From assembly GCA_001051155.2 (NCBI GenBank), contig JYIP02000003.1:5332001-5396000 (forward strand): a DNA stretch of 64,000 nt, in the 5' to 3' direction. Positions within the stretch are counted from its first letter, which is position 1. Each line of letters starts with the position of its first letter. The notes below the pieces were generated by a model that had not been told where the DNA came from, searched no databases, and worked only from the letters and a program-made list of their open reading frames with translations. Made by a program: the position numbers and the translations under genes. Below, piece after piece: positions 1 through 64,000 of this stretch. This stretch comes from Chrysoporthe austroafricana (Eukaryota > Ascomycota > Sordariomycetes > Diaporthales > Cryphonectriaceae).

Positions 1-1179
1 AAATGCGCTATATATTTGCCTGTTAAGTTATATAGGTATCTTGATATGCTTTCAGCTTGCTGCTATTGCTAGGCTTAAAGACTTTATAGGTCCGAATGTC
101 TGCTATTCCGTTATAAGCATTTTTCGTCTTTTAGGGCCTTTTGGGTTTGTTTAGGGCTTTGAATTGCTTGTCTTGCAAGTTTTTTAGCTTATTCCGTACT
201 GTATATATATCTTTATCTGTTACGGTTTTCAAAGTCCTTTTGTTAGTATTAAGTATATAGTTTTTTGCTAGTATGGATTTCATATTCTTCTGTTTAGCAT
301 TCTTGCTATTTTACCTTTTTTTCGAAGCAATTTCGAGAAAAGTTACTGGGCAGCCCGATAAGACCAAAATATCCGTTTCGATCGAATCTGACTTTGCAAT
401 AGAGATCTTATTCCTTATAAGCTTTAATAATTAAATATTAATCCCTTTAAGGAAACCAATCGTTTGCTATTTTGGCTGCAAAATATTCTTTGCAATTATT
501 ATAGACATACGAGACCTATGCAATCTGGTAATGCTGGAATAATCTTGTACTAATTTTTTCGTTTTCGTATTTTCTATAGGTATTATCCTGAAACCGAATA
601 TTTCTGAAAACTTTATTAAGTATAAGTCTAAAAATAGCGTATTCCGTATTTTCTGGAAATTCAAAAATTGCATCTATTAATAGGTTCTGGACGTCCTTTC
701 CGTTTTCCGTATCGGAAGTAATAGATTCCTATAAGTCGTTTTGCTATTTGTCCTGGAAAGTTTCTCTTTTGCCAGGATTTGTCGATTCTAGGATTTTGCT
801 AAAAAGTTTTTTTGCCAAGCGGTCTACCCAATATAATTAAGGGTATTTCCTTTTGTCTTTTTCGTATCCTTCTTGCTTAACAATTCCGAATAGTCCGGAA
901 TTGTTATTGGGTAAATAATTGTGCTTGCTAGCAATCTTTCTTAAGGAATTAATAGAGCAATCGGACATAGTATCGGTCCCGATGCTTCCTATTGCTATTT
1001 GCTTTCTTCTTTTTAGTACGTATAAGAACCAATTGCTTTCTTCCTTATCCGAAAGGTATTTCTGGCAATAATTGTCGTAGCAAATAGTCCAATTGAGATT
1101 ATTATGCTTTTTCCTGGAGCCCGGTATTTGCTCTATAAGGCTCTTTTTTGAAAGTTAGTTATCCTTTCGTTAAGCCGCG
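1..1179 (-). pseudogene. Chr-F region between gag knuckle and protease
   Basis: In Chr-A the equivalent stretch (about 21480-22560) separates the gag knuckle from the protease active site. Here it is read on the minus strand with scattered stops. No protease motif is reached before the window ends. The 68-codon open stretch at 467-673 lies within it but shows no domain I recognise. Confidence 0.45.
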
Positions 1180-2160
1180 CTGAAATATTTTTCCTTTAAT
1201 ACGGGCTTCCAATTATTTTTCTTAAGTTATCGGCATTCCCTTGCTATATGCCCTATTTTTCCGCAATTATAGCAATTATAACGGGGTTTTTCCTTGCTAG
1301 GGCTCTTTTGTACCGTATTTAATTTTATAAATCCTGGATAGGTCGTACTATTATATGCAGTATTGCATTAGTAATTACGCTATTATTATTGGGTTTATTA
1401 TAAAAGTTTCCCCGTATTAGCTTGGAATTTAGAACGAAAATGCGCTTATATCTTTTATTTTTCCATTCGTTTCTTATACTATCGGTTATCGATTTTAATT
1501 GCGATTTCAGTATATTCCGAAAATTCTTAAAGCCTATCGATCTTATAAAGTTCGTCCTTAATTTCGTTTTTGAGTCCCGCATAGTACTAGGTTATTATCC
1601 AAGCCGGATTTTAAAATAATTTGGACAAGATGCATTTGAATTCGGCCATATAGGCTAATACTGATTTAGTTTGTCGCAGTCTTATAAATTCTCGTTCTGC
1701 CATTCTAATCTTATCCGGGTTGCCAAAAATTCCTTTAATCATTTGCTCGAATCTATTAAAGTAAGAAAATATCTTAATTGTTTCCATTTTGCATACTGCT
1801 AGATTGCCTTGATTATCCAGATAGTCGCGAAAGAAAGGTTTATACTAAGCTAGGGCTTTGTACTGGAAACGAGTTCTTGCAAAAACGACTTTCTTTTCTT
1901 CAGTATCAAACTAGGAACCGTAATGGGCAAAGTAGGCCTTGTATTAGGTAATGAATCCTTGGAAAGTCTTCTGATTCCCATTATAAGTATTAAGCTTATC
2001 GAGTTTGTATGGTTTATTGGCAATAGCAATTTGAAAGCTTTCTTCCTGGTTTTCAAGTTCTTAGATATATTATTGCAAGGCCGCAATCTGGGTTTGCAAA
2101 GCCTAGAGCGTAATCGGCTGAGAAGAGGACGGTATTGGAATGGGAAGAGCTATCGTATTT
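1180..2160 (-). pseudogene. gag: Chr-F gag (capsid plus zinc knuckle)
   Basis: Gag forms the virus-like particle and binds the element RNA. On the minus strand the retrotransposon gag capsid fold is readable at about 1430-1800: FEQMIKGIFGNPDK, then a tract ending YYAGLKNEIKDELYK and the usual EIAIKIDNR. The zinc knuckle at 1233-1274 reads CYNCGKIGHIAREC, a complete C-x2-C-x4-H-x4-C. This is the only knuckle in the window with all four ligands. A few TAG and TAA codons at Trp or Gln positions break the frame, so it is a pseudogene, though a mild one. The N-terminal limit is approximate. Confidence 0.8.
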
Positions 2161-2205
2161 CCGTATTGCTAAAAGTAAATAATACTGAACCAATCCTTAA
2201 GCAAG

Positions 2206-2214
2206 AATTATTAA
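2206..2214 (-). promoter_or_regulatory. Chr-F self-priming primer-binding site
   Basis: TTAATAATT on the minus strand, two bases inside the LTR end. It matches the reverse complement of the LTR 9-mer AATTATCAA (TTGATAATT) except for one G-to-A in a TpG, a RIP change. The bases differ from those of the other families, yet the pairing holds. Confidence 0.65.
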
Positions 2215-2397
2215 AATATAATAAGTACCCGGATAGCATAAGTACTTAGTATATTAAAGGTTTATATTAAGCAAGGATAATATATAGTATGATTGTCCTG
2301 TATACGGAAATATAGTTTTGGAAATGTTCGGCGACTGTTAAGTATTTACTATCCGTATTGGATATTTCTCGGAATAATACCTAGAGAAATATTTAAA

Positions 2398-2458
2398 TTG
2401 ATAATTGAAAAGCAATTATAAAACTTATCTAATAGTAAGAAATGTCCGATCTTATATA
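2398..2458 (-). promoter_or_regulatory. Chr-F core promoter and presumed RNA start
   Basis: On the minus strand TATATAAG begins at 2458, and AATTATCAA (2406 down to 2398) lies about 50 bases downstream. That 9-mer is the part complementary to the primer site at 2206-2214, so it probably marks the RNA 5' end. Confidence 0.6.
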
Positions 2459-2469
2459 TTCAGCTTTTC

Positions 2470-2603
2470 AGTTCCGAATCGCTTAGCAATTCTGGCAATT
2501 CAGTCGTTCTAATCGCTTAGCGATTCTGGCGACTCAGTCGTTCCAATCGCTTAGCGATTCTGGCAATTCAGTCATTCCAATCGCTTAGCGATTCTGGCAA
2601 TTG
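2470..2603. repeat. 34-bp tandem array in Chr-F U3, four units
   Basis: Units start at 2470 (32 bp), 2502, 2536 and 2570 (34 bp each). Each has the core AATCGCTTAGCGATT, a palindrome with 7-base arms around one T (first unit one base off). The array lies just upstream of the core promoter. Confidence 0.9.
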
Positions 2604-2764
2604 TAACTGGGAAACCCTAATCCTTTGATTATATAATTCTGGATAATCAAATATCCTTATATAAGCGGGTTCCTTGCGCCAGATATTGGATTCGTGCTAC
2701 GTTAGTCCTAGGCCCGCTAGCCCCGCTTGTTCCTATAACTTGAACTATTCGTTAGTTTATAATA

Positions 2765-3092
2765 CTATAGTAATCTATTCGATAGATATCCTGTTCTTAT
2801 ATATCCGGCTTTTCAGTACTGAATCTGGCAGCTCTGGAACAGATCTTCAGATTTTGGATCTGGTAGCTTTGGAACAAATCCCCAGATTCTGGATCTGGCA
2901 GCTCTGGAACAAATCCCTAAATCCTGGATTTAGCAATTCTAGAACAAATCCCCAAATCTTCCCCGCTTTATAACTCTATCCCTAGATTATATAAGCGGGT
3001 AAAGGAAATCCTCTGAATAGAATTATAAGTAAAATGCTTAGCTATTTCCCATTCTTCCCTTATATGCCTTATCCTTTTGCTAAGTTATAATA
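2765..3092 (-). repeat. Chr-E 3' LTR, truncated by Chr-F
   Basis: U3 and the start of R are kept; U5 lies beyond Chr-F, off the window. It aligns with 9724-9951 from CTATAATAATCTATC onward. The edge TAAGTTATAATA is followed by the polypurine tract. It holds four 35-bp units where the 5' LTR has one. Confidence 0.85.
2823..2962. repeat. 35-bp tandem array in Chr-E 3' LTR, four units
   Basis: Units start at 2823, 2858, 2893 and 2928, exactly 35 bp apart, each beginning ATCTGGCAGCTCTGG or a RIP variant. Across unit joins the inverted repeat CCAGAT/ATCTGG recurs. Decay increases toward the last unit. Confidence 0.95.
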
Positions 3093-3182
3093 TTATCCCC
3101 TTTTCAATCGGTTATTATCCTTAATAATTTCTGTAAATAGTCCCGGCTTGTTTGAGTAGCTTATCGTGCTTTCTTAATCAGA

Positions 3183-3722
3183 ATAAATAATAGAATTTCA
3201 AAATTCAAATCTTCCAATCTTTATTTTGACAAATGCAAATAATGTAATTCCCTAATCTTCCGGATTATTCATTACGCTATTATTATGCATCTTTATTCTT
3301 ATTGCGATTGCTTAAAATTAGAAACTTACGCAATATCCAAATAGGATTCGTCCTGTTATTTCAAGTATATTTAGCATAATTAAGCAAGCTGCGATATTTT
3401 GGAATTGACTAATGCCGCAAAGCTTTTGTTCGTATCTAATTAGTTTCAGAAACTGGAAAACGAGATCGAAAGTTTGGAAAATAAGTTAATACGGCTATGG
3501 AAATAGAAGCGGATATAGCGGGAGCGAATGGCTAAGGCATTCCGTTATAGTTTGTCCAATTTTAAGGAACTGGAAAAACTAAAGGCTGAAAAAGCGGCAG
3601 AAGAGAGTTGTAAGGCCGAAGCCGAGCATTGCATTACGGAAATTTTGGTTCTTGAAAGTCCTTTTCCTAAAAGTTTCGATCTGGATATTATTTTGTAATA
3701 ATTTAATCCTAATATCGATTAG
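3183..3722 (+). pseudogene. Antisense coiled-coil ORF of Chr-E
   Basis: A 179-codon frame runs convergent to pol, between the chromodomain and the polypurine tract. The start codon is now ATA (3183-3185), aligned with the ATG of the Chr-D copy; a single TpG-to-TpA change explains it. The terminal stop is TAG at 3720-3722. Codons 89-155 are charged and helical (KLENEIESLENKL, then FKELEKLKAEKA), typical of a coiled coil. PKSFDLD lies near codons 162-168. Internal stops are TAA or TAG at Gln or Trp sites. The start lies 90 bp from the LTR edge. The function is unknown; a nucleic-acid or Gag-binding accessory protein is only a guess. Confidence 0.8.
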
Positions 3723-3759
3723 TTTAATATTAACTTAATTATAAGGTTTAAAGCTATTT

Positions 3760-6700
3760 CGGGTTTCTTTAATCTTTTTTCTAGCTAGCGAATTAGTTAT
3801 TTCTTCTAATAATTCCTAAATGCTTGCTATATATTACTTAAATTACTAATTGGTTCTTAGCTATTTTCGTTTAAATAGTATCTTTTTTATTTGATTAAGT
3901 ATTTTTTATATTTGGTTAGGTTTTTATATTTGAGAATTCGTTCGACCTTGTATTTTAGTTTATTGGATTCGATCTGTATTAATTTGTCCGTTTTGGTTAT
4001 TTTAAATATTAATTCGAAAAATGAAATATAGAATATTGAATGAATTCTTATTTTATAAAGTAATGCTAATTCAAAATTAATATCTGAGATTTTTCTTAGA
4101 ATCCTAAATAGGCCGAATTTCTTATAATCTAATAAGTAGAAAGGTTTTATCGTTTTAATATATTCTTTTTGTCGAATAAAGTAAACTTTATCCTTTTCTT
4201 ATAGGATTAGTCTTTCAATCTTTTTGGAATTAATATATCTTATTATTTTTTCTTATATAAATTTCAATTCTTTCTAAAGTTCTTCTTAAATTTTCTTAAT
4301 TCTTTTAATTCGTTTTTCTATTACTTTTGCATTTGCTCTTAATAATTTATTATAATAAGCTATCGGGTTATAGCCGTAAAATGCATAAAATAGTAATTTC
4401 TTTATTATATTTATATTTGCGCTATTATATATAAATTGTATTAATAATAGCAAATCGACTTAATTATCTTATTCGTAATTTATATAATGCTATAAATATT
4501 GCTTAATAATCTAATTAATTCGTTTTGTTTATTTATCCGTTTGCGAATAGAATGCTATAAATATTTTTTATTATATTCCGAATAGCTTTATAAGTAAAGT
4601 TCAGAAATTGAATGTAAATTTCCTATTTCTATCGAAAATAATTTCCTTAAGCATGCCGTAATTAGCTATAACCGTTCTGAAAAATATATATACGAAATCT
4701 TCCGCTATATTGCTTTCCTTATAAAAAAGGAAATAAGCATACTTGCTTAATTTGCAAACTATTATTAGAATATTATTATACTGTATTTTAATTAAAAGTT
4801 CTTATAAGAAAAGTAGCTTAATAATAAAATCTCAATTAATAGATTGCCAAACCGTTTTCAAAATAAGGAATAATTAGAATAGTCCGTAAGGTTTATAATA
4901 TTCGATCTTATTCTTCTTATAGCTATTGCATTCTTATAAGATTATTTCGATCCTTTTTTTTAATTCTAGAAAATTCCAATATTTTTTAATTCTTTTATAT
5001 ATAACTCTGATTCTTTAATGGCTATATACGAGTGCATTATATATGCGTTTAATATACTTATCTTATTTTTCTATTATTATATTTTCTAATTTTTTTTCAT
5101 TATTGGAAATTCTAATAATCGTATTAAATTCTCTAATTTCGTTTACAAAATTGCTATCTTTATTTTATCGGAAAATATTCTGGAATTTTTTAAGTTTTAT
5201 ATTTTAATAATTTAATTATTTGCTAAATATATTCGTTTTGCCATTTTCGGAACTTTTGCAATAAATAATTTTTAAGTCGAATTATAAAAAAAATTCCGCT
5301 TATCTGATTTATTATCTATTCAGGATTTTTATTATTATAAATATTATTAGATTCTTATAATCGGAATATATTATAATTTAGTATTTTATTCCGATTAAGT
5401 AATGCTGCTATTTTTTAAATGCTTTTATAATTGCTATTAATTCCTTATCCAAAATGCTATAATTGAATTCTGGGCTATTTAATTTCTTTAAGAAATTACT
5501 TATAATTTTAAAGCATTTTTAATTATCTCGTTAATTTAATTATTTTCCGAATATATAATCTGATATATCGGTTTTGACTTTAAATGGCTTATTTAAATTT
5601 GCTTTGCAAAATATTAATTCTAATATAATTCATTTCTTAATTTCGTTAAATGCTTTTTATATTTCTTATATCTATTCGAATTTCTAATTTCTTTTTATAA
5701 GATCTATAAAAAAGCATATAATCTTATTATAATTTCGAATAAATTATCGATAAAAATTAATATAGCCGAAAAATATTTTAATTTCTTTTATTTTTTCCGG
5801 TATAAGCTATTCTTTTATTGCTTAAACTTTATTTTTTTATATATTAATCTTGCTTAATTTTATTATATAACCGAAATAATTAATTTTCTATTAATAGAAA
5901 TAATATTTGCTTAATTTGATTAAGAATTTATTATTTTATAAAATCTAGAATACTTATTATATATATTATTTGTATAATTCAAAATTTTTCGAATAAATAA
6001 AGATATTATCGAAATAAACGATAATAATAATATTTAAGTATTTGCAGAAAACATTATTAATCATTTCTTAAAAAAACGCAAATGCGTTAATTAGTCCAAA
6101 AAGTAAGATTATATACTCAAAATATCCGTAACGAGTTCTGAATGCTATTTTCCAAATATTGTTTTCTTTAATCCGGATATAATAATATCTTTCTTTAAGA
6201 TCAAGCGTAATAAATTAGTTTGTTCTAATTAACTGATCTCGCATCTTTCTTATTAAGGGTAAAGGGTAGCGGTTTTTGATCGTAATATCGTTAAGCTGCT
6301 AGTAATCTATATAAAGTCGTAATTTGCCGTTTTTCTTAAGCATAAATAAAATTGAATATCTTATAAGTAAATATAATTTTCGTATATAACCTCTCTTTAA
6401 GTTCTTATTAATGTATTCCTTAAATATTTTAAGTTTTACTTAATCGAGCTTGTAAATAAAGTAATTTTGCGGTTTTATCCTTTCTTTTAATAGAATTTTA
6501 TAATTAAAAGGGCCGTATTCTAGTAAACCGGTATCAAATTTCCTTTATTATAGCTTCTTAAATTTATAATATTCTTTTAATACGTTCTTGAATTCTAATA
6601 ATAATCTTTCTTTATTTTCTGAAATCTGAAAGAATAAAAAGTATTGCTAAATATATTTTATTTCGCTTGCTTCTTATTGCTATTTTCGGGATTTAATCTT

Positions 6701-7890
6701 TAGGGGTTTTGAATGCTTATCGTTTATTAGCTCGAATTTCTGTTTAGAATCTTTCTATGCTTATTATTTTCGAAACGATATTTCTTTATAGTTTTATAAC
6801 TTATATAGCTTTATAACATTTTGCATTAAATTAACTTTCTATTAATTGCTAATTATTTGAATTTCTAATTTGTCTTTAATTTATGCTTATAAGTTCGAAA
6901 TATTCGTAATCCTTTCTTATTTTCTAGCAAGTTTATTTGCTTTAAAAGTAGATCTAAGCTTGTTTAAATGCATATTTTTGATATTATTCTTAATAATTAA
7001 AACTTTTTTTTCTTTATTAATTATAACTTTCTTAGTAAATATAGCTTATTTTTATAAAATCTAGCCAATAATCTAATCGATTCGAGAATTATGCTTTTTA
7101 AGCCAAAATATTCTTAAGATTAATTCGTATTATATTATATTTATAATATCGAAAATAGTTTTTATTATAAGGCTTTAGATTGAAATAAATAAGTAATTAG
7201 TTTCTATATCGATTATATTAAAATTATATATAACCGCTTTTCCTTTTATAATATTAAGTTTATAAGAATTTTTTTTTTGCATTCAGGAAATCTATTCCCT
7301 ATTAACGATTTCTAGCAAAATAAAATTTCTTTATATGCCGCTATCCAAAAGTACGCCATATCGTTACCCGTTAATATATGCGTTTAATATAATATATTTT
7401 TCATTTTCTTTCGTAATCGCGTATAAGGATTTCGTAATCCTAATCGGCTATTATTCCGTTACAAGCAATCTTTTCCTTTTAGAGTATTCTGGGCTTTTCT
7501 CGTTATTTGCTTTATTAATTTTTATGCTTAATTCTGGCTATATTGCCTTGCCTTTTCGGCTTTCTGCAATTAATACTATTCTTTAGCTTTATTTTGTATA
7601 TAGATAAAGCATATTATAATATAGCATTGCTCTTATATCGTTTTTCTTTATATATACTTCTATAGATAATTATTAAGTAATTCAATATAAGTATTATTAT
7701 TTTCAATATGCAAGACTTTTCTATACTTTTTTCGGGATTTTATAATAAGTTAAATCAATTGGTTTTATTCCCTAATCGGAAACCAATTATATTTGACTTT
7801 TTCGTTAAAATATATCTAGCAATTATAGTAAATATAATATATCCAAGCAAGTTTATAATAATAAGGGTATAAATAACTAATCCTTCTATC
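3760..7890 (-). pseudogene. pol: Chr-E pol (protease, RT, RNase H, integrase, chromodomain)
   Basis: Minus-strand order from high to low: protease LLDSGI with D-S-G kept (7337-7345), reverse transcriptase, RNase H, integrase, and a chromodomain near 3800-3960 (KYKVERILKYK, then KKYLIK). The reverse transcriptase YxDD motif reads YFDN (6005-6010), so one of the two metal-binding aspartates survives, unlike the NN in most other copies here. Dozens of TAA and TAG codons interrupt the frame. Domain limits are approximate and rest on alignment by eye to Chr-A. Confidence 0.75.
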
Positions 7891-7899
7891 TTTTTGAGA

Positions 7900-9480
7900 T
7901 TTGCATTCGCTATTTTGAAACGGGATACTTTAGAAGAGTTCCTATAACATAAGCTTATAAATAAAGTATTTAACTTTCGTATGCTTAGATATCTAGTTAT
8001 CTTGCTTTAATCGTTCTTATTTTTCGTATTAAAAAAACGCTATTTCTATTTTTGTATCGGGCTCTTCTTTTTATATAAGGGTTAATAGATTATCCGGCTA
8101 TTTATTTTGTAAGGCTATTTTTTCAAGCGTAATATTAAATATAAATATTTCTTCCTTTTAAATGCCGAATTCTTTTTTTATTATTATATTTTATCGCTAT
8201 TCGAAATAATAATCGAAAGGAAACCTTTTCAAATCTTCCTCTTTAATATCGAAAGGGTTATTTGAATAGTCGGAATTGCTACTATTTATAGCCGTATCGT
8301 AAATAGAGCTTTTTTTCCCTATAGCGAATTGCTTTTATCTTTTAAGCTTGTATAAGAACTATTCTAAACCTTTTTTCGCTAAGAAATGCAATAAGCAATA
8401 GTCTTAATAGCAAGCTATCCAGCTTATATTGCTATAATTAGGGTCCGCTACTTATTCCGGTAAGATATTATTATTTAGCTAATTGGGTTCTTATCGCTAA
8501 GTAACGTTAATCTATTTTTCTGGAACTGGTTTCCAATCTCGCTTTTTCTTTTCTTAATAGCAATTGCGTACGATATAGCCTTTCTTGCCGCAATTATAAT
8601 AAGTAACTCTTTTGCGTTATTCTTGCATAAGGATATCTAGTTTTATAAATTTAGCATATATTATACTTAAATAAGCTATACTATTCCGGGTTTTCTGCTA
8701 GAACTTGCGTTTTCTTAAATTAGATTAATACTTTAAGGCGCTGCTATAATTCTTTTGTTATTACTAATACTGTTTGTAAAGTCGGTTATCGATACGGACT
8801 GCTTTATTAATAAACTTATTGAGTTTTTCGAATCGGTTTTCTTTATAGAATTCGTCTTTAATTTCTTCTTTAAATCCCGCATAATAAGCATCTATAAAAA
8901 GCTTATCCTTATAGTCCAGATAAGCTATAATTTGCTTGAACTTAGCTATATAGTTTGCGGCTAAGCCAGTCTATCGAAATGCTTCCAATTGCCATACCGC
9001 AATGCGTCTTTCGTCTAGGTTTCCGAAAGTCTTTACGAAAGCTAATTCGAAATTGGCATAGCGTTAAAAAATACGCTTAATATCCTCGGAACGGAATTCT
9101 TCGTTATTATCCAAATAATCGCGGAAAGTTAGTTCTTACTATTGAAAGGCTATTCTTTTAAAGCGACTTCTTGCGAAATCGATCTTGTTATAAATAGTTC
9201 TAAACTGGGTTCCGTAATATTTGAAATAAGCCTTAAGCTATATTAGGAAGGCTTAAAGGTTTCCTCGAATGCTTTTATAAAGCCCAGGCTTATTAAGCTT
9301 GAAAGCTTTAGCTTGCTAGAAAGTACTAAAGCGGATAACTTTATTTTTGATTTCTTTAAGTTATTAGTATAAAGCTACGTTCTGCTATTGGAATTGCTTA
9401 TTAATAAGGATTATCGGGATTTCTTCTTAAAAGCTTTAATTATTGGAAGAAAACAGAATTTAGGGCGCTATCGTATTTCC
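7900..9480 (-). pseudogene. gag: Chr-E gag
   Basis: The capsid segment is clear at about 9000-9090 on the minus strand (RYANFELAFVKTFGN, then RIAVWQL). The zinc knuckle at 8570-8611 reads YYNCGKKGYIVRNC: the first Cys and the His have both become Tyr, by TGT-to-TAT and CAT-to-TAT, both RIP contexts. Several stops. Limits are approximate; the tract between the knuckle and protease is included. Confidence 0.7.
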
Positions 9481-9523
9481 TGATATTGCTTAAAGGGTAT
9501 ATACTAAACCGTTTTTGAATAAG

Positions 9524-9532
9524 AATCGTAAA
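9524..9532 (-). promoter_or_regulatory. Chr-E self-priming primer-binding site
   Basis: TTTACGATT on the minus strand, two bases inside the LTR. It matches the reverse complement of the LTR start AGTCGTAAA but for one C-to-T. Confidence 0.65.
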
Positions 9533-9534
9533 AA

Positions 9535-9951
9535 TATTATAAATGCTATAATATCTTTAAAATAAACTGTATAATTAAAAGGTTTATATTAGCAAAGATA
9601 GTATTAAATACTACTTTGAATACCGAAAAACGTATTTTAAATAGATATTCGCAATATTCATAAGCCAATATAGCTATTCCTGAAATATAAGTAGAGTCCT
9701 AATAGTACTTAGATTTACGACTGAAAAGCTATAATAATCTATCCGGTAAATGTCTTATTCTTATATATCCGGCTTTTCAGTATTAAATCTGGCAGCTCTA
9801 AAATAGATCCTTAAATCCTTCCCGCTTTATAACCCTATCCTTAAATTATATAAGCGGGTAAGGAAAGTCTTCTGAATAGGGTTATAGGTAAAGTGCTTGG
9901 CTATTCCCTATTCTTCCCTTGCATGCTTTATCCCTTTGCTAAGTTATAATA
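9535..9951 (-). repeat. Chr-E 5' LTR (417 bp)
   Basis: Edges TATTATAAATG and GTTATAATA give the family's inverted termini. The element-strand core promoter reads CTGAAAAGCCGGATATATAAG, followed by AGTCGTAAA. It has one 35-bp U3 unit. Its length equals that of the solo LTR at 50742-51158. Confidence 0.9.
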
Positions 9952-9957
9952 CTTGTC

Positions 9958-10417
9958 TATTATAAACGCTATAGCAATCTTAGGATAAACTATAAGGTTA
10001 AAGGGTTTATATTAGCAAAAGCAATGCTAAATATAGCTTTAAATACCGGAAACTTATTTAGCAAATATTCGCAATATTTACAAGCTTATAAGGCTATCGC
10101 TTAAATATATAATAGGGTTTAAGTAATACTTAAATTTACGACTGAAAAGCTATAAGGATTTAATTAATAAATATCCTTTTCTTATATACCTAGCTTTTCA
10201 TTCGTTAGATTTACCGGGTTTATTAAATCTAAAGCAAATCTCTACATCTTAAATCTGCCGGATTTATAACAAATCCTTAAATCCCGCTTCCTTTATAGCC
10301 CTAACTCTGGGTTATATAAGCGATTGCGGAAATTCTTATAAGAAAGGCTAGCAGCAAAGCGTTCTATTAAACTCCTTTTCCTTACTATACGGTTTAGTCC
10401 TTTATTAAATTATAATA
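9958..10417 (-). repeat. Chr-D 3' LTR (460 bp)
   Basis: Starts TATTATAAACGC and ends TTATAATA on the plus strand; the next bases (10418-10430) are the polypurine tract read backwards. R contains AGTCGTAAA on the element strand. Confidence 0.9.
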
Positions 10418-10507
10418 TTATCCCTTTTCCTATCGATTATTATTCCCAATAATCTTTCGTAAGTAATCTAATTTGCAAAGGCATATTGTTATGCCTTTCT
10501 AATTAAG

Positions 10508-11047
10508 ATGCTCAATAGAATTTCGAAATCGAGATTTTCTAATCCTCGTTTTAATAAGAATAAGTAACGGGAATCTTTAATTTTTCGAATTATTCATTAT
10601 GCTATTATTATGCAACTCTATTTCTATTATAACCGTTTTAGTTTGGAATCGTATGCAATTTCCAAATAAAATTCGTCCTATTATCTTAAATGCGTTTAAT
10701 ATAACTGGTCGAGCTGCGATATCCTAAAACCGATTAATATTACGGAACTTTCTTTTATATTTAACTAGTTTCAAAAACTGAAAAATGAAATTAAAGGCTT
10801 AAAAGACAAACTAATAAAGTTGCAGAAATAGAAACGAATATAGCGGGAACGGATAGCCCGGGCCTTCCGTTATAGCTTATTCAATCTTAAAGACTTGGAA
10901 TGGCTAGAGAAAGAAAAAGCCGAAAAAGAGCGCTATAAAGCCGAGGCTAAGTATTGCATTTCGGAAGTTTTAATTCCTAAAAGCCTTTTTCCCAAGAGTT
11001 TTGATCTGGATACTGCTTTGCAATAATTTGGTTTCGATATCGATTAA
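10508..11047 (+). pseudogene. Antisense coiled-coil ORF of Chr-D
   Basis: This copy keeps the ATG (10508-10510), which fixes the start for the family, and the terminal TAA after FGFDID (11045-11047), giving 179 codons with no net indel against Chr-E and Chr-C. It begins MLNRISKSRF. The middle reads RFSLESYAISK, then a charged helix (KLKNEIKGLKDKLIKL) and FNLKDLEWLEKEKAEKE. It ends PKSFDLDTALQ. Internal TAA and TAG fall at Gln or Trp sites. It lies 90 bp from the LTR edge and converges on pol. Function unknown. Confidence 0.82.
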
Positions 11048-11059
11048 TCCGCTATTGAC

Positions 11060-13590
11060 TTAATTGCAAAGCATAAGACTATGCCGGGTTTTTCTAATTA
11101 TTTTTCCGGCTATTTAATTAATTATTTTTTCTAATACTCTTTAAATATTTATCGTACGTTATTTAAGTTGCTAATTAGTTTTTAGCTATTTTCGTTCGAG
11201 TAATATCTTTTCTATTTAATTAAGTATTCTCTATATTTAATTAATTCCCGATATTTAAAGATCTGTTTAATTTCGTATTCCGGTTTATTAGTTTCGATTT
11301 ATATGGATTTATCCGTTTTGGTTGCATTAAATATTAATTCGAAAAGCGAAATGTAGAATACTGGGTAAATTCTTATTCTATAAGGTAATGCAAATTCGAA
11401 ATTAATATCTGAAATTCTCTTTAGAATTTTGAATAAGCCAAGTTTCTTGTAATTTAGCGAATAAAAGGGTCTTATTATTCTAATATGCTCTTTTCGCTAA
11501 ATAAAATAGATTTTATTCTTTTCTTATAGGATTGGTCTTTTAATCCTTTTGGAATTGGCATATTTTATTATTTTCTCTTGTATAAATTTCAGTTTTTCCT
11601 GAAATTCTTTTTGGATTTTCTTAATTTTCCGGATTCGTTTTTCTGCTATTTTTGCATTTATTCTTAGTAATTTGTCGTAATAAGCTATTAAGTTATAACC
11701 GTAAAGCGCGTAAAATAGTAATTTTTTTATTATGCTTGTATTTGCGCTATTATATACGAATTATGCTAATAATAATAAATTAATATAATTATTTTATTTA
11801 TAATTTACGTAATATTATAAGTATTATTTAATAATCTAATTCGTTCGTTCCGTTTATTTATTTATTTATAAATAAAATGCTATAAATATTTTCTATTATA
11901 TTCCGAATAATTTTATAAATAAAATTTAGAAATTTGATATAAATTTTCTATTTCTATCGGAAATAATTTCTTTAAATATGCTATAATTGGCTATAATTAT
12001 TTTAAGAAACGTATATACAAAGTTTTTTACTATACTGCTTTTCTTATATAAGAAGAAATAAACGTATTTATTTAGTTTGCAAATTATTATTAAAATGCTA
12101 TTATATTGCATTTTAATTAAAAGTTTTCGTAAGAAAAATAGCTTAATAATGAAATCCTAGCTAATAAATTGCCAAATTGCTTCCGGAATAAAAAACGGTT
12201 AGAGCAGTCTATAAAGCTTATAATATTTAATTTTATTTTTCTTATAGCTATTGCATTCTTATAAGATTATTTCAATCTTTTTTCTCAATTTTAGAAAATT
12301 TCAATATCTCTTAATTCTTTTATACGTAATTTTGATTCTTTAATAGCCGTATGCGAGTGCATTATATATATTTCTAATATATTTATTCTATTCTTCCGAG
12401 ATTATATTTCCTAATTTCTTTCTATTATTAGAAATCTTAATAATCGTATTAAGCTCTCTAACTTTATTTATAAAATTGCTATCTTTATTTTATCGGAAGA
12501 TATTCTAAAGCTCTTTAAGTTTTATATTCTAATAATCTGATTATTTGCTAAATACATTTGCTTTGCCGTTTTCGGATCCTTTATAATAAATAATCCTTAA
12601 ATCGAATTGTAAAAAGAATTCTGCTTATTTAATTTATCGTTTATTCAAGACTTTCGTTATTATAAATATTATTAAATTCTTATAATCGAAATATATTATA
12701 ATTTGGTATTTAATTCCGATTAAGTAATATTATTATTTTTTAAACGCTTTTATAATTGCTATTAATTCTTTATTTAGAATGCTATAATTGAATTCCGGAT
12801 TATTCAATTTCTTTAAAAAATTGCTTACGATTTTAAAGCGTTTTTAATTATTTTATTAATCAAGTTATTTCCCGAATATATAGTCCGATATATCGGTTTC
12901 GACTTTAAATAGCTTATTTGAATTTGTTTTGCAAAATATAGGTTTTAATGTAATTCGTTTTTTAATTTTATCGAATATTTCTTATATTTCTTATATTTAT
13001 TCGAATTTCCGATCTTTTTTCGTAAGATCCGTAAAAAAGCATGCAATTTTATTATAATTTCGAATAAATTATCGGTAAAAGTTAATATAGCTAAAAAATA
13101 TTCTAATTTCTTTAGTTTTTTTTAATATAAGCTATTTTTTTATTATTTGAATTTTATCTTTCTATATATTAATTTTATTTAATTCTATCGTATAATCGAA
13201 ATAATTAATTTTCTATTAATAGAAATAATATTTATTTAATTTAATTAAGAATTTATTATTTTACAAAATTTAGAATATTTGCTATACGTATTATTAATAT
13301 AATTTAAAGTTTTTTTAAATAAATAAAAATATTATTAAAATAAATAATAATAATAATATTTAAATATTCGCAAAAAATATCATTAATTATTTCTTGGAAA
13401 GATATAAATGCATTAATTAATTTAAAAAGTAAAATTATATATTCAAAATATCCGTAACGAATTCTAAATGCTATTTTCCAAATATCGTTTTCCTTAATTC
13501 GAATATAATAATATCTTTCTTTAAGATTAAGCATAATAAACTAATTAGTTCCAATTAATCGATCTCGCATTTCTCTTATTAAAAGTAAAG
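11060..13590 (-). pseudogene. pol: Chr-D pol, C-terminal part (RT to chromodomain)
   Basis: Holds the chromodomain, integrase, RNase H and the distal reverse transcriptase on the minus strand. The YxDD motif is YFNN (13331-13336), so both catalytic aspartates are lost. The tract NIWKIAFRIRYGYFEYI lies just before the break at 13590, where Chr-C has inserted. The rest of the protein continues at 46612. Confidence 0.75.
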
Positions 13591-14049
13591 TATTATAACC
13601 CGTTAAGAGATTAGATTGTATAATAAGGAAAGGAAATTTAATAGGATGCTTTATTACCGGTTTTCCCTGTAAAATCCCTATAACCGCTTACGTAATTCAG
13701 GATTAAGGTTAGGAAAGAAGTAAGATTTGGGAATTTATTACAAATCCGATAGATCTAGAATTTAAAAATCTGTTTCAAACTTAATAAACTCAGTAAGTTT
13801 AACGAATAAAAAGCCGGATATATAAGAACTAAACATTTACTAAATAGATCGCTATAGCTCTTTAATCGTAAATTTAAATGCTATTTAAACCTTAATATAC
13901 TTTCAAGTAATAGCCTTATAAGCTTATAAATATTGCGAACATTTGTTAAATACATTTCCGGTATATAAAGCTATATTTAATACCGCTTTTATTAATATAA
14001 ACCCTTTAACCTTATAGTTTATCCTAGTATTACTGTAGCATTTATAATA
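13591..14049 (+). repeat. Chr-C 5' LTR (459 bp)
   Basis: Termini TATTATAACC and GTTTATAATA. TATATAAG at 13819-13826; AATCGTAAA at 13864-13872 (from AGTCGTAAA), 45 bases downstream, is the presumed RNA start. Confidence 0.9.
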
Positions 14050-14051
14050 TT

Positions 14052-14060
14052 TTTACGATT
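14052..14060 (+). promoter_or_regulatory. Chr-C self-priming primer-binding site
   Basis: TTTACGATT two bases after the LTR; pairs with the LTR start AGTCGTAAA apart from one C-to-T. Confidence 0.65.
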
Positions 14061-14195
14061 CTTATTCAAAAACGGTTTAATATATACTTTTTAAGTAATA
14101 TTAAAAATATAATAGCGCTTTAAATTCCGTTTTCTTCTAGCAACCAAGTTCTTTAAAAAGAAGCCTTAACTATCTTTACTAACAAATAGTTCCAG
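14061..14195 (+). pseudogene. gag: Chr-C gag leader and N-terminus, fragment 1
   Basis: Leader and first part of gag up to the Chr-B insertion. It continues at 39578 after the TCCAG duplication; the joined text aligns with Chr-A 20440-20590. Confidence 0.7.
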
Positions 14196-14646
14196 TATTA
14201 TAAACCAATATAAGGAAACTAGGAAGTATAAAGAACTCGGGAATAATTAATAGAAAAACTTAACAAGCAGCTCTGCTAGCAAAAGACTTATGCTGCTTAT
14301 ATAATTACGGGTTAAGGTTAAGATAAGATAAGGATTACTGGATTACTAAATAATCCAGGGAATTAGGCTTACCGAATTACTTGATAAGCCGGTAATCCAG
14401 AACTGAAAAGCCGGATATATAAAAATAGAATATTTATTAAATAAATTACTATAGCTCTTTAGTCGTAAATCTAAATACTATTTGAACCTTATTATACTTT
14501 CAAGTAATAGCCTTATAGGCTTATAAATATTGCGAACGTTTATTAAATAAGTTTCCGGTATATAAGGCTATATTTAATACCGCTTTTATTAATATAAACC
14601 TTTTAACTTTATAGTTTATTTTAGGATTATTATAGCGTTTATAATA
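14196..14646 (+). repeat. Chr-B 5' LTR (451 bp)
   Basis: Termini TATTATAAAC and GTTTATAATA. U3 has GGATTACTGG and its inverted partner CCGGTAATCC. The core promoter TATATAAAA begins at 14416 and AGTCGTAAA is at 14461-14469, 45 bases on. The primer site TTTACGATT is at 14649-14657. Confidence 0.9.
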
Positions 14647-14769
14647 TTTTTACGATTCTTATTTAGGAACAGTTTAATATATACTTCTTAAGCAATACCG
14701 GAAATACGATAGCGTTTCAAATTTCGTTTTTTTCTAATAACCAGGTTTTTTAAGAAAAAGCCTTAACTA

Positions 14770-15680
14770 TCTTTACTAACGAATAGTTCTAGCAATAAAA
14801 TATGGCCCTGTATTAGCAGCTTAAGGAAATTAAAAATAAAGTTTTCCGCTTTAATGCTCTCTAGCAAGCCAAAGCTTTTAAGCTCGATAAGCTTAAGCTT
14901 TATAAAAGCATTCGGGAAGATTTCCAGGCTTTTTTGACTCAATTCAAAGCTTATTTCAAATATTATAGCGCTTAATTCAGGACTATTTATAATAAAATTG
15001 GTTTCGCAAGAAGCCGCTTTAAAAGAACGGCCTTTTAATAATAAGAGCTAACTTTCCGTAATTACTTAAATAATAACGAAAATTTCCATTCTGAAAATAC
15101 TAAGCGCATTTTCCAGCGCTATGCTAATTTTGAATCGGCCTTTACCAAAACTTTTAAAGACCCGGATAAAAGATATATTGCAATATAGCAATTGGAAGCA
15201 TTTCGATAAACCGGCTTAGCCGCGGATTATACGGCTAAGTTTAAGCAAATTATTGCCTATTTTAATTACGAAAACGAACCCTTTATAAATGCTTATTATA
15301 CGGGATTTAAAGAAAAAATTAAAGACGAACTTTATAAGGAAAACTAATCTGAAAGACTTAGCGAATTTATTAATAAAGCAGTCCGTATCGATAATCGATT
15401 CTATAAGCAGCGCTAGCAATAATAGAAGAATTATAATAGCATTCCGAAATACTAATCTAATTCAGAAAAGCGCAAGTTCTAGCAGAAAACCCGGAATAAT
15501 ACGGCCTATTCAAGTACAATATATACTAAACTAATAAAATTAAATACTTTAATACGAGAATAATGCAAGGGAATTACTTGCTATAATTGCGGTAAGAAAG
15601 GCTATATCGTACGAAATTGCTATTAGGAAAAGAAGAAACGAAATTAGAAACTAGTTTTAGGAAAATAAGTTAATATTGCT
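14770..15680 (+). pseudogene. gag: Chr-B gag
   Basis: Capsid tract FQRYANFESAFTKTF and the YTAKFKQII box are readable. The zinc knuckle at 15579-15620 reads CYNCGKKGYIVRNC: three Cys kept, His to Tyr. Stops at Gln and Trp sites. The open frame at 15289-15534 is a shadow in another frame. Confidence 0.75.
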
Positions 15681-18600
15681 TAGCAATAAAAACTCAATTA
15701 ACTAAATAATAACATTTTACCGGAATAAATAGCGGACTTTGGTTATAGCAGTATAAGCTAGATAGCCTGCTATTAGGATTATTGCTTACTGTACTTTTTA
15801 GCGAAAAAAAGTTCAGAATAGTTTTTACGGAAGCTTAAAGGATAAAAGCAATTCGCTATAAGAAGAAAAAGCTTTATTTACGATACGGCTATAAATAGCA
15901 GTAATTTCGACTGTTCAAGCAATTCCTTAAATGCTAGGGAAGAAGATTTAGGAAAGTTCTTTTTAGATTATTATCTCGAACGACAATAAGACGCAATAAT
16001 AGAAAAGGAATTCGGTACCCAGAAAATAGAAATACCCAAACTTAATACTATATTCGAAAAAACAATGCTGTAAGGCAAATAGCCGGATAACCTATTAACC
16101 TTTACGTTTAAAGAAAAACTTAATACGGAAATAGAAAAAACGGTTATTTAGCGTATAAAATAAGAACAATTAAAGCAAAATAGCTAGAAGTTCAAGCATA
16201 TAAGGGTTAAATATTTTATTTATAAGCTTATATTATAAGAACTTTTCTAAAGTATTCCGTTTTAGAATAGCAAATGCAAATTTCAAGAAAATAAAAAGAT
16301 TAATTACTTATACTTTCAATATTATAAACTTACTTAAATATATTATATTTATTATAATTATTAGATATATTTTAACGAGAAAGTCAAATATAATTGGTTC
16401 TTAATTAAAGAATAGGACTAGTTAATTTAACTTATTATAGAATCCCGAAAAAAGTATAAAAAAGTCTTATATATTAATAATAATAATACTTATATTGGAT
16501 TACCCGATAATTATCCGTAAAAATGTATTTAAAGAAAAACGATATGGAAGCAATGCTATATTATAATATATTCTATTTATATACAAGATAAAGCTAAAGA
16601 ATAGTATCGACTGCAAAAGGCCGAAAAAGCAAAGCAATATGGCTAAAATTAAGCGCGAAAAATAGCAAGGCAAATAGCGAAAAAAGCCTAGAATATCCTA
16701 AAAAGGAAGGATCGCTTATAACGGAATAATAGCCAATCAGGATTATAAAGTCCTTATACGCAATTACGAAAAAAAACGAGAAATACATTATATTAAACGC
16801 ATATATTAACGGGTAACGATATAGCGCATTTTTGAATAGCAGCATACAAAAAAATTTCATTTCGCCAGAAATCGTTAATAAAGAACGAATCCTTTAAACG
16901 CAAAAGAAAAATCCTTATAAATTTAATATTATAAAAAGAAAAGCGGTTGCATATAACTTTAATATAATCGATATAGAAATTAATTATTTACTTATTTCGA
17001 TCCAAAACTTTATAATAAAAACCTCTTTCGATATTATAAATATAGCATAATACGAATTGATTTTAAGAATACTTTAGCTTAAAAAGCATAACTTTCGAAT
17101 CGATTGGACTATTAATTAAATTTTATAAGAATAAGCCGTATTTATTGAAAGGGTTATAATTAATAAAAAAAAGAAAGTTTTAATTATTAAAGATAATATT
17201 AAGAGTATGCGTTTAAATAAATTCAAATATATTCTTGAAGCAAACGGACTTGCTAAAAGATAGAGAAAGGTTATAAATATTTCGAACTTATAAGTATAAA
17301 TTAAAAATAAATTAGAAATTCAAGCGATTAGCGATTAGCAAAAAGCTAATTTAGTATAAAATATTATAAAGCTATATAAGCTATAAAACTATAAAGAGAT
17401 ATTGCTTTCAAAATAGCAAATACAGAAAAATTACGGGCGAAAATTCGGGTTAGCATATAATAAATACTCGAAATTACTAGAAATTAAATCCCGAAAATAA
17501 CGATAAGAAGCAAGCAAAACAAAATACGTTTAATAGTACTTTTTGTTTTTCCAGATCTTAGAAAACGAAAAAGAACCGTTATCTGAATTCGAAAATATAT
17601 TAAAAGAATATTACAAATTCAAAAAACTATAATAAAGGAAATTTAATACCGGTTTACTAAAATACAGCCTTTTTAATTATAAAATTCTATTAAAAAAAAG
17701 AATTAAATTATAGAATTATTCTATTTATAAGCTCGATTAAGTAAAGCTCGAAACATTTAAAGAATATATTAATAAGAATTTAAAAAGAAATTATATATAG
17801 AAATTGCAATTATTCGCAAAATATTTAATTCTATTTATACCCAAAAAGAATAGCAAATTATAATTTTATATAAATTATCGATAGCTTAATAATATTACGA
17901 TTAAGAATTGCTACTTTCTATTTTTAATAAGAGAAATGCGAAATCGATTAATTAGAACAAATTAATTTATTATACTCGATTTTAAAGAAAGATATTATTA
18001 TATTCGGATTAAAGAAAATAATATTTGGAAAATAGTATTTAGGATTCGTTATAAACATTTCGAATATATAATTTTACTTTTTAAATTAATTAATGCATTT
18101 ACATTTTTCTAATAAATAATTAATAATATTTTTTGCGAATACTTAAATATTATTATTATTATTTATTTTAATAATATTTTTATTTATTTAAAAGATTTTG
18201 AATTATATAAATAGTATATATAATAAATATTTTAGATTTTATAGAATAATAAGTTTTTAATCGAATTAAATAAATATTATTTTTATTAATAAAAAATTAA
18301 TTATTTCGGTTATATAATAGAATTAAATAAGATTAGCATATAAAAAAATAAAATTTAAGCAATAAAAGAATAGCTTATATTAAAAAAAATTAAGAAAATT
18401 AAAGTATTTTTCGGCTATATTAATTTTTATTAATAATTTATTCGAAATTATAGCAAAATTATATATTTTCTTATGGATTTTACGAAAAAAAATTAAAAAT
18501 TCGAATAAATATAAGAAATATAAAAAGCATTCGATAAAATCAAAAAATGAATTATATTAAAACTTATATTTTACGAAATAAATTTAAATAAGCTATTTGA

Positions 18601-19119
18601 AATCGAAACCGATATATCGGATTACGTATTCGGAAAATAACTTAATTAACGAAATAATTAAAGACGCTTTAGAATTATAAGCAACTTTTCAAAAAAGTTA
18701 AATGGCTTAGAATTCAATTACGATATTCCAAATAAAGAATTAATAGCAATTGTAAAAGCATTTGAAGAATAATAATATTATTTAATCGAAACCAAATACT
18801 AAATTATAATATATTTCAATTATAAGAACTTAATAATATTTATAACGATAAAGATCCTGAATAAATAATAAATTAAATAAGCGGAATTCCTTTTACAATT
18901 CGATTTAAAGATTATTTATTATAAAGGATCCGAAAATAGCAAAATAAATATATTTAGCAAACGATTAAATTATTAAAATATAGAATTTAAAGAGTTCTAA
19001 AATATTTTCCGATAAAATAAAAATAGTAATTTTATAAATAAAGTTAAGGAATTTAATATAATTATCAGAATTTCTAATAATAAAAAGAAACCAAAAAATA
19101 TAATAATGGAAAAATAGGA
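15680..19119 (+). pseudogene. pol: Chr-B pol, first part (protease, RT, RNase H)
   Basis: The protease active site reads AFLNSSI with the catalytic Asp changed to Asn (AAT at 16835-16837). Reverse transcriptase: YFNN at 18170-18175, both aspartates lost. RNase H at about 18600-19000 is followed by the point where Chr-G1 inserted (TAGGA 19115-19119). Stops are dense. The integrase half continues at 37165. Confidence 0.75.
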
Positions 19120-19327
19120 TAATAGTATACGTACTGAAATATATTATAAAGCATAATTCTTTCAAGAAAGTAAACTACGCTAAAAGCTTATTAGGGCATT
19201 ATATAAGCCTCCCGGTAAGGGTATAGCATTTACTTAATAAATTCACTGCGTATTTATTAAGGGATTTACTATAAATTCATTAAGCAAATCTATTACAAAT
19301 TTACTTTATTTATAGGTTTTGCTATTA
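19120..19327 (-). repeat. Chr-G1 3' LTR (208 bp)
   Basis: Direct repeat of 36952-37159 and of the two G2 LTRs, all 208 bp. It contains TTATATAA near its middle, a possible core promoter on either strand. Confidence 0.9.
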
Positions 19328-19958
19328 ATTACCGGCCTTTTATAACCTTTATTTACAAAAGAAGTTAACTATTAGAAACGTTTTGAGTAGCAATAGTACG
19401 ATATAATAAGACTCTGGGTTATACGGCAAGGAAAAGCATAACGGCACTATTGGATAAAGGAGATTATATAGGAATTAACAATCGTTTTATAAAGCCGACT
19501 CGTACTAGAATCCTAATAAGTAAACGTACTTATATTAAAGACTTGAATAACAAATATGCTTATACCGGGAATTAAAAAAAAACCTGCTTATATCGGGAGC
19601 TTAGAATTAATCCTTTATTATAATCGGTTTATATTTAAAGTAAATGGATATATATAGTATTTATATATAATAAAGCTAGCCGATATTTAAGTATATTTCG
19701 GTAATGCTTAATTGTATTTATTACTGAAATATTTAGTATAAATATAATTAAAGATTAAAATTGCTTGTAAATATTAATAGAAAATATAGCTTTCAGATAA
19801 TAAAATATTAAGTAAATATAATAATAATGAATATAAAATGAAATTATAATAGGATATATCGATATGCAAAGCCGATAGCCGTATATAGTTGTTATATAGC
19901 GATATTATAGCCAGTTCTTAATATAAATAGTTAAATCTATAAATTATTAGAAGAAAGC
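19328..19958. other. Chr-G1 3' region without a clear gene
   Basis: Continues, after Chr-A, at 27343. Homologous to G2 51948-52575. I see no convincing reading frame on either strand, only stop-rich AT sequence; probably 3' untranslated region of Chr-G. Confidence 0.5.
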
Positions 19959-20098
19959 TATTATGAACCCACAAATAAAACCCGGGAAGGGAAAAGGAAA
20001 ACAGACAGACGACCCACCCACAGGGAGTTTCACACAGGAAACACGAATCCCAGGATCATGCATGGGTTAGGGTTAGATAAGATAAGGATTACTAGATT

Positions 20099-20200
20099 AC
20101 CTGGTAAGCCAATAAGCTACGTTTACCCACTTACCTGGTAAGCCAGTAAGCTACGCTTACCCATTCACCTAATGAGCCAGTGAGCTACGCTTATAGGGCA
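20099..20200. repeat. 34-bp tandem array in Chr-A U3, three units
   Basis: Units at 20099, 20133 and 20167. Each opens ACCTGGTAAGCC or a variant and holds arms GGTAAGC and GCTTACC. The same array is at 27009-27110 in the 3' LTR. Confidence 0.93.
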
Positions 20201-20213
20201 AAGTATATAGACA

Positions 20214-20260
20214 GTAAGGGACGCCCTTGAAAGGGTAGTTCTAATACCTTCAGTCGTCAA
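20214..20260 (+). promoter_or_regulatory. Chr-A core promoter and presumed RNA start
   Basis: TATATA at 20214-20219; AGTCGTCAA at 20252-20260 lies 38 bases downstream and is complementary to the primer site at 20430-20438. Confidence 0.65.
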
Positions 20261-20429
20261 TCTAAATATTAATTGGATTTTACTATTAATAGCTATATTG
20301 GCTTATAAATATTGCAATACTCAGTAAACTTATCCTGAATCTCAAGGCTATACTTGGTATTGCTTTTGTTAGCATAAACTCTTTGACCCTATAGTATATC
20401 TTAGGATTTGCTATAGCGTTTATAATATT

Positions 20430-20438
20430 TTGACGACT
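20430..20438 (+). promoter_or_regulatory. Chr-A self-priming primer-binding site
   Basis: TTGACGACT, two bases after the LTR, is a perfect 9-base reverse complement of AGTCGTCAA in the LTR. It does not begin with TGG as tRNA-primed sites do. Tf1 of fission yeast primes from its own RNA 5' end in this way. Confidence 0.7.
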
Positions 20439-20559
20439 TTTGTTCAAGGTTGGTTCAGTATATACCCTTTGAGCAATATTCAGGATATAATAGCGCCCCA
20501 GATCCCGTTTTCGTCCAATAACCAGGCCTTCCAAGAAAAGATTCCGGTCGTCCTTACTA

Positions 20560-21480
20560 ACGAATAACTCTAGCAGCAGAATGTGGCTTTATACTAGCAA
20601 CTTGAGGAAATCAAGAACGAGGTTATCCGCTTTAATGCCTTCCAGCAAGCCAAGGCTTTCAAGCTTGATAAACCCGGCCCGTACAAAGGCATTCGGGAAG
20701 ACTTCCAAGCCTTCTTGACGCAACTCAAGGCCTATTTCAAGCATTATAGAACCTAGTTCAGAACTACTTACGACAAAATCGATTTCGCGGGAAGTCGTCT
20801 CGAAAGAATGGCCTTATAGTAGTAGGAGCCGACTTTTCGCGATTATTTGGATAATAGTAAGGAGCTTTGCTCAGAGAATACGAAGCGTATTTTCCAGCGC
20901 TATGCCAATTTCGAATTAGCCCTTATTAAGACTTTTGGAAACCCGGATAAATGACGAATTGCAGTATAGCAATTAGAGGCATTTCGATAAACCGGTTCGG
21001 CAGCAGATTATACGGCAAAATTTAGACAGATTGTTGCCCATTTAGATTACGAGAACGAACCCCTTATAAATGCCTATTACGCAAGATTTAAGGAAGAAGT
21101 CAAAAACGAATTCTATAAGGAAGACTGATTTGAAGAACTTAGTAAGTTTATCAATAAAGCAGTTCGCATTGATAATCGATTGTACGAACGATGGCAATAA
21201 TGGCAGAAGAATTACGGTACTATCTCGCAATATTAGCCAAATACTGGGAAACGCAAGTTCTAGCATAAAGGCAAGAATAGTACGGCCTATTCGGGCATTA
21301 TATATGCTAGACCTATAGAACTAAATGCCTTTATATATAAATAATGCAAGGGGGTTACTTATTATAATTGCGGAAAGAAAGGTTATATCGCCCGCAATTG
21401 CTACCAGGAAAAGAAAAAGCGAGGATAGAAGCTAGTCCCGGAAAGACAAGTTAATATCGCTTAGCGATAGGAACCCAATT
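20560..21480 (+). pseudogene. gag: Chr-A gag
   Basis: Capsid of the retrotransposon gag family: GIREDFQAFLTQLKAYF, then IFQRYANFELALIKTFG, DYTAKFRQIVAHLDYENE, ARFKEEVKNEFYKED and AVRIDNRLYERW. The zinc knuckle at 21360-21401 reads YYNCGKKGYIARNC, with the first Cys and the His both changed to Tyr by RIP. Stops include a TAG run at a Trp/Gln tract near 20815 and TGA at a site that is CGA in Chr-C. The start is not certain. Confidence 0.85.
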
Positions 21481-24400
21481 AGCTAGACAAAAATATCCTA
21501 CTAGAACAAGTAGCGGACCTTGATTATAGCAGTATTAGCTGGACAGCCTGCTATTAAGATTATTGCTTACTGCACTTCTCGGAAAAGGAAAGTTCAGAAT
21601 AGTTCTTATATAAGCTTCAGGGATAGCGGCAATTCGTTATGAGTAGGAAAGGCCTACTCTATAACTCTATTATCCAGGATGGCGATTCCGATTGCTTTAG
21701 CGAAAGACCCTTATAAGGCGAAGAAGATTTAAGGAAATACTCTTTGAATTATTATTTGGAACGATAATGGAGCAATATAGTAAAAAAAGAAATCGGAATT
21801 ATAGAACTAGAATTACCGATACCCAGCATTACTATTGAAAATTCAGCATACCCCGATAGATAGTCGGATAACCTATTAACTCTAGCCCTTAACGAAGAAT
21901 TATCAGAAGAAACAGCCCGCTATTAGCAAAGGAACTGCCAAAATTGCAAATGGATATCTAAATATACGGAAATCGAACATATTATTTACGGACTTATAAT
22001 AAAGGAACTTTTCCAAGGCATACTATTTCAGAATAGCGGATGCCTACCCCAAGAAGATAGAAGGATCAGTTACTTATACCCTTGTTATTATGAACTTGCC
22101 TGGATTTGCTATATTTACTATAACTGCCAGATATATTTCAGCGAGAAAGTCAAATATAATTGGTTTCTATTCAGGAAATGGGATTAATTGATTTATCCCG
22201 TTATAGAAAAGAGAGGAAAATTCAGAAAAGTCTTGCATATTGAAGATAACAACGCATATATAGGGCTGCCCGATAACTGCCCGCGAGCATGCGTCGATAA
22301 AAAGACTATATAGGGATAATGCTATATGATGGCATATTCCATATATGCATAGGATAAGGCCAGAGAATGGCATAGGCTGCAGAAAATCGAGAAGAATCGG
22401 TAGCGGAGCTACGCCCAAGCGAAACGGCTGGTATAGCAAGCAGCGAGAAGCGCCCAGAATACCCCAAAAAGAAAGGATTGCCTATAATGGGATAACAGCC
22501 GATTAGGATTACGAGGTCCCTATATGCTACTACTAAAGAAAACGAGGAGCATATCATTCTGGACGTATATATCAAAGGATAATAATATAGCGCATTATTG
22601 GACAGCAGCGCATAAGGAAATTTCATCTCGCCCGAAATCGTTAATAGGGAACGAATTCCCTAGATATAGAAAAAGGATTCCTACAAGCTCAATACTATAG
22701 AAAGAAAATCGGTTACGTATAACCAAAGTGTAATTAATATAAAAACTGATTATTTACTTATCTCGATCCAAAGCCTTACGATAAATATCGCTTTTGATAT
22801 TACAGATACGGCATAATATGAATTGATCTTGGGAATACTTTGGCTTAAGAAGCATAACTTTCGAATTAATTGGATTACTAGCCAGATCTTATAGGAATAA
22901 GCCGTACCTACTGAGAAGGTCGTAATTACCAATAGAGGAAGAGACTTAATTACTGAGGACAGCATAAGAAAAGCGCGCTCAAATAGGCTTACAAGTACCC
23001 CTAAGGCTGAAAGACAAGCTACGATATAGGGAAAGGTTACAGATACCTTGAACTTCCAGACAAAAGTTGGGAATAAACCAAGATTACAAGTAACTATCGA
23101 TTAACAAGAGTTCGGTTAGGCATAGAGCAATGCAAAAAAATGTAAACTATAGAATTACAAAGAAATACAGTTCTTATAGCATGAATACGCTAAAAGACAA
23201 TTCGGCTCGGTACCTAATAAGCACTCGAGGTTACTAGAAGCAGGAAAACCCCAAAGATAGGAGGCTAGCGAGAAAAAATATGCATAACGGTATATTATAT
23301 TCCTATAAATTGCAGAAGACGAAAAAGGACTAATACCGATATTCGAAAACGTACCAAGAGAGTATTACGAATTCAAGAAATTATAGCAAGGGAAGTTTGA
23401 TACGGGATTACTAGGGCATAGCCTGTACGATTACGAGATCTTTTTGAAAGAAGGGATATAGCCAAAATTCTTCCTTATTTACGGATTTGATAAAGCAAGG
23501 CTCAAAGCGCTTAAAGAATATATTAATAAGAATTTGAAGCGAGGCTATATATAACTATCGCGATTACTAGCAAAATATTTTATCCTATTCGTATTAAAAA
23601 AAAACGGTAAATTACGGCTTTATATAGATTACCGATAGCTTAACGATATTACTATCAAAAATCGATACCCATTACTGCTAGCAAGCGAAATGAGGGATTG
23701 ACTGATTGGAGCTAGATAATTTATTACGCTTGATCTCAAGGAAGGATATTATTATATCAGAATTAAGGAAGGCAATATCTGGAAAACAGCTTTCAGAATA
23801 CGTTACGGACATTTTGAATATATAATTATGCCTTTTGGACTTACGAATGCGCTAGCATCCTTCCAGGAAATGATCAATTATATCTTGCGCGAGTTTCTGG
23901 ATATTATTATTATTATTTACCTTAATAATATCCTGATTTTCTCAAAAAACTTCGAAATATACAAGCAGCATATACGGGAAGTATTCCAAATACTGCAAAA
24001 TAACAAACTTCTAGTTAAACTAAGCAAATGCTATTTCCATTAACAGAAAGTTAATTATCTGGGTTATATTATCGAATCAGGACAAATTAGCATGCAATAA
24101 AATAAAGTCAAAGCAATACGGGAATGGCTTATTCCAGAAAACGTTAAAGACGTTAGAGCATTTTTCGGATATGCCAATTTCTACTGACAATTCATCCGAG
24201 ATTATAGCAAGATCGCATACTTGCTTATAAACCTAATAAAGAAGGACTGAAAGTTCAGATAGATTTCGGAAGCATAAGAGGCATTTGATGAAATCAAAAG
24301 ACGAGTTATATTAGAACTTATTTTTTGCGAAGCAGATCCAAAGAAACCTTTCGAAATTGAAACCGATATATCAGACTATGCACTCGGCAGACAATTAGGC

Positions 24401-26150
24401 CAGAGAGACGACTAAAGACGCTTTAGGGTCGTAAGCAACTTTTCAAAGAAATTAAACGGCTTAGAACTCAATTACGGCATTCCTGATAAGGAACTGATAG
24501 CAATTGTCAAGGCATTTAAAGAATAATAGCGATATCTGATCGGAACCAAATACTAGATTATAGTATATTCGGATTACAAGAATCTCATAATATTTATAAC
24601 TACCAAGGTTTTGAATAAACGATAAATTAGATAGGCAGAATTCCTCTCGCAATTCGATCTGAAAATCATATATTGCAAAGGATTAGAGAATGGCAGAGCA
24701 AATGCATTCAGCAGATAGGCAAATTACCAAAATACGGAACCTAAAGAACTGCAAAACATTTTCAGGTAAGACAAAGACGGCAGCCTTATAAACGAGGCAA
24801 GAGAACTTAATACGATTATCAGAATCGAGAATCAAGGAAGATATCCTGAGGATATAATTCCCGAAAAGCAAGACGAATATATCAGGACTATATATAGTAT
24901 ACTAGCATATAGTTACTAAGGAATCAGAGCCATTTACGAAAGAATCAAGAAATACTGGAACTTACTAAAATTCAGATAAAGAATCGAAAAAATCTTACGA
25001 GAATACGACAGCTATAGGAGGAATAAGATCGAATATTATAAGCCTTATAGGTTGCTCTAACTATTTCCGGTTCCGAAAGCAATTTGGCAATCTATTAGCT
25101 AGGACTTTATTACCAAGCTACCCCTTTTACGAGAACCCTTAACTAGAATGCAGTATAATAGCATTCTAGTAGTAGTTTGCAGACTAAGCAAGTATGCTTA
25201 TTTCCTGCTATATAAGGAAAGTAGCATAGCGGAAGAATTCGCATATACATTCTTCAAAACGGTTATAGCCAATTATAGCATGCCCAAGGAAATCATTTCC
25301 GATAGAGATAGAAAGTTCGTATCAAATTTCTGGACCTTATTTACGAAACTATTCGGAATATAACAAAAAATGTCTATAGTATTCTATTTACAAATAGACG
25401 GACAAACGGAAAGAACTAACCAGGTTATTAAGCAATACTTACGATACTATGTGAATTACGAATAGGATAACTGGGTCGACTTCTTACCCCTAGTACAATT
25501 TGCATATAATAGCGCAAATACAAGTATAATAAAGAAGTCGCCATTTTACGTACTCTATAGCTATAACCCGATAGCTTATTACGACGAGATATCAAGAGCA
25601 AATGCAAAAGCTGCAGAAAAACGAATCAGAAGGATCAAAAAGGTTCAGGAAGAATTCCAGAAGGAACTGAAGTTCGTGCAAGAAAGAATAACGAAATACG
25701 CTAACTCTAAAAGGATTAAGGGACCAATCCTATAGGAAAGGGACAAAATCTATTTTGTTCGATAAAAGGAATACATTAAAACGATAAGACCCTCTCATTT
25801 ACTGGATTATAAGAAATTGGGACTATTTAAAATCCTAAGGAAGATCTCAGATATTAATTTCGAATTCGCATTACCTTATGGAATGAGAATCCATCCGGTA
25901 TTCTACATTTCGCTTTTCGAACCAGTATTAAAATCGACCAAAACAGACAAAAGCATTCAAATAGGGAATAATAAGCCAGAATACAAGGTCGAACGAATCT
26001 TTAGATATTGCAAACCAGATTATAATCCCGAATATTTTGTCAAATGGAAAGGCTATCCGGCAAGTGAAAATTCGTAGGAACTTAGGATTAATTTACAGAA
26101 CGTATTTCGAGCGTTAGCGGATTACTTGGATAAATAATAACAGAAAGAAA
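21480..26150 (+). pseudogene. pol: Chr-A pol (protease, RT, RNase H, integrase, chromodomain)
   Basis: Protease ALLDSSA at 22592-22612. Reverse transcriptase about 23560-24100, with IKNRYPL, MPFGLTNALASFQEM and the catalytic motif YLNN (23918-23929), both aspartates now Asn. RNase H about 24340-24720, ending GRANAFSR. Integrase about 24890-25800: DFITKLP and ISDRDRKF keep Asp, but the third catalytic residue is Lys (AAG 25430-25432) where Glu is expected before QYLRYYVNYE. Chromodomain at about 25975-26140: YKVERIFRYCK, then EYFVKWKGYPASENS. The longest open pieces are 23828-24043, 25148-25363 and 25817-26077. Confidence 0.9.
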
Positions 26151-26253
26151 TGAATTTGTAAAAGACTTTATTTACCAGGATTATTTAAGAAGAAAGGTTC
26201 GTATTCGAAGAATCTGTAGAATTCTGGAATTCATTTTCTAGGTCCAGTACGGG

Positions 26254-26775
26254 CTACCCAGACCCGGGACCAAACTGTTATAAGGCGGCATCCAGATCAA
26301 AACTCTTAGGAAGAAGACTTTCGGGAACCAAGGGTTCTATTGCTCGATATTCTGCTATAGCCCTGCGCTTTTCTTTTTCGGCTTTTTCAGATTCCAGTCT
26401 TTCCAACTCTTCCAAACTAGACAAGCCGTAACGGACAGCCCGCATTATCTTCTCGTACTACATACGCTTTTGGCGACAAAGCCGGAGAACTTTCTTTTCG
26501 GCCGCCTCTAGTTCATCTTCTAGCTCTTAGTGGCGGCGAGCCATTTTGCGCAGCTTGTCAGGAGAAACGCCTAGCATATCGTAACGAGAACGGTTAAGTC
26601 GTACGCATTCTGAATAACGAGAGGAGTCTCGTTCAGAAACCTAATAGACGGGAATTCCGCGATTCTTACAGAAGGAATAGGAAGGTATCTGTATGGCGTA
26701 TTGAAGGATCGCTTCCAGAAGGGAGTTTCGCCATTGAGTTTTAAGTAAACGATTCTTTTGTACCCTACTAGATAT
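26254..26775 (-). pseudogene. Antisense coiled-coil ORF of Chr-A
   Basis: Best preserved member, 173 codons from an ATA (26773-26775) in the place of the ATG to TAG at 26254-26256. It reads from ILQYAIQIPSYSFCKNRG through SERDSSRYSECVRLNRSRYD to a long charged helix (ELEDELEAAEKKVLRL, SSLEELERLESEKAEKEK) and LLPKSFDLDAAL. Only four internal stops, all TAA or TAG at likely Gln or Trp sites. It starts 93 bp from the 3' LTR and converges on pol. Short coiled-coil hypothetical proteins of this look are, from memory, often annotated in filamentous ascomycetes. Function unknown. Confidence 0.85.
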
Positions 26776-26854
26776 TCTAATTAGGAAAGTACGATAATAA
26801 AGGAAGGATTTGCGAAAAACTCTTACAGAAATCGATAAAGATATTAATACCGAT

Positions 26855-26868
26855 AAGGGGGGGGATAG
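26855..26868 (+). other. Chr-A polypurine tract
   Basis: AAGGGGGGGGATAG directly before the 3' LTR; primes plus-strand DNA synthesis. The run of eight G is the longest in the window. Confidence 0.85.
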
Positions 26869-27337
26869 TATTATAAACCCACAAATAAAACCCGGGAAGG
26901 GAAAAGGAAAATAGACAGATAACCTACTTATAGGAAGTTTCATACAGGAAATACGAATCCCAGGATTATGCATAGGTTAGGGTTAGATAAAATAAGGATT
27001 ACTAGATTACCTGGTAAGCCAATAAGCTACGCTTACCCATTTACCTGGTAAGCCAGTAAGCTATGCTTACCCATTTACCTAGTAAGCCAGTAAGCTACGC
27101 TTATGGGGCAAAGTATATAGATAGTAAGGGACGCTTTTGAAAGGGTAGTTCTAATACTTTCAGTTGTTAATCTAAGTATTAATTGGACCCTACCATTGAT
27201 AGCCATATTGGCTTATGAATATTGCGATATTCAGTGAACTCGTTCTGAATCTCAAGGTTGTACTTAGTACCGCTCTTATTAGCATAAACCTTTTGACCCT
27301 ATAGTATATCTTAGGATTTGCTGCAGCGTTCATAATA
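26869..27337 (+). repeat. Chr-A 3' LTR (469 bp)
   Basis: Termini TATTATAAAC and GTTCATAATA; 34-bp array at 27009-27110; TTAGGGTTAG at 26977-26986. Flanked by AAAGC (27338-27342). Confidence 0.95.
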
Positions 27338-27342
27338 AAAGC

Positions 27343-27939
27343 AGTATTATATATTACTAATAATATTATATCGATAAATAATAGCTATATTTACTAATTA
27401 AGAATAACTTCCCGGGCTTTAGCAATAGCTTTAAAGTTTAATAAATTGCGAAAGAATATAGCAAATAGTTTTTCCTTTCCGATATAATTGCAAAAGTCGG
27501 TATAGTTATAAATATTAAGCTGCAAAATCTTAATTAGCCTATATGCTTGGATATAGGATTTGAAACCTATTATGCAATTTTAGCATTGCAAGAACCGGGC
27601 AGTACTGAAATAGTTTTTATTTTCATTAGCTTATTTCTGAAAAATAGCATTAAAGTTATAATTTATATTATCTTTAATAAAGACGATTTTAATAGCTTTG
27701 AAATCGTATTTGAAACAGAAGATTTAGTTTATAATGAAATATAAGCCTGACCGGTTGGACAAAATAATAGGATTAAAGTTGCGAAACCAGATAACGAATT
27801 CGTATATATATTCTCCTATAATGAAAGGGAAGAAATACTAGATGCAATTATTATAGATTCCGATAATGCCGAACTTAATATTATTATAAATAGCGAAGCT
27901 ATCAGTAATATAAGGACGGTTAGTACCGAAATTGCTTCC
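27343..27939. other. Chr-G1 3' region with near-open frames on both strands
   Basis: Homologous to G2 52580-53073. On the plus strand a frame from about 27385 to 27990 has few stops and protein-like composition (DIGFETYYAILALQEPGS, then DNEFVYIFSYNEREEILDA). The minus strand in the same register is almost equally open and continues the ORF at 27940-29226. I cannot tell which was coding; a gene convergent to the element is possible. Confidence 0.4.
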
Positions 27940-29226
27940 TTAAGTAAAATTATAATATATATATTCTTTGGATATATAGAAGGCTAATATGCGGTAATAT
28001 ACTGCGATTTCGGCTTTAATAACCTTGGATTTGGAATTATATTTGATAAATAAGGCAAGGATAACGCAAAGCAAAGCCTGCAAGGGCAAAATGCTATTAA
28101 TACTGGCTCGGGAAGCCTTGCTTAATATAGCTAATAAATTAGCTATATTCAGTAAGTCGTTTTCGGTCAAGTCGATAATATCGTTTATAATTCGATAGTA
28201 CTTGGCTAGCATTATAAAATTTCGTTTTATTATAGCAAATAGGCTTAAATTAGCGATTAGTATAATAAGCTTAAGAATTCCAAGCTTAGCTAAAATTAGC
28301 TTAATATTTTTGGCTATTTTTTTCCAAGCAGCAAGGGCTATATTACGATTATATTCGTAAACTATAATGACTTCTGCTATATTAATTACGTAATGTACGG
28401 CATTTATTTCTTTTTTAATAAAGTTGCTATAACCGCTTAATATTATCTATCTAGCTTTATCCTTAATATAACGGCTATGCTTATTTCGTAAGCGATTGTC
28501 TTTCGATATTATAATAAGAAATAAGATGCAATAAGCTATTAATAGGGTATATAAAGCAAGAATAGGATTACGAATAATAAGTAAATTCAGAGTAAATTTA
28601 AGCAATATTCCTTTAATAGAATTATTTATTAATCTATTATTTATATCCTTGCTCGTAATAATATTCGCGCTAATAAAGGTATTTGGATAAAGTTCTTATC
28701 CTTTATAAATAAGGCTGGAATAATTAATCCATAATAGTATAAGGTATTATAAAATAAATTCTTAAGCTTCTTTAATAATTAGCGGCCGATTAATATCGCT
28801 ATTGCTTAGCTTAATATTGGGAATATAAATATTATATTCAATTTTTCGGTTTATTATATTAATATAACCCTTACTAATTAGCGCCTGACAAAAAGCTATT
28901 ATATAAGCTTTTTAATAGCAAAAGAAATCGCTTAAGTAGTTTTTCGTTATATAAATATTATAATAAAAACGGCTTTCGCTATTATATAAATATATAGCTT
29001 ACCAATATCCTTTTAAGGAAAGGCAGTCCTTAAGCGATATTTTATAAACATATTTAGCATATTATATAATTTTGCTTTTTTAACAAACTTTGGAAAATTC
29101 TTTTTAAAATATAAAATATAATACCGTATAAAAATTGGGCATAACTAAATATACCGTTTCTTATTAATTTTGGTCTTATAGCGAAATATTTACAAAAAAA
29201 TACGATTTAATAATCGCATAATGCAT
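27940..29226 (-). pseudogene. Chr-G1 extra sense ORF after integrase, unknown function
   Basis: About 429 codons from ATG (29224-29226) to a TAA at 27940, on the pol strand, beyond the integrase C-terminus. Protein-like stretches: SLKGYWQAIYLYNSESRF (one stop inside), NYLSDFF, KIEYNIYIPNIKLSN, ELYPNTF, YEYNRNIALAAWKK, NDIIDLTENDL. Most stops are TAA or TAG. G2 has the same frame (53074-54462). No domain recognised; composition suggests an alpha-helical protein, possibly with hydrophobic helices, but RIP itself inflates Ile, Leu, Phe and Tyr. An accessory or captured host gene are the options. Confidence 0.6.
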
Positions 29227-29449
29227 TTTGATTTTAATAATATTAATAGCTTTATTAATACAATCTTTACGGATTTACAAAAACTTAGCAAAATAAAACG
29301 AAATTAATAATAATGCTAGCTTAATGCCCAAAAATAATATTTAAAAATATAATGAAAAGTAATAACGATAAGGCAATACGGCTAGCTATAATAAATAAAT
29401 AGGGATAATAATTATAAATGCGCTAATAAGAAAAAGAAAATAAAGTAAA

Positions 29450-32400
29450 TTTACTAGCAATTTACGAAATAATAGCTTTTTGAATTTGCCAGAAATTCAT
29501 TTGCCTTACTTAGCAGTCGCTTTTACCTTAATGCGCGCTTATTATATCGCGAGTTCTTTCGATTTCTTGGAATAAGTAGACTAGCTTGTTCCAATATATT
29601 TCCTGTTCGTAAATCGCGCTTTGGCCTGCCTCGTTTTCGTAAGGTAATTACGATAATATCTCCCGGTTCAGAAACTTCTTCCGCTAATAGCCGTTTTCGC
29701 TTTGCTCTTTCTTATAATTCGGCTATAGCTTCGCATTTCCGTTTGAAATTACGTATTATTTTGTCCGCATTCAGGGCATTACGGAGCATTTATATATTAT
29801 AATGGCTAGAATAATTTATCCATTTTATTAAATATTCAATTTTGCGCGAATTATATTTATACTTTCGTTTATAATAGCTAATTATCTTTTCTAGTTTATA
29901 ATATTAGTAATCTTTTAAATATTTCTCGATATTCGGATTTTTTAGCATATTTATTGGGTTTTAATATATAAAATTATATTTATAAGAGTTTATTTTAAAA
30001 AGGTTTGTAAGCGTTAATTATATTACTGAAATTATTAGATAAATATTTATATAAAGAATTAACTTTAATTTATATATTAAGTTCTTTATTTTTCGAATAA
30101 TTTAGAAAAATCTTATCCTTTATTATAAAAATTTCAGAAATAAATTACTTGATAATAAATACCCGTAACTTAAACGAATATATACCCAATTATTTAATTC
30201 GAAAATTATTTAGCAATAATGCTTATTATATTGCAATTTAGCTATTATTTGCGTTTTAGCAATAAAAAATTAAGCTTTTTCCTGGAAAACTTCCTTTATT
30301 AGAAATATTATATCCTTTATCTATTAGCTCGATAATAAGTTAAATCCGAATAATATTTGGCTAGCTAAATATTTTATAGCTTAATTATATATATTATTCA
30401 AATTAAATTATAATACCGGTATTATCTCGGTCTATTTTATATTAGAATAAGCAATTATAAAATGCCGAATTGCTATTTCAACTATTCGGTTTTTTATTTC
30501 AGACTGCTTATCCGTTTGCAAATACGAAATAGTAGAATAAGCAAGTTTCGTTCCGATAGCTTCTTATAAATATTTCTAGAATTCCGATAGAAATTTCGAA
30601 TCTCTATTTGAAATAATCCTTTTGAATATTCCTTAATTAGTAATATAAAATATTCGTAAAATAAGGGTTGTTCAATTTGCTATAATATATATTATATTGC
30701 TTAATATAATAATTGTAATTTTGGAATATTTATTTATAATTATAAGAAATGCATTCAAGAATAGCATTTTAGCTAAAGCTTATATAATATTTGTAAATAA
30801 TATTATCGGTAGTTTTATAATAAAATCTATAATAATAATATAGAATAAGATTAATAGAAATAATATAAGCTATATTTCTTTTAAAAGTTATTATAAATCG
30901 TTTTTATTTTCGTTATAAGCTTAATATATCGATATATAATTGCGTATTTTGGCATAATAATATTTAATAACGAATCGATCCATTAAATCGTACTATATGC
31001 GGTTTATACCGAAATAGTATTTTCTATTATAAGCTTCTTTAATAAAATCTAATGCTATTTCATTCGGGATATATAATTATTATTTCCTATAATAATTTTT
31101 GAGAAATAGTAAGCTATTATAATTTAATATAAAAAGTAATCGGGCAATTTTATTTAAGTCTTTCAATTATTCGATTATTTTAGATTATAAAAGGTATTTT
31201 TCGTATCCTTTCTTAATATGCCTTTTTATTTTGCTATTTATAAATATTTTACTGAAAACTTAAATAAATTCGTTTTCTTATATTTTATCTAGAACGCTTT
31301 TATTATCGATAGGTTTTTGGGTAAATAGTAATTTTGATATAGCATTTGCAAGAACGTTCGACTTTCCCGGTATATAATATGCTTTTAAGTCGAATTAGTT
31401 TAAATATTCCGAAATGAGAATTAGTCGCATATTTGCTTTAATTTTATTTATTATATTTATAAATAACGAATGGATAATACTAATCGTTATTGCGTAATCG
31501 GTAAGGATATAAACTGGTTTAGCTTAATTCGATTCTATTATTATTTGCAATTTTCGTATTAGCTATACTAAATAAGCTATTTCTAGCTTTATAAGCCAAT
31601 ATTTTCGTTTTGTTTTATTAATCGTTTTGCTTAAATAGAGAATTAATTATACGGCTATATTTGCTATTAGCAATATTCTATTCTATATATAGTTATTTGC
31701 TAATTGGAAAATAACGTTTAAAAACCTTATTTCCTTAAATGCATTTAACTAAATAAAAAGAGGTTTATTTGAAATATAATAAAACAAAGCATTTTTAGCT
31801 TCTAAAGCTATTTTGAAATCGTAAAAACTATTAATTTCGTTTAGTATTGAATCGAAAATAGCCTGTATAATATAATTTCGCTATTCTATATTTGAAAATA
31901 AATAGTTCAATTAGCAAGTTTCGCTTAATATCCTAGTTTTCTTTCTCTGAAATGGATTGATTCTATAATTGTATTTAGGAATTAAATAGCATAAGTATCT
32001 TGTAAATCCAATAAACCTTTCCAGTTACTAGAATATTTTAAGGAATTCTAGATTGCGAATAGCTTATATCCAGTATTTTGTATTGGAAATTCCGAATCCG
32101 TTTATTTTAAATCCTAAGATCTGGACTGAAAGATATCCAAGAAACGATTTGAGTTTAGCTAATAAAATATTTTTATATAAAAATAGCGAGAAAATAATTT
32201 ATAAGTATTGCAAGTAATCTTATTCTATAATTAAATAAATAATAATATTTATAAAAGCAGAAGCAAACTTGTAATATAATTATAGGAATTAATTTATAAA
32301 ATGCTAGATATAGGATAGTAAATTTCGAAATCTTATAAATAAAACTTTTATTTTTTCTTAATTATAATAACTAATAATAATAAATCGGTTTTTATAATCT

Positions 32401-33000
32401 GGATATATTAAGAATTAATAGAAAAATTGCTATATATTTATTACTATAATATATATTTTTCCTTTTAGCTATTTGATAACTTTCTATTATAATAATAAAA
32501 AGTAAGTATCGAGAATTAAAACCTTATTTAAAGCGTATAAATCAATTATTATATATCTTTTCTTTTAGCTATTTATATTCTTCCAAACTATAAAAATTGG
32601 TAAACCGAATAGCATTGCATTTATAATTTATTCAGCTCGACCTTATTAATATAATTTATCCAAAACTTTATTAATTACCTTTTAGTTTTCCTTATTTAAG
32701 TAATATAGCTTTTGTCTTATTTTCTAGTTTTGCTATTTTTCGACCAGATCGACCTTTATCTATTAATCGATTGGTATATTAATAAAATTTATATTTTTAA
32801 AAATTCCAATATATGCTCGTATTAATTCTATAATTTTATAGAGAAATTCCGGTAAATGCTTGCAAACGTATATACCGAAATCAATTTCCGATTCCTTAAT
32901 AGCTTTATCTTTTCGAATCCCCAATTTATTACTATTTTCGAAATAATCTTTCATTTCGGAAATCTTTATATCCGGGAATCGGTACTTTTCTAGCTATTTT
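29450..33000 (-). pseudogene. pol: Chr-G1 pol (RT, RNase H, integrase, chromodomain, AT-hook)
   Basis: Read high to low on the minus strand. Reverse transcriptase about 32000-32900; its catalytic motif (near 32247) is FIN with a 3-base loss compared with FINN in G2. RNase H ends YIPGKSNVLANAIS (31336-31382). Integrase about 29920-31200, with TDKQSEIKNRIVEIAIRHF; the catalytic Glu is kept (30477-30479). Chromodomain about 29770-29900, YLIKWINYSSHYN (29820-29834 for YLIKW). In the same frame 73 codons on, RKRGRPKR (29616-29639) is an AT-hook-like motif. Confidence 0.8.
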
Positions 33001-36000
33001 CCAGTAATTTCCGCAATTTGTTAGAAAATATGCTTAATAAATAATAATTAGTTTGAATTCAGCTTTCCTGAAAGCTATAATTCGTCTTTAATTCGTTAAA
33101 AAAAGTATTATTGCGCGATATAATAGTAATTATTATAATTCGCTAACGGGGTTATATAATTTATTTAGAATAGTTTAATTATTTTTAGAAATTAGTTTTT
33201 CTGGATTTTTAAAAGAATTATTGCTTAATTTGTTATTAAAACCTTTTTAGTCTAATAACTTATTAAGCAATTCATTTACCCTTTCTATTTCGGCTTGAAT
33301 AGAAAAGTTATATTTTTGGGATTCGCTTAATATTAATAGGAATTAGTTTATAAAATTTGAATAGCATTATTATAATAGTTGCGGCCTTTGCTTGCCGGAA
33401 TCGTATTAATATTCGGGCAAATATTTCCATTTTTGCTATAATATTATTAAAATAATCAAATTGTATAAATAATTCTAAATTCAAAATATTTAGTTCGTAA
33501 AGAATATTATATTCTTATTTTAATAAGATACTTGCTTTTAGTCGATTTAATACTTAAGCTTTTATTCGAATACGAAATATAAGTAAATAGCTATACTTAT
33601 TATTCTGGAAATATAAGTCGAATTTAGCTTAGCTTTTTGCTAATAATTAGCTTATGCTTTTAAGCTTGGCTTTTACGTTCCAATTTATTTTCGTTTTAAG
33701 GAATTATATTAGCAATTCCTTAATAATAGCATAATAACTAATGCTTATATCGATATAGACTTTTATATCCGGTTTATTCGAATATATTTTAGTTATAGCT
33801 CTTGCATATATATAGCTGCTGCTTTAATAAAGCTTAATTATAAATATAGGAATATTATATTTTAAGATTTCTCCTTTTTATATATCGATTTTGGGAAAAT
33901 TCTATAGCTGATTGGATAATTATATAAAGTATTTGATATAGAATATACTTTTATTTACTAATAGTTTTGCTTTTTCGGCTCGAAAAATCTAGATATTATT
34001 TTCGATTATTACATTTTCCTTATTAGCCTATTCTTCCAATTCGTTTTCTTGCCTTTATAAGTTTTCGTTATTTTCGGTTTCTTTATCTTATTTATTGCTA
34101 TTCGCTATAAATAGATTGTCATTTACGGAAAAATAGCCTTTTCGAGCTAGCTTATCTTCTTTATCTGGATTATATTGCAATTTTCCGTTATCGATATTGA
34201 AATTTGCTAGAGTTAATTGGATAAAACGTTTTCTAGCATTTTTTCGTACGAATCGATAATAAAAGCGCGATTGGAAGTTTCGGTTTTTTGAAATTAAACT
34301 TCTGCTATTATCTATAATATTAATTAATATCTTCTTGGCCGTATTAAAGATATTTTATTATCTAGCTATCCGTTTCCGTAATTAGTTCCGAGCATTTATT
34401 AGTTTTCGCTATTATTTTAATAAAAGCTTTCGGAATTCGTATTCCGAAATATATTCAGTACCTTTAAATAGATTTGGCTAATTAAACGTCTTTATTAAGC
34501 GAAATAAATATTCAGATTTTTAGAACTTGAATTTTCTAAAGCATTCTGGGAATATATTAGCTAGGAAATGAATATTAATATTGGGAAGATTAGCAGCCGA
34601 TTGCGTAATTTTCCGTACCGATTGCGCGGGTTTACGAAATAATTTTATTACGCGGTCTGATTCGAAGATATGCTATATCTCTTATTTCGCTTTAAGATAT
34701 TTTTCGAAATCTTTTGTATTCTTATTTCGATTAAGTCTATCGAAATATCTAATTATTAATTCTTTATCGATCCGATTCCAGATATTTCTGGCTAAATACG
34801 AATTTGAGTATTCGGCTAGCTTAATAAATCGATAGATATAATAAGTAAATTCCAGAATATTGCAATTATTTCGTATATTTTTCTTAGAATATTATTAAGC
34901 ATTTAGCAAATCCTTTATAGTTTTCCGCAATATAAAGAAATCTTTTCTTAATTATTTCTTTTATTAATTCCAATTATACTTATATAAAATAAGATCTTTA
35001 TATTCTTAAAGAAATAATATAAAATAGAATTAAGTATATATTATCCTAATTAAATAAGCGGGTAAATAAAAGCTAAAATATTTAATACATTTTGCATTTC
35101 TGGCTATATATATTTTATATTAATTTATAAAAGCTTAAAAGTCTTTCTAGATAATAATTCTGCTATTTATAATAAATACGATTATTAAGTTAGCATAATT
35201 ATTCCAATTCTTATAAAGTCGGAATTGCTTTATAATTGTATCTTTGAATTCTCTATTAATGCTAAATAAGCAATGCTATAAATTTAAATAAATCAAGTTA
35301 ATATATTCGGGAATTTTTGGATTGCTTATAGCTAAATAATGGATTTCGAGAATTATTGCTCTTATTATCGCTAGAATCCGATAAATCCGGTAATCTATTT
35401 GGCTTATCGACTAGTTTTTCTTAGAAATTAAAATTAATTTCAATATTTGATTCGGAACCCGAAAATAATCTTTAATCTAATTAATTTCCTGCCCTTAATA
35501 TAAATATTTGCCGGATATATTCCTTAATATTAGGAAATGCCGGTTTAGTAAAGCGATATCCGTTATTAATATAATATTTCGTAACCGAAACGGGAAAGGG
35601 TTCTTTAATAAGTTCCGATTGAAGCGCTTATATATTAAAAGCTTATTATAATCGGAATATTTTTTTGAACCCAATGCATATTACTTTTTCCGAAATAAAG
35701 CCGTTTTAGTAAATTGCTTTCATTTTAAGTTATTATAGAAACTAATCTAATAGGCTAATAATTAGGAAAAAAGGAATCGGATATTTCTGAAAGATAATAA
35801 TAAGACTATCCGATTTTCTTTTATTCAATTTTTCTTTTTTATAATTTTCTTTCCCGAAAAATTACGGATAATCCGATAAACCTGATTGGGGCATTAATAT
35901 GCCTTTTGCTATAAAGTTTATAAGATTAGCTAGAATAGCTGCAATAGAACTTTATTTAGAAATATTTCGATTTTAGGCTTTTATTAAAGAAAAAGAGGTA

Positions 36001-36770
36001 CGTTTATTTCCTGGAATTTATTATTTTCCTTTGCTTTTATTTATTCTTCTTACTATAATTGAAAAATTCCTAGATTTATTAGTAAATTTAAAATTTAAAT
36101 TTTCGGTCGAATATCGTAATAAATAAATATACTTAATTTCGCTATTAATATTAATATATTCAAATATATAATACTTTCGATTTTCGATAAATTATTGCTA
36201 AACTAACTTTTTTAATAGATTTTCCGAGTTATTAAATCGAAAAGTATTCTCGCTTTCGTTCATTTCTATAAGCATTTATTATTATTCCTTTTCTATTATC
36301 GTTTCGGCAAGCTATTAAAATTTGCAATATTTGGAAAAATCTTCTCAGAACGTATTATTCTCTCTTATCCATTAAGATAGATTCTTATCGAAATTCGACT
36401 TTCTTTTTTCTTAAGTCTAGCGCTTAAGCAGTAAAGGCTATCTTTGCTTAACTACTTATGCCTTTGTTTTCTACAAAAATATATTAGCTTCCCTGGGATT
36501 CTGCTTTGCCTTTTCGTATTGATTGGCCAAAAGTTTCCAATTAACAAAAATATATGCAATTTCGAAAAAGATCTTAATATCCGATATAACTTAATCCTTT
36601 TTCTTAAAATCGTTTAAAGCTTATATGAATTTGTATATTTGGGCGGGATATTTGATTTCGATATAATCGATAAACTATAATAATAAAACGTTATTGCTAG
36701 TAATTGCTATAGTAAATTAGCAATGAATTATCAATAAATAATTATAATATTTCTTATAGGAATGCTATTT
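33000..36770 (-). pseudogene. Chr-G1 gag and protease region
   Basis: Placed by position only, between the leader and reverse transcriptase on the minus strand. Stops are dense and I did not find a zinc knuckle or a D-S/T-G protease site. The plus-strand open stretch 34581-34835 and the minus one at 32763-32954 are short; the latter is in or next to the RT N-terminal part. Confidence 0.45.
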
Positions 36771-36774
36771 TTAC

Positions 36775-36905
36775 AGAAACCGATATCTTATAAGACCGAT
36801 ACTCTTATAAAAGCCGATACTTTACAGAGCCAATACTTTTATAAAGGCCGTTATCTTATAAGACCGATACTCTTATAGGAACTGTTATTCTATAAAGCCG
36901 ATAAT
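36775..36905. repeat. Degenerate 18-20 bp tandem repeats in Chr-G1 leader
   Basis: About seven degenerate units of the type CCGATACTCTTATAAAAG between gag and the 5' LTR. The same array is at 62990-63123 in G2. It is followed by a GC-richer stretch with the hairpin CGCAGCAAAAGCG. Confidence 0.75.
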
Positions 36906-36951
36906 CGAAACCCGATTACGCAGCAAAAGCGTGCAAAGCGTAGCTATTAAT

Positions 36952-37159
36952 TAATAGTATATATACTGAAATATATTATAAAGCATAATTTTTCCAAGAA
37001 AGTAAATTACGCTAAAAGCCTATCAGGGCATTATATAAGCCTCCCGGTAAGGGTATAGCATTTACTTGGTAAATTCATTGCGTATTTATTAAGGGATTTA
37101 CTATAGATTTACTAAGCGAATTTATTACGAATTCACTTTGTTTATAAGTTTTGCTATTA
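36952..37159 (-). repeat. Chr-G1 5' LTR (208 bp)
   Basis: Begins TAATAGTATA and ends TGCTATTA on the plus strand; followed by TAGGA (37160-37164). Confidence 0.9.
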
Positions 37160-37164
37160 TAGGA

Positions 37165-38430
37165 TAAATATATTAGATATATATATAGTATACCCGTATA
37201 TAGCTATTAAAGAATTAGAGCTATATATAAAAGAATTAAGAAATATTGGAATTTTCTAAGATTGAAAAAAAGGATTGAAATAATTTTATAAGAATATAAA
37301 AGCTGCAAGAAAAACAAAATTGAATATTACAAACCCTATAAACTATTCTAACTATTTTTTATTCCGGAAGCAATTTAGCAATTTATTAGCTAGAATTTCA
37401 TTACTAAGCTACCCCTTTTACGAAAACCTTTAATTAAAATGCAATACGATAGCATTTTAATAATAGTTTGCAAACTGAATAAATATGCTTATTTCTTTTT
37501 ATATAAGGAAAGTAATATAATAGAAAATCTCGCATATACGTTTCTTAAAATAATTATAGCTAATTATAGCATATTTAAAGAAATTATTTCTAATAAAAAT
37601 AGAAAGTTTGTATTAAACTTTTGGTTTTTATTTATAAAACTATTCGGAATATAGCAAAAAATATTTATAGCATTCTGCTTGCAAACGGATAGATAAACAG
37701 AACGAACAAATTAAATTACTAAATAATATTTACGATATTATATAATTACGAATAAAATAACTGGGTTAACTTGCTATTATTAATATAATTCGTATATAAT
37801 AGCGTAAATATAAATATAATAAAGAAATTACTATTTTACGCGCTTTACGGCTATAACCCGATAGTTTACTATAACGAATTACTAAAAGCAAATGCAGAAA
37901 TAGCAAAAAAACGAATCCGGAAAATCAAGAAAATCTAAAAAGAACTTTAAGAAAAACTGAAATTTATACAAAAAAGAATAACGAGATACGCTAATTCCAA
38001 AAGGATTAAAGGACCAATCTTATAAAAAAGGGATAAAGTTTATTTTATTCGACAAAAAAAGCATATCAGAATAATAAAACCTTTTTATTCGTTAAATTAT
38101 AAAAAACTTAGCTTATTTAGAATTCTAAAGAGAATTTCGGATATTAATTTCGAATTTGCATTGCTCTATAGAATAAGAATTTACCCGGTATTCTATATCT
38201 TATTTTTCGAATTAATATTGAAAGCAACCAAAACGGACGAATCGATATAGATCGAAACTAATAAACCGGAATACGAAATCGAACGAATTTTCCGTTACCA
38301 AAAATTACCCAAATATAAGGAATACTTAATCAAATGGAAAAGGTATTATTCAAGCGAAAACAGCTAGGAATTAGTTAGCAATCTGAATAATATATAGCAA
38401 GCAATTAATAAATACTGGAAAAAGTAATTA
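37165..38430 (+). pseudogene. pol: Chr-B pol, second part (integrase, chromodomain)
   Basis: Continues the frame broken at 19119. The integrase core is open at 37439-37654 (ANYSIFKEIISNKNRKF; the second catalytic Asp is Asn here). The chromodomain at about 38270-38410 reads YEIERIFRYQK, then EYLIKWKRYYSSENS. Stops at Gln and Trp sites. Confidence 0.8.
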
Positions 38431-38501
38431 ACTAATTATCTAGAAGAATATTCAAGAAAGCCCAGTACGGCTTCGTACTCTATAGATAAATTAATAGTAG
38501 A

Positions 38502-39032
38502 TTAATCGATATCAAAACCGAATTGCTGCAAAGTAATATTCAAATCGAAACTTTTAGGAAAAAGACTTTCAGAAACTAAAGGTTCCGTAACGCGATATTC
38601 GGCTTCGGCTTTATAACGCTCTTCTTTAGCCTTTTCCGCCTCTAACTTTTCCAATTTCTTAATATTATCGATACTGCAATAAATAGCCCGTATTATCTTC
38701 TCGTATTATATACATTTCTAATAATACAAGCGAAAAACTTTTTCTTTTATAGCTTCCAATTTATTTTCCAACTTCTGATATTAGCGAGCTATCTTGCAAA
38801 GCTCGTCCGGAAAAACCCTTAGAATATTATATTAAGAACGGTTAAGTCGTATATATTCCGAATAATAAGAAAAATTACTTTCAGAAATTTAGCAATTAGA
38901 AATGCTACGACCCTCGCAAAACGAATAAGAAAATATTTGCATAGCGCGCTGCAAGATTGCCTCTAGAAAAAAATTATAATACTGGGTTTTAATCGAACGG
39001 GAAAAACGAATTTTTTGTATTTTGCTTAATAT
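38502..39032 (-). pseudogene. Antisense coiled-coil ORF of Chr-B
   Basis: 176 codons from ATA (39030-39032, aligned to the family ATG) to TAA at 38502-38504. The N-terminal half reads FFLEAILQRAMQIFSYSFCE, close to Chr-A. It continues with KLENKLEAIKEKVFRLYYQK and KKLEKLEAEKAKEERYK, and ends PKSFDLNITLQQFGFDID. Very few stops, again TAG or TAA. It lies 89 bp from the 3' LTR. Confidence 0.83.
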
Positions 39033-39121
39033 CTCGATTAGGAAAAAAGGATTAACAAACCGGTATTGATAAAGACTTTACAGAAAATTGTTAAGGACAA
39101 TAATTATTAAGGGGAAAATAA

Positions 39122-39572
39122 TATTATAAACTAATATAAAGAAACCGGAAAGCATAAAAAACCTGGGAATAATTAATAGAAAAACCCAATAAGCAGCTTT
39201 GCTAATAAAAGACTTATGCTGCTTATATAATTACGGGTTAGGGTTAAAATAAGATAAGGATTACTGGATTACTAAATAATTTAGAGAACTAAGTTTACCG
39301 AATTATTTAATAAGCCAGTAATCCAGAACTGAAAAGCTGAATATATAAGAATAGGATATTTACCAGATAAATTATTATAGCTTTTTAATCGTAAATTTAA
39401 GTACTATTTGAACCCTATTTTACTTTCAAGTAATAGCCTTATAAGCTTATAAATATTGCGAACGTTTATTAAATAAGTTTCCGGTATATAAGGCTATATT
39501 TAATATCGCTTTTGCTAATATAAACCCTTTAACCTTACAGTTTATTTTAAGATTACTGCAGCGTTTATAATA
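39122..39572 (+). repeat. Chr-B 3' LTR (451 bp)
   Basis: Begins TATTATAAAC after the purine tract and ends GTTTATAATA before TCCAG. Contains GGGTTAGGGTTA at 39235-39246. Confidence 0.92.
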
Positions 39573-39577
39573 TCCAG

Positions 39578-39804
39578 CAACAAAATATAGCTTTATATTA
39601 ATAGCTTAAGGAAATTAAGAACGAAATTTTCTGCTTTAATGCCTTTTAATAAGCTAAAGCTTTCAAGCTTAATAAGCTTAAGTTTTATAAAAGCATTCGA
39701 AAGGACTTTCAAGCCTTCTTAATTTAATTCAAAACTTATTTCAAATATTATAGCGCTTAATTCAGAACTATTTATAATAAAATCGATTTCGCGAAAAGCC
39801 GTTT
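39578..39804 (+). pseudogene. gag: Chr-C gag, fragment 2
   Basis: Resumes gag after Chr-B (KAFKLNKLKFYKSIRKDFQ region) and is broken again by a solo LTR at 39805. Joined with 14061-14195 and 40237 onward it restores one frame. Confidence 0.75.
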
Positions 39805-40231
39805 TATTATAACCCAATATAAAACCGGAGTTGCAAAAGGAAAAGCTAGCAATCAGATGCCCTGCCCTTATTCCTACTTAAAGAAACCCTATAACTACTA
39901 ACCCAGAAATAAGGTTAGATAAAATAAGGATTACTAGATTATTAAGTAATCCAGTAAGTTAGGATTACCGGATTATTTAATAAGCCAGAGATTAATACTG
40001 AAAAGCCAGGTATATAAGAATAGAACATTTAATAAATAGATTATTATAGCTTTTCAGTCGTAAATCTAAGTATTAATCGGCCCTTACTATTGATAGCTAT
40101 ATTGGCTTATAAATATTGCGAATATTGTTAAACAAGTTTCCGGTATTTAAAGCAATACTTAGTACTGTCTTTGCTAGCATAAACCTTTTAATATTACAGT
40201 TTATCCTAAGATTACCGCAGCGTTCATAATA
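39805..40231 (+). mobile_element. Solo LTR of a separate family (427 bp) in Chr-C gag
   Basis: Termini TATTATAACC and GTTCATAATA with exact CGTTT duplication (39800-39804, 40232-40236). U3 shares the module AGGTTAGATAAAATAAGG with Chr-A. A core promoter CTGAAAAGCCAGGTATATAAG-like tract and AGTCGTAAA follow. No internal sequence, so it is the product of LTR-LTR recombination. Confidence 0.93.
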
Positions 40232-40236
40232 CGTTT

Positions 40237-40930
40237 TGAAAGGATAGCTTTTCAATAATAAGAACTAACTTTCCGCAACTATTTGGACAATAACGAAAAT
40301 TTCCGTTCTAAAAATACTAAGCGCATTTTCCAATATTACGCTAATTTCGAATTGGCCTTTATTAAAACTTTTAAAGACCCGGATAAGAGACGTATTGCAA
40401 TATAGTAATTAGAAGCATTTCGATAAACTAGCTTAGCCGCGGATTATATAGCTAAATTCAAGCAAATTATCGCTTATTTCGATTACGAAAACGAACCTCT
40501 TATAGATGCCTATTATGCAAAATTCAAAAAAGAAATTAAAGACGAACTTTATAAGGAAAACCGACCCGAAAAACTTAACGAGTTTATTAATAAAGCAGTC
40601 CGTATTAATAATTAACTTTACGAATAGCGCTAGCAATAATAGAAAAACTATAATAGCATTTCAAAATATTAACTTAATTCAAGGAAATGCAAGTTCTAGC
40701 AGAAAAATCGAAATAATACGGCTTATTCAAATACGATATATACTAGCCTTATAGAATTGAATACTCTTATATAAGAATAATGCAAAAGGGTTATTTGCTA
40801 TAATTGCGGTAAGAAAGGCTATATTGTATGCAATTGCTATTAGGAAAAGAAGAAATGAAATTAGAAGCTAGTTCTGGAAAAACAGGTTAATATTGCTTAA
40901 TAATAAAAACTCAATTAGCTAAGCAATAAT
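40237..40930 (+). pseudogene. gag: Chr-C gag, fragment 3 with zinc knuckle
   Basis: Holds YANFELAFIKTF, EIKDELYKENRPEKL and the knuckle CYNCGKKGYIVCNC at 40796-40837 (His changed to Tyr). The open frames at 40433-40636 (minus) and 40506-40754 (plus) are shadows. Confidence 0.78.
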
Positions 40931-43900
40931 ATCTTACCGGAATAAATAACGGACTTTAGCGATAGTAATATAAGCTGAATAGTTTGCTATTAAGACCATT
41001 ACTTATTGCACTTCTTAGCAAAAGAAAGCTTAGGATAGTTCTTATACAAACTTAAAAGACAAAAGCAATTCATTATAGGAAAAAAAGGCTTTATTTACGA
41101 TGCGGCTATAAATAACAGTAATTCTAACTATTCAAATAACTCTTTAAATGCTAAAGAAGAAAACTTAAAAAAGTTTCCTTTAAACTATTACTTTAATCGA
41201 TAATAGGATACGATAATAAAAGACGAAATAAGTATTTAACGGAAGGGCATACTTATACCCGGTGCTATATTTGAAGAAATAGCGCTATAAAACAAATAGC
41301 CGGATAACTTATTAACCTTTACGCTCGAAAAAAAACCCAATACGGAAATAGAAAAAGTAGTTATTTAGCATATAAAACAGGAATAATTAAAGCAAAATAG
41401 CTGGATATCCAAATATACGAAAATTAAGCACTTTATTTACGGGCTTATATTATAAGAATTTCTTTAAAGCATCCCGTTTCAGAATAACGAATATAAACTT
41501 TAAGAAAATAAAAGGATTAGCTATTTATACCCTTATTACTATAAACTTGCTTGAATATACTATATTTATTATAATTGCTAAATATATTTTAATGAGAAAG
41601 TTAAATACAATTGGTTTTCAATTAAGAAATAGGATTAATTAATCCAACCTATTATGGAATTCCGAAAAAGATATAGAAAAGTCTTATATATTAAGAATAA
41701 TAATGCTTATATTAAACTATTCGATAATTGTCCGTAAAAATGCATTTAAAGAAAAACGATATAAAAGCAATGCTATATTATAATATGCTCTATCCATATG
41801 CAAGACAAAACTAAAAAATAATATCGATTGCAGAAAATCGAAAAGGCAAGGCAATATAGCCAAAGCTAAATACAAAAACTAGCAAGGCAAATAGCGAAAG
41901 AAGCTTAGAATACTTTAAAAGGGAAAGATCGCTTATAACGAAATAATAGCCGATTAGAATTACGAGGTCTTTATATGCAATTACGAAAGAGAATAAGAAA
42001 TATATTCGATTGCATATAACTTTAATATAATCGATATAGAAACTAATTACTTACTTATTTCGATTTAAAGCTTTATAATAAAAACTATTTTCGATATTAT
42101 AAATATAGTATAATACGAGTTAATCTTAGGAATATTTTAGCTTAAGAAGTATAATTTTCGAATCGATTGGACTATTAATTAGATTTTATAAGAATAAGCT
42201 ATATTTATTAAAAAAGTTGCAATTAACGAAAAAGGGAAAGTTTTAATTACTAAAGATAATATTAGAAATATACGATTAAATAAGCTTAAATATACTTTTA
42301 AAGCAAGCGGACTTGCTAAAGAATAGAAAAGGGTTACGAATATTTCGAACTTATAAGTACAAATTAAAAACAAATTAGAAATTCAAGCAATTAGCAATCG
42401 ATAGAAAATCAATTTAGCGTAAAGCGTTATAAAGCTATATAAATTATAGAATTATAAGGAAATACCGTTTCAAAAATAATAGGCATAAGGAGATTATAGG
42501 CAGAAGTTTAAGCTGACGAATAATAAATACTCGAAACCCTTAAAAGTTAAGCTTTGAAAGCAGCAATAAAAAGCAAGCGAAGCAAAATACGCTTAATAAT
42601 ACCTTTTATTCTTCCAGATTTCAGAAAATAAGAAAGGATTATTACTTGAATTCAAAAATATATTAAAAGAATATTACGAATTCAAGAAATTATAATAAAG
42701 GAAATTTAATATTAGCTTATTAAAGCATTGCCTTTTTAATTATAAAATCCTATTAAAAAAAAAGATAAAATTGCAAAATTACTTTATTTATAAGTTCGAT
42801 TAAGCAAAACTCGAAATATTTAAAGAATATATTAACGAAAATCTAAAAAGAAGCTATATACGGAAATTATAATTATTCGCAAAATACTTAATCCTATTTA
42901 TACTTAAATAGAATAATAAATTGCAATTTTATATAAATTATTAATAACTTAATAATATTATAATTAAGAATCGTTATCTTTTACTTTTAATAGGAAAAAT
43001 GCGAAATCGATTAATTAAAACAAATTGGTTTATTATATTAAACTTCAAAGAAAGATATTATTATATTCGGATTAAAGAAAATAATATCTGGAAAATAGCA
43101 TTTAAAACTCGTTACGAACATTTTGAATATATAATTTTACTTTTTAAATTAACTAATGCGCTTATATCCTTTCAAGAAATAATTAACGATATTTTCCGCA
43201 AATATTTGAATACTATTATTATTATTTATTTTAATAATATCCTTATTTATTCAAGAAATTTTGAATTATATAAATAATATATATAGCAAATGCTTTAGAT
43301 TTTATAAAATAATAAGTTTTTAATCGAATTAAGCAAATATTATTTCTATTAATAAAAAATTAATTATTTCGATTATATAATAAAATTAAGCAAAATTAAT
43401 ATATAAAAAAATAAAATCCAAGTAATAAAAAAATAGCTTATATTAAAAAAGATTAAAGAAATTAAAGCATTTTTCAGCTATATTAATTTTTATTAATAAT
43501 TCATTCGAAATTATAGCAAAATTGTATGCTTTCTTACGGATTTTACGAAAAAAAATCGGAAATTCGAATAGATATAAGAAATATAAAAAGCATTCGATAA
43601 AATTAAAAAACGAATTATATTAAAACTTATACTTTGCAAAACAAACTCAAATAAGCTATTTGAAATCGAAACCGATATATCGAATTATGCATTCGGAAAA
43701 TAATTTGATTAATGAAATAATTAAAGACGCTTTAGGATTATAAGCAATTTTTCAAAGAAATTGAATGGCTTAGAATTCAATTATAGCATTCCGGATAAAG
43801 AATTAATGGCAATTATAAAAGCATTTGAAAAGTAGCAGTATTATTTAATCGGAATTAAATACTAAATTATAATGCATTCCGATTATAAGAACTTAATAAT

Positions 43901-45440
43901 ATTTATAATAATAAAAGTCTTGAATAAATAATAAATTAAATAAGCAGAATTTTTCTTATAATTCGATTTAAAGATTATTTATTGCAAAAGATCCGAAAAT
44001 AGCAAAACAAATGCATTTAGCAAACGATTAAATTACTAAAATATAGAATTTAAAAAGCTTTAAAATATCTTCCGATAAGATAAAAACGGCAATTTTGTAA
44101 ATAAAGCTAGAAAACTTAATACAATTATCAGAATTTCCAATAGCGAAAAGAAATTAGAAAATATAATCCTTAAAGAATAAGATAAATATATCAGAAATAT
44201 ATATAATATACTCGCATATAGCTATTAAAGAATTAAAGTTATATATAAAAGAATTAAGAAATATTGGAATTTTCTAGAATTAAGAAAAAAAATTGAAATA
44301 ATCTTATAAGAATGCAATAACTATAAGAAAAATAAAATTAAATATTATAAGCCTTATAGACTATTCCAACCGTTTTTTATTCCAGAAGCAGTTTGGCAAT
44401 CTATTAGCTAAGATTTTATTATTAAGCTACTTTTCTTACGAAAACCCTTAATTAAAATGCAATACGATAGCATTCTAATAATAATTTGCAAATTAAGCAA
44501 ATACGCTTATTTCTTACCGTATAAGGAAAGCAGCATAGCGGAAAACTTTGCATATATATTCTTCAAGATAGTTATAATTAACTATAGCATATTTAAAGAA
44601 GTTATTTCCGATAAAGACAGAAAGTTTATATTAAATTTCTGGATTTTACTTATAAAACTATTCGGAATATAATAAAAGATATTTATAGCATTTTACTTAT
44701 AAACGGATAAACAAATAGAATAAATAAATTAAATTGTAAAATAATATTTACGGTATTATATAAATTACGAATAAGATAATTGGGTTAATTTGCTATTATT
44801 AATACAATTTGTATATAATAATATAAATATAAATACGATAAAGAAATTATTGTTTTACGCGCTTTATAGCTATAATTCAATAGCTTATTATAACGAATTA
44901 TTAGGAATAAATGCAAAAGCAGCAGAAAAACGAATCCGGAAAATTAAGAAAATCCAAAAGGAATTTTAGGAAAAACTGAAATTTATATAAGAAAGAATAA
45001 TAAAATATGCTAATTCCAAAAGGATTGAAAGACTAATCTTATAGGAAAGGAATAAAGTCTATTTTGTTCGACAAAAAGAATATATTAGAACGACAAAACC
45101 CTTTTATTTACTAAATTATAAGAAACTTAGCCCATTCAGAATTCTAAGAAAAATCTCAGATATCAATTTCGAACTAGCATTACCTTATAAAATAAGAATT
45201 TACCCGGTATTCTATATTTTATTTTTCGAATTAGTATCCAAAATAGCCAAGATAGACGAATTAGTACAAATTAAAGCTAACGAATTAGAATACGAAATTG
45301 AACGAATCTTTAAATACCGAAGCTTAATCAAGCATAAGGAATACCTAATCAAATAGAAAAAATACTACTCAAACGAAAATAGCTAAAAGCCAGTTAGCAA
45401 CTTAAATAATATACGATAAATACTTAAAAAATATTAAGAA
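40930..45440 (+). pseudogene. pol: Chr-C pol with protease site deleted
   Basis: Same order as Chr-A. At about 42005 some 154 bp, equivalent to Chr-B 16790-16943, are missing and with them the protease active site. Reverse transcriptase is open at 42999-43277; the catalytic motif is YFNN (43233-43238). Integrase core 44457-44672; chromodomain about 45290-45430 (YEIERIFKYRS, then EYLIK). Confidence 0.8.
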
Positions 45441-45520
45441 AAGCAACCAATTAATTAATTAGGAAAATAATTAAAAAGATTCGGGATAGCTTTATATCTT
45501 GCAATCGGGTTAATAGCAAA

Positions 45521-46060
45521 CTAGTTAATGCTAGAATCAAATTACTGCAAAGCAATATCCAGATCGAAATTCTCGGGAAGAAGACTTTTAAAGACTAAAG
45601 CTTCCAAAGCGTAATGCTCAGCCTTAGCCTTGCAACGCTTTTTTTCGGCTTTTTCCTTTTTCAAACGCTCTAAGTCTTTAAGGTTGGATAAGCTACGGCG
45701 GAAGGCCCGGCCTATCTATTCCCGCTATATTCGTTTTTATTTCCGCAGCTTTATTAGTTTATTTTCCAAACCTTTAATTTCGTTTTCCAGTTTCTGAAAT
45801 TAATTAAACGCGAAAGAAAGCTCTGTAACGTTAGTCGGTTCCAGAATATTATAATTCGACTAGTTATATTGAACGCATTTAAAATAACGAAACGAATCTT
45901 ATTTGGAAACCGTATACAATTCCAGACCGAAACGGTTATAATAAAAACAAAGTCGCATAATAACGGCGTAATAAATAATTCGAAAGATTAAAGAATCCCG
46001 CTATTTATTTTTATTAAAACGAGAATTAGAAGATTTCGGTTTTGAAACTCTATTAAGCAT
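45521..46060 (-). pseudogene. Antisense coiled-coil ORF of Chr-C
   Basis: Exactly 540 bp from an intact ATG (46058-46060) to TAG (45521-45523), the same 179 codons as Chr-D and Chr-E. Reads RFGLELYTVSK, KLENEIKGLENKLIKLRK, LSNLKDLERLKKEKAEK and ENFDLDIALQ. It lies 90 bp from the 3' LTR. Stops at Gln or Trp sites only. Confidence 0.82.
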
Positions 46061-46150
46061 CTTAATTAGGAAGGCATAACAATACGTCCTTGCAAGATAA
46101 ATTACTTACGAAAGATTATTGGGAATAATAATCGATAAGAAAGGGAATAA

Positions 46151-46606
46151 TATTATAACTTATTAAAGGACTAGATTCTATAATAAGGAAAGGAAATCCG
46201 ACAAGATGCTTTACTACCGGTTTTCTTTATAAAATCTTTATAACCGCTTATATAATCCAGGATTAGGGTTAAGAAAGAAGCAAGATTTAAGGATTTGTTA
46301 TAAGTCCGATAGATCTAGAATTTAAGAATTTATCCCAGACTTAATAGACTTAATAAGTCTAACGAATAAAAAGCCGGATATATAAGAATTAGATATCCAT
46401 TAAATAGATCGCTATAGCTTTTCAGTCGTAAATTTAAATGCTATTTAAACCTTAATATACTTTCAAATAGCCTTATAAGCTTATAAATATTGCGAATATT
46501 TATTAAATACGTTTCCGGTATACAAAGCTATATTTAATACCGCTTTTGCTAATATAAACCCTTTAACTTTACAGTTTATTTTAAAATTGCTGCAGCTTTT
46601 ATAATA
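46151..46606 (+). repeat. Chr-C 3' LTR (456 bp)
   Basis: Three bases shorter than the 5' LTR, from a small loss in the TTTCAAGTAATAGCC tract. Preceded by purines AAGAAAGGGAATAA; followed by TAAAG (46607-46611). Confidence 0.92.
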
Positions 46607-46611
46607 TAAAG

Positions 46612-48640
46612 AATAGCGATTCTTAATTATAATATCGTTAAGCTATCGATAGTTTATATAAAGTTGTAATTTGCTATTTTTCTTAAGTATAAATAGAATT
46701 GAATATTTTGCGAATAATTGCGATTTCCGTATATAGCTTTTTTTTAAATTCTTATTAATATATTCTTTAAGTATTTCAAGTTTTGCTTAATCGAATTTAT
46801 AAATAAAGTAATTTTGGAATTTTATTTCTTTTTTTAATGGAATTTTATAATTAAAAAGGCTGTATTTTAATAAGCTAGTATCGAATTTCCTTTATTATAG
46901 TTTCTTGAATTCGTAATATTCTTTTAGTATATTTTTGAGTTTCGGTAACGGTCTTTCCTCGTTTTCTGAAATCTGGAAAAATAAAAGGTATTATTAAGCG
47001 TATTTTGCTTTGCTTGCTTTTTATTATTATTTTCGGGGCTTAACTTTTAAAGGTTTCGAGTATTTATTATTTATCGGCTTAAATTTCTGCTTATAATTTT
47101 CTTGCATTTATCGCTTTGGAAGCTATATTTTCTTATAATTCTATAATTTATATAGCTTTATAACGCTTTGCATTAAATCGATTTTCTATCGATTGCTAAT
47201 CGCTTAATTTCCTAATTTGTTTTTAACCCGTATTTGCAAATTCGAAATATCCGTAATTTTTCCTTATTTTTTAGCAAGTCCGCTTGCTTTAAAATATATT
47301 TAAGCTTATTTAAACGTATATTCTCAATATTATCCTTAATATAAAGCTTTAAATCGAAATAAGTAAGTAATTAGTTTCTATATCGATTATATTAAAGTTA
47401 TATGCAATCGCTTTTCCTTTTATAATATTAAGTTTATAGAAATCCTTCTTTTATATCTAAAGGATTCGTTTTTTATTAATAATTTCTAGCAAAATAAAAT
47501 TTCTTTATGCGCTGCTATCCAAAAGTACGCTATATTATTGCCTATTAATATATGCATTTAATAGAATATATTTCTTATTCTCTTTCGTAATTGCGTATAA
47601 GGATTTCGTAATCTTAATCGGCTATTATTCCGTTATAAGCAATCTTTCCTTTTTAAAGTATTCTGAGCTTTTTTCGCTATTTGCTTTGCTTTTTTAACTT
47701 TCTGCAATCGATACTATTTTTTAGCCTTATCTTATATATAGATAAAGCATATTATAATATAGTATTGCTCTTATATCGTTTTTCTTTAAATGCATTTTTA
47801 CGGATAATTATCGAATAGTTCAATATAAGCATTATTATTCTTAATATATAAGACTTTTCTGTATTTTCCTCGGGATTCTATAATAAGTTAAATCAATTAG
47901 TTTTATTCTTTAATTGGAAACCAATTATATTTGACTTTCTCGCTAAAATATATCTGGCAATTATAATGAATATAGTATATCCAAGTAAGTTTATAATAAT
48001 AAAAGTATAAGTAACTAATTTTTTTATTTTTTTGAAATTTGTATTCGCTATTCTGAAATGGAATGCTTTGGAAGAGTTCTTGTAATATAAGCCCGTAAAT
48101 AAAGTGCTTAACTTTTATATGCTTGAATATTTAGCTATTTTGCTTTAATCGTTCCTATTTTGCATATTAAGTAACCGTTTCTTTTATTTCCGTATTAAGT
48201 TCTTTTTCGGGTATAAAGGTTAACAAGTTATTTGGCTATTTATCTTGCAGCGCTATTTTTCCAAATATAGCATTAAGCGTAAGTATGCTTATTTCGTCCT
48301 TTATTATTGCGTTTTATCGTTAATCGAAATAATAGTTTAGAGGAAACCTTCTTAAGTTTTCTTCCTTAGCGTCCAAAAGGTTATTTAAACAGTCGGAATT
48401 ATTGCTATTTATAGTCGCGTTATAAATAAGGCTTTTTTTTCTTATAGCAAGTTGCTTTTATCCTTTAAGTTTGTATAAGAATTATTTTAAACCTTCTTTT
48501 ACCGAGAAGTATAATAAGCAATAGTTTTAATAGCAAGCTATTCAGCTTATACTATCGTAACCAAAATCCGCTACTTATTCTAATAAGATATTATTATTTA
48601 GCTAATTGAATTCTTATTATTAAGCGATATTAACTTATTT
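46612..48640 (-). pseudogene. pol: Chr-D pol, N-terminal part (protease, start of RT)
   Basis: Continues Chr-D across the nest. On the minus strand the protease site reads SVLLDSSA near 47500-47540, catalytic Asp kept. RT N-terminal sequence abuts the Chr-C insertion at 46612. Stops frequent. Confidence 0.72.
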
Positions 48641-49640
48641 TTCCGGAATTAATTTCCAATTTCGTTTTTTCTTTTCTTAATAGCAATTATATATAATATA
48701 GCCTTTCCTGCTGCAATTATAGCAAGTAATTCCCTTATATTATTTTCATATTAAAGTATTTAATTCTATAAGTTTAATATATATCGTATTTGAATAAATT
48801 ATATTATTCCGGGTTTTTTGCTAAAATTTGCATTTCCTTAAATTAAATTAGTATTTCGAAGCATTATTATAATTCCTTTATTATTGCTAATGCCGCTTAT
48901 AGAATCGATTGTTAATACGGATTGCTTTATTAATAAACTCGCTAAATTTTTCAAATCGGTTTTCTTTATAAAATTCGTTTTTAATTTCTTCTTTAAGTCT
49001 TGCATAATAAGCATTTATAAAGAGTTCGTTTTCGTAATTAAGATAAGCGATAATTTATCTGAATTTAGCCGTATAATTTGCGGCTAAGCCGGTTTATCGA
49101 AATGCTTCCAATTGTTATATTATAATACGTTTCTTATCCGGGTTCTCAAAAGTCTTAATAAAAGCCGATTCAAAATTGGCATAGCGCTGAAAAATACGCT
49201 TAATATCCTTAGAACGGAAATCCTTATTATTATCCAAATAATTACGGAAGGTTGGCTTTTATTATTAAAGGGCTGTCTTTTCAAAGCAGTTTCTCGCAAA
49301 ATCGATTTTGTTATAAATAATCCTGAATTAAGCGCTATAGTATTTGAAATAAGCTTTGAATTAAATCAAAAAGGCCTGGAAGTCTTTTCGAATGCTTTTA
49401 TAAAGTTTAAGCTTATTAAGCTTAAAAGCTTTAGCTTATTAGAAAGCATTAAAGCGGAAAATTTCATTCTTGATTTCTTTAAGCTATTAATATAAGGCTA
49501 TATTTTGTTACTAGAATTATTCGTTAATAAAAATAGTTAAGGCTTTTTCCTAAAAGGCTTAGTTGCTAGAAGAAAATAAAGTCTAAAGCGCTATCGTATT
49601 TCCGGTATTATTCAAAAGATATATATTAAACCGTTCTTAA
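48640..49640 (-). pseudogene. gag: Chr-D gag
   Basis: The zinc knuckle at 48683-48724 reads CYNCSRKGYIIYNC: Cys ligands kept, His lost, and the Gly after the second Cys changed to Ser. The capsid tract is readable near 49150-49300. The long plus-strand open frame at 49112-49495 is an antisense shadow. Confidence 0.75.
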
Positions 49641-49656
49641 ATAAGAATCGTAAAAA

Positions 49657-50116
49657 TATTATAAACGCTGCAGCAATCCTAGGATAAACTGTAAAGTTAA
49701 AAGGTTTATGCTAGTAAAAGCGGTATTAAATATAGCTTTAAATACCGGAAATTTATTCAGGAAATATTCGCAATATTTATAAGCTTATAAGGCTATCGCT
49801 TGGATATATAATAAGGTCTAAGTAATACTTAAATTTACGATTGAAAAGCTATAAGTATTTAATTAATAAATATCTTTTCCTTATATACTTAGCTCTTTAT
49901 TCGTTAAATTTACCGGGTCTATTAGATTTGGGGCAAATCCTTAAATTTTAAATTTGCCGGATTTATAATAAATCCTTAAATCCCGCCTCTTTTATAGCTT
50001 TAACCCTAGGTTATATAAGCGGTTATGGAAGTTCTTATAAAAAGGGCTAGCAGCGGGGCGTTCTGTTAGATTCCTTTTCCTTACTATACGGTCTAGTCTT
50101 TTATTGAGTTATAATA
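49657..50116 (-). repeat. Chr-D 5' LTR (460 bp)
   Basis: Same length as the 3' LTR. The primer site on the minus strand, TTTACGATT (49654 down to 49646), lies two bases inside and pairs with AGTCGTAAA (here AATCGTAAA) in R. Confidence 0.9.
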
Positions 50117-50741
50117 TTGTTAAATAATAGCAATATTCAAATAATGCTTATCGGAAATAAAGCCGGGACTATTTATGCTGCTTTTCGAACGGGCGCTAAC
50201 TGTTAAATAAATAATAATATCGTTCTCTTAATTTGAAAGGAGTTAGCTATCTTGCCTCTATTAATGCTTTCTTTCAAATTCTTAAACTTAGCTTGTTTGA
50301 AAATGCTATTAAAGGTCTCGAAATTCTAACCGTATAATATCAGAAAATAAATACTTTTCGGATTAATGCTAATCTTATTAACAAAATCGATAAAGAAATA
50401 AAAGATAGTATAAATTTGCTTTATATTCTTTTTCAAACTTATTAAAAGGTTAGGAAATGCTATACTATAATAATGCAAGTAAATAAGCCGGAATTTCTTA
50501 GCTTATAAGGCTTTTAGCTTAAAGAAGTAGTTTTGGAAAAACTTTTCTAGCAAGCAGCTATTTTTGAATTTAGCAAGGCTAATATTATAATTAAAGCTAT
50601 AGCTAAAAGATCCAAACGCTTCGATTTGGCTATAGAAAAAGCATAAAGGGTAATCGAATAACCTATTAGCCATTCTTATTTGCTTGCTAAAGCGAAAAAT
50701 AAAAGCGCTATTACTTTTCAAAAATATAAAAACTAATATAA
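50117..50741 (+). pseudogene. ORF-T part 1: broken unknown gene, target of insertions
   Basis: A plus-strand frame with protein-like stretches: SLNLKGVSYLASINAFFQ, NANLINKIDKEIKDSINLL, AIAKRSKRFDLAIEKA and SHSYLLAKAKNKSAITF. All stops are TAA or TAG where Gln fits. The frame runs in from the Chr-E/Chr-D junction (9952) and is cut by a solo LTR at 50742. Upstream sequence is off-window, past Chr-E. I recognise no domain. It could be a host gene or an older non-LTR or DNA element; nothing like gag or RT is visible. Confidence 0.6.
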
Positions 50742-51158
50742 TATTATAACCTAGCAAAGGGACAAGGCATATAAGGGAAAAATAAGGAATAGCTAAGCAC
50801 TTCACCTATAACCCCATTCAGAGAACTCCCTTTACCCGCTTATATAATTTAGGGATAGGGTTATAAAGCGGAAAGGATTTGGGGATCTGTTCCAGAGCCG
50901 CTAAATCCAGTACTAAAAAGCCGGATATATAAAAACAGGATATTTACCGGATAGATTATTATAGCTCTTCAGTCGTAAATTTAAATACTACTGGAACCCT
51001 ATTTATATTTTAGTAATAGCTATATTGGCTTATAAATATTGCGAGCATCTATTTAAAATACGTTTCCCGGTATTTAAAGTAGTATTTAGTATTATCCTTG
51101 CTAGCATAAACCCTTTAATCGTACAATTTGTCCTAGAAATACTGCAACGTTTATAATA
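50742..51158 (+). mobile_element. Solo LTR of the Chr-E family (417 bp)
   Basis: Termini TATTATAACC and GTTTATAATA, exact TATAA duplication (50737-50741, 51159-51163). Same length and U3 as the Chr-E 5' LTR, with one 35-bp unit, in the opposite orientation. Confidence 0.94.
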
Positions 51159-51163
51159 TATAA

Positions 51164-51739
51164 TTATATTATTCCAATATTAATTAATAGCAAACTTATT
51201 TTCAGCTTATATTTTTAGCGCTATTATTATAAAAAAAAGCTAATTATTATCGTTTATAAGCAAAATAAGCAGGAAAGTATTACGACGTATAATATAAAAA
51301 TCGCTATAATATATATTGCTAATTTTATCGATAATAATAATATATACTTTATATCGGAAAGTATTATAAAACGCTTTATAAAAGAAGGCGAGCATAATAA
51401 AGGCAATATTTATATATTCGTACTTGAATATATTTTCTATTATTGCAAAAATCGCGCAGCTAAAATTAATAACTTCTTGAAATAAACTAGCTCAATTAAG
51501 CTAATAAGACCCAATTTTGCGAAATAGCCGCATATTAAGCTTTATATTAACAAATTTCTCTTTAAACAAATAAAACTTAAAAAGATCGCTCGGCTAAACT
51601 TTGCTAATAAGTCGGTTATTACTAGCATACGCCCGGTAATAACCAATATATAGCAGGAACTAAAAAGCAAAATTCTATTCGAACCGCTATTTTCCAGCCG
51701 CCTTATAAATTTTTTAGCGAATTTAATTTATATTTCTAA
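51164..51739 (+). pseudogene. ORF-T part 2
   Basis: Once the solo LTR and one TATAA are removed the frame of part 1 continues here without shift: KKKLIIIVYKQNKQESITTY, NNIYFISESIIKRFIKEGEH, SIKLIRPNFAK, KIARLNFANKSVITSIRPV and ILFEPLFSSRLINFL. Only about five stops in 190 codons. It is cut by Chr-G2 at 51740. Confidence 0.62.
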
Positions 51740-51947
51740 TAATAATAAACGTACTGAAATATATTATAAAGCTTGCTTTTCTTAAAAAAGTAAACTACGC
51801 TAAAAGCATATTAAGGCATTATATAAGCCTCCCGATAAGAATATAGCATTTACTTAATAAATTCATTGCATATTTACTAAAAGATTTACCGTAAATTCAT
51901 TAAGCAAATCTACTATAAATTTACTATATTTATAGGTTTTGCTATTA
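51740..51947 (-). repeat. Chr-G2 3' LTR (208 bp)
   Basis: Starts TAATAATAAACG, ends TGCTATTA; direct repeat of 63171-63378. Confidence 0.9.
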
Positions 51948-53073
51948 ATTACCAGTTTTTTATAACCTTTATTTATAAAAGAAGCTAATAATTAAAAACG
52001 TTTTAAGTAACGGTAATATAATATAATAAGACTTTAAGTTATATAGCAAGGAAAAGCATAATGGCATTATTAAATAAAAGAGATTATATAGGAAATAACG
52101 ATTATTTTATAAAGCTAATTCGTACTAAAATCTTAATAAGTAAACGGATTTATACTAAGGACTTAAATAACAAATATGCTTATACCGGGAATTAAAAGAA
52201 AACTTGCTTATACTAAAAGCTTAGAATTAATCCTTTACTATAATCGGTTTATACTTAAAATTAATAAATATATATAATACTTATATATAATAAGGTTGGC
52301 CGATATCCAAATATATTTCGGTAGTGCTTAATTGTATTTACTGCCGAAATATTTAGCGTAAATATAATTAAAAACTAAAATTGCTTATAAATATTAATAG
52401 AAAATATAGCTTTCAAATAATAAAGTATTAAATAAGTATAATAATAGTAAATATAAAGTAAAGTTACGATAGGATATATCAATATGCAAAGCTAATAGCC
52501 GTATATAATCGTTATATAGCGATATTGTAATTAGTTTTTAATATAAATAGCTAAGTTTATAAATTATTGGAAAAAAGCAGTATTATATGCTATTAATATA
52601 GTTATATCGATAAATAATAGCTATATTTATTAATTAAAAGTAACTTCCCGGGCTTTAATAATAGCTTTAAAGTTTAATAAGTTGCAAAAGAATATAATAA
52701 ATAATTCTTCTTTTCCGATATAATTATAGAAATTAATATAATTATAAATATTAAACTATAAAGTTTTAACTAGCTTATGCGCTTGAATATAAGATTTGAG
52801 GCTTATTATGCGATTTTGGCATTATAAAAACCGGGCAGCGCTAAAATAGTTTTTGTTTTTATTAGCTTATTTTTGAAAAGTAATATTGAAATCGTAATTT
52901 ATATTATCTTTAATAAAAACAATCTTGACAGCCTTAAAAGCGTATTCGAAACGGAAGATTTGGTTTATAATAAAATATAAGCTTAATTAATTAAATAAAA
53001 CGGTAAGATTAAAGTTGCGGAATTAAATAACGAATTCGTATATATATTTTCTTATAATAAAAGGAAAAAAATA
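51948..53073. other. Chr-G2 3' region without a clear gene
   Basis: Matches 19328-19958 joined to 27343-27939 in G1 and contains the empty Chr-A target at about 52570-52590. The near-open plus frame seen in G1 is more broken here. Confidence 0.5.
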
Positions 53074-54462
53074 TTAAATATAATTATCGTAAATTCCGAT
53101 AATACCGAATTTAATATTATTATAAATAGCGAAATTATTAGTAATATAAAGATAATTAATACTGAAATTGCTTCTCCAAGTAAAATTATAGCGTATATAT
53201 TCTTTAGAAATATAAAGGGCTAGTATGCAGTAATATATTGCGATTCCGGCTTTAATAGCTTTGGATTTGGGATTATATTTGATAAATAAAGCAGGGATAG
53301 CGCAAAGCGTAATCCGTAAGGGCAAAATGCTATTAATACTAGCTCGGAAAGCTTTGCTTAATATAGCTAACAGATTAGCTATATTCGGTAAGTCGTTTTT
53401 GGTCAGATCGATAATATCGTTTATAATTCGATAGCGCTTAGCTAGCATTATAAAGTTTCGCTCTATTATAGCAAATAAGCTTAAATTAGCAATTAGCATA
53501 ATAAGCTTAAAAGCTTTAAGCTTAGCTAAAACTGGCTTAATATTCTTAGCTATTTTCTTCCAAGCAGCAAAAGCTATATTACGATTATATTCGTAAATTA
53601 TAACGATTTCAGCTATATTGGCTATATAGCGCATAGCATTTACCTTTCTTTTAATAAGGTTATTGCAATTGTTTAATATTATTTGTCCAGTTTTATTTTT
53701 AATATAACGCTTATGCTTATTTCGTAAGCAATCGTTTCTCGATATTATAATAGGAAATAGGACGCGATAAGCTATTAATAGAGTATATAAGGCAAAGATA
53801 GGATTATGAATAGTAAGTAAATTCGAAATGAATTCAAGCAATGCTTTTCTAATAAAGTTATCCGTTAGTCCGTTATTTATATCTTTATTTATAATAGCAT
53901 TCGCGCCAGTAAAAGTATTTGGATAAAGCTCTTATCTTTTGTAAATAAGGCTGGAATAATCAATTTACAATAATATAAAATACTATAAAATAAGTTTTTA
54001 AGCCTTTTTAGTAATTAGAAGCCGATTAATATCGCTATTGCTTAGCTTAATATTAAAGATATAAATATTATATTCGATTTTTCGGTTTACTATATCGGTA
54101 TAACCTTTATTAATTAGCGTTCGACAAAAAGCTACTATATAAGCTTTTTAATAGCAAAAGAAATCGTTCAAATAATTCTTTATTATATAAGTATTATAAT
54201 AGAAACGGCTTTCGTTATTATATAAGTATATAGCTTACCGATATCCTTTTAGAGAAAAGCGGTCTTTAAACGATATTTTATAAATATACTTAGCGTATTA
54301 TATAATCCTGCTTTTTCGGCAAACCTTAAAAGGTTCTTCTTAAAATATAAAGTATAATATTGCATAGAAATTAAATATAGCTAAACGTATTATTTCTTAT
54401 TAAATTTAATTTTACGGCAAAGCATTTACGGAAAAATATAACTTAATAATTATATAATATAT
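53074..54462 (-). pseudogene. Chr-G2 extra sense ORF, unknown function
   Basis: Same frame as 27940-29226, 463 codons from ATA (54460-54462, aligned to the G1 ATG) to 53074. The last 255 codons (53074-53841) have no stop at all, striking in RIP-mutated DNA. Stretches: RYIANIAEIVIIYEYNR, AFAAWKKIAKNIKPVL, RIINDIIDLTKNDLPNI. Differences from G1 are mostly C/T and G/A. No domain recognised. The C-terminal tail past the G1 stop may be chance read-through. Confidence 0.6.
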
Positions 54463-54749
54463 TTTGGTTTTAATAATATTAATAGCTTTATTAATATAAT
54501 CCTTACGGATTTATAAAAGCTTAGCAGGATAAAGCGAAATTAATAATAATATTAGCTTAATATCCAAAAATAATATTCAAAAATATAATAAAAAGTAATA
54601 ACGATAGAGCAATATAGCTAGCTATAATAAGTAAATAAAGATAGTAATCGTAAGCGTGCTAATAGGAAGAAGAAAATAAAATGAATTCATTAGCAATTTA
54701 CGAAATAATAGTTTTTGAATTCGCTAAAAATTCACTTGCCTTATTTAGC

Positions 54750-54880
54750 TAATAGTAAACGTACTGAAATATATTATAAAGTATTGTTTTCTTAAAAAAG
54801 TAAACTATATTAAAAGCCCATTAAAGCATTATATAAGCCTTTTAATAAGAGTATAGCATTTACTTAATGAATTCATTGCG
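54750..54880. repeat. Internal Chr-G LTR fragment (first 131 bp)
   Basis: Starts TAATAGTAAACG as the full LTR does and breaks off at ATTCATTGCG, then joins Chr-G internal sequence equivalent to about 53890. It sits inside G2. Confidence 0.85.
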
Positions 54881-55745
54881 TTCGCGCTAGTAAAAATGTT
54901 TGGATAAAACTCTTATCTTTCGTAAATAAGGCTAGAGCAATCAATTTATAATAGTATAAAGTATTATGAAATAAGTTCTTAAGCTTTTTCAGTAATTAGT
55001 AGCCGATTAATATTGCTATTGCTTAGCTTGGTATTAAGGATATAGATATTATATTCGATTTTTCGGTTTATTATATTAGTATAACTTTTATTAATTAGCG
55101 CCCGATAAAAAGCTATTATATAAGCTTCTTAATAACGAAAGAAATCGCTTAAATAGTTTTTCGTTACGTAAATATTATAATAGAAATAGCTTTCGCTATT
55201 ATACAAATATATAGCTTACCGATATCTTTCCAGAAAAAAGCGGTTTTTAAATAATATTTTATAAATATATTTAGCATATTATATAGTTTTGCTTTTTCGG
55301 CAAACTTTGAAAAGTTCTTCTTATAATATAAAATATAGCATTATATAAAAATTAAGCATAATTAAACGTACCGTTTCTTATTAATTTTAATCTTACGGTA
55401 AAGTATTTACGGAAAAATACAACTTAATAATTGCGTAATGCATTTTGGTTTTAATAATATTAATAGCCTTATTAATATAATCTTTACGGGTTTATAGAAG
55501 TTTAGCAAAGTAAAGCGAAATTGATAATAATACTAGCTTAATACTTAAAAATAATATTCAAAAATATAATAAAAAATAATAATAATAGGGCAATATAACT
55601 AGCTATAATAAATAAATAGAAATAATAATCGTAAGCGTATTAATAGGAAAAAGAAAATAAAATGAATTTATTAGCAATTTACGAAATAATAGCCTTTTGC
55701 ATTTACTAGAAATTCACTTGTTTTATTTAGCAATCGCTTTTATTT
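54881..55745. repeat. Duplicated Chr-G internal segment
   Basis: Repeats 53890-54749 with scattered transitions, including the start of the extra ORF (ATG kept at 55441-55443 on the minus strand). In G1 this segment is single (28660-29515). Confidence 0.85.
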
Positions 55746-58700
55746 TAATACGCGCTTATTATATTGCAAGTTCTTTCGATCTCTTGGAATAAATAAACTA
55801 GCTTATTCTAATATATTTTCTATTCGTAAATCGTGCTTTAACCTATTTCGTTTTCGTAAGGCAATTACGATAATATTTCCCAATTCAGGGACTTTTTCTG
55901 CTAATAGCCATTTTCGCTTTATTCTTTCTTGCAATTCGGCTATAGCTTTGCATTTCCGTTCGAAATTATATATTATTTCGTCCGCATTTAGAGCATTACG
56001 GAATATCTATATATTATAATAGCTAAAGTAATTTATCTACTTTATTAAATATTTAATTCTGCGCGGATTACATTTATATTTTCGCTTATAGCAATTAATT
56101 ATTCTTTTTAGCTTATAATATCAGTAATTTTCCTAGTATTTCTCGATATCCGGATCCTTTAGCATATTTATTGGGTCTTAATATATAAAGTTATATTTAT
56201 AAGGGTTTATTTTAAGAAAGTTTGCAAGCTTTAATTATATTACTGAAATTATTAAATAGATATTTATATAAAGAGTTAATTTCAATTTATATATTAAATT
56301 CTTTATTTTTCGAATAATTTGGAAAAGTCTTATCTTTTATTATAAAAACTTTAAAGATAAGTTATTTAGCAATAAATACTTGTAACCCAAGCGAATATAT
56401 ACCCAATTATTTAATTCGAAAACTATTTAGCAATAATGCTTATTATATTACAATTTGGCTGCTATTTGCATTTCGGCAATAAAAAGTTAAGCTTCTTCTT
56501 AGAAAACTTCTTTTGCTAAAAGTATTATATTTCCTATTTATTAGCCCGATAATAAATTGAATCCGAATAGCATTTAGCTAGCTGAATATTTTATAGCTTA
56601 ATTATATGCATTATTTAAATTGAATTATAATGCTAATATTATTTCGGTTTATTTTGCATTAAAATAAGCGGTTATGAAATGCCGAATTGCTATTTCAATT
56701 ATTCGGTTCTTTATTTCAGATTGCTTATTCGTTTGCGGATGCGAGGCAGTAGAGTAAGCAAGTTTCGTTCCGATAGCTTCTTACAAATATTTCCAGAATT
56801 CCGATAGAAATTTCGAGTTTTTATTTAAAATAATCTTCTTGAGTATTCTTTAGCTAGTAATATAAAGTATCCGTAAAATAAGAATTGCTTAATCTGCTAT
56901 AGTATATATTGCATTACTTAATATAATAATTGTAGCTTTAGAATATTTATTTATAATTATAAGAAATGTATCTAGAAATAATATTTTAATTAAAGTTTAT
57001 ATAGTATTTATAAATAGTACTATTAGTAATCTTATAATAAAGTCTATAATAATAGTATAAAATAGGATTAATAGAGATAGTATAAGCTGCATTTCTTTTA
57101 AAAATTGCTATAAGTTATTTTTATTCTCGTTATAAGCTTAATATATCGATATATAATTGCATATTTTAATATAGCAATATCTAATAACGAATCGATTTAT
57201 CAAGTCGTACTATATGCGGTTTATACTGAAATAATATTTTCTATCGTAAGCTTTTTTGATAAAATCCAATACTATTTTATTCAAAATGCATAGTCGTTAT
57301 TTCCCGTAATAATCCTTGAGAAATAATAAGCTATTATAATTTAATATAAAAAGTAGTCGAGCAATCTTATTTAAATCTTTTAGTTATTCGATTATTTTGG
57401 ACTATAAGAGGTATTTTTCGTATTTCTTTTTGATATGCCCTTTCATTTCGCTATTTATAAATATTTTATTAAGAATCTAAATAAGTTCGTTTTCTTATAT
57501 CTTATTTAGAATGCCTTTATTATCGATAGGTTTCTGGATAAATAGTAATCTTGATATAGCATTTGCGAAAACGTTCGATTTTCTCGATATATAATATGCT
57601 TTCAGGTCGAATTAATTTAAATATTCCGAAACGAAAATTAGCCGCATATTTGCTTTAATCTTATTTACTATATTTATAAATAATAAATAAATAATGCTAA
57701 CCGTTATTGCATAATTAATAAGAATATAAATTAGTTTGGTTCGGTTTGATCTTATTATCGTTTGCAGTTTTCGTATTAGCTATACCAAATAAGCTATTTC
57801 TAGCTTTATAAGCTAGTACTTTTATTCTATTTCGTTAATCGTTTTATTTAAATAAAGGATTAATTATATAGCTATACTTGCTATTAGCAATATTCCGTTC
57901 TATATATAATCGTTTGCTAATTGGAAAATAATGCTTGAAAACCCTATTTCCTTAAATATATCTAGCTAAATAAAGAGAGGTTTGTCTGAAATATAATAAA
58001 ATAAAGCATTCTTAGCTTCCAAAGCTATTTTGAAATTATAAAAATTGTTAATTTCGTCTGGTATTGAATCGAAAATGGCTTGCATAATATAGTTTTGCCG
58101 TTTTATATTTGAAAGTAAATAGTTCGATTAGCAAGCTTTGCTTAATATCCTAGTTTTCCTTTTCTGAAATAGGTTAATTTTATAGCTATATTTAGGAATT
58201 AAATAGCATAAATATCCTATAAATCCAATAAACCTTTCCAGTTGCTAGAGTATTTTAGGGAATTCTAGATTGCGAATAGCTTATATCCGGTATTCCGTAT
58301 TGGAAATTCCGAATCTGTCTATTTTGAATCTTAAGATTTGGACTGAAAGATATTTAAGAAACGATTTGAATTTAGCTAGTAAAATATTTTTGCATAAAAA
58401 TAGCGAAAAGATAGTTTATAAATATTGCAAGTAGTTTTATTCTATAATTAAGTAAATAATAATATTATTTATAAAAGCGGAAGCAAATTTGTAATATAAT
58501 CGTAAGAATTGATTTATAAAATGCTAGATATAGAATAATAAATTTCGAAATTCTATAAATAGAACTTTTATTCTTTTTTAATTGCAATAACTAATAACGG
58601 TAAATCGGTTTTTATAATCTGGATATATTAGGAATTAATAGAAAAATTGCCGTATATTTATTATTGTAATATATATTTTTCTTTTTAGCTATTTAATAAC

Positions 58701-59220
58701 TTTTTGCTATAATAGCAAAAGGTAAATATTAAAGACTGAAATTTTATTCAAAGCGCATAAATCAATTATTATATATCTTTTTTTCTAGCTATTTATATTC
58801 TTTCAAACTATAAAAATTAGTAAACCAAATAGCATTACATTTATAACCCATTCCGTTCGACTTTGCTAATATAATTTATCCAAAATTTCGTTAATTACTT
58901 CCTAATTTTCTTTATTTAAGTAATATAGCTTTTATCCTATTTTCTAATTCTGCTATCTTTCGATTAAATCGACTTTTATCTATTAATCAGTTAGCATATT
59001 AACGGGATTTATATTTTTGAAAACTCTAGTATATACCCGTATTAATTTTACGATTTTATAAAGAAATTCCGGTAAATGCTTATAAACGTATATATTGAAA
59101 TCAATTTCCGATTTCTTAATAGCTTTATCTTTCCGAATTCCTAATTTATTATTATTTTCGAAATAATCTCTTATTTTAGGAATTTCTATATCCGAGAATC
59201 GGTACTCTTCCAGCTATTTT
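55670..59220 (-). pseudogene. pol: Chr-G2 pol
   Basis: Parallel to G1 29450-33000. The AT-hook-like motif is destroyed (RKRNRLKH at about 55833-55856). RT catalytic motif FINN (58464-58469). Integrase and RNase H readable in the same order, with many stops. Confidence 0.75.
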
Positions 59221-62200
59221 CTAATAATTTCCGCAATTTGTTAGAAAATATACTTAATAAATAATAGTTAATCTAAATTCAGCTTTTCTGAAAGCTATAA
59301 CCCGTCTTTAATTCGTTAAAAGAGGTATTATTGCGCGATATAATAATAGTTATTTTGGTTTGCTAGCAAAGTTATATAATCTGTCTAGAATAGTTCGATT
59401 ATCCTTAGAAATTAGTTTTTCTGGATTTTTAAAGGGATTGCTACTTGATTCGTTATCAAGACTTCCTTAGTTTAATAGCTTATTAAGCAATTTATTTACT
59501 CTTTCTATTACGGCTTAAATAGAATGGTTATATTTTTGGGATTCGCTTAATATTAATAAGGATAAGCTTATAAGATTTAAGCAGCATTATTATTATAATT
59601 GCGGCTTTTGCTTACCGGAATTATATTAGCATTCAAGCGAATATTTTTACTTTTACTATAGCGCTACTAAAATAACCAAATCGTATAAACGATTCTGAAT
59701 TCAGAATATCCAATTCGTAAAGAATATTATATTCCTATTTTAACAAAATGCTTGCTTCTAATCGATCCAATACTCAAGCTTTTATTCGAGTACGAAATAT
59801 AATTAAGTAGCCGTATTTATTGCTCTAGAAATACAAATCGAATTTAGCCTAGCTTTTTGCTAAAGACTGGCTTACGCTTCTGAATTTAGCTTTTATATTT
59901 TAATTTACTTTCGCTTTAAGGAATTGCGCTAGCAATTCTTTAGCAATAGCATAACGATTAGCGCTTATATCGATATAAATTTATATATTCGGCTTATTTG
60001 AATATGCTTTAGCTGCAGCTTTTATATACGTATAGCTGCTATTATAATAAAGCTTGGTTATAAGTATAAAACTATTATATTCCAAAATTTCTCCTTTTTA
60101 TATAGTAATTTTAATAAAATTTTGTAATTGATTGAATAGCTATATAGGGTATTTGATATAGAATATGCTTTCGTCTATAAATAATTTTATCTTTTCGGCC
60201 CGAAAAATCTATATATTGTCCTTAATTATTACGTTTTCCTTATTAGCATATTCTTCCGAATTATTATTTCGTTTTTATAAATTTTCGCTATTTTTAATCT
60301 TTTCAATTTATTTATTATTATTAGCTATAAACAAATCGTTATTTATAAGAAAATAGCCTTTTAAATTTAGCTTATCCTTTTTATTTAAATTATATTGCAA
60401 TTTTCCGTTATCGATATTGAAATTTGCTAGGATTAACTGGACAAAATATCTTCTAATATTTTTTCGTACGATTCGATAATAAAAACGCGATTAGAAATTT
60501 CGGTTTTTTAAAATTAAACTTTTGCTATTATCTATAATATTAATTAATATTTTCTTAACCGTATTAGAGATATTTTATTATTTAGCTATCCGCTTTTATA
60601 ATTGGTTTCGAGCATTTATTAGCTTTTGCTATTATTCTAATAAAAGCTTTCGGAATTCGTATTCCGGAATATATCTAATGCTTTTAAATAGATTTGGCTA
60701 GTTAAATATCTTTATTAAGTGAAATAAATATTCAAGTCTTTAAGGCTTAAATTTTCCAGGGCATTTTAGAAATATATTAGCTAGGAAATAAATATTAATA
60801 TTGAGAAAATTAGCAGCCGATTGCATAACTTTCCGTACCGGTTATGCGGGTTCGCGAGATAATCTCGTTACGCAATTTGATTTAAAAATATATTATATTT
60901 CTTATTTTGCTTTAAGATATTTTTCGAAATCTTTCGTATTCTTATTTCAATTAAATCTCTCGAAATATTTAGCTATTAATTCTTTATCGATCCGATCTTA
61001 AATATTTCTGGCCAAATACGAATTTAAATATTCGGCTAGCTTAATAAATTGATAAACGTAATAAATAAATTCCAGAATATTGCGGTTATTTCGTACGTTT
61101 TTTCTGGAATATTATTGGGCATTTAGCAAATTCTTTACGGTTTTCCGCAATATAAAGAAATCTCTTTTCAATTACTTTTTCTATTAATTCCAATTATACT
61201 TACGCGAAATAAAGTCTTTACGCTTTTAAAAAGATAATATAGAATAGAATTAAATATATGCTATTCCAATTAAATAAGCGGGTAAATGGAAGCTAAAATA
61301 TTTAATGCGTTTTGCATTTTTAGCTATATATATTTCATACCGGTTTATAAAGGCTTAAAAGTCTTTCCAAATAGTAATTTTGCTATTTATAATAAATACG
61401 ATTATTAAATTAATATAATCGTTTCAGTTTTTGTAAAGTTAAAATTGCTTTATAATCGTATCTTTAAATTCCTTATTAATATTAATAAGTAATGCTATAA
61501 ATTTAAATAAATTAAGTCAATATATTCAGGGATTTTTAAGTTGCTTATAGCCGAATAAGGGATTTTAAGAATTATTATTTTCATTATTGTTAGAATCCGA
61601 TAGATTCGGTAATTTATTTGGCTTACCGATTAATTCTTTTTGGAAATCAGAATTAATTTCAATATTTAATTCGGGATTCGAAAATAGTCTTTAATCTGGT
61701 TAACTTTTTGCTTTTAATATAAATATTTGCCTGATATATTCCTTAGTATTAGGAAAAGCTAGTTTAATAAAACGATATTTATTATTAGCATAATATTTCG
61801 TAGCTAAAACGGAAAAAGGTTTTTTAATAAGTTCCGATTAAAGCGTTTGTATATTAAAAGCTTATTGCAATCGGAATATTTTCTTAAACTCAATACGTAT
61901 TGCTCTTTCCGAAATAAAGCCGTTTTAATAAATTGCTTTCATTTCGGGTCGTTATAGAAATTAATCCAATAAGCTAATAATTAAGAAAGAAAAGATCGGG
62001 TATTTCTGAAAAATAGTAATACGACTATTCGATTTTCCTTTATTCAATCTTTCTTCCTTATAGTCTTTTTTTCTGAAAAGCTGCAAATAATCCGATAAAC
62101 TCGATTAAGATATTAGTATATTTTCTGCTATAAAGTTTATAAAGTTAGCCGGGATAATTGCAATAGAATTTTGTTTAGAAATATTCCGATTTTAAATTCT

Positions 62201-62985
62201 TATTAAGGGAAAAGAAATGCGCTTATTTTCTGGAATTAGTTATTTTCTTTTGCCTTTATTTATTCTTCTTACTGTAATTGAAAAACTCTCAAATTTATTA
62301 ATAAATCTAGAATTTAAATCTTCGGTCGAATATCGTAATAAATAAATATATTTAATTCTATTATTAATATTAATATATTCAAGCATATAATACTTTCGAT
62401 TTTCGATAAATTATTGCTAGGCTAATTCTTTTAACAGATTTTCCGAATTATTAAGTTAAAAAATATTCTTGCTTTTATTTATTTCTATAAGCATTTATTA
62501 TCGCTTCTTTTTCGTTATCGTTTTGGCAAGCTATTTAAATTTGCAATATTTGGAAAAATCTTCCCAAAACGTATTATTCTTTCTTATTTATTAGGACAGA
62601 TTTTTATTAAAATTCGACTTTCTTCTATCTTAAGTTTACTGCTTAAACAGTAAAGGCTATCCTTATTTAATTATTTATGCTTTTATTTTCTGCAAAAATG
62701 TATTAGCTTCCTTAAGATTCTATTTCGCTTTTCCGTATCGATCAGCTAAAAGTTTCTAATCGATAAAAGCGTATGCAATTTCAAAGAAAATTTTAATATC
62801 CAATATAATCCAATCTTTCCTTTCAAAATCGTTCAAAGCTTATATAAACTTATATACTTAAGCAAGATACTTAATCTCGATATAATCGATAAGCCGCAAT
62901 AATAAAACGTTATTGCCGGTAATTGCTATAATGAATTGGCAATAAATTATCGATAAATAATTGTAATATCTTTTATAAAAACGCT
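59220..62985 (-). pseudogene. Chr-G2 gag and protease region
   Basis: Homologous to G1 33000-36770 and assigned by position only. Stop-rich; no zinc knuckle or protease motif seen. Open stretches 60165-60356 and 60801-61001 are plus-strand shadows shared with G1. Confidence 0.45.
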
Positions 62986-62989
62986 ATTT

Positions 62990-63123
62990 TTACAGAAACC
63001 GATATTCTATAAAACCGATATTCTTATAAGAACCAATACTCTATAAAGCCGATACTTTTATAAAAGCCAATATTTTATAAGACCGATATTCTTATAAGAG
63101 CCATTACTTTATAAAGCCGATAA
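62990..63123. repeat. Degenerate tandem repeats in Chr-G2 leader
   Basis: Same array as 36775-36905, units like CCGATATTCTTATAAGA. Confidence 0.75.
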
Positions 63124-63170
63124 TCGAAACCCGATTACGCAGCAAAAGCATGCAAAACGTAGCTATTAAT

Positions 63171-63378
63171 TAATAGTAAACGTACTGAAATATATTATAA
63201 AATCTGCTTTTCTTAAGAAAGTAAATTACGCTAAAAGCATATTAAAGCATTATATAAGCCTCCCAGTAAAGGTATAGCATTTATTTAGTAAATTCATTGC
63301 GTATTTATTAAGGGATTTACTATAAATTTACTAAGCAAATCTATTATAAATTCATTATATCTATAGGTTTTGCTATTA
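63171..63378 (-). repeat. Chr-G2 5' LTR (208 bp)
   Basis: TAATAGTAAACG to TGCTATTA; right edge of G2. Confidence 0.9.
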
Positions 63379-63383
63379 TTTAG

Positions 63384-63660
63384 CTAAGTTCGGGTTTTCT
63401 AATAGCATTAGAGCTACCCGGATTTTATTATCTATAGAGAAATTTCGGACGGCAAATAGGCATTAATAGCCGATAGCGTCAATTTGCGAAAACTTAGCGG
63501 GTTCGGAAAGGTTAAAGCTATCGTACTAATTATTATATTCTAAAGACTTTTTAGCGATATCGAAAGATATCCTTACTAGACGATTGGCTATATTGCTAAT
63601 AGCAATATATATTAGAGCATTGCCGAATATATTCTTTAAGGACTGAATTATAGTTAAAGT
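63384..63660 (+). pseudogene. ORF-T part 3
   Basis: Joined to part 2 after removal of G2 and one 5-bp duplication, the frame continues: SYPDFIIYREISDGK, ALIADSVNLRKLSGFGKVKA, RLFSDIERYPY and TIGYIANSNIY. Stops are again TAA or TAG. It ends near a retrotransposon fragment. Function unknown. Confidence 0.58.
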
Positions 63661-63664
63661 AAAG

Positions 63665-64000
63665 AAAGTACCGTAAAAGTTTACTTTATTCGATAAAAGA
63701 AATATATTAAAACGATTAAACTTTTATATTTATTGGATTATAAGAAATTAAAACTATTTAAAATCTTGAAGAAAATTTCAGATATTAATTTTAAGCTTGT
63801 ATTATTATATAAAATAAGAATATACCCAGTATTCTATATTTCATTCTTAAAACTAGTATTCAAAATGGCAAAAATAGACCGTATAATACAAATCGAAAGC
63901 AATAAATCGGAATACGAAATAGAACGAATCCTGAAATATAAGGAACTAATAAATAGCAAGAAATACTTAATCAAATGGAAAGATTACTTATCAAACGAAA
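63665..64000 (+). mobile_element. Chromovirus fragment: integrase tail and chromodomain
   Basis: Aligns with Chr-A 25740-26050: KLKLFKILKKISDIN, RIYPVFYISFL, then YEIERILKYKE and KKYLIKWKDYLSNE, running off the window. No LTR is seen at its left edge, so it is truncated there or joined by deletion. Confidence 0.75.

What the first reader, a model, noticed from the sequence alone, without database searches (positions are those of the whole stretch)
3183..46060. Conserved antisense coiled-coil gene between pol and 3' LTR in five chromovirus families
Chr-A, B, C, D and E each carry, convergent to pol, an ORF of 173, 176, 179, 179 and 179 codons (26254-26775, 38502-39032, 45521-46060, 10508-11047, 3183-3722). 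The start (ATG in two, ATA in the other three) lies 93, 89, 90, 90 and 90 bp from the LTR edge. The proteins align end to end: a basic N-terminal part, a coiled coil at about residues 89-155, and PKSFDLD or a close variant near the end. Three families show no net indel. This suggests an accessory protein expressed by antisense transcription out of the 3' LTR. Antisense ORFs are known in some plant gypsy elements; I know of no description for these.
Basis: partly seen in the sequence, partly recalled or inferred. Interest (0 to 1): 0.88.

Follow-up and report, generated by a model that had tools for sequence, protein, structure and literature searches.

The report
Antisense zinc-cluster gene in fungal retrotransposons
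Most chromovirus-type jumping genes examined in this fungal genome carry, written backwards just before their last repeat, a conserved gene for a small protein that looks like a fungal DNA-binding zinc-cluster regulator; antisense genes of this kind are known in a few elements, but this one's make-up and reach look new.

Summary
Five antisense frames lie at the stated places, 86-93 bp inside the 3' LTR, and align end to end. It is a real gene. Among natural copies, transversions (which RIP does not make) fall 66:33:154 on codon positions 1:2:3 (tv dN/dS 0.21); the LTR-side flank is flat (273:273:254), and the other five frames score 0.48-3.19. Intact homologues occur in many Sordariomycetes. 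Of the 150 listed pol C-terminal hits in this genome, 138 have such a gene antisense just downstream, in two diverged types; one type appears to have an intron on the antisense strand.

The protein has a basic N-terminus, six cysteines (Cys or Tyr in the decayed copies) and a long coiled coil. A coil-deleted model's only structural neighbours are Zn2Cys6 domains (HAP1, GAL4, LEU3, LAC9, Pho7), all with low Z. Best reading: a dimeric zinc-cluster DNA-binding protein made from an antisense transcript, probably regulating its own element, as HBZ does. Expression and DNA binding are inferred. Antisense genes at this place are known (brtn of Boty; plant Retand, Grande): a new variant of a known kind.

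The parts
25400..26134 (+). C-terminal part of Chr-A pol: Tf2-1-like SH3 domain and chromodomain, ending before the antisense gene (convergent, no overlap)
   Evidence: Chromo 6.2e-9
26869..27337 (+). 3' LTR of Chr-A, 93 bp from the antisense start; partner 5' LTR 19959-20427, 88.5% identical
26776..26868 (-). 93-bp leader between 3' LTR and the antisense start of Chr-A; an antisense transcript of the whole gene must start here, in the LTR or beyond it
   Evidence: role inferred

Best explanation
The segments are decayed (RIP-like) copies of a conserved gene that at least 138 of the 150 best pol matches in this genome carry on the strand opposite to gag-pol, between pol and the 3' LTR. It codes for a protein of about 200 residues: basic N-terminus, six-cysteine zinc-cluster-like domain, long coiled coil, variable tail. 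This is the layout of fungal Zn2Cys6 regulators such as HAP1 and GAL4, which dimerise through the coil and bind DNA through the cluster. Most likely the 3' LTR (or the leader beside it) drives an antisense mRNA, the dimer enters the nucleus, and it binds the element's own LTR or nearby chromatin to tune sense transcription or copy number, much as HBZ does for HTLV-1. Shown: gene, frame, selection, position, spread, cysteine pattern. Predicted: fold, intron. Inferred: transcription, zinc and DNA binding, regulatory role.
Confidence: 0.5

Rival explanations
1. It is a real antisense-coded, nucleic-acid-binding coiled-coil protein, but it works in the transposition cycle itself (particle assembly, cDNA transport, choice of AT-rich or heterochromatic target sites with the chromodomain integrase) rather than as a transcription regulator.
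For: A codon-position pattern like that of pol (66:33:154 against 53:36:137) and presence in 138 of 150 listed pol hits suit a part of the replication machinery; coiled coil and cysteine domain would also fit a scaffold or targeting factor.
Against: Opposite-strand expression separates it from gag-pol in amount and time, which is odd for a structural part; the nearest folds are DNA-binding regulators (low Z).
Confidence: 0.25
2. The protein acts on the host: it counters silencing, RIP or heterochromatin, or competes with host zinc-cluster factors, to protect the element.
For: The antisense gene is split into strongly diverged types (type 2 is barely found by the type-1 profile, best E 4.9e-5) while the pols of the ten type-2 copies fetched are 77-81% identical to Chr-A pol over the C-terminal piece, which might reflect an arms race or exchange of modules.
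Against: No direct evidence; the Cys core is under strong purifying, not diversifying, selection (9:8:50).
Confidence: 0.15
3. The antisense transcript, not the protein, matters (dsRNA feeding RNA interference), and the frame is a relic.
For: Convergent transcription would make dsRNA; antisense and small RNAs from fungal transposons are the subject of papers seen in the listing (PMC10648671, PMC8365987).
Against: tv dN/dS of 0.21-0.27 in this frame only and intact proteins across genera need a selected protein.
Confidence: 0.04
4. Artefact: the frame is only the mirror of conserved pol-strand sequence, or a chance frame kept similar by shared descent.
For: The sense frame that shares the wobble position shows tv dN/dS 0.48, and two of five stop-free copies have an open sense frame over the match.
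Against: The pol match ends before the gene; the antisense frame scores 0.21; the flank is flat; homologous proteins in this frame exist in other genera.
Confidence: 0.01

Closest known systems
brtn, antisense gene of Boty-like retrotransposons (Botrytis cinerea, Sclerotinia; Zhao et al. 2011, Virology 417:248, known here only through passages of citing papers PMC7264820, PMC8365987, PMC4227169, PMC5987419)
   Same: Antisense to gag-pol between pol and 3' LTR of a fungal element whose gag-pol carries a chromodomain.
   Different: No Botrytis protein is named among the 97 rows or the 120 listed of 240. A zinc cluster, an intron or genome-wide presence is not mentioned in the passages I saw; the original paper was not seen.
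Antisense ORFs of plant Ty3/gypsy elements (Retand TRP28, Grande, RIRE2)
   Same: Same place and orientation; the author of PMC11963269 predicts DNA binding and suggests a regulatory role by analogy with retroviruses (passages; PMC7264820 passages).
   Different: Retand is a non-chromovirus lineage (abstract start) and its domain is TRP28 (PF04195); no cysteine cluster is mentioned in the passages seen, and TRP28 is not among the Pfam rows shown for these proteins (with 25 of 53 families shown, 65).
HBZ of HTLV-1 (antisense bZIP protein; PMC3736048, abstract and section list)
   Same: Antisense-coded regulator from the 3' LTR with a zipper; down-regulates Tax-driven 5' LTR activity.
   Different: bZIP rather than zinc cluster; retrovirus of people; no homology claimed. 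Used only as a functional model.
Fungal Zn2Cys6 regulators HAP1 / GAL4
   Same: Six cysteines followed by a coiled coil; the only structural neighbours found.
   Different: Below the Pfam cut-off; one loop a residue longer in type 1; carried on a retrotransposon.

Membership tests
Antisense additional ORF between pol and 3' LTR (brtn kind) | Lies between pol and 3' LTR | tested here: met
Antisense additional ORF between pol and 3' LTR (brtn kind) | Opposite orientation to gag-pol | tested here: met
Antisense additional ORF between pol and 3' LTR (brtn kind) | Conserved coding capacity in most copies | tested here: met
   selection; presence in 138 of 150 listed pol hits, (most copies are decayed)
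BRTN protein family (Boty-like elements) | Sequence homology to B. cinerea BRTN | not testable with these tools
   BRTN sequence not held; source paper not held; no Botrytis name in the rows listed
Zn2Cys6 zinc cluster (PF00172) | Pfam gathering score | tested here: not met
   5 of 35 members at E<=1, best 0.18; P0001 11.8 bits against cut-off 21
Zn2Cys6 zinc cluster (PF00172) | Cys spacing CX2CX6CX5-12CX2CX6-8C (recalled) | tested here: inconclusive
   type 1 is CX2CX7CX9CX2CX7C, one residue too long in one loop; type 2 fits only if its third position, Tyr in all 10 copies read, was Cys
Zn2Cys6 zinc cluster (PF00172) | Binuclear cluster fold | tested here: inconclusive
Zn2Cys6 zinc cluster (PF00172) | Binds zinc and DNA | not testable with these tools
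   needs protein
Chromovirus (host element) | Chromodomain at the C-terminus of pol | tested here: met
   Chr-A: PF00385, 36.1 bits against cut-off 25.1
HBZ-like retroviral antisense protein | bZIP domain | tested here: not met
   no bZIP family among the Pfam rows shown (with 25 of 53 families shown, 65); cysteine cluster instead
HBZ-like retroviral antisense protein | Transcribed from the 3' LTR | not testable with these tools
   no RNA data

The most novel reading that the evidence does not exclude
A major lineage of fungal chromoviruses carries its own zinc-cluster DNA-binding protein of the GAL4/HAP1 kind, made from an antisense and in one type spliced mRNA. An intron on the antisense strand is not removed from the sense genomic RNA and so survives retrotransposition. 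This would be a fungal counterpart of HBZ, with occasional escape into the host genome as a stand-alone gene.
Probability: 0.45. Interest if true: 0.85.

Novelty: new variant of a known kind. Interest (0 to 1): 0.66.

Why it matters
Many fungal 'hypothetical proteins' (240 database hits) get a likely identity: an antisense gene of chromoviruses, if their context elsewhere matches that seen here. If the protein is a zinc-cluster DNA binder, fungal retrotransposons carry their own transcription factor. Self-regulation by antisense proteins, known from HTLV and suggested for plant Retand elements, would then have a third setting that can be tested in culturable fungi. The intron on the antisense strand gives a clean RNA test: only a real antisense mRNA can be spliced there.

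Tried and rejected
Pol-strand explanation: rejected by the six-frame control and the flank control. Noncoding antisense RNA as sole explanation: rejected by the codon-position pattern. The idea that the true start is the internal Met near residue 31-36, suggested by P0001 alone, was dropped when relatives complete at this end were seen to start upstream with M-x-x-R-V-x-K or similar (13 of its 35 rows lack that part, most of them starting at the internal Met). Viral contigs: one scan, 38 stretches matched a pattern, none a relative. PDB sequence search: three matches, best E 0.008 to HEP200, taken as chance. Foldseek on both models: nothing at E<=10. Scan for CGG/CCG repeats against mononucleotide shuffles: the six LTRs of three elements (L040, L041, Chr-A) show 2, 1, 0, 0, 0, 0 pairs against means of 0.7-1.9; of ten type-2 flanks seven exceed the mean and three have none; not followed. 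RIP indices over the antisense segments are mixed: A, B and C look RIPped, D is borderline and E is not by these two ratios, so 'RIP-like' rests on AT content, the excess of transitions (1887 against 382 transversions), the Cys/Tyr pattern and the stops, not on the indices. Locus tags of Pyricularia and Cytospora homologues: 0 papers. Searches for printed descriptions; apart from brtn and the plant elements I saw no description of this family in the listings, which cover only the open library. Codon test on type 2: too few transversions between copies to say anything.
Full report
What was checked. The window is C16:5332001-5396000 of a 48.15-Mb assembly in 22 contigs, AT-rich (GC 0.19-0.39 in 2-kb steps) and packed with repeated, decayed LTR elements. 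All five segments exist at the stated coordinates and align end to end. The distances to the LTR repeat are as stated within a few bases. None of the five is an open frame: 5, 6, 9, 8 and 10 stops including the last. At the stop positions of 34 copies, 186 in all and partly beyond the true ends, the commonest residue in other copies is Gln (83) or Trp (43), with Arg 22, Gly 12, Ile 12 and others 14. Gln and Trp are the codons RIP turns into TAG/TAA; the remainder were not explained one by one. Two RIP indices over the segments are mixed (A, B and C fit, D borderline, E not), so I write RIP-like.

Is it a gene? In 17 disjoint nearest pairs among 34 copies, transversions fall 107:61:214 on codon positions 1, 2 and 3 (chi-square p 1e-21), tv dN/dS 0.27, and 9:8:50 in the cysteine part. 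Repeated from nucleotide alignments with 16 pairs (the pair with the solitary gene L013 left out): 66:33:154, dN/dS 0.21. The five other frames give 0.48 to 3.19, the lowest being a sense frame. The 600 bp on the LTR side give 273:273:254, and pol in its own frame 53:36:137. The window copies alone (A-B and D-E) give 17:7:39, p 3e-6; C and D differ by just 3 transversions. Of five copies without a stop in the antisense match, three have stops in all three sense frames; L013 and L018 have an open sense frame, so openness alone decides nothing.

Homologues. A profile of the five finds one intact protein, P0001 (E 1.9e-22). P0001 finds 97 rows, itself included, and a wider alignment 240 at E<=0.001, of which 120 are listed. 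Rows that name an organism give Colletotrichum, Pyricularia, Fusarium, Cordyceps, Beauveria, Metarhizium, Hirsutella, Gaeumannomyces, Chaetomium, Microdochium, Monosporascus and Cytospora, all Sordariomycetes by recall, and call them hypothetical or uncharacterized; the rest are metagenome or assembly proteins, some with automatic names such as seryl-tRNA synthetase that I take as chance. No family covers them in Pfam: matches are scattered and mostly coiled-coil, among them CENP-Q in P0005 below its cut-off here and DUF465 just above its cut-off in P0134. Genomic context of these outside proteins could not be read.

Context in this genome. A search with P0001 scored 150 of 399 candidates, all 150 listed. 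Of 35 rows examined with flanks, 34 have the chromovirus pol C-terminus on the opposite strand (one row repeats Chr-A, so 33 of 34 distinct). The pol C-terminal piece of Chr-A contains a chromodomain. That piece has 151 matches among 554 candidates, 150 scored and 150 listed. Of the 150 listed, 64 have a type-1 gene antisense within 2.5 kb downstream, 62 of them at 126-346 bp; one has it on the same strand, none upstream. The ten best-ranked of those without were fetched. All ten show a diverged antisense relative (type 2) when translated; the type-1 profile sees it weakly, at E<=0.01 in 8 of 10 loci and 4.9e-5 at best, and all 21 rows at E<=1 are on the antisense strand. A genome search with its first exon gives 81 hits of 83 scored, and 76 of the 88 remaining pol hits have one antisense 359-710 bp downstream. 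So 138 of 150 carry one or the other; 12 have neither. Four still more diverged hits on C18 are also antisense to pol.

A likely intron. In type 2 the N-terminal cysteine part and the coiled coil are in different frames, separated by a pyrimidine-rich stretch. It reads as an intron on the antisense strand: donor GTAAGC/T, GTAGGC or GTGGGC in 7 of 10 copies (AT in 3, as RIP of TG would give), branch-like CTAAT or CTGAT, acceptor ending ATAG, 50-59 nt in 8 copies and 80 in one; the tenth was misplaced by my pattern. The exon frames then meet in phase in those nine. The model was drawn after looking at the alignment and is a prediction from sequence, not seen in RNA.

Mechanism. A zinc cluster followed by a coiled coil is the layout of dimeric fungal regulators (established for HAP1 and GAL4). 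Coded opposite to gag-pol and starting about 90 bp inside the 3' LTR, the gene can be expressed apart from gag-pol. I therefore favour self-regulation through DNA binding, by analogy with HBZ (abstract of PMC3736048) and with the suggestion made for Retand (PMC11963269, passages). Against it: no CGG-repeat site stands out in the LTRs, and nothing is known about expression.

Known or new. [quoted passage not shown] PMC11963269). A Monilinia transcript resembles BRTN (PMC5987419, passage). Whether BRTN is a relative could not be tested; I think it likely. New here, as far as the listed searches show: the zinc-cluster plus coiled-coil make-up, the purifying selection shown without RIP bias, presence in 138 of 150 listed pol hits of one genome, two to three diverged types, and the predicted intron. 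Hence 'new variant of a known kind'.

Noticed in passing
L039:7498-8151 (minus strand); G000:C12:3390462-3391115: A solitary, intact, GC-rich homologue of the antisense gene with no match to the Chr-A pol piece in the 9.5 kb fetched and only local short repeats instead of an LTR pair, in a stretch with other long ORFs; a homologue in Cytospora mali (P0134) is 59% identical over 53% of it. Possibly a host gene derived from, or ancestral to, the element gene.
   Followed up: partly
L030 and L034 against L010: Copies that look mosaic by eye: N-terminal part like one subtype, C-terminal part like another, as if modules are exchanged during reverse transcription.
   Followed up: no
type-2 first exons, 81 places in G000: The first exon of type 2 is free of stops in 71 of 81 hits although the same elements' pol holds several; it may be poor in stop-prone codons or the copies may be younger.
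   Followed up: no
L053-L056 (C18): Third, more diverged subtype of the antisense gene, also beside pol; L055 seems to hold two different antisense relatives in a row.
   Followed up: partly
window 53074-53841 (-): The only ORF of 150 codons or more listed in the window (255 aa, TTG start, bacterial code), not examined.
   Followed up: no
P0034, P0066 (Pyricularia): Database proteins with an insertion near the C-terminus relative to P0024, as if an intron were retained; other records named 'variant' hint at alternative gene models.
   Followed up: no
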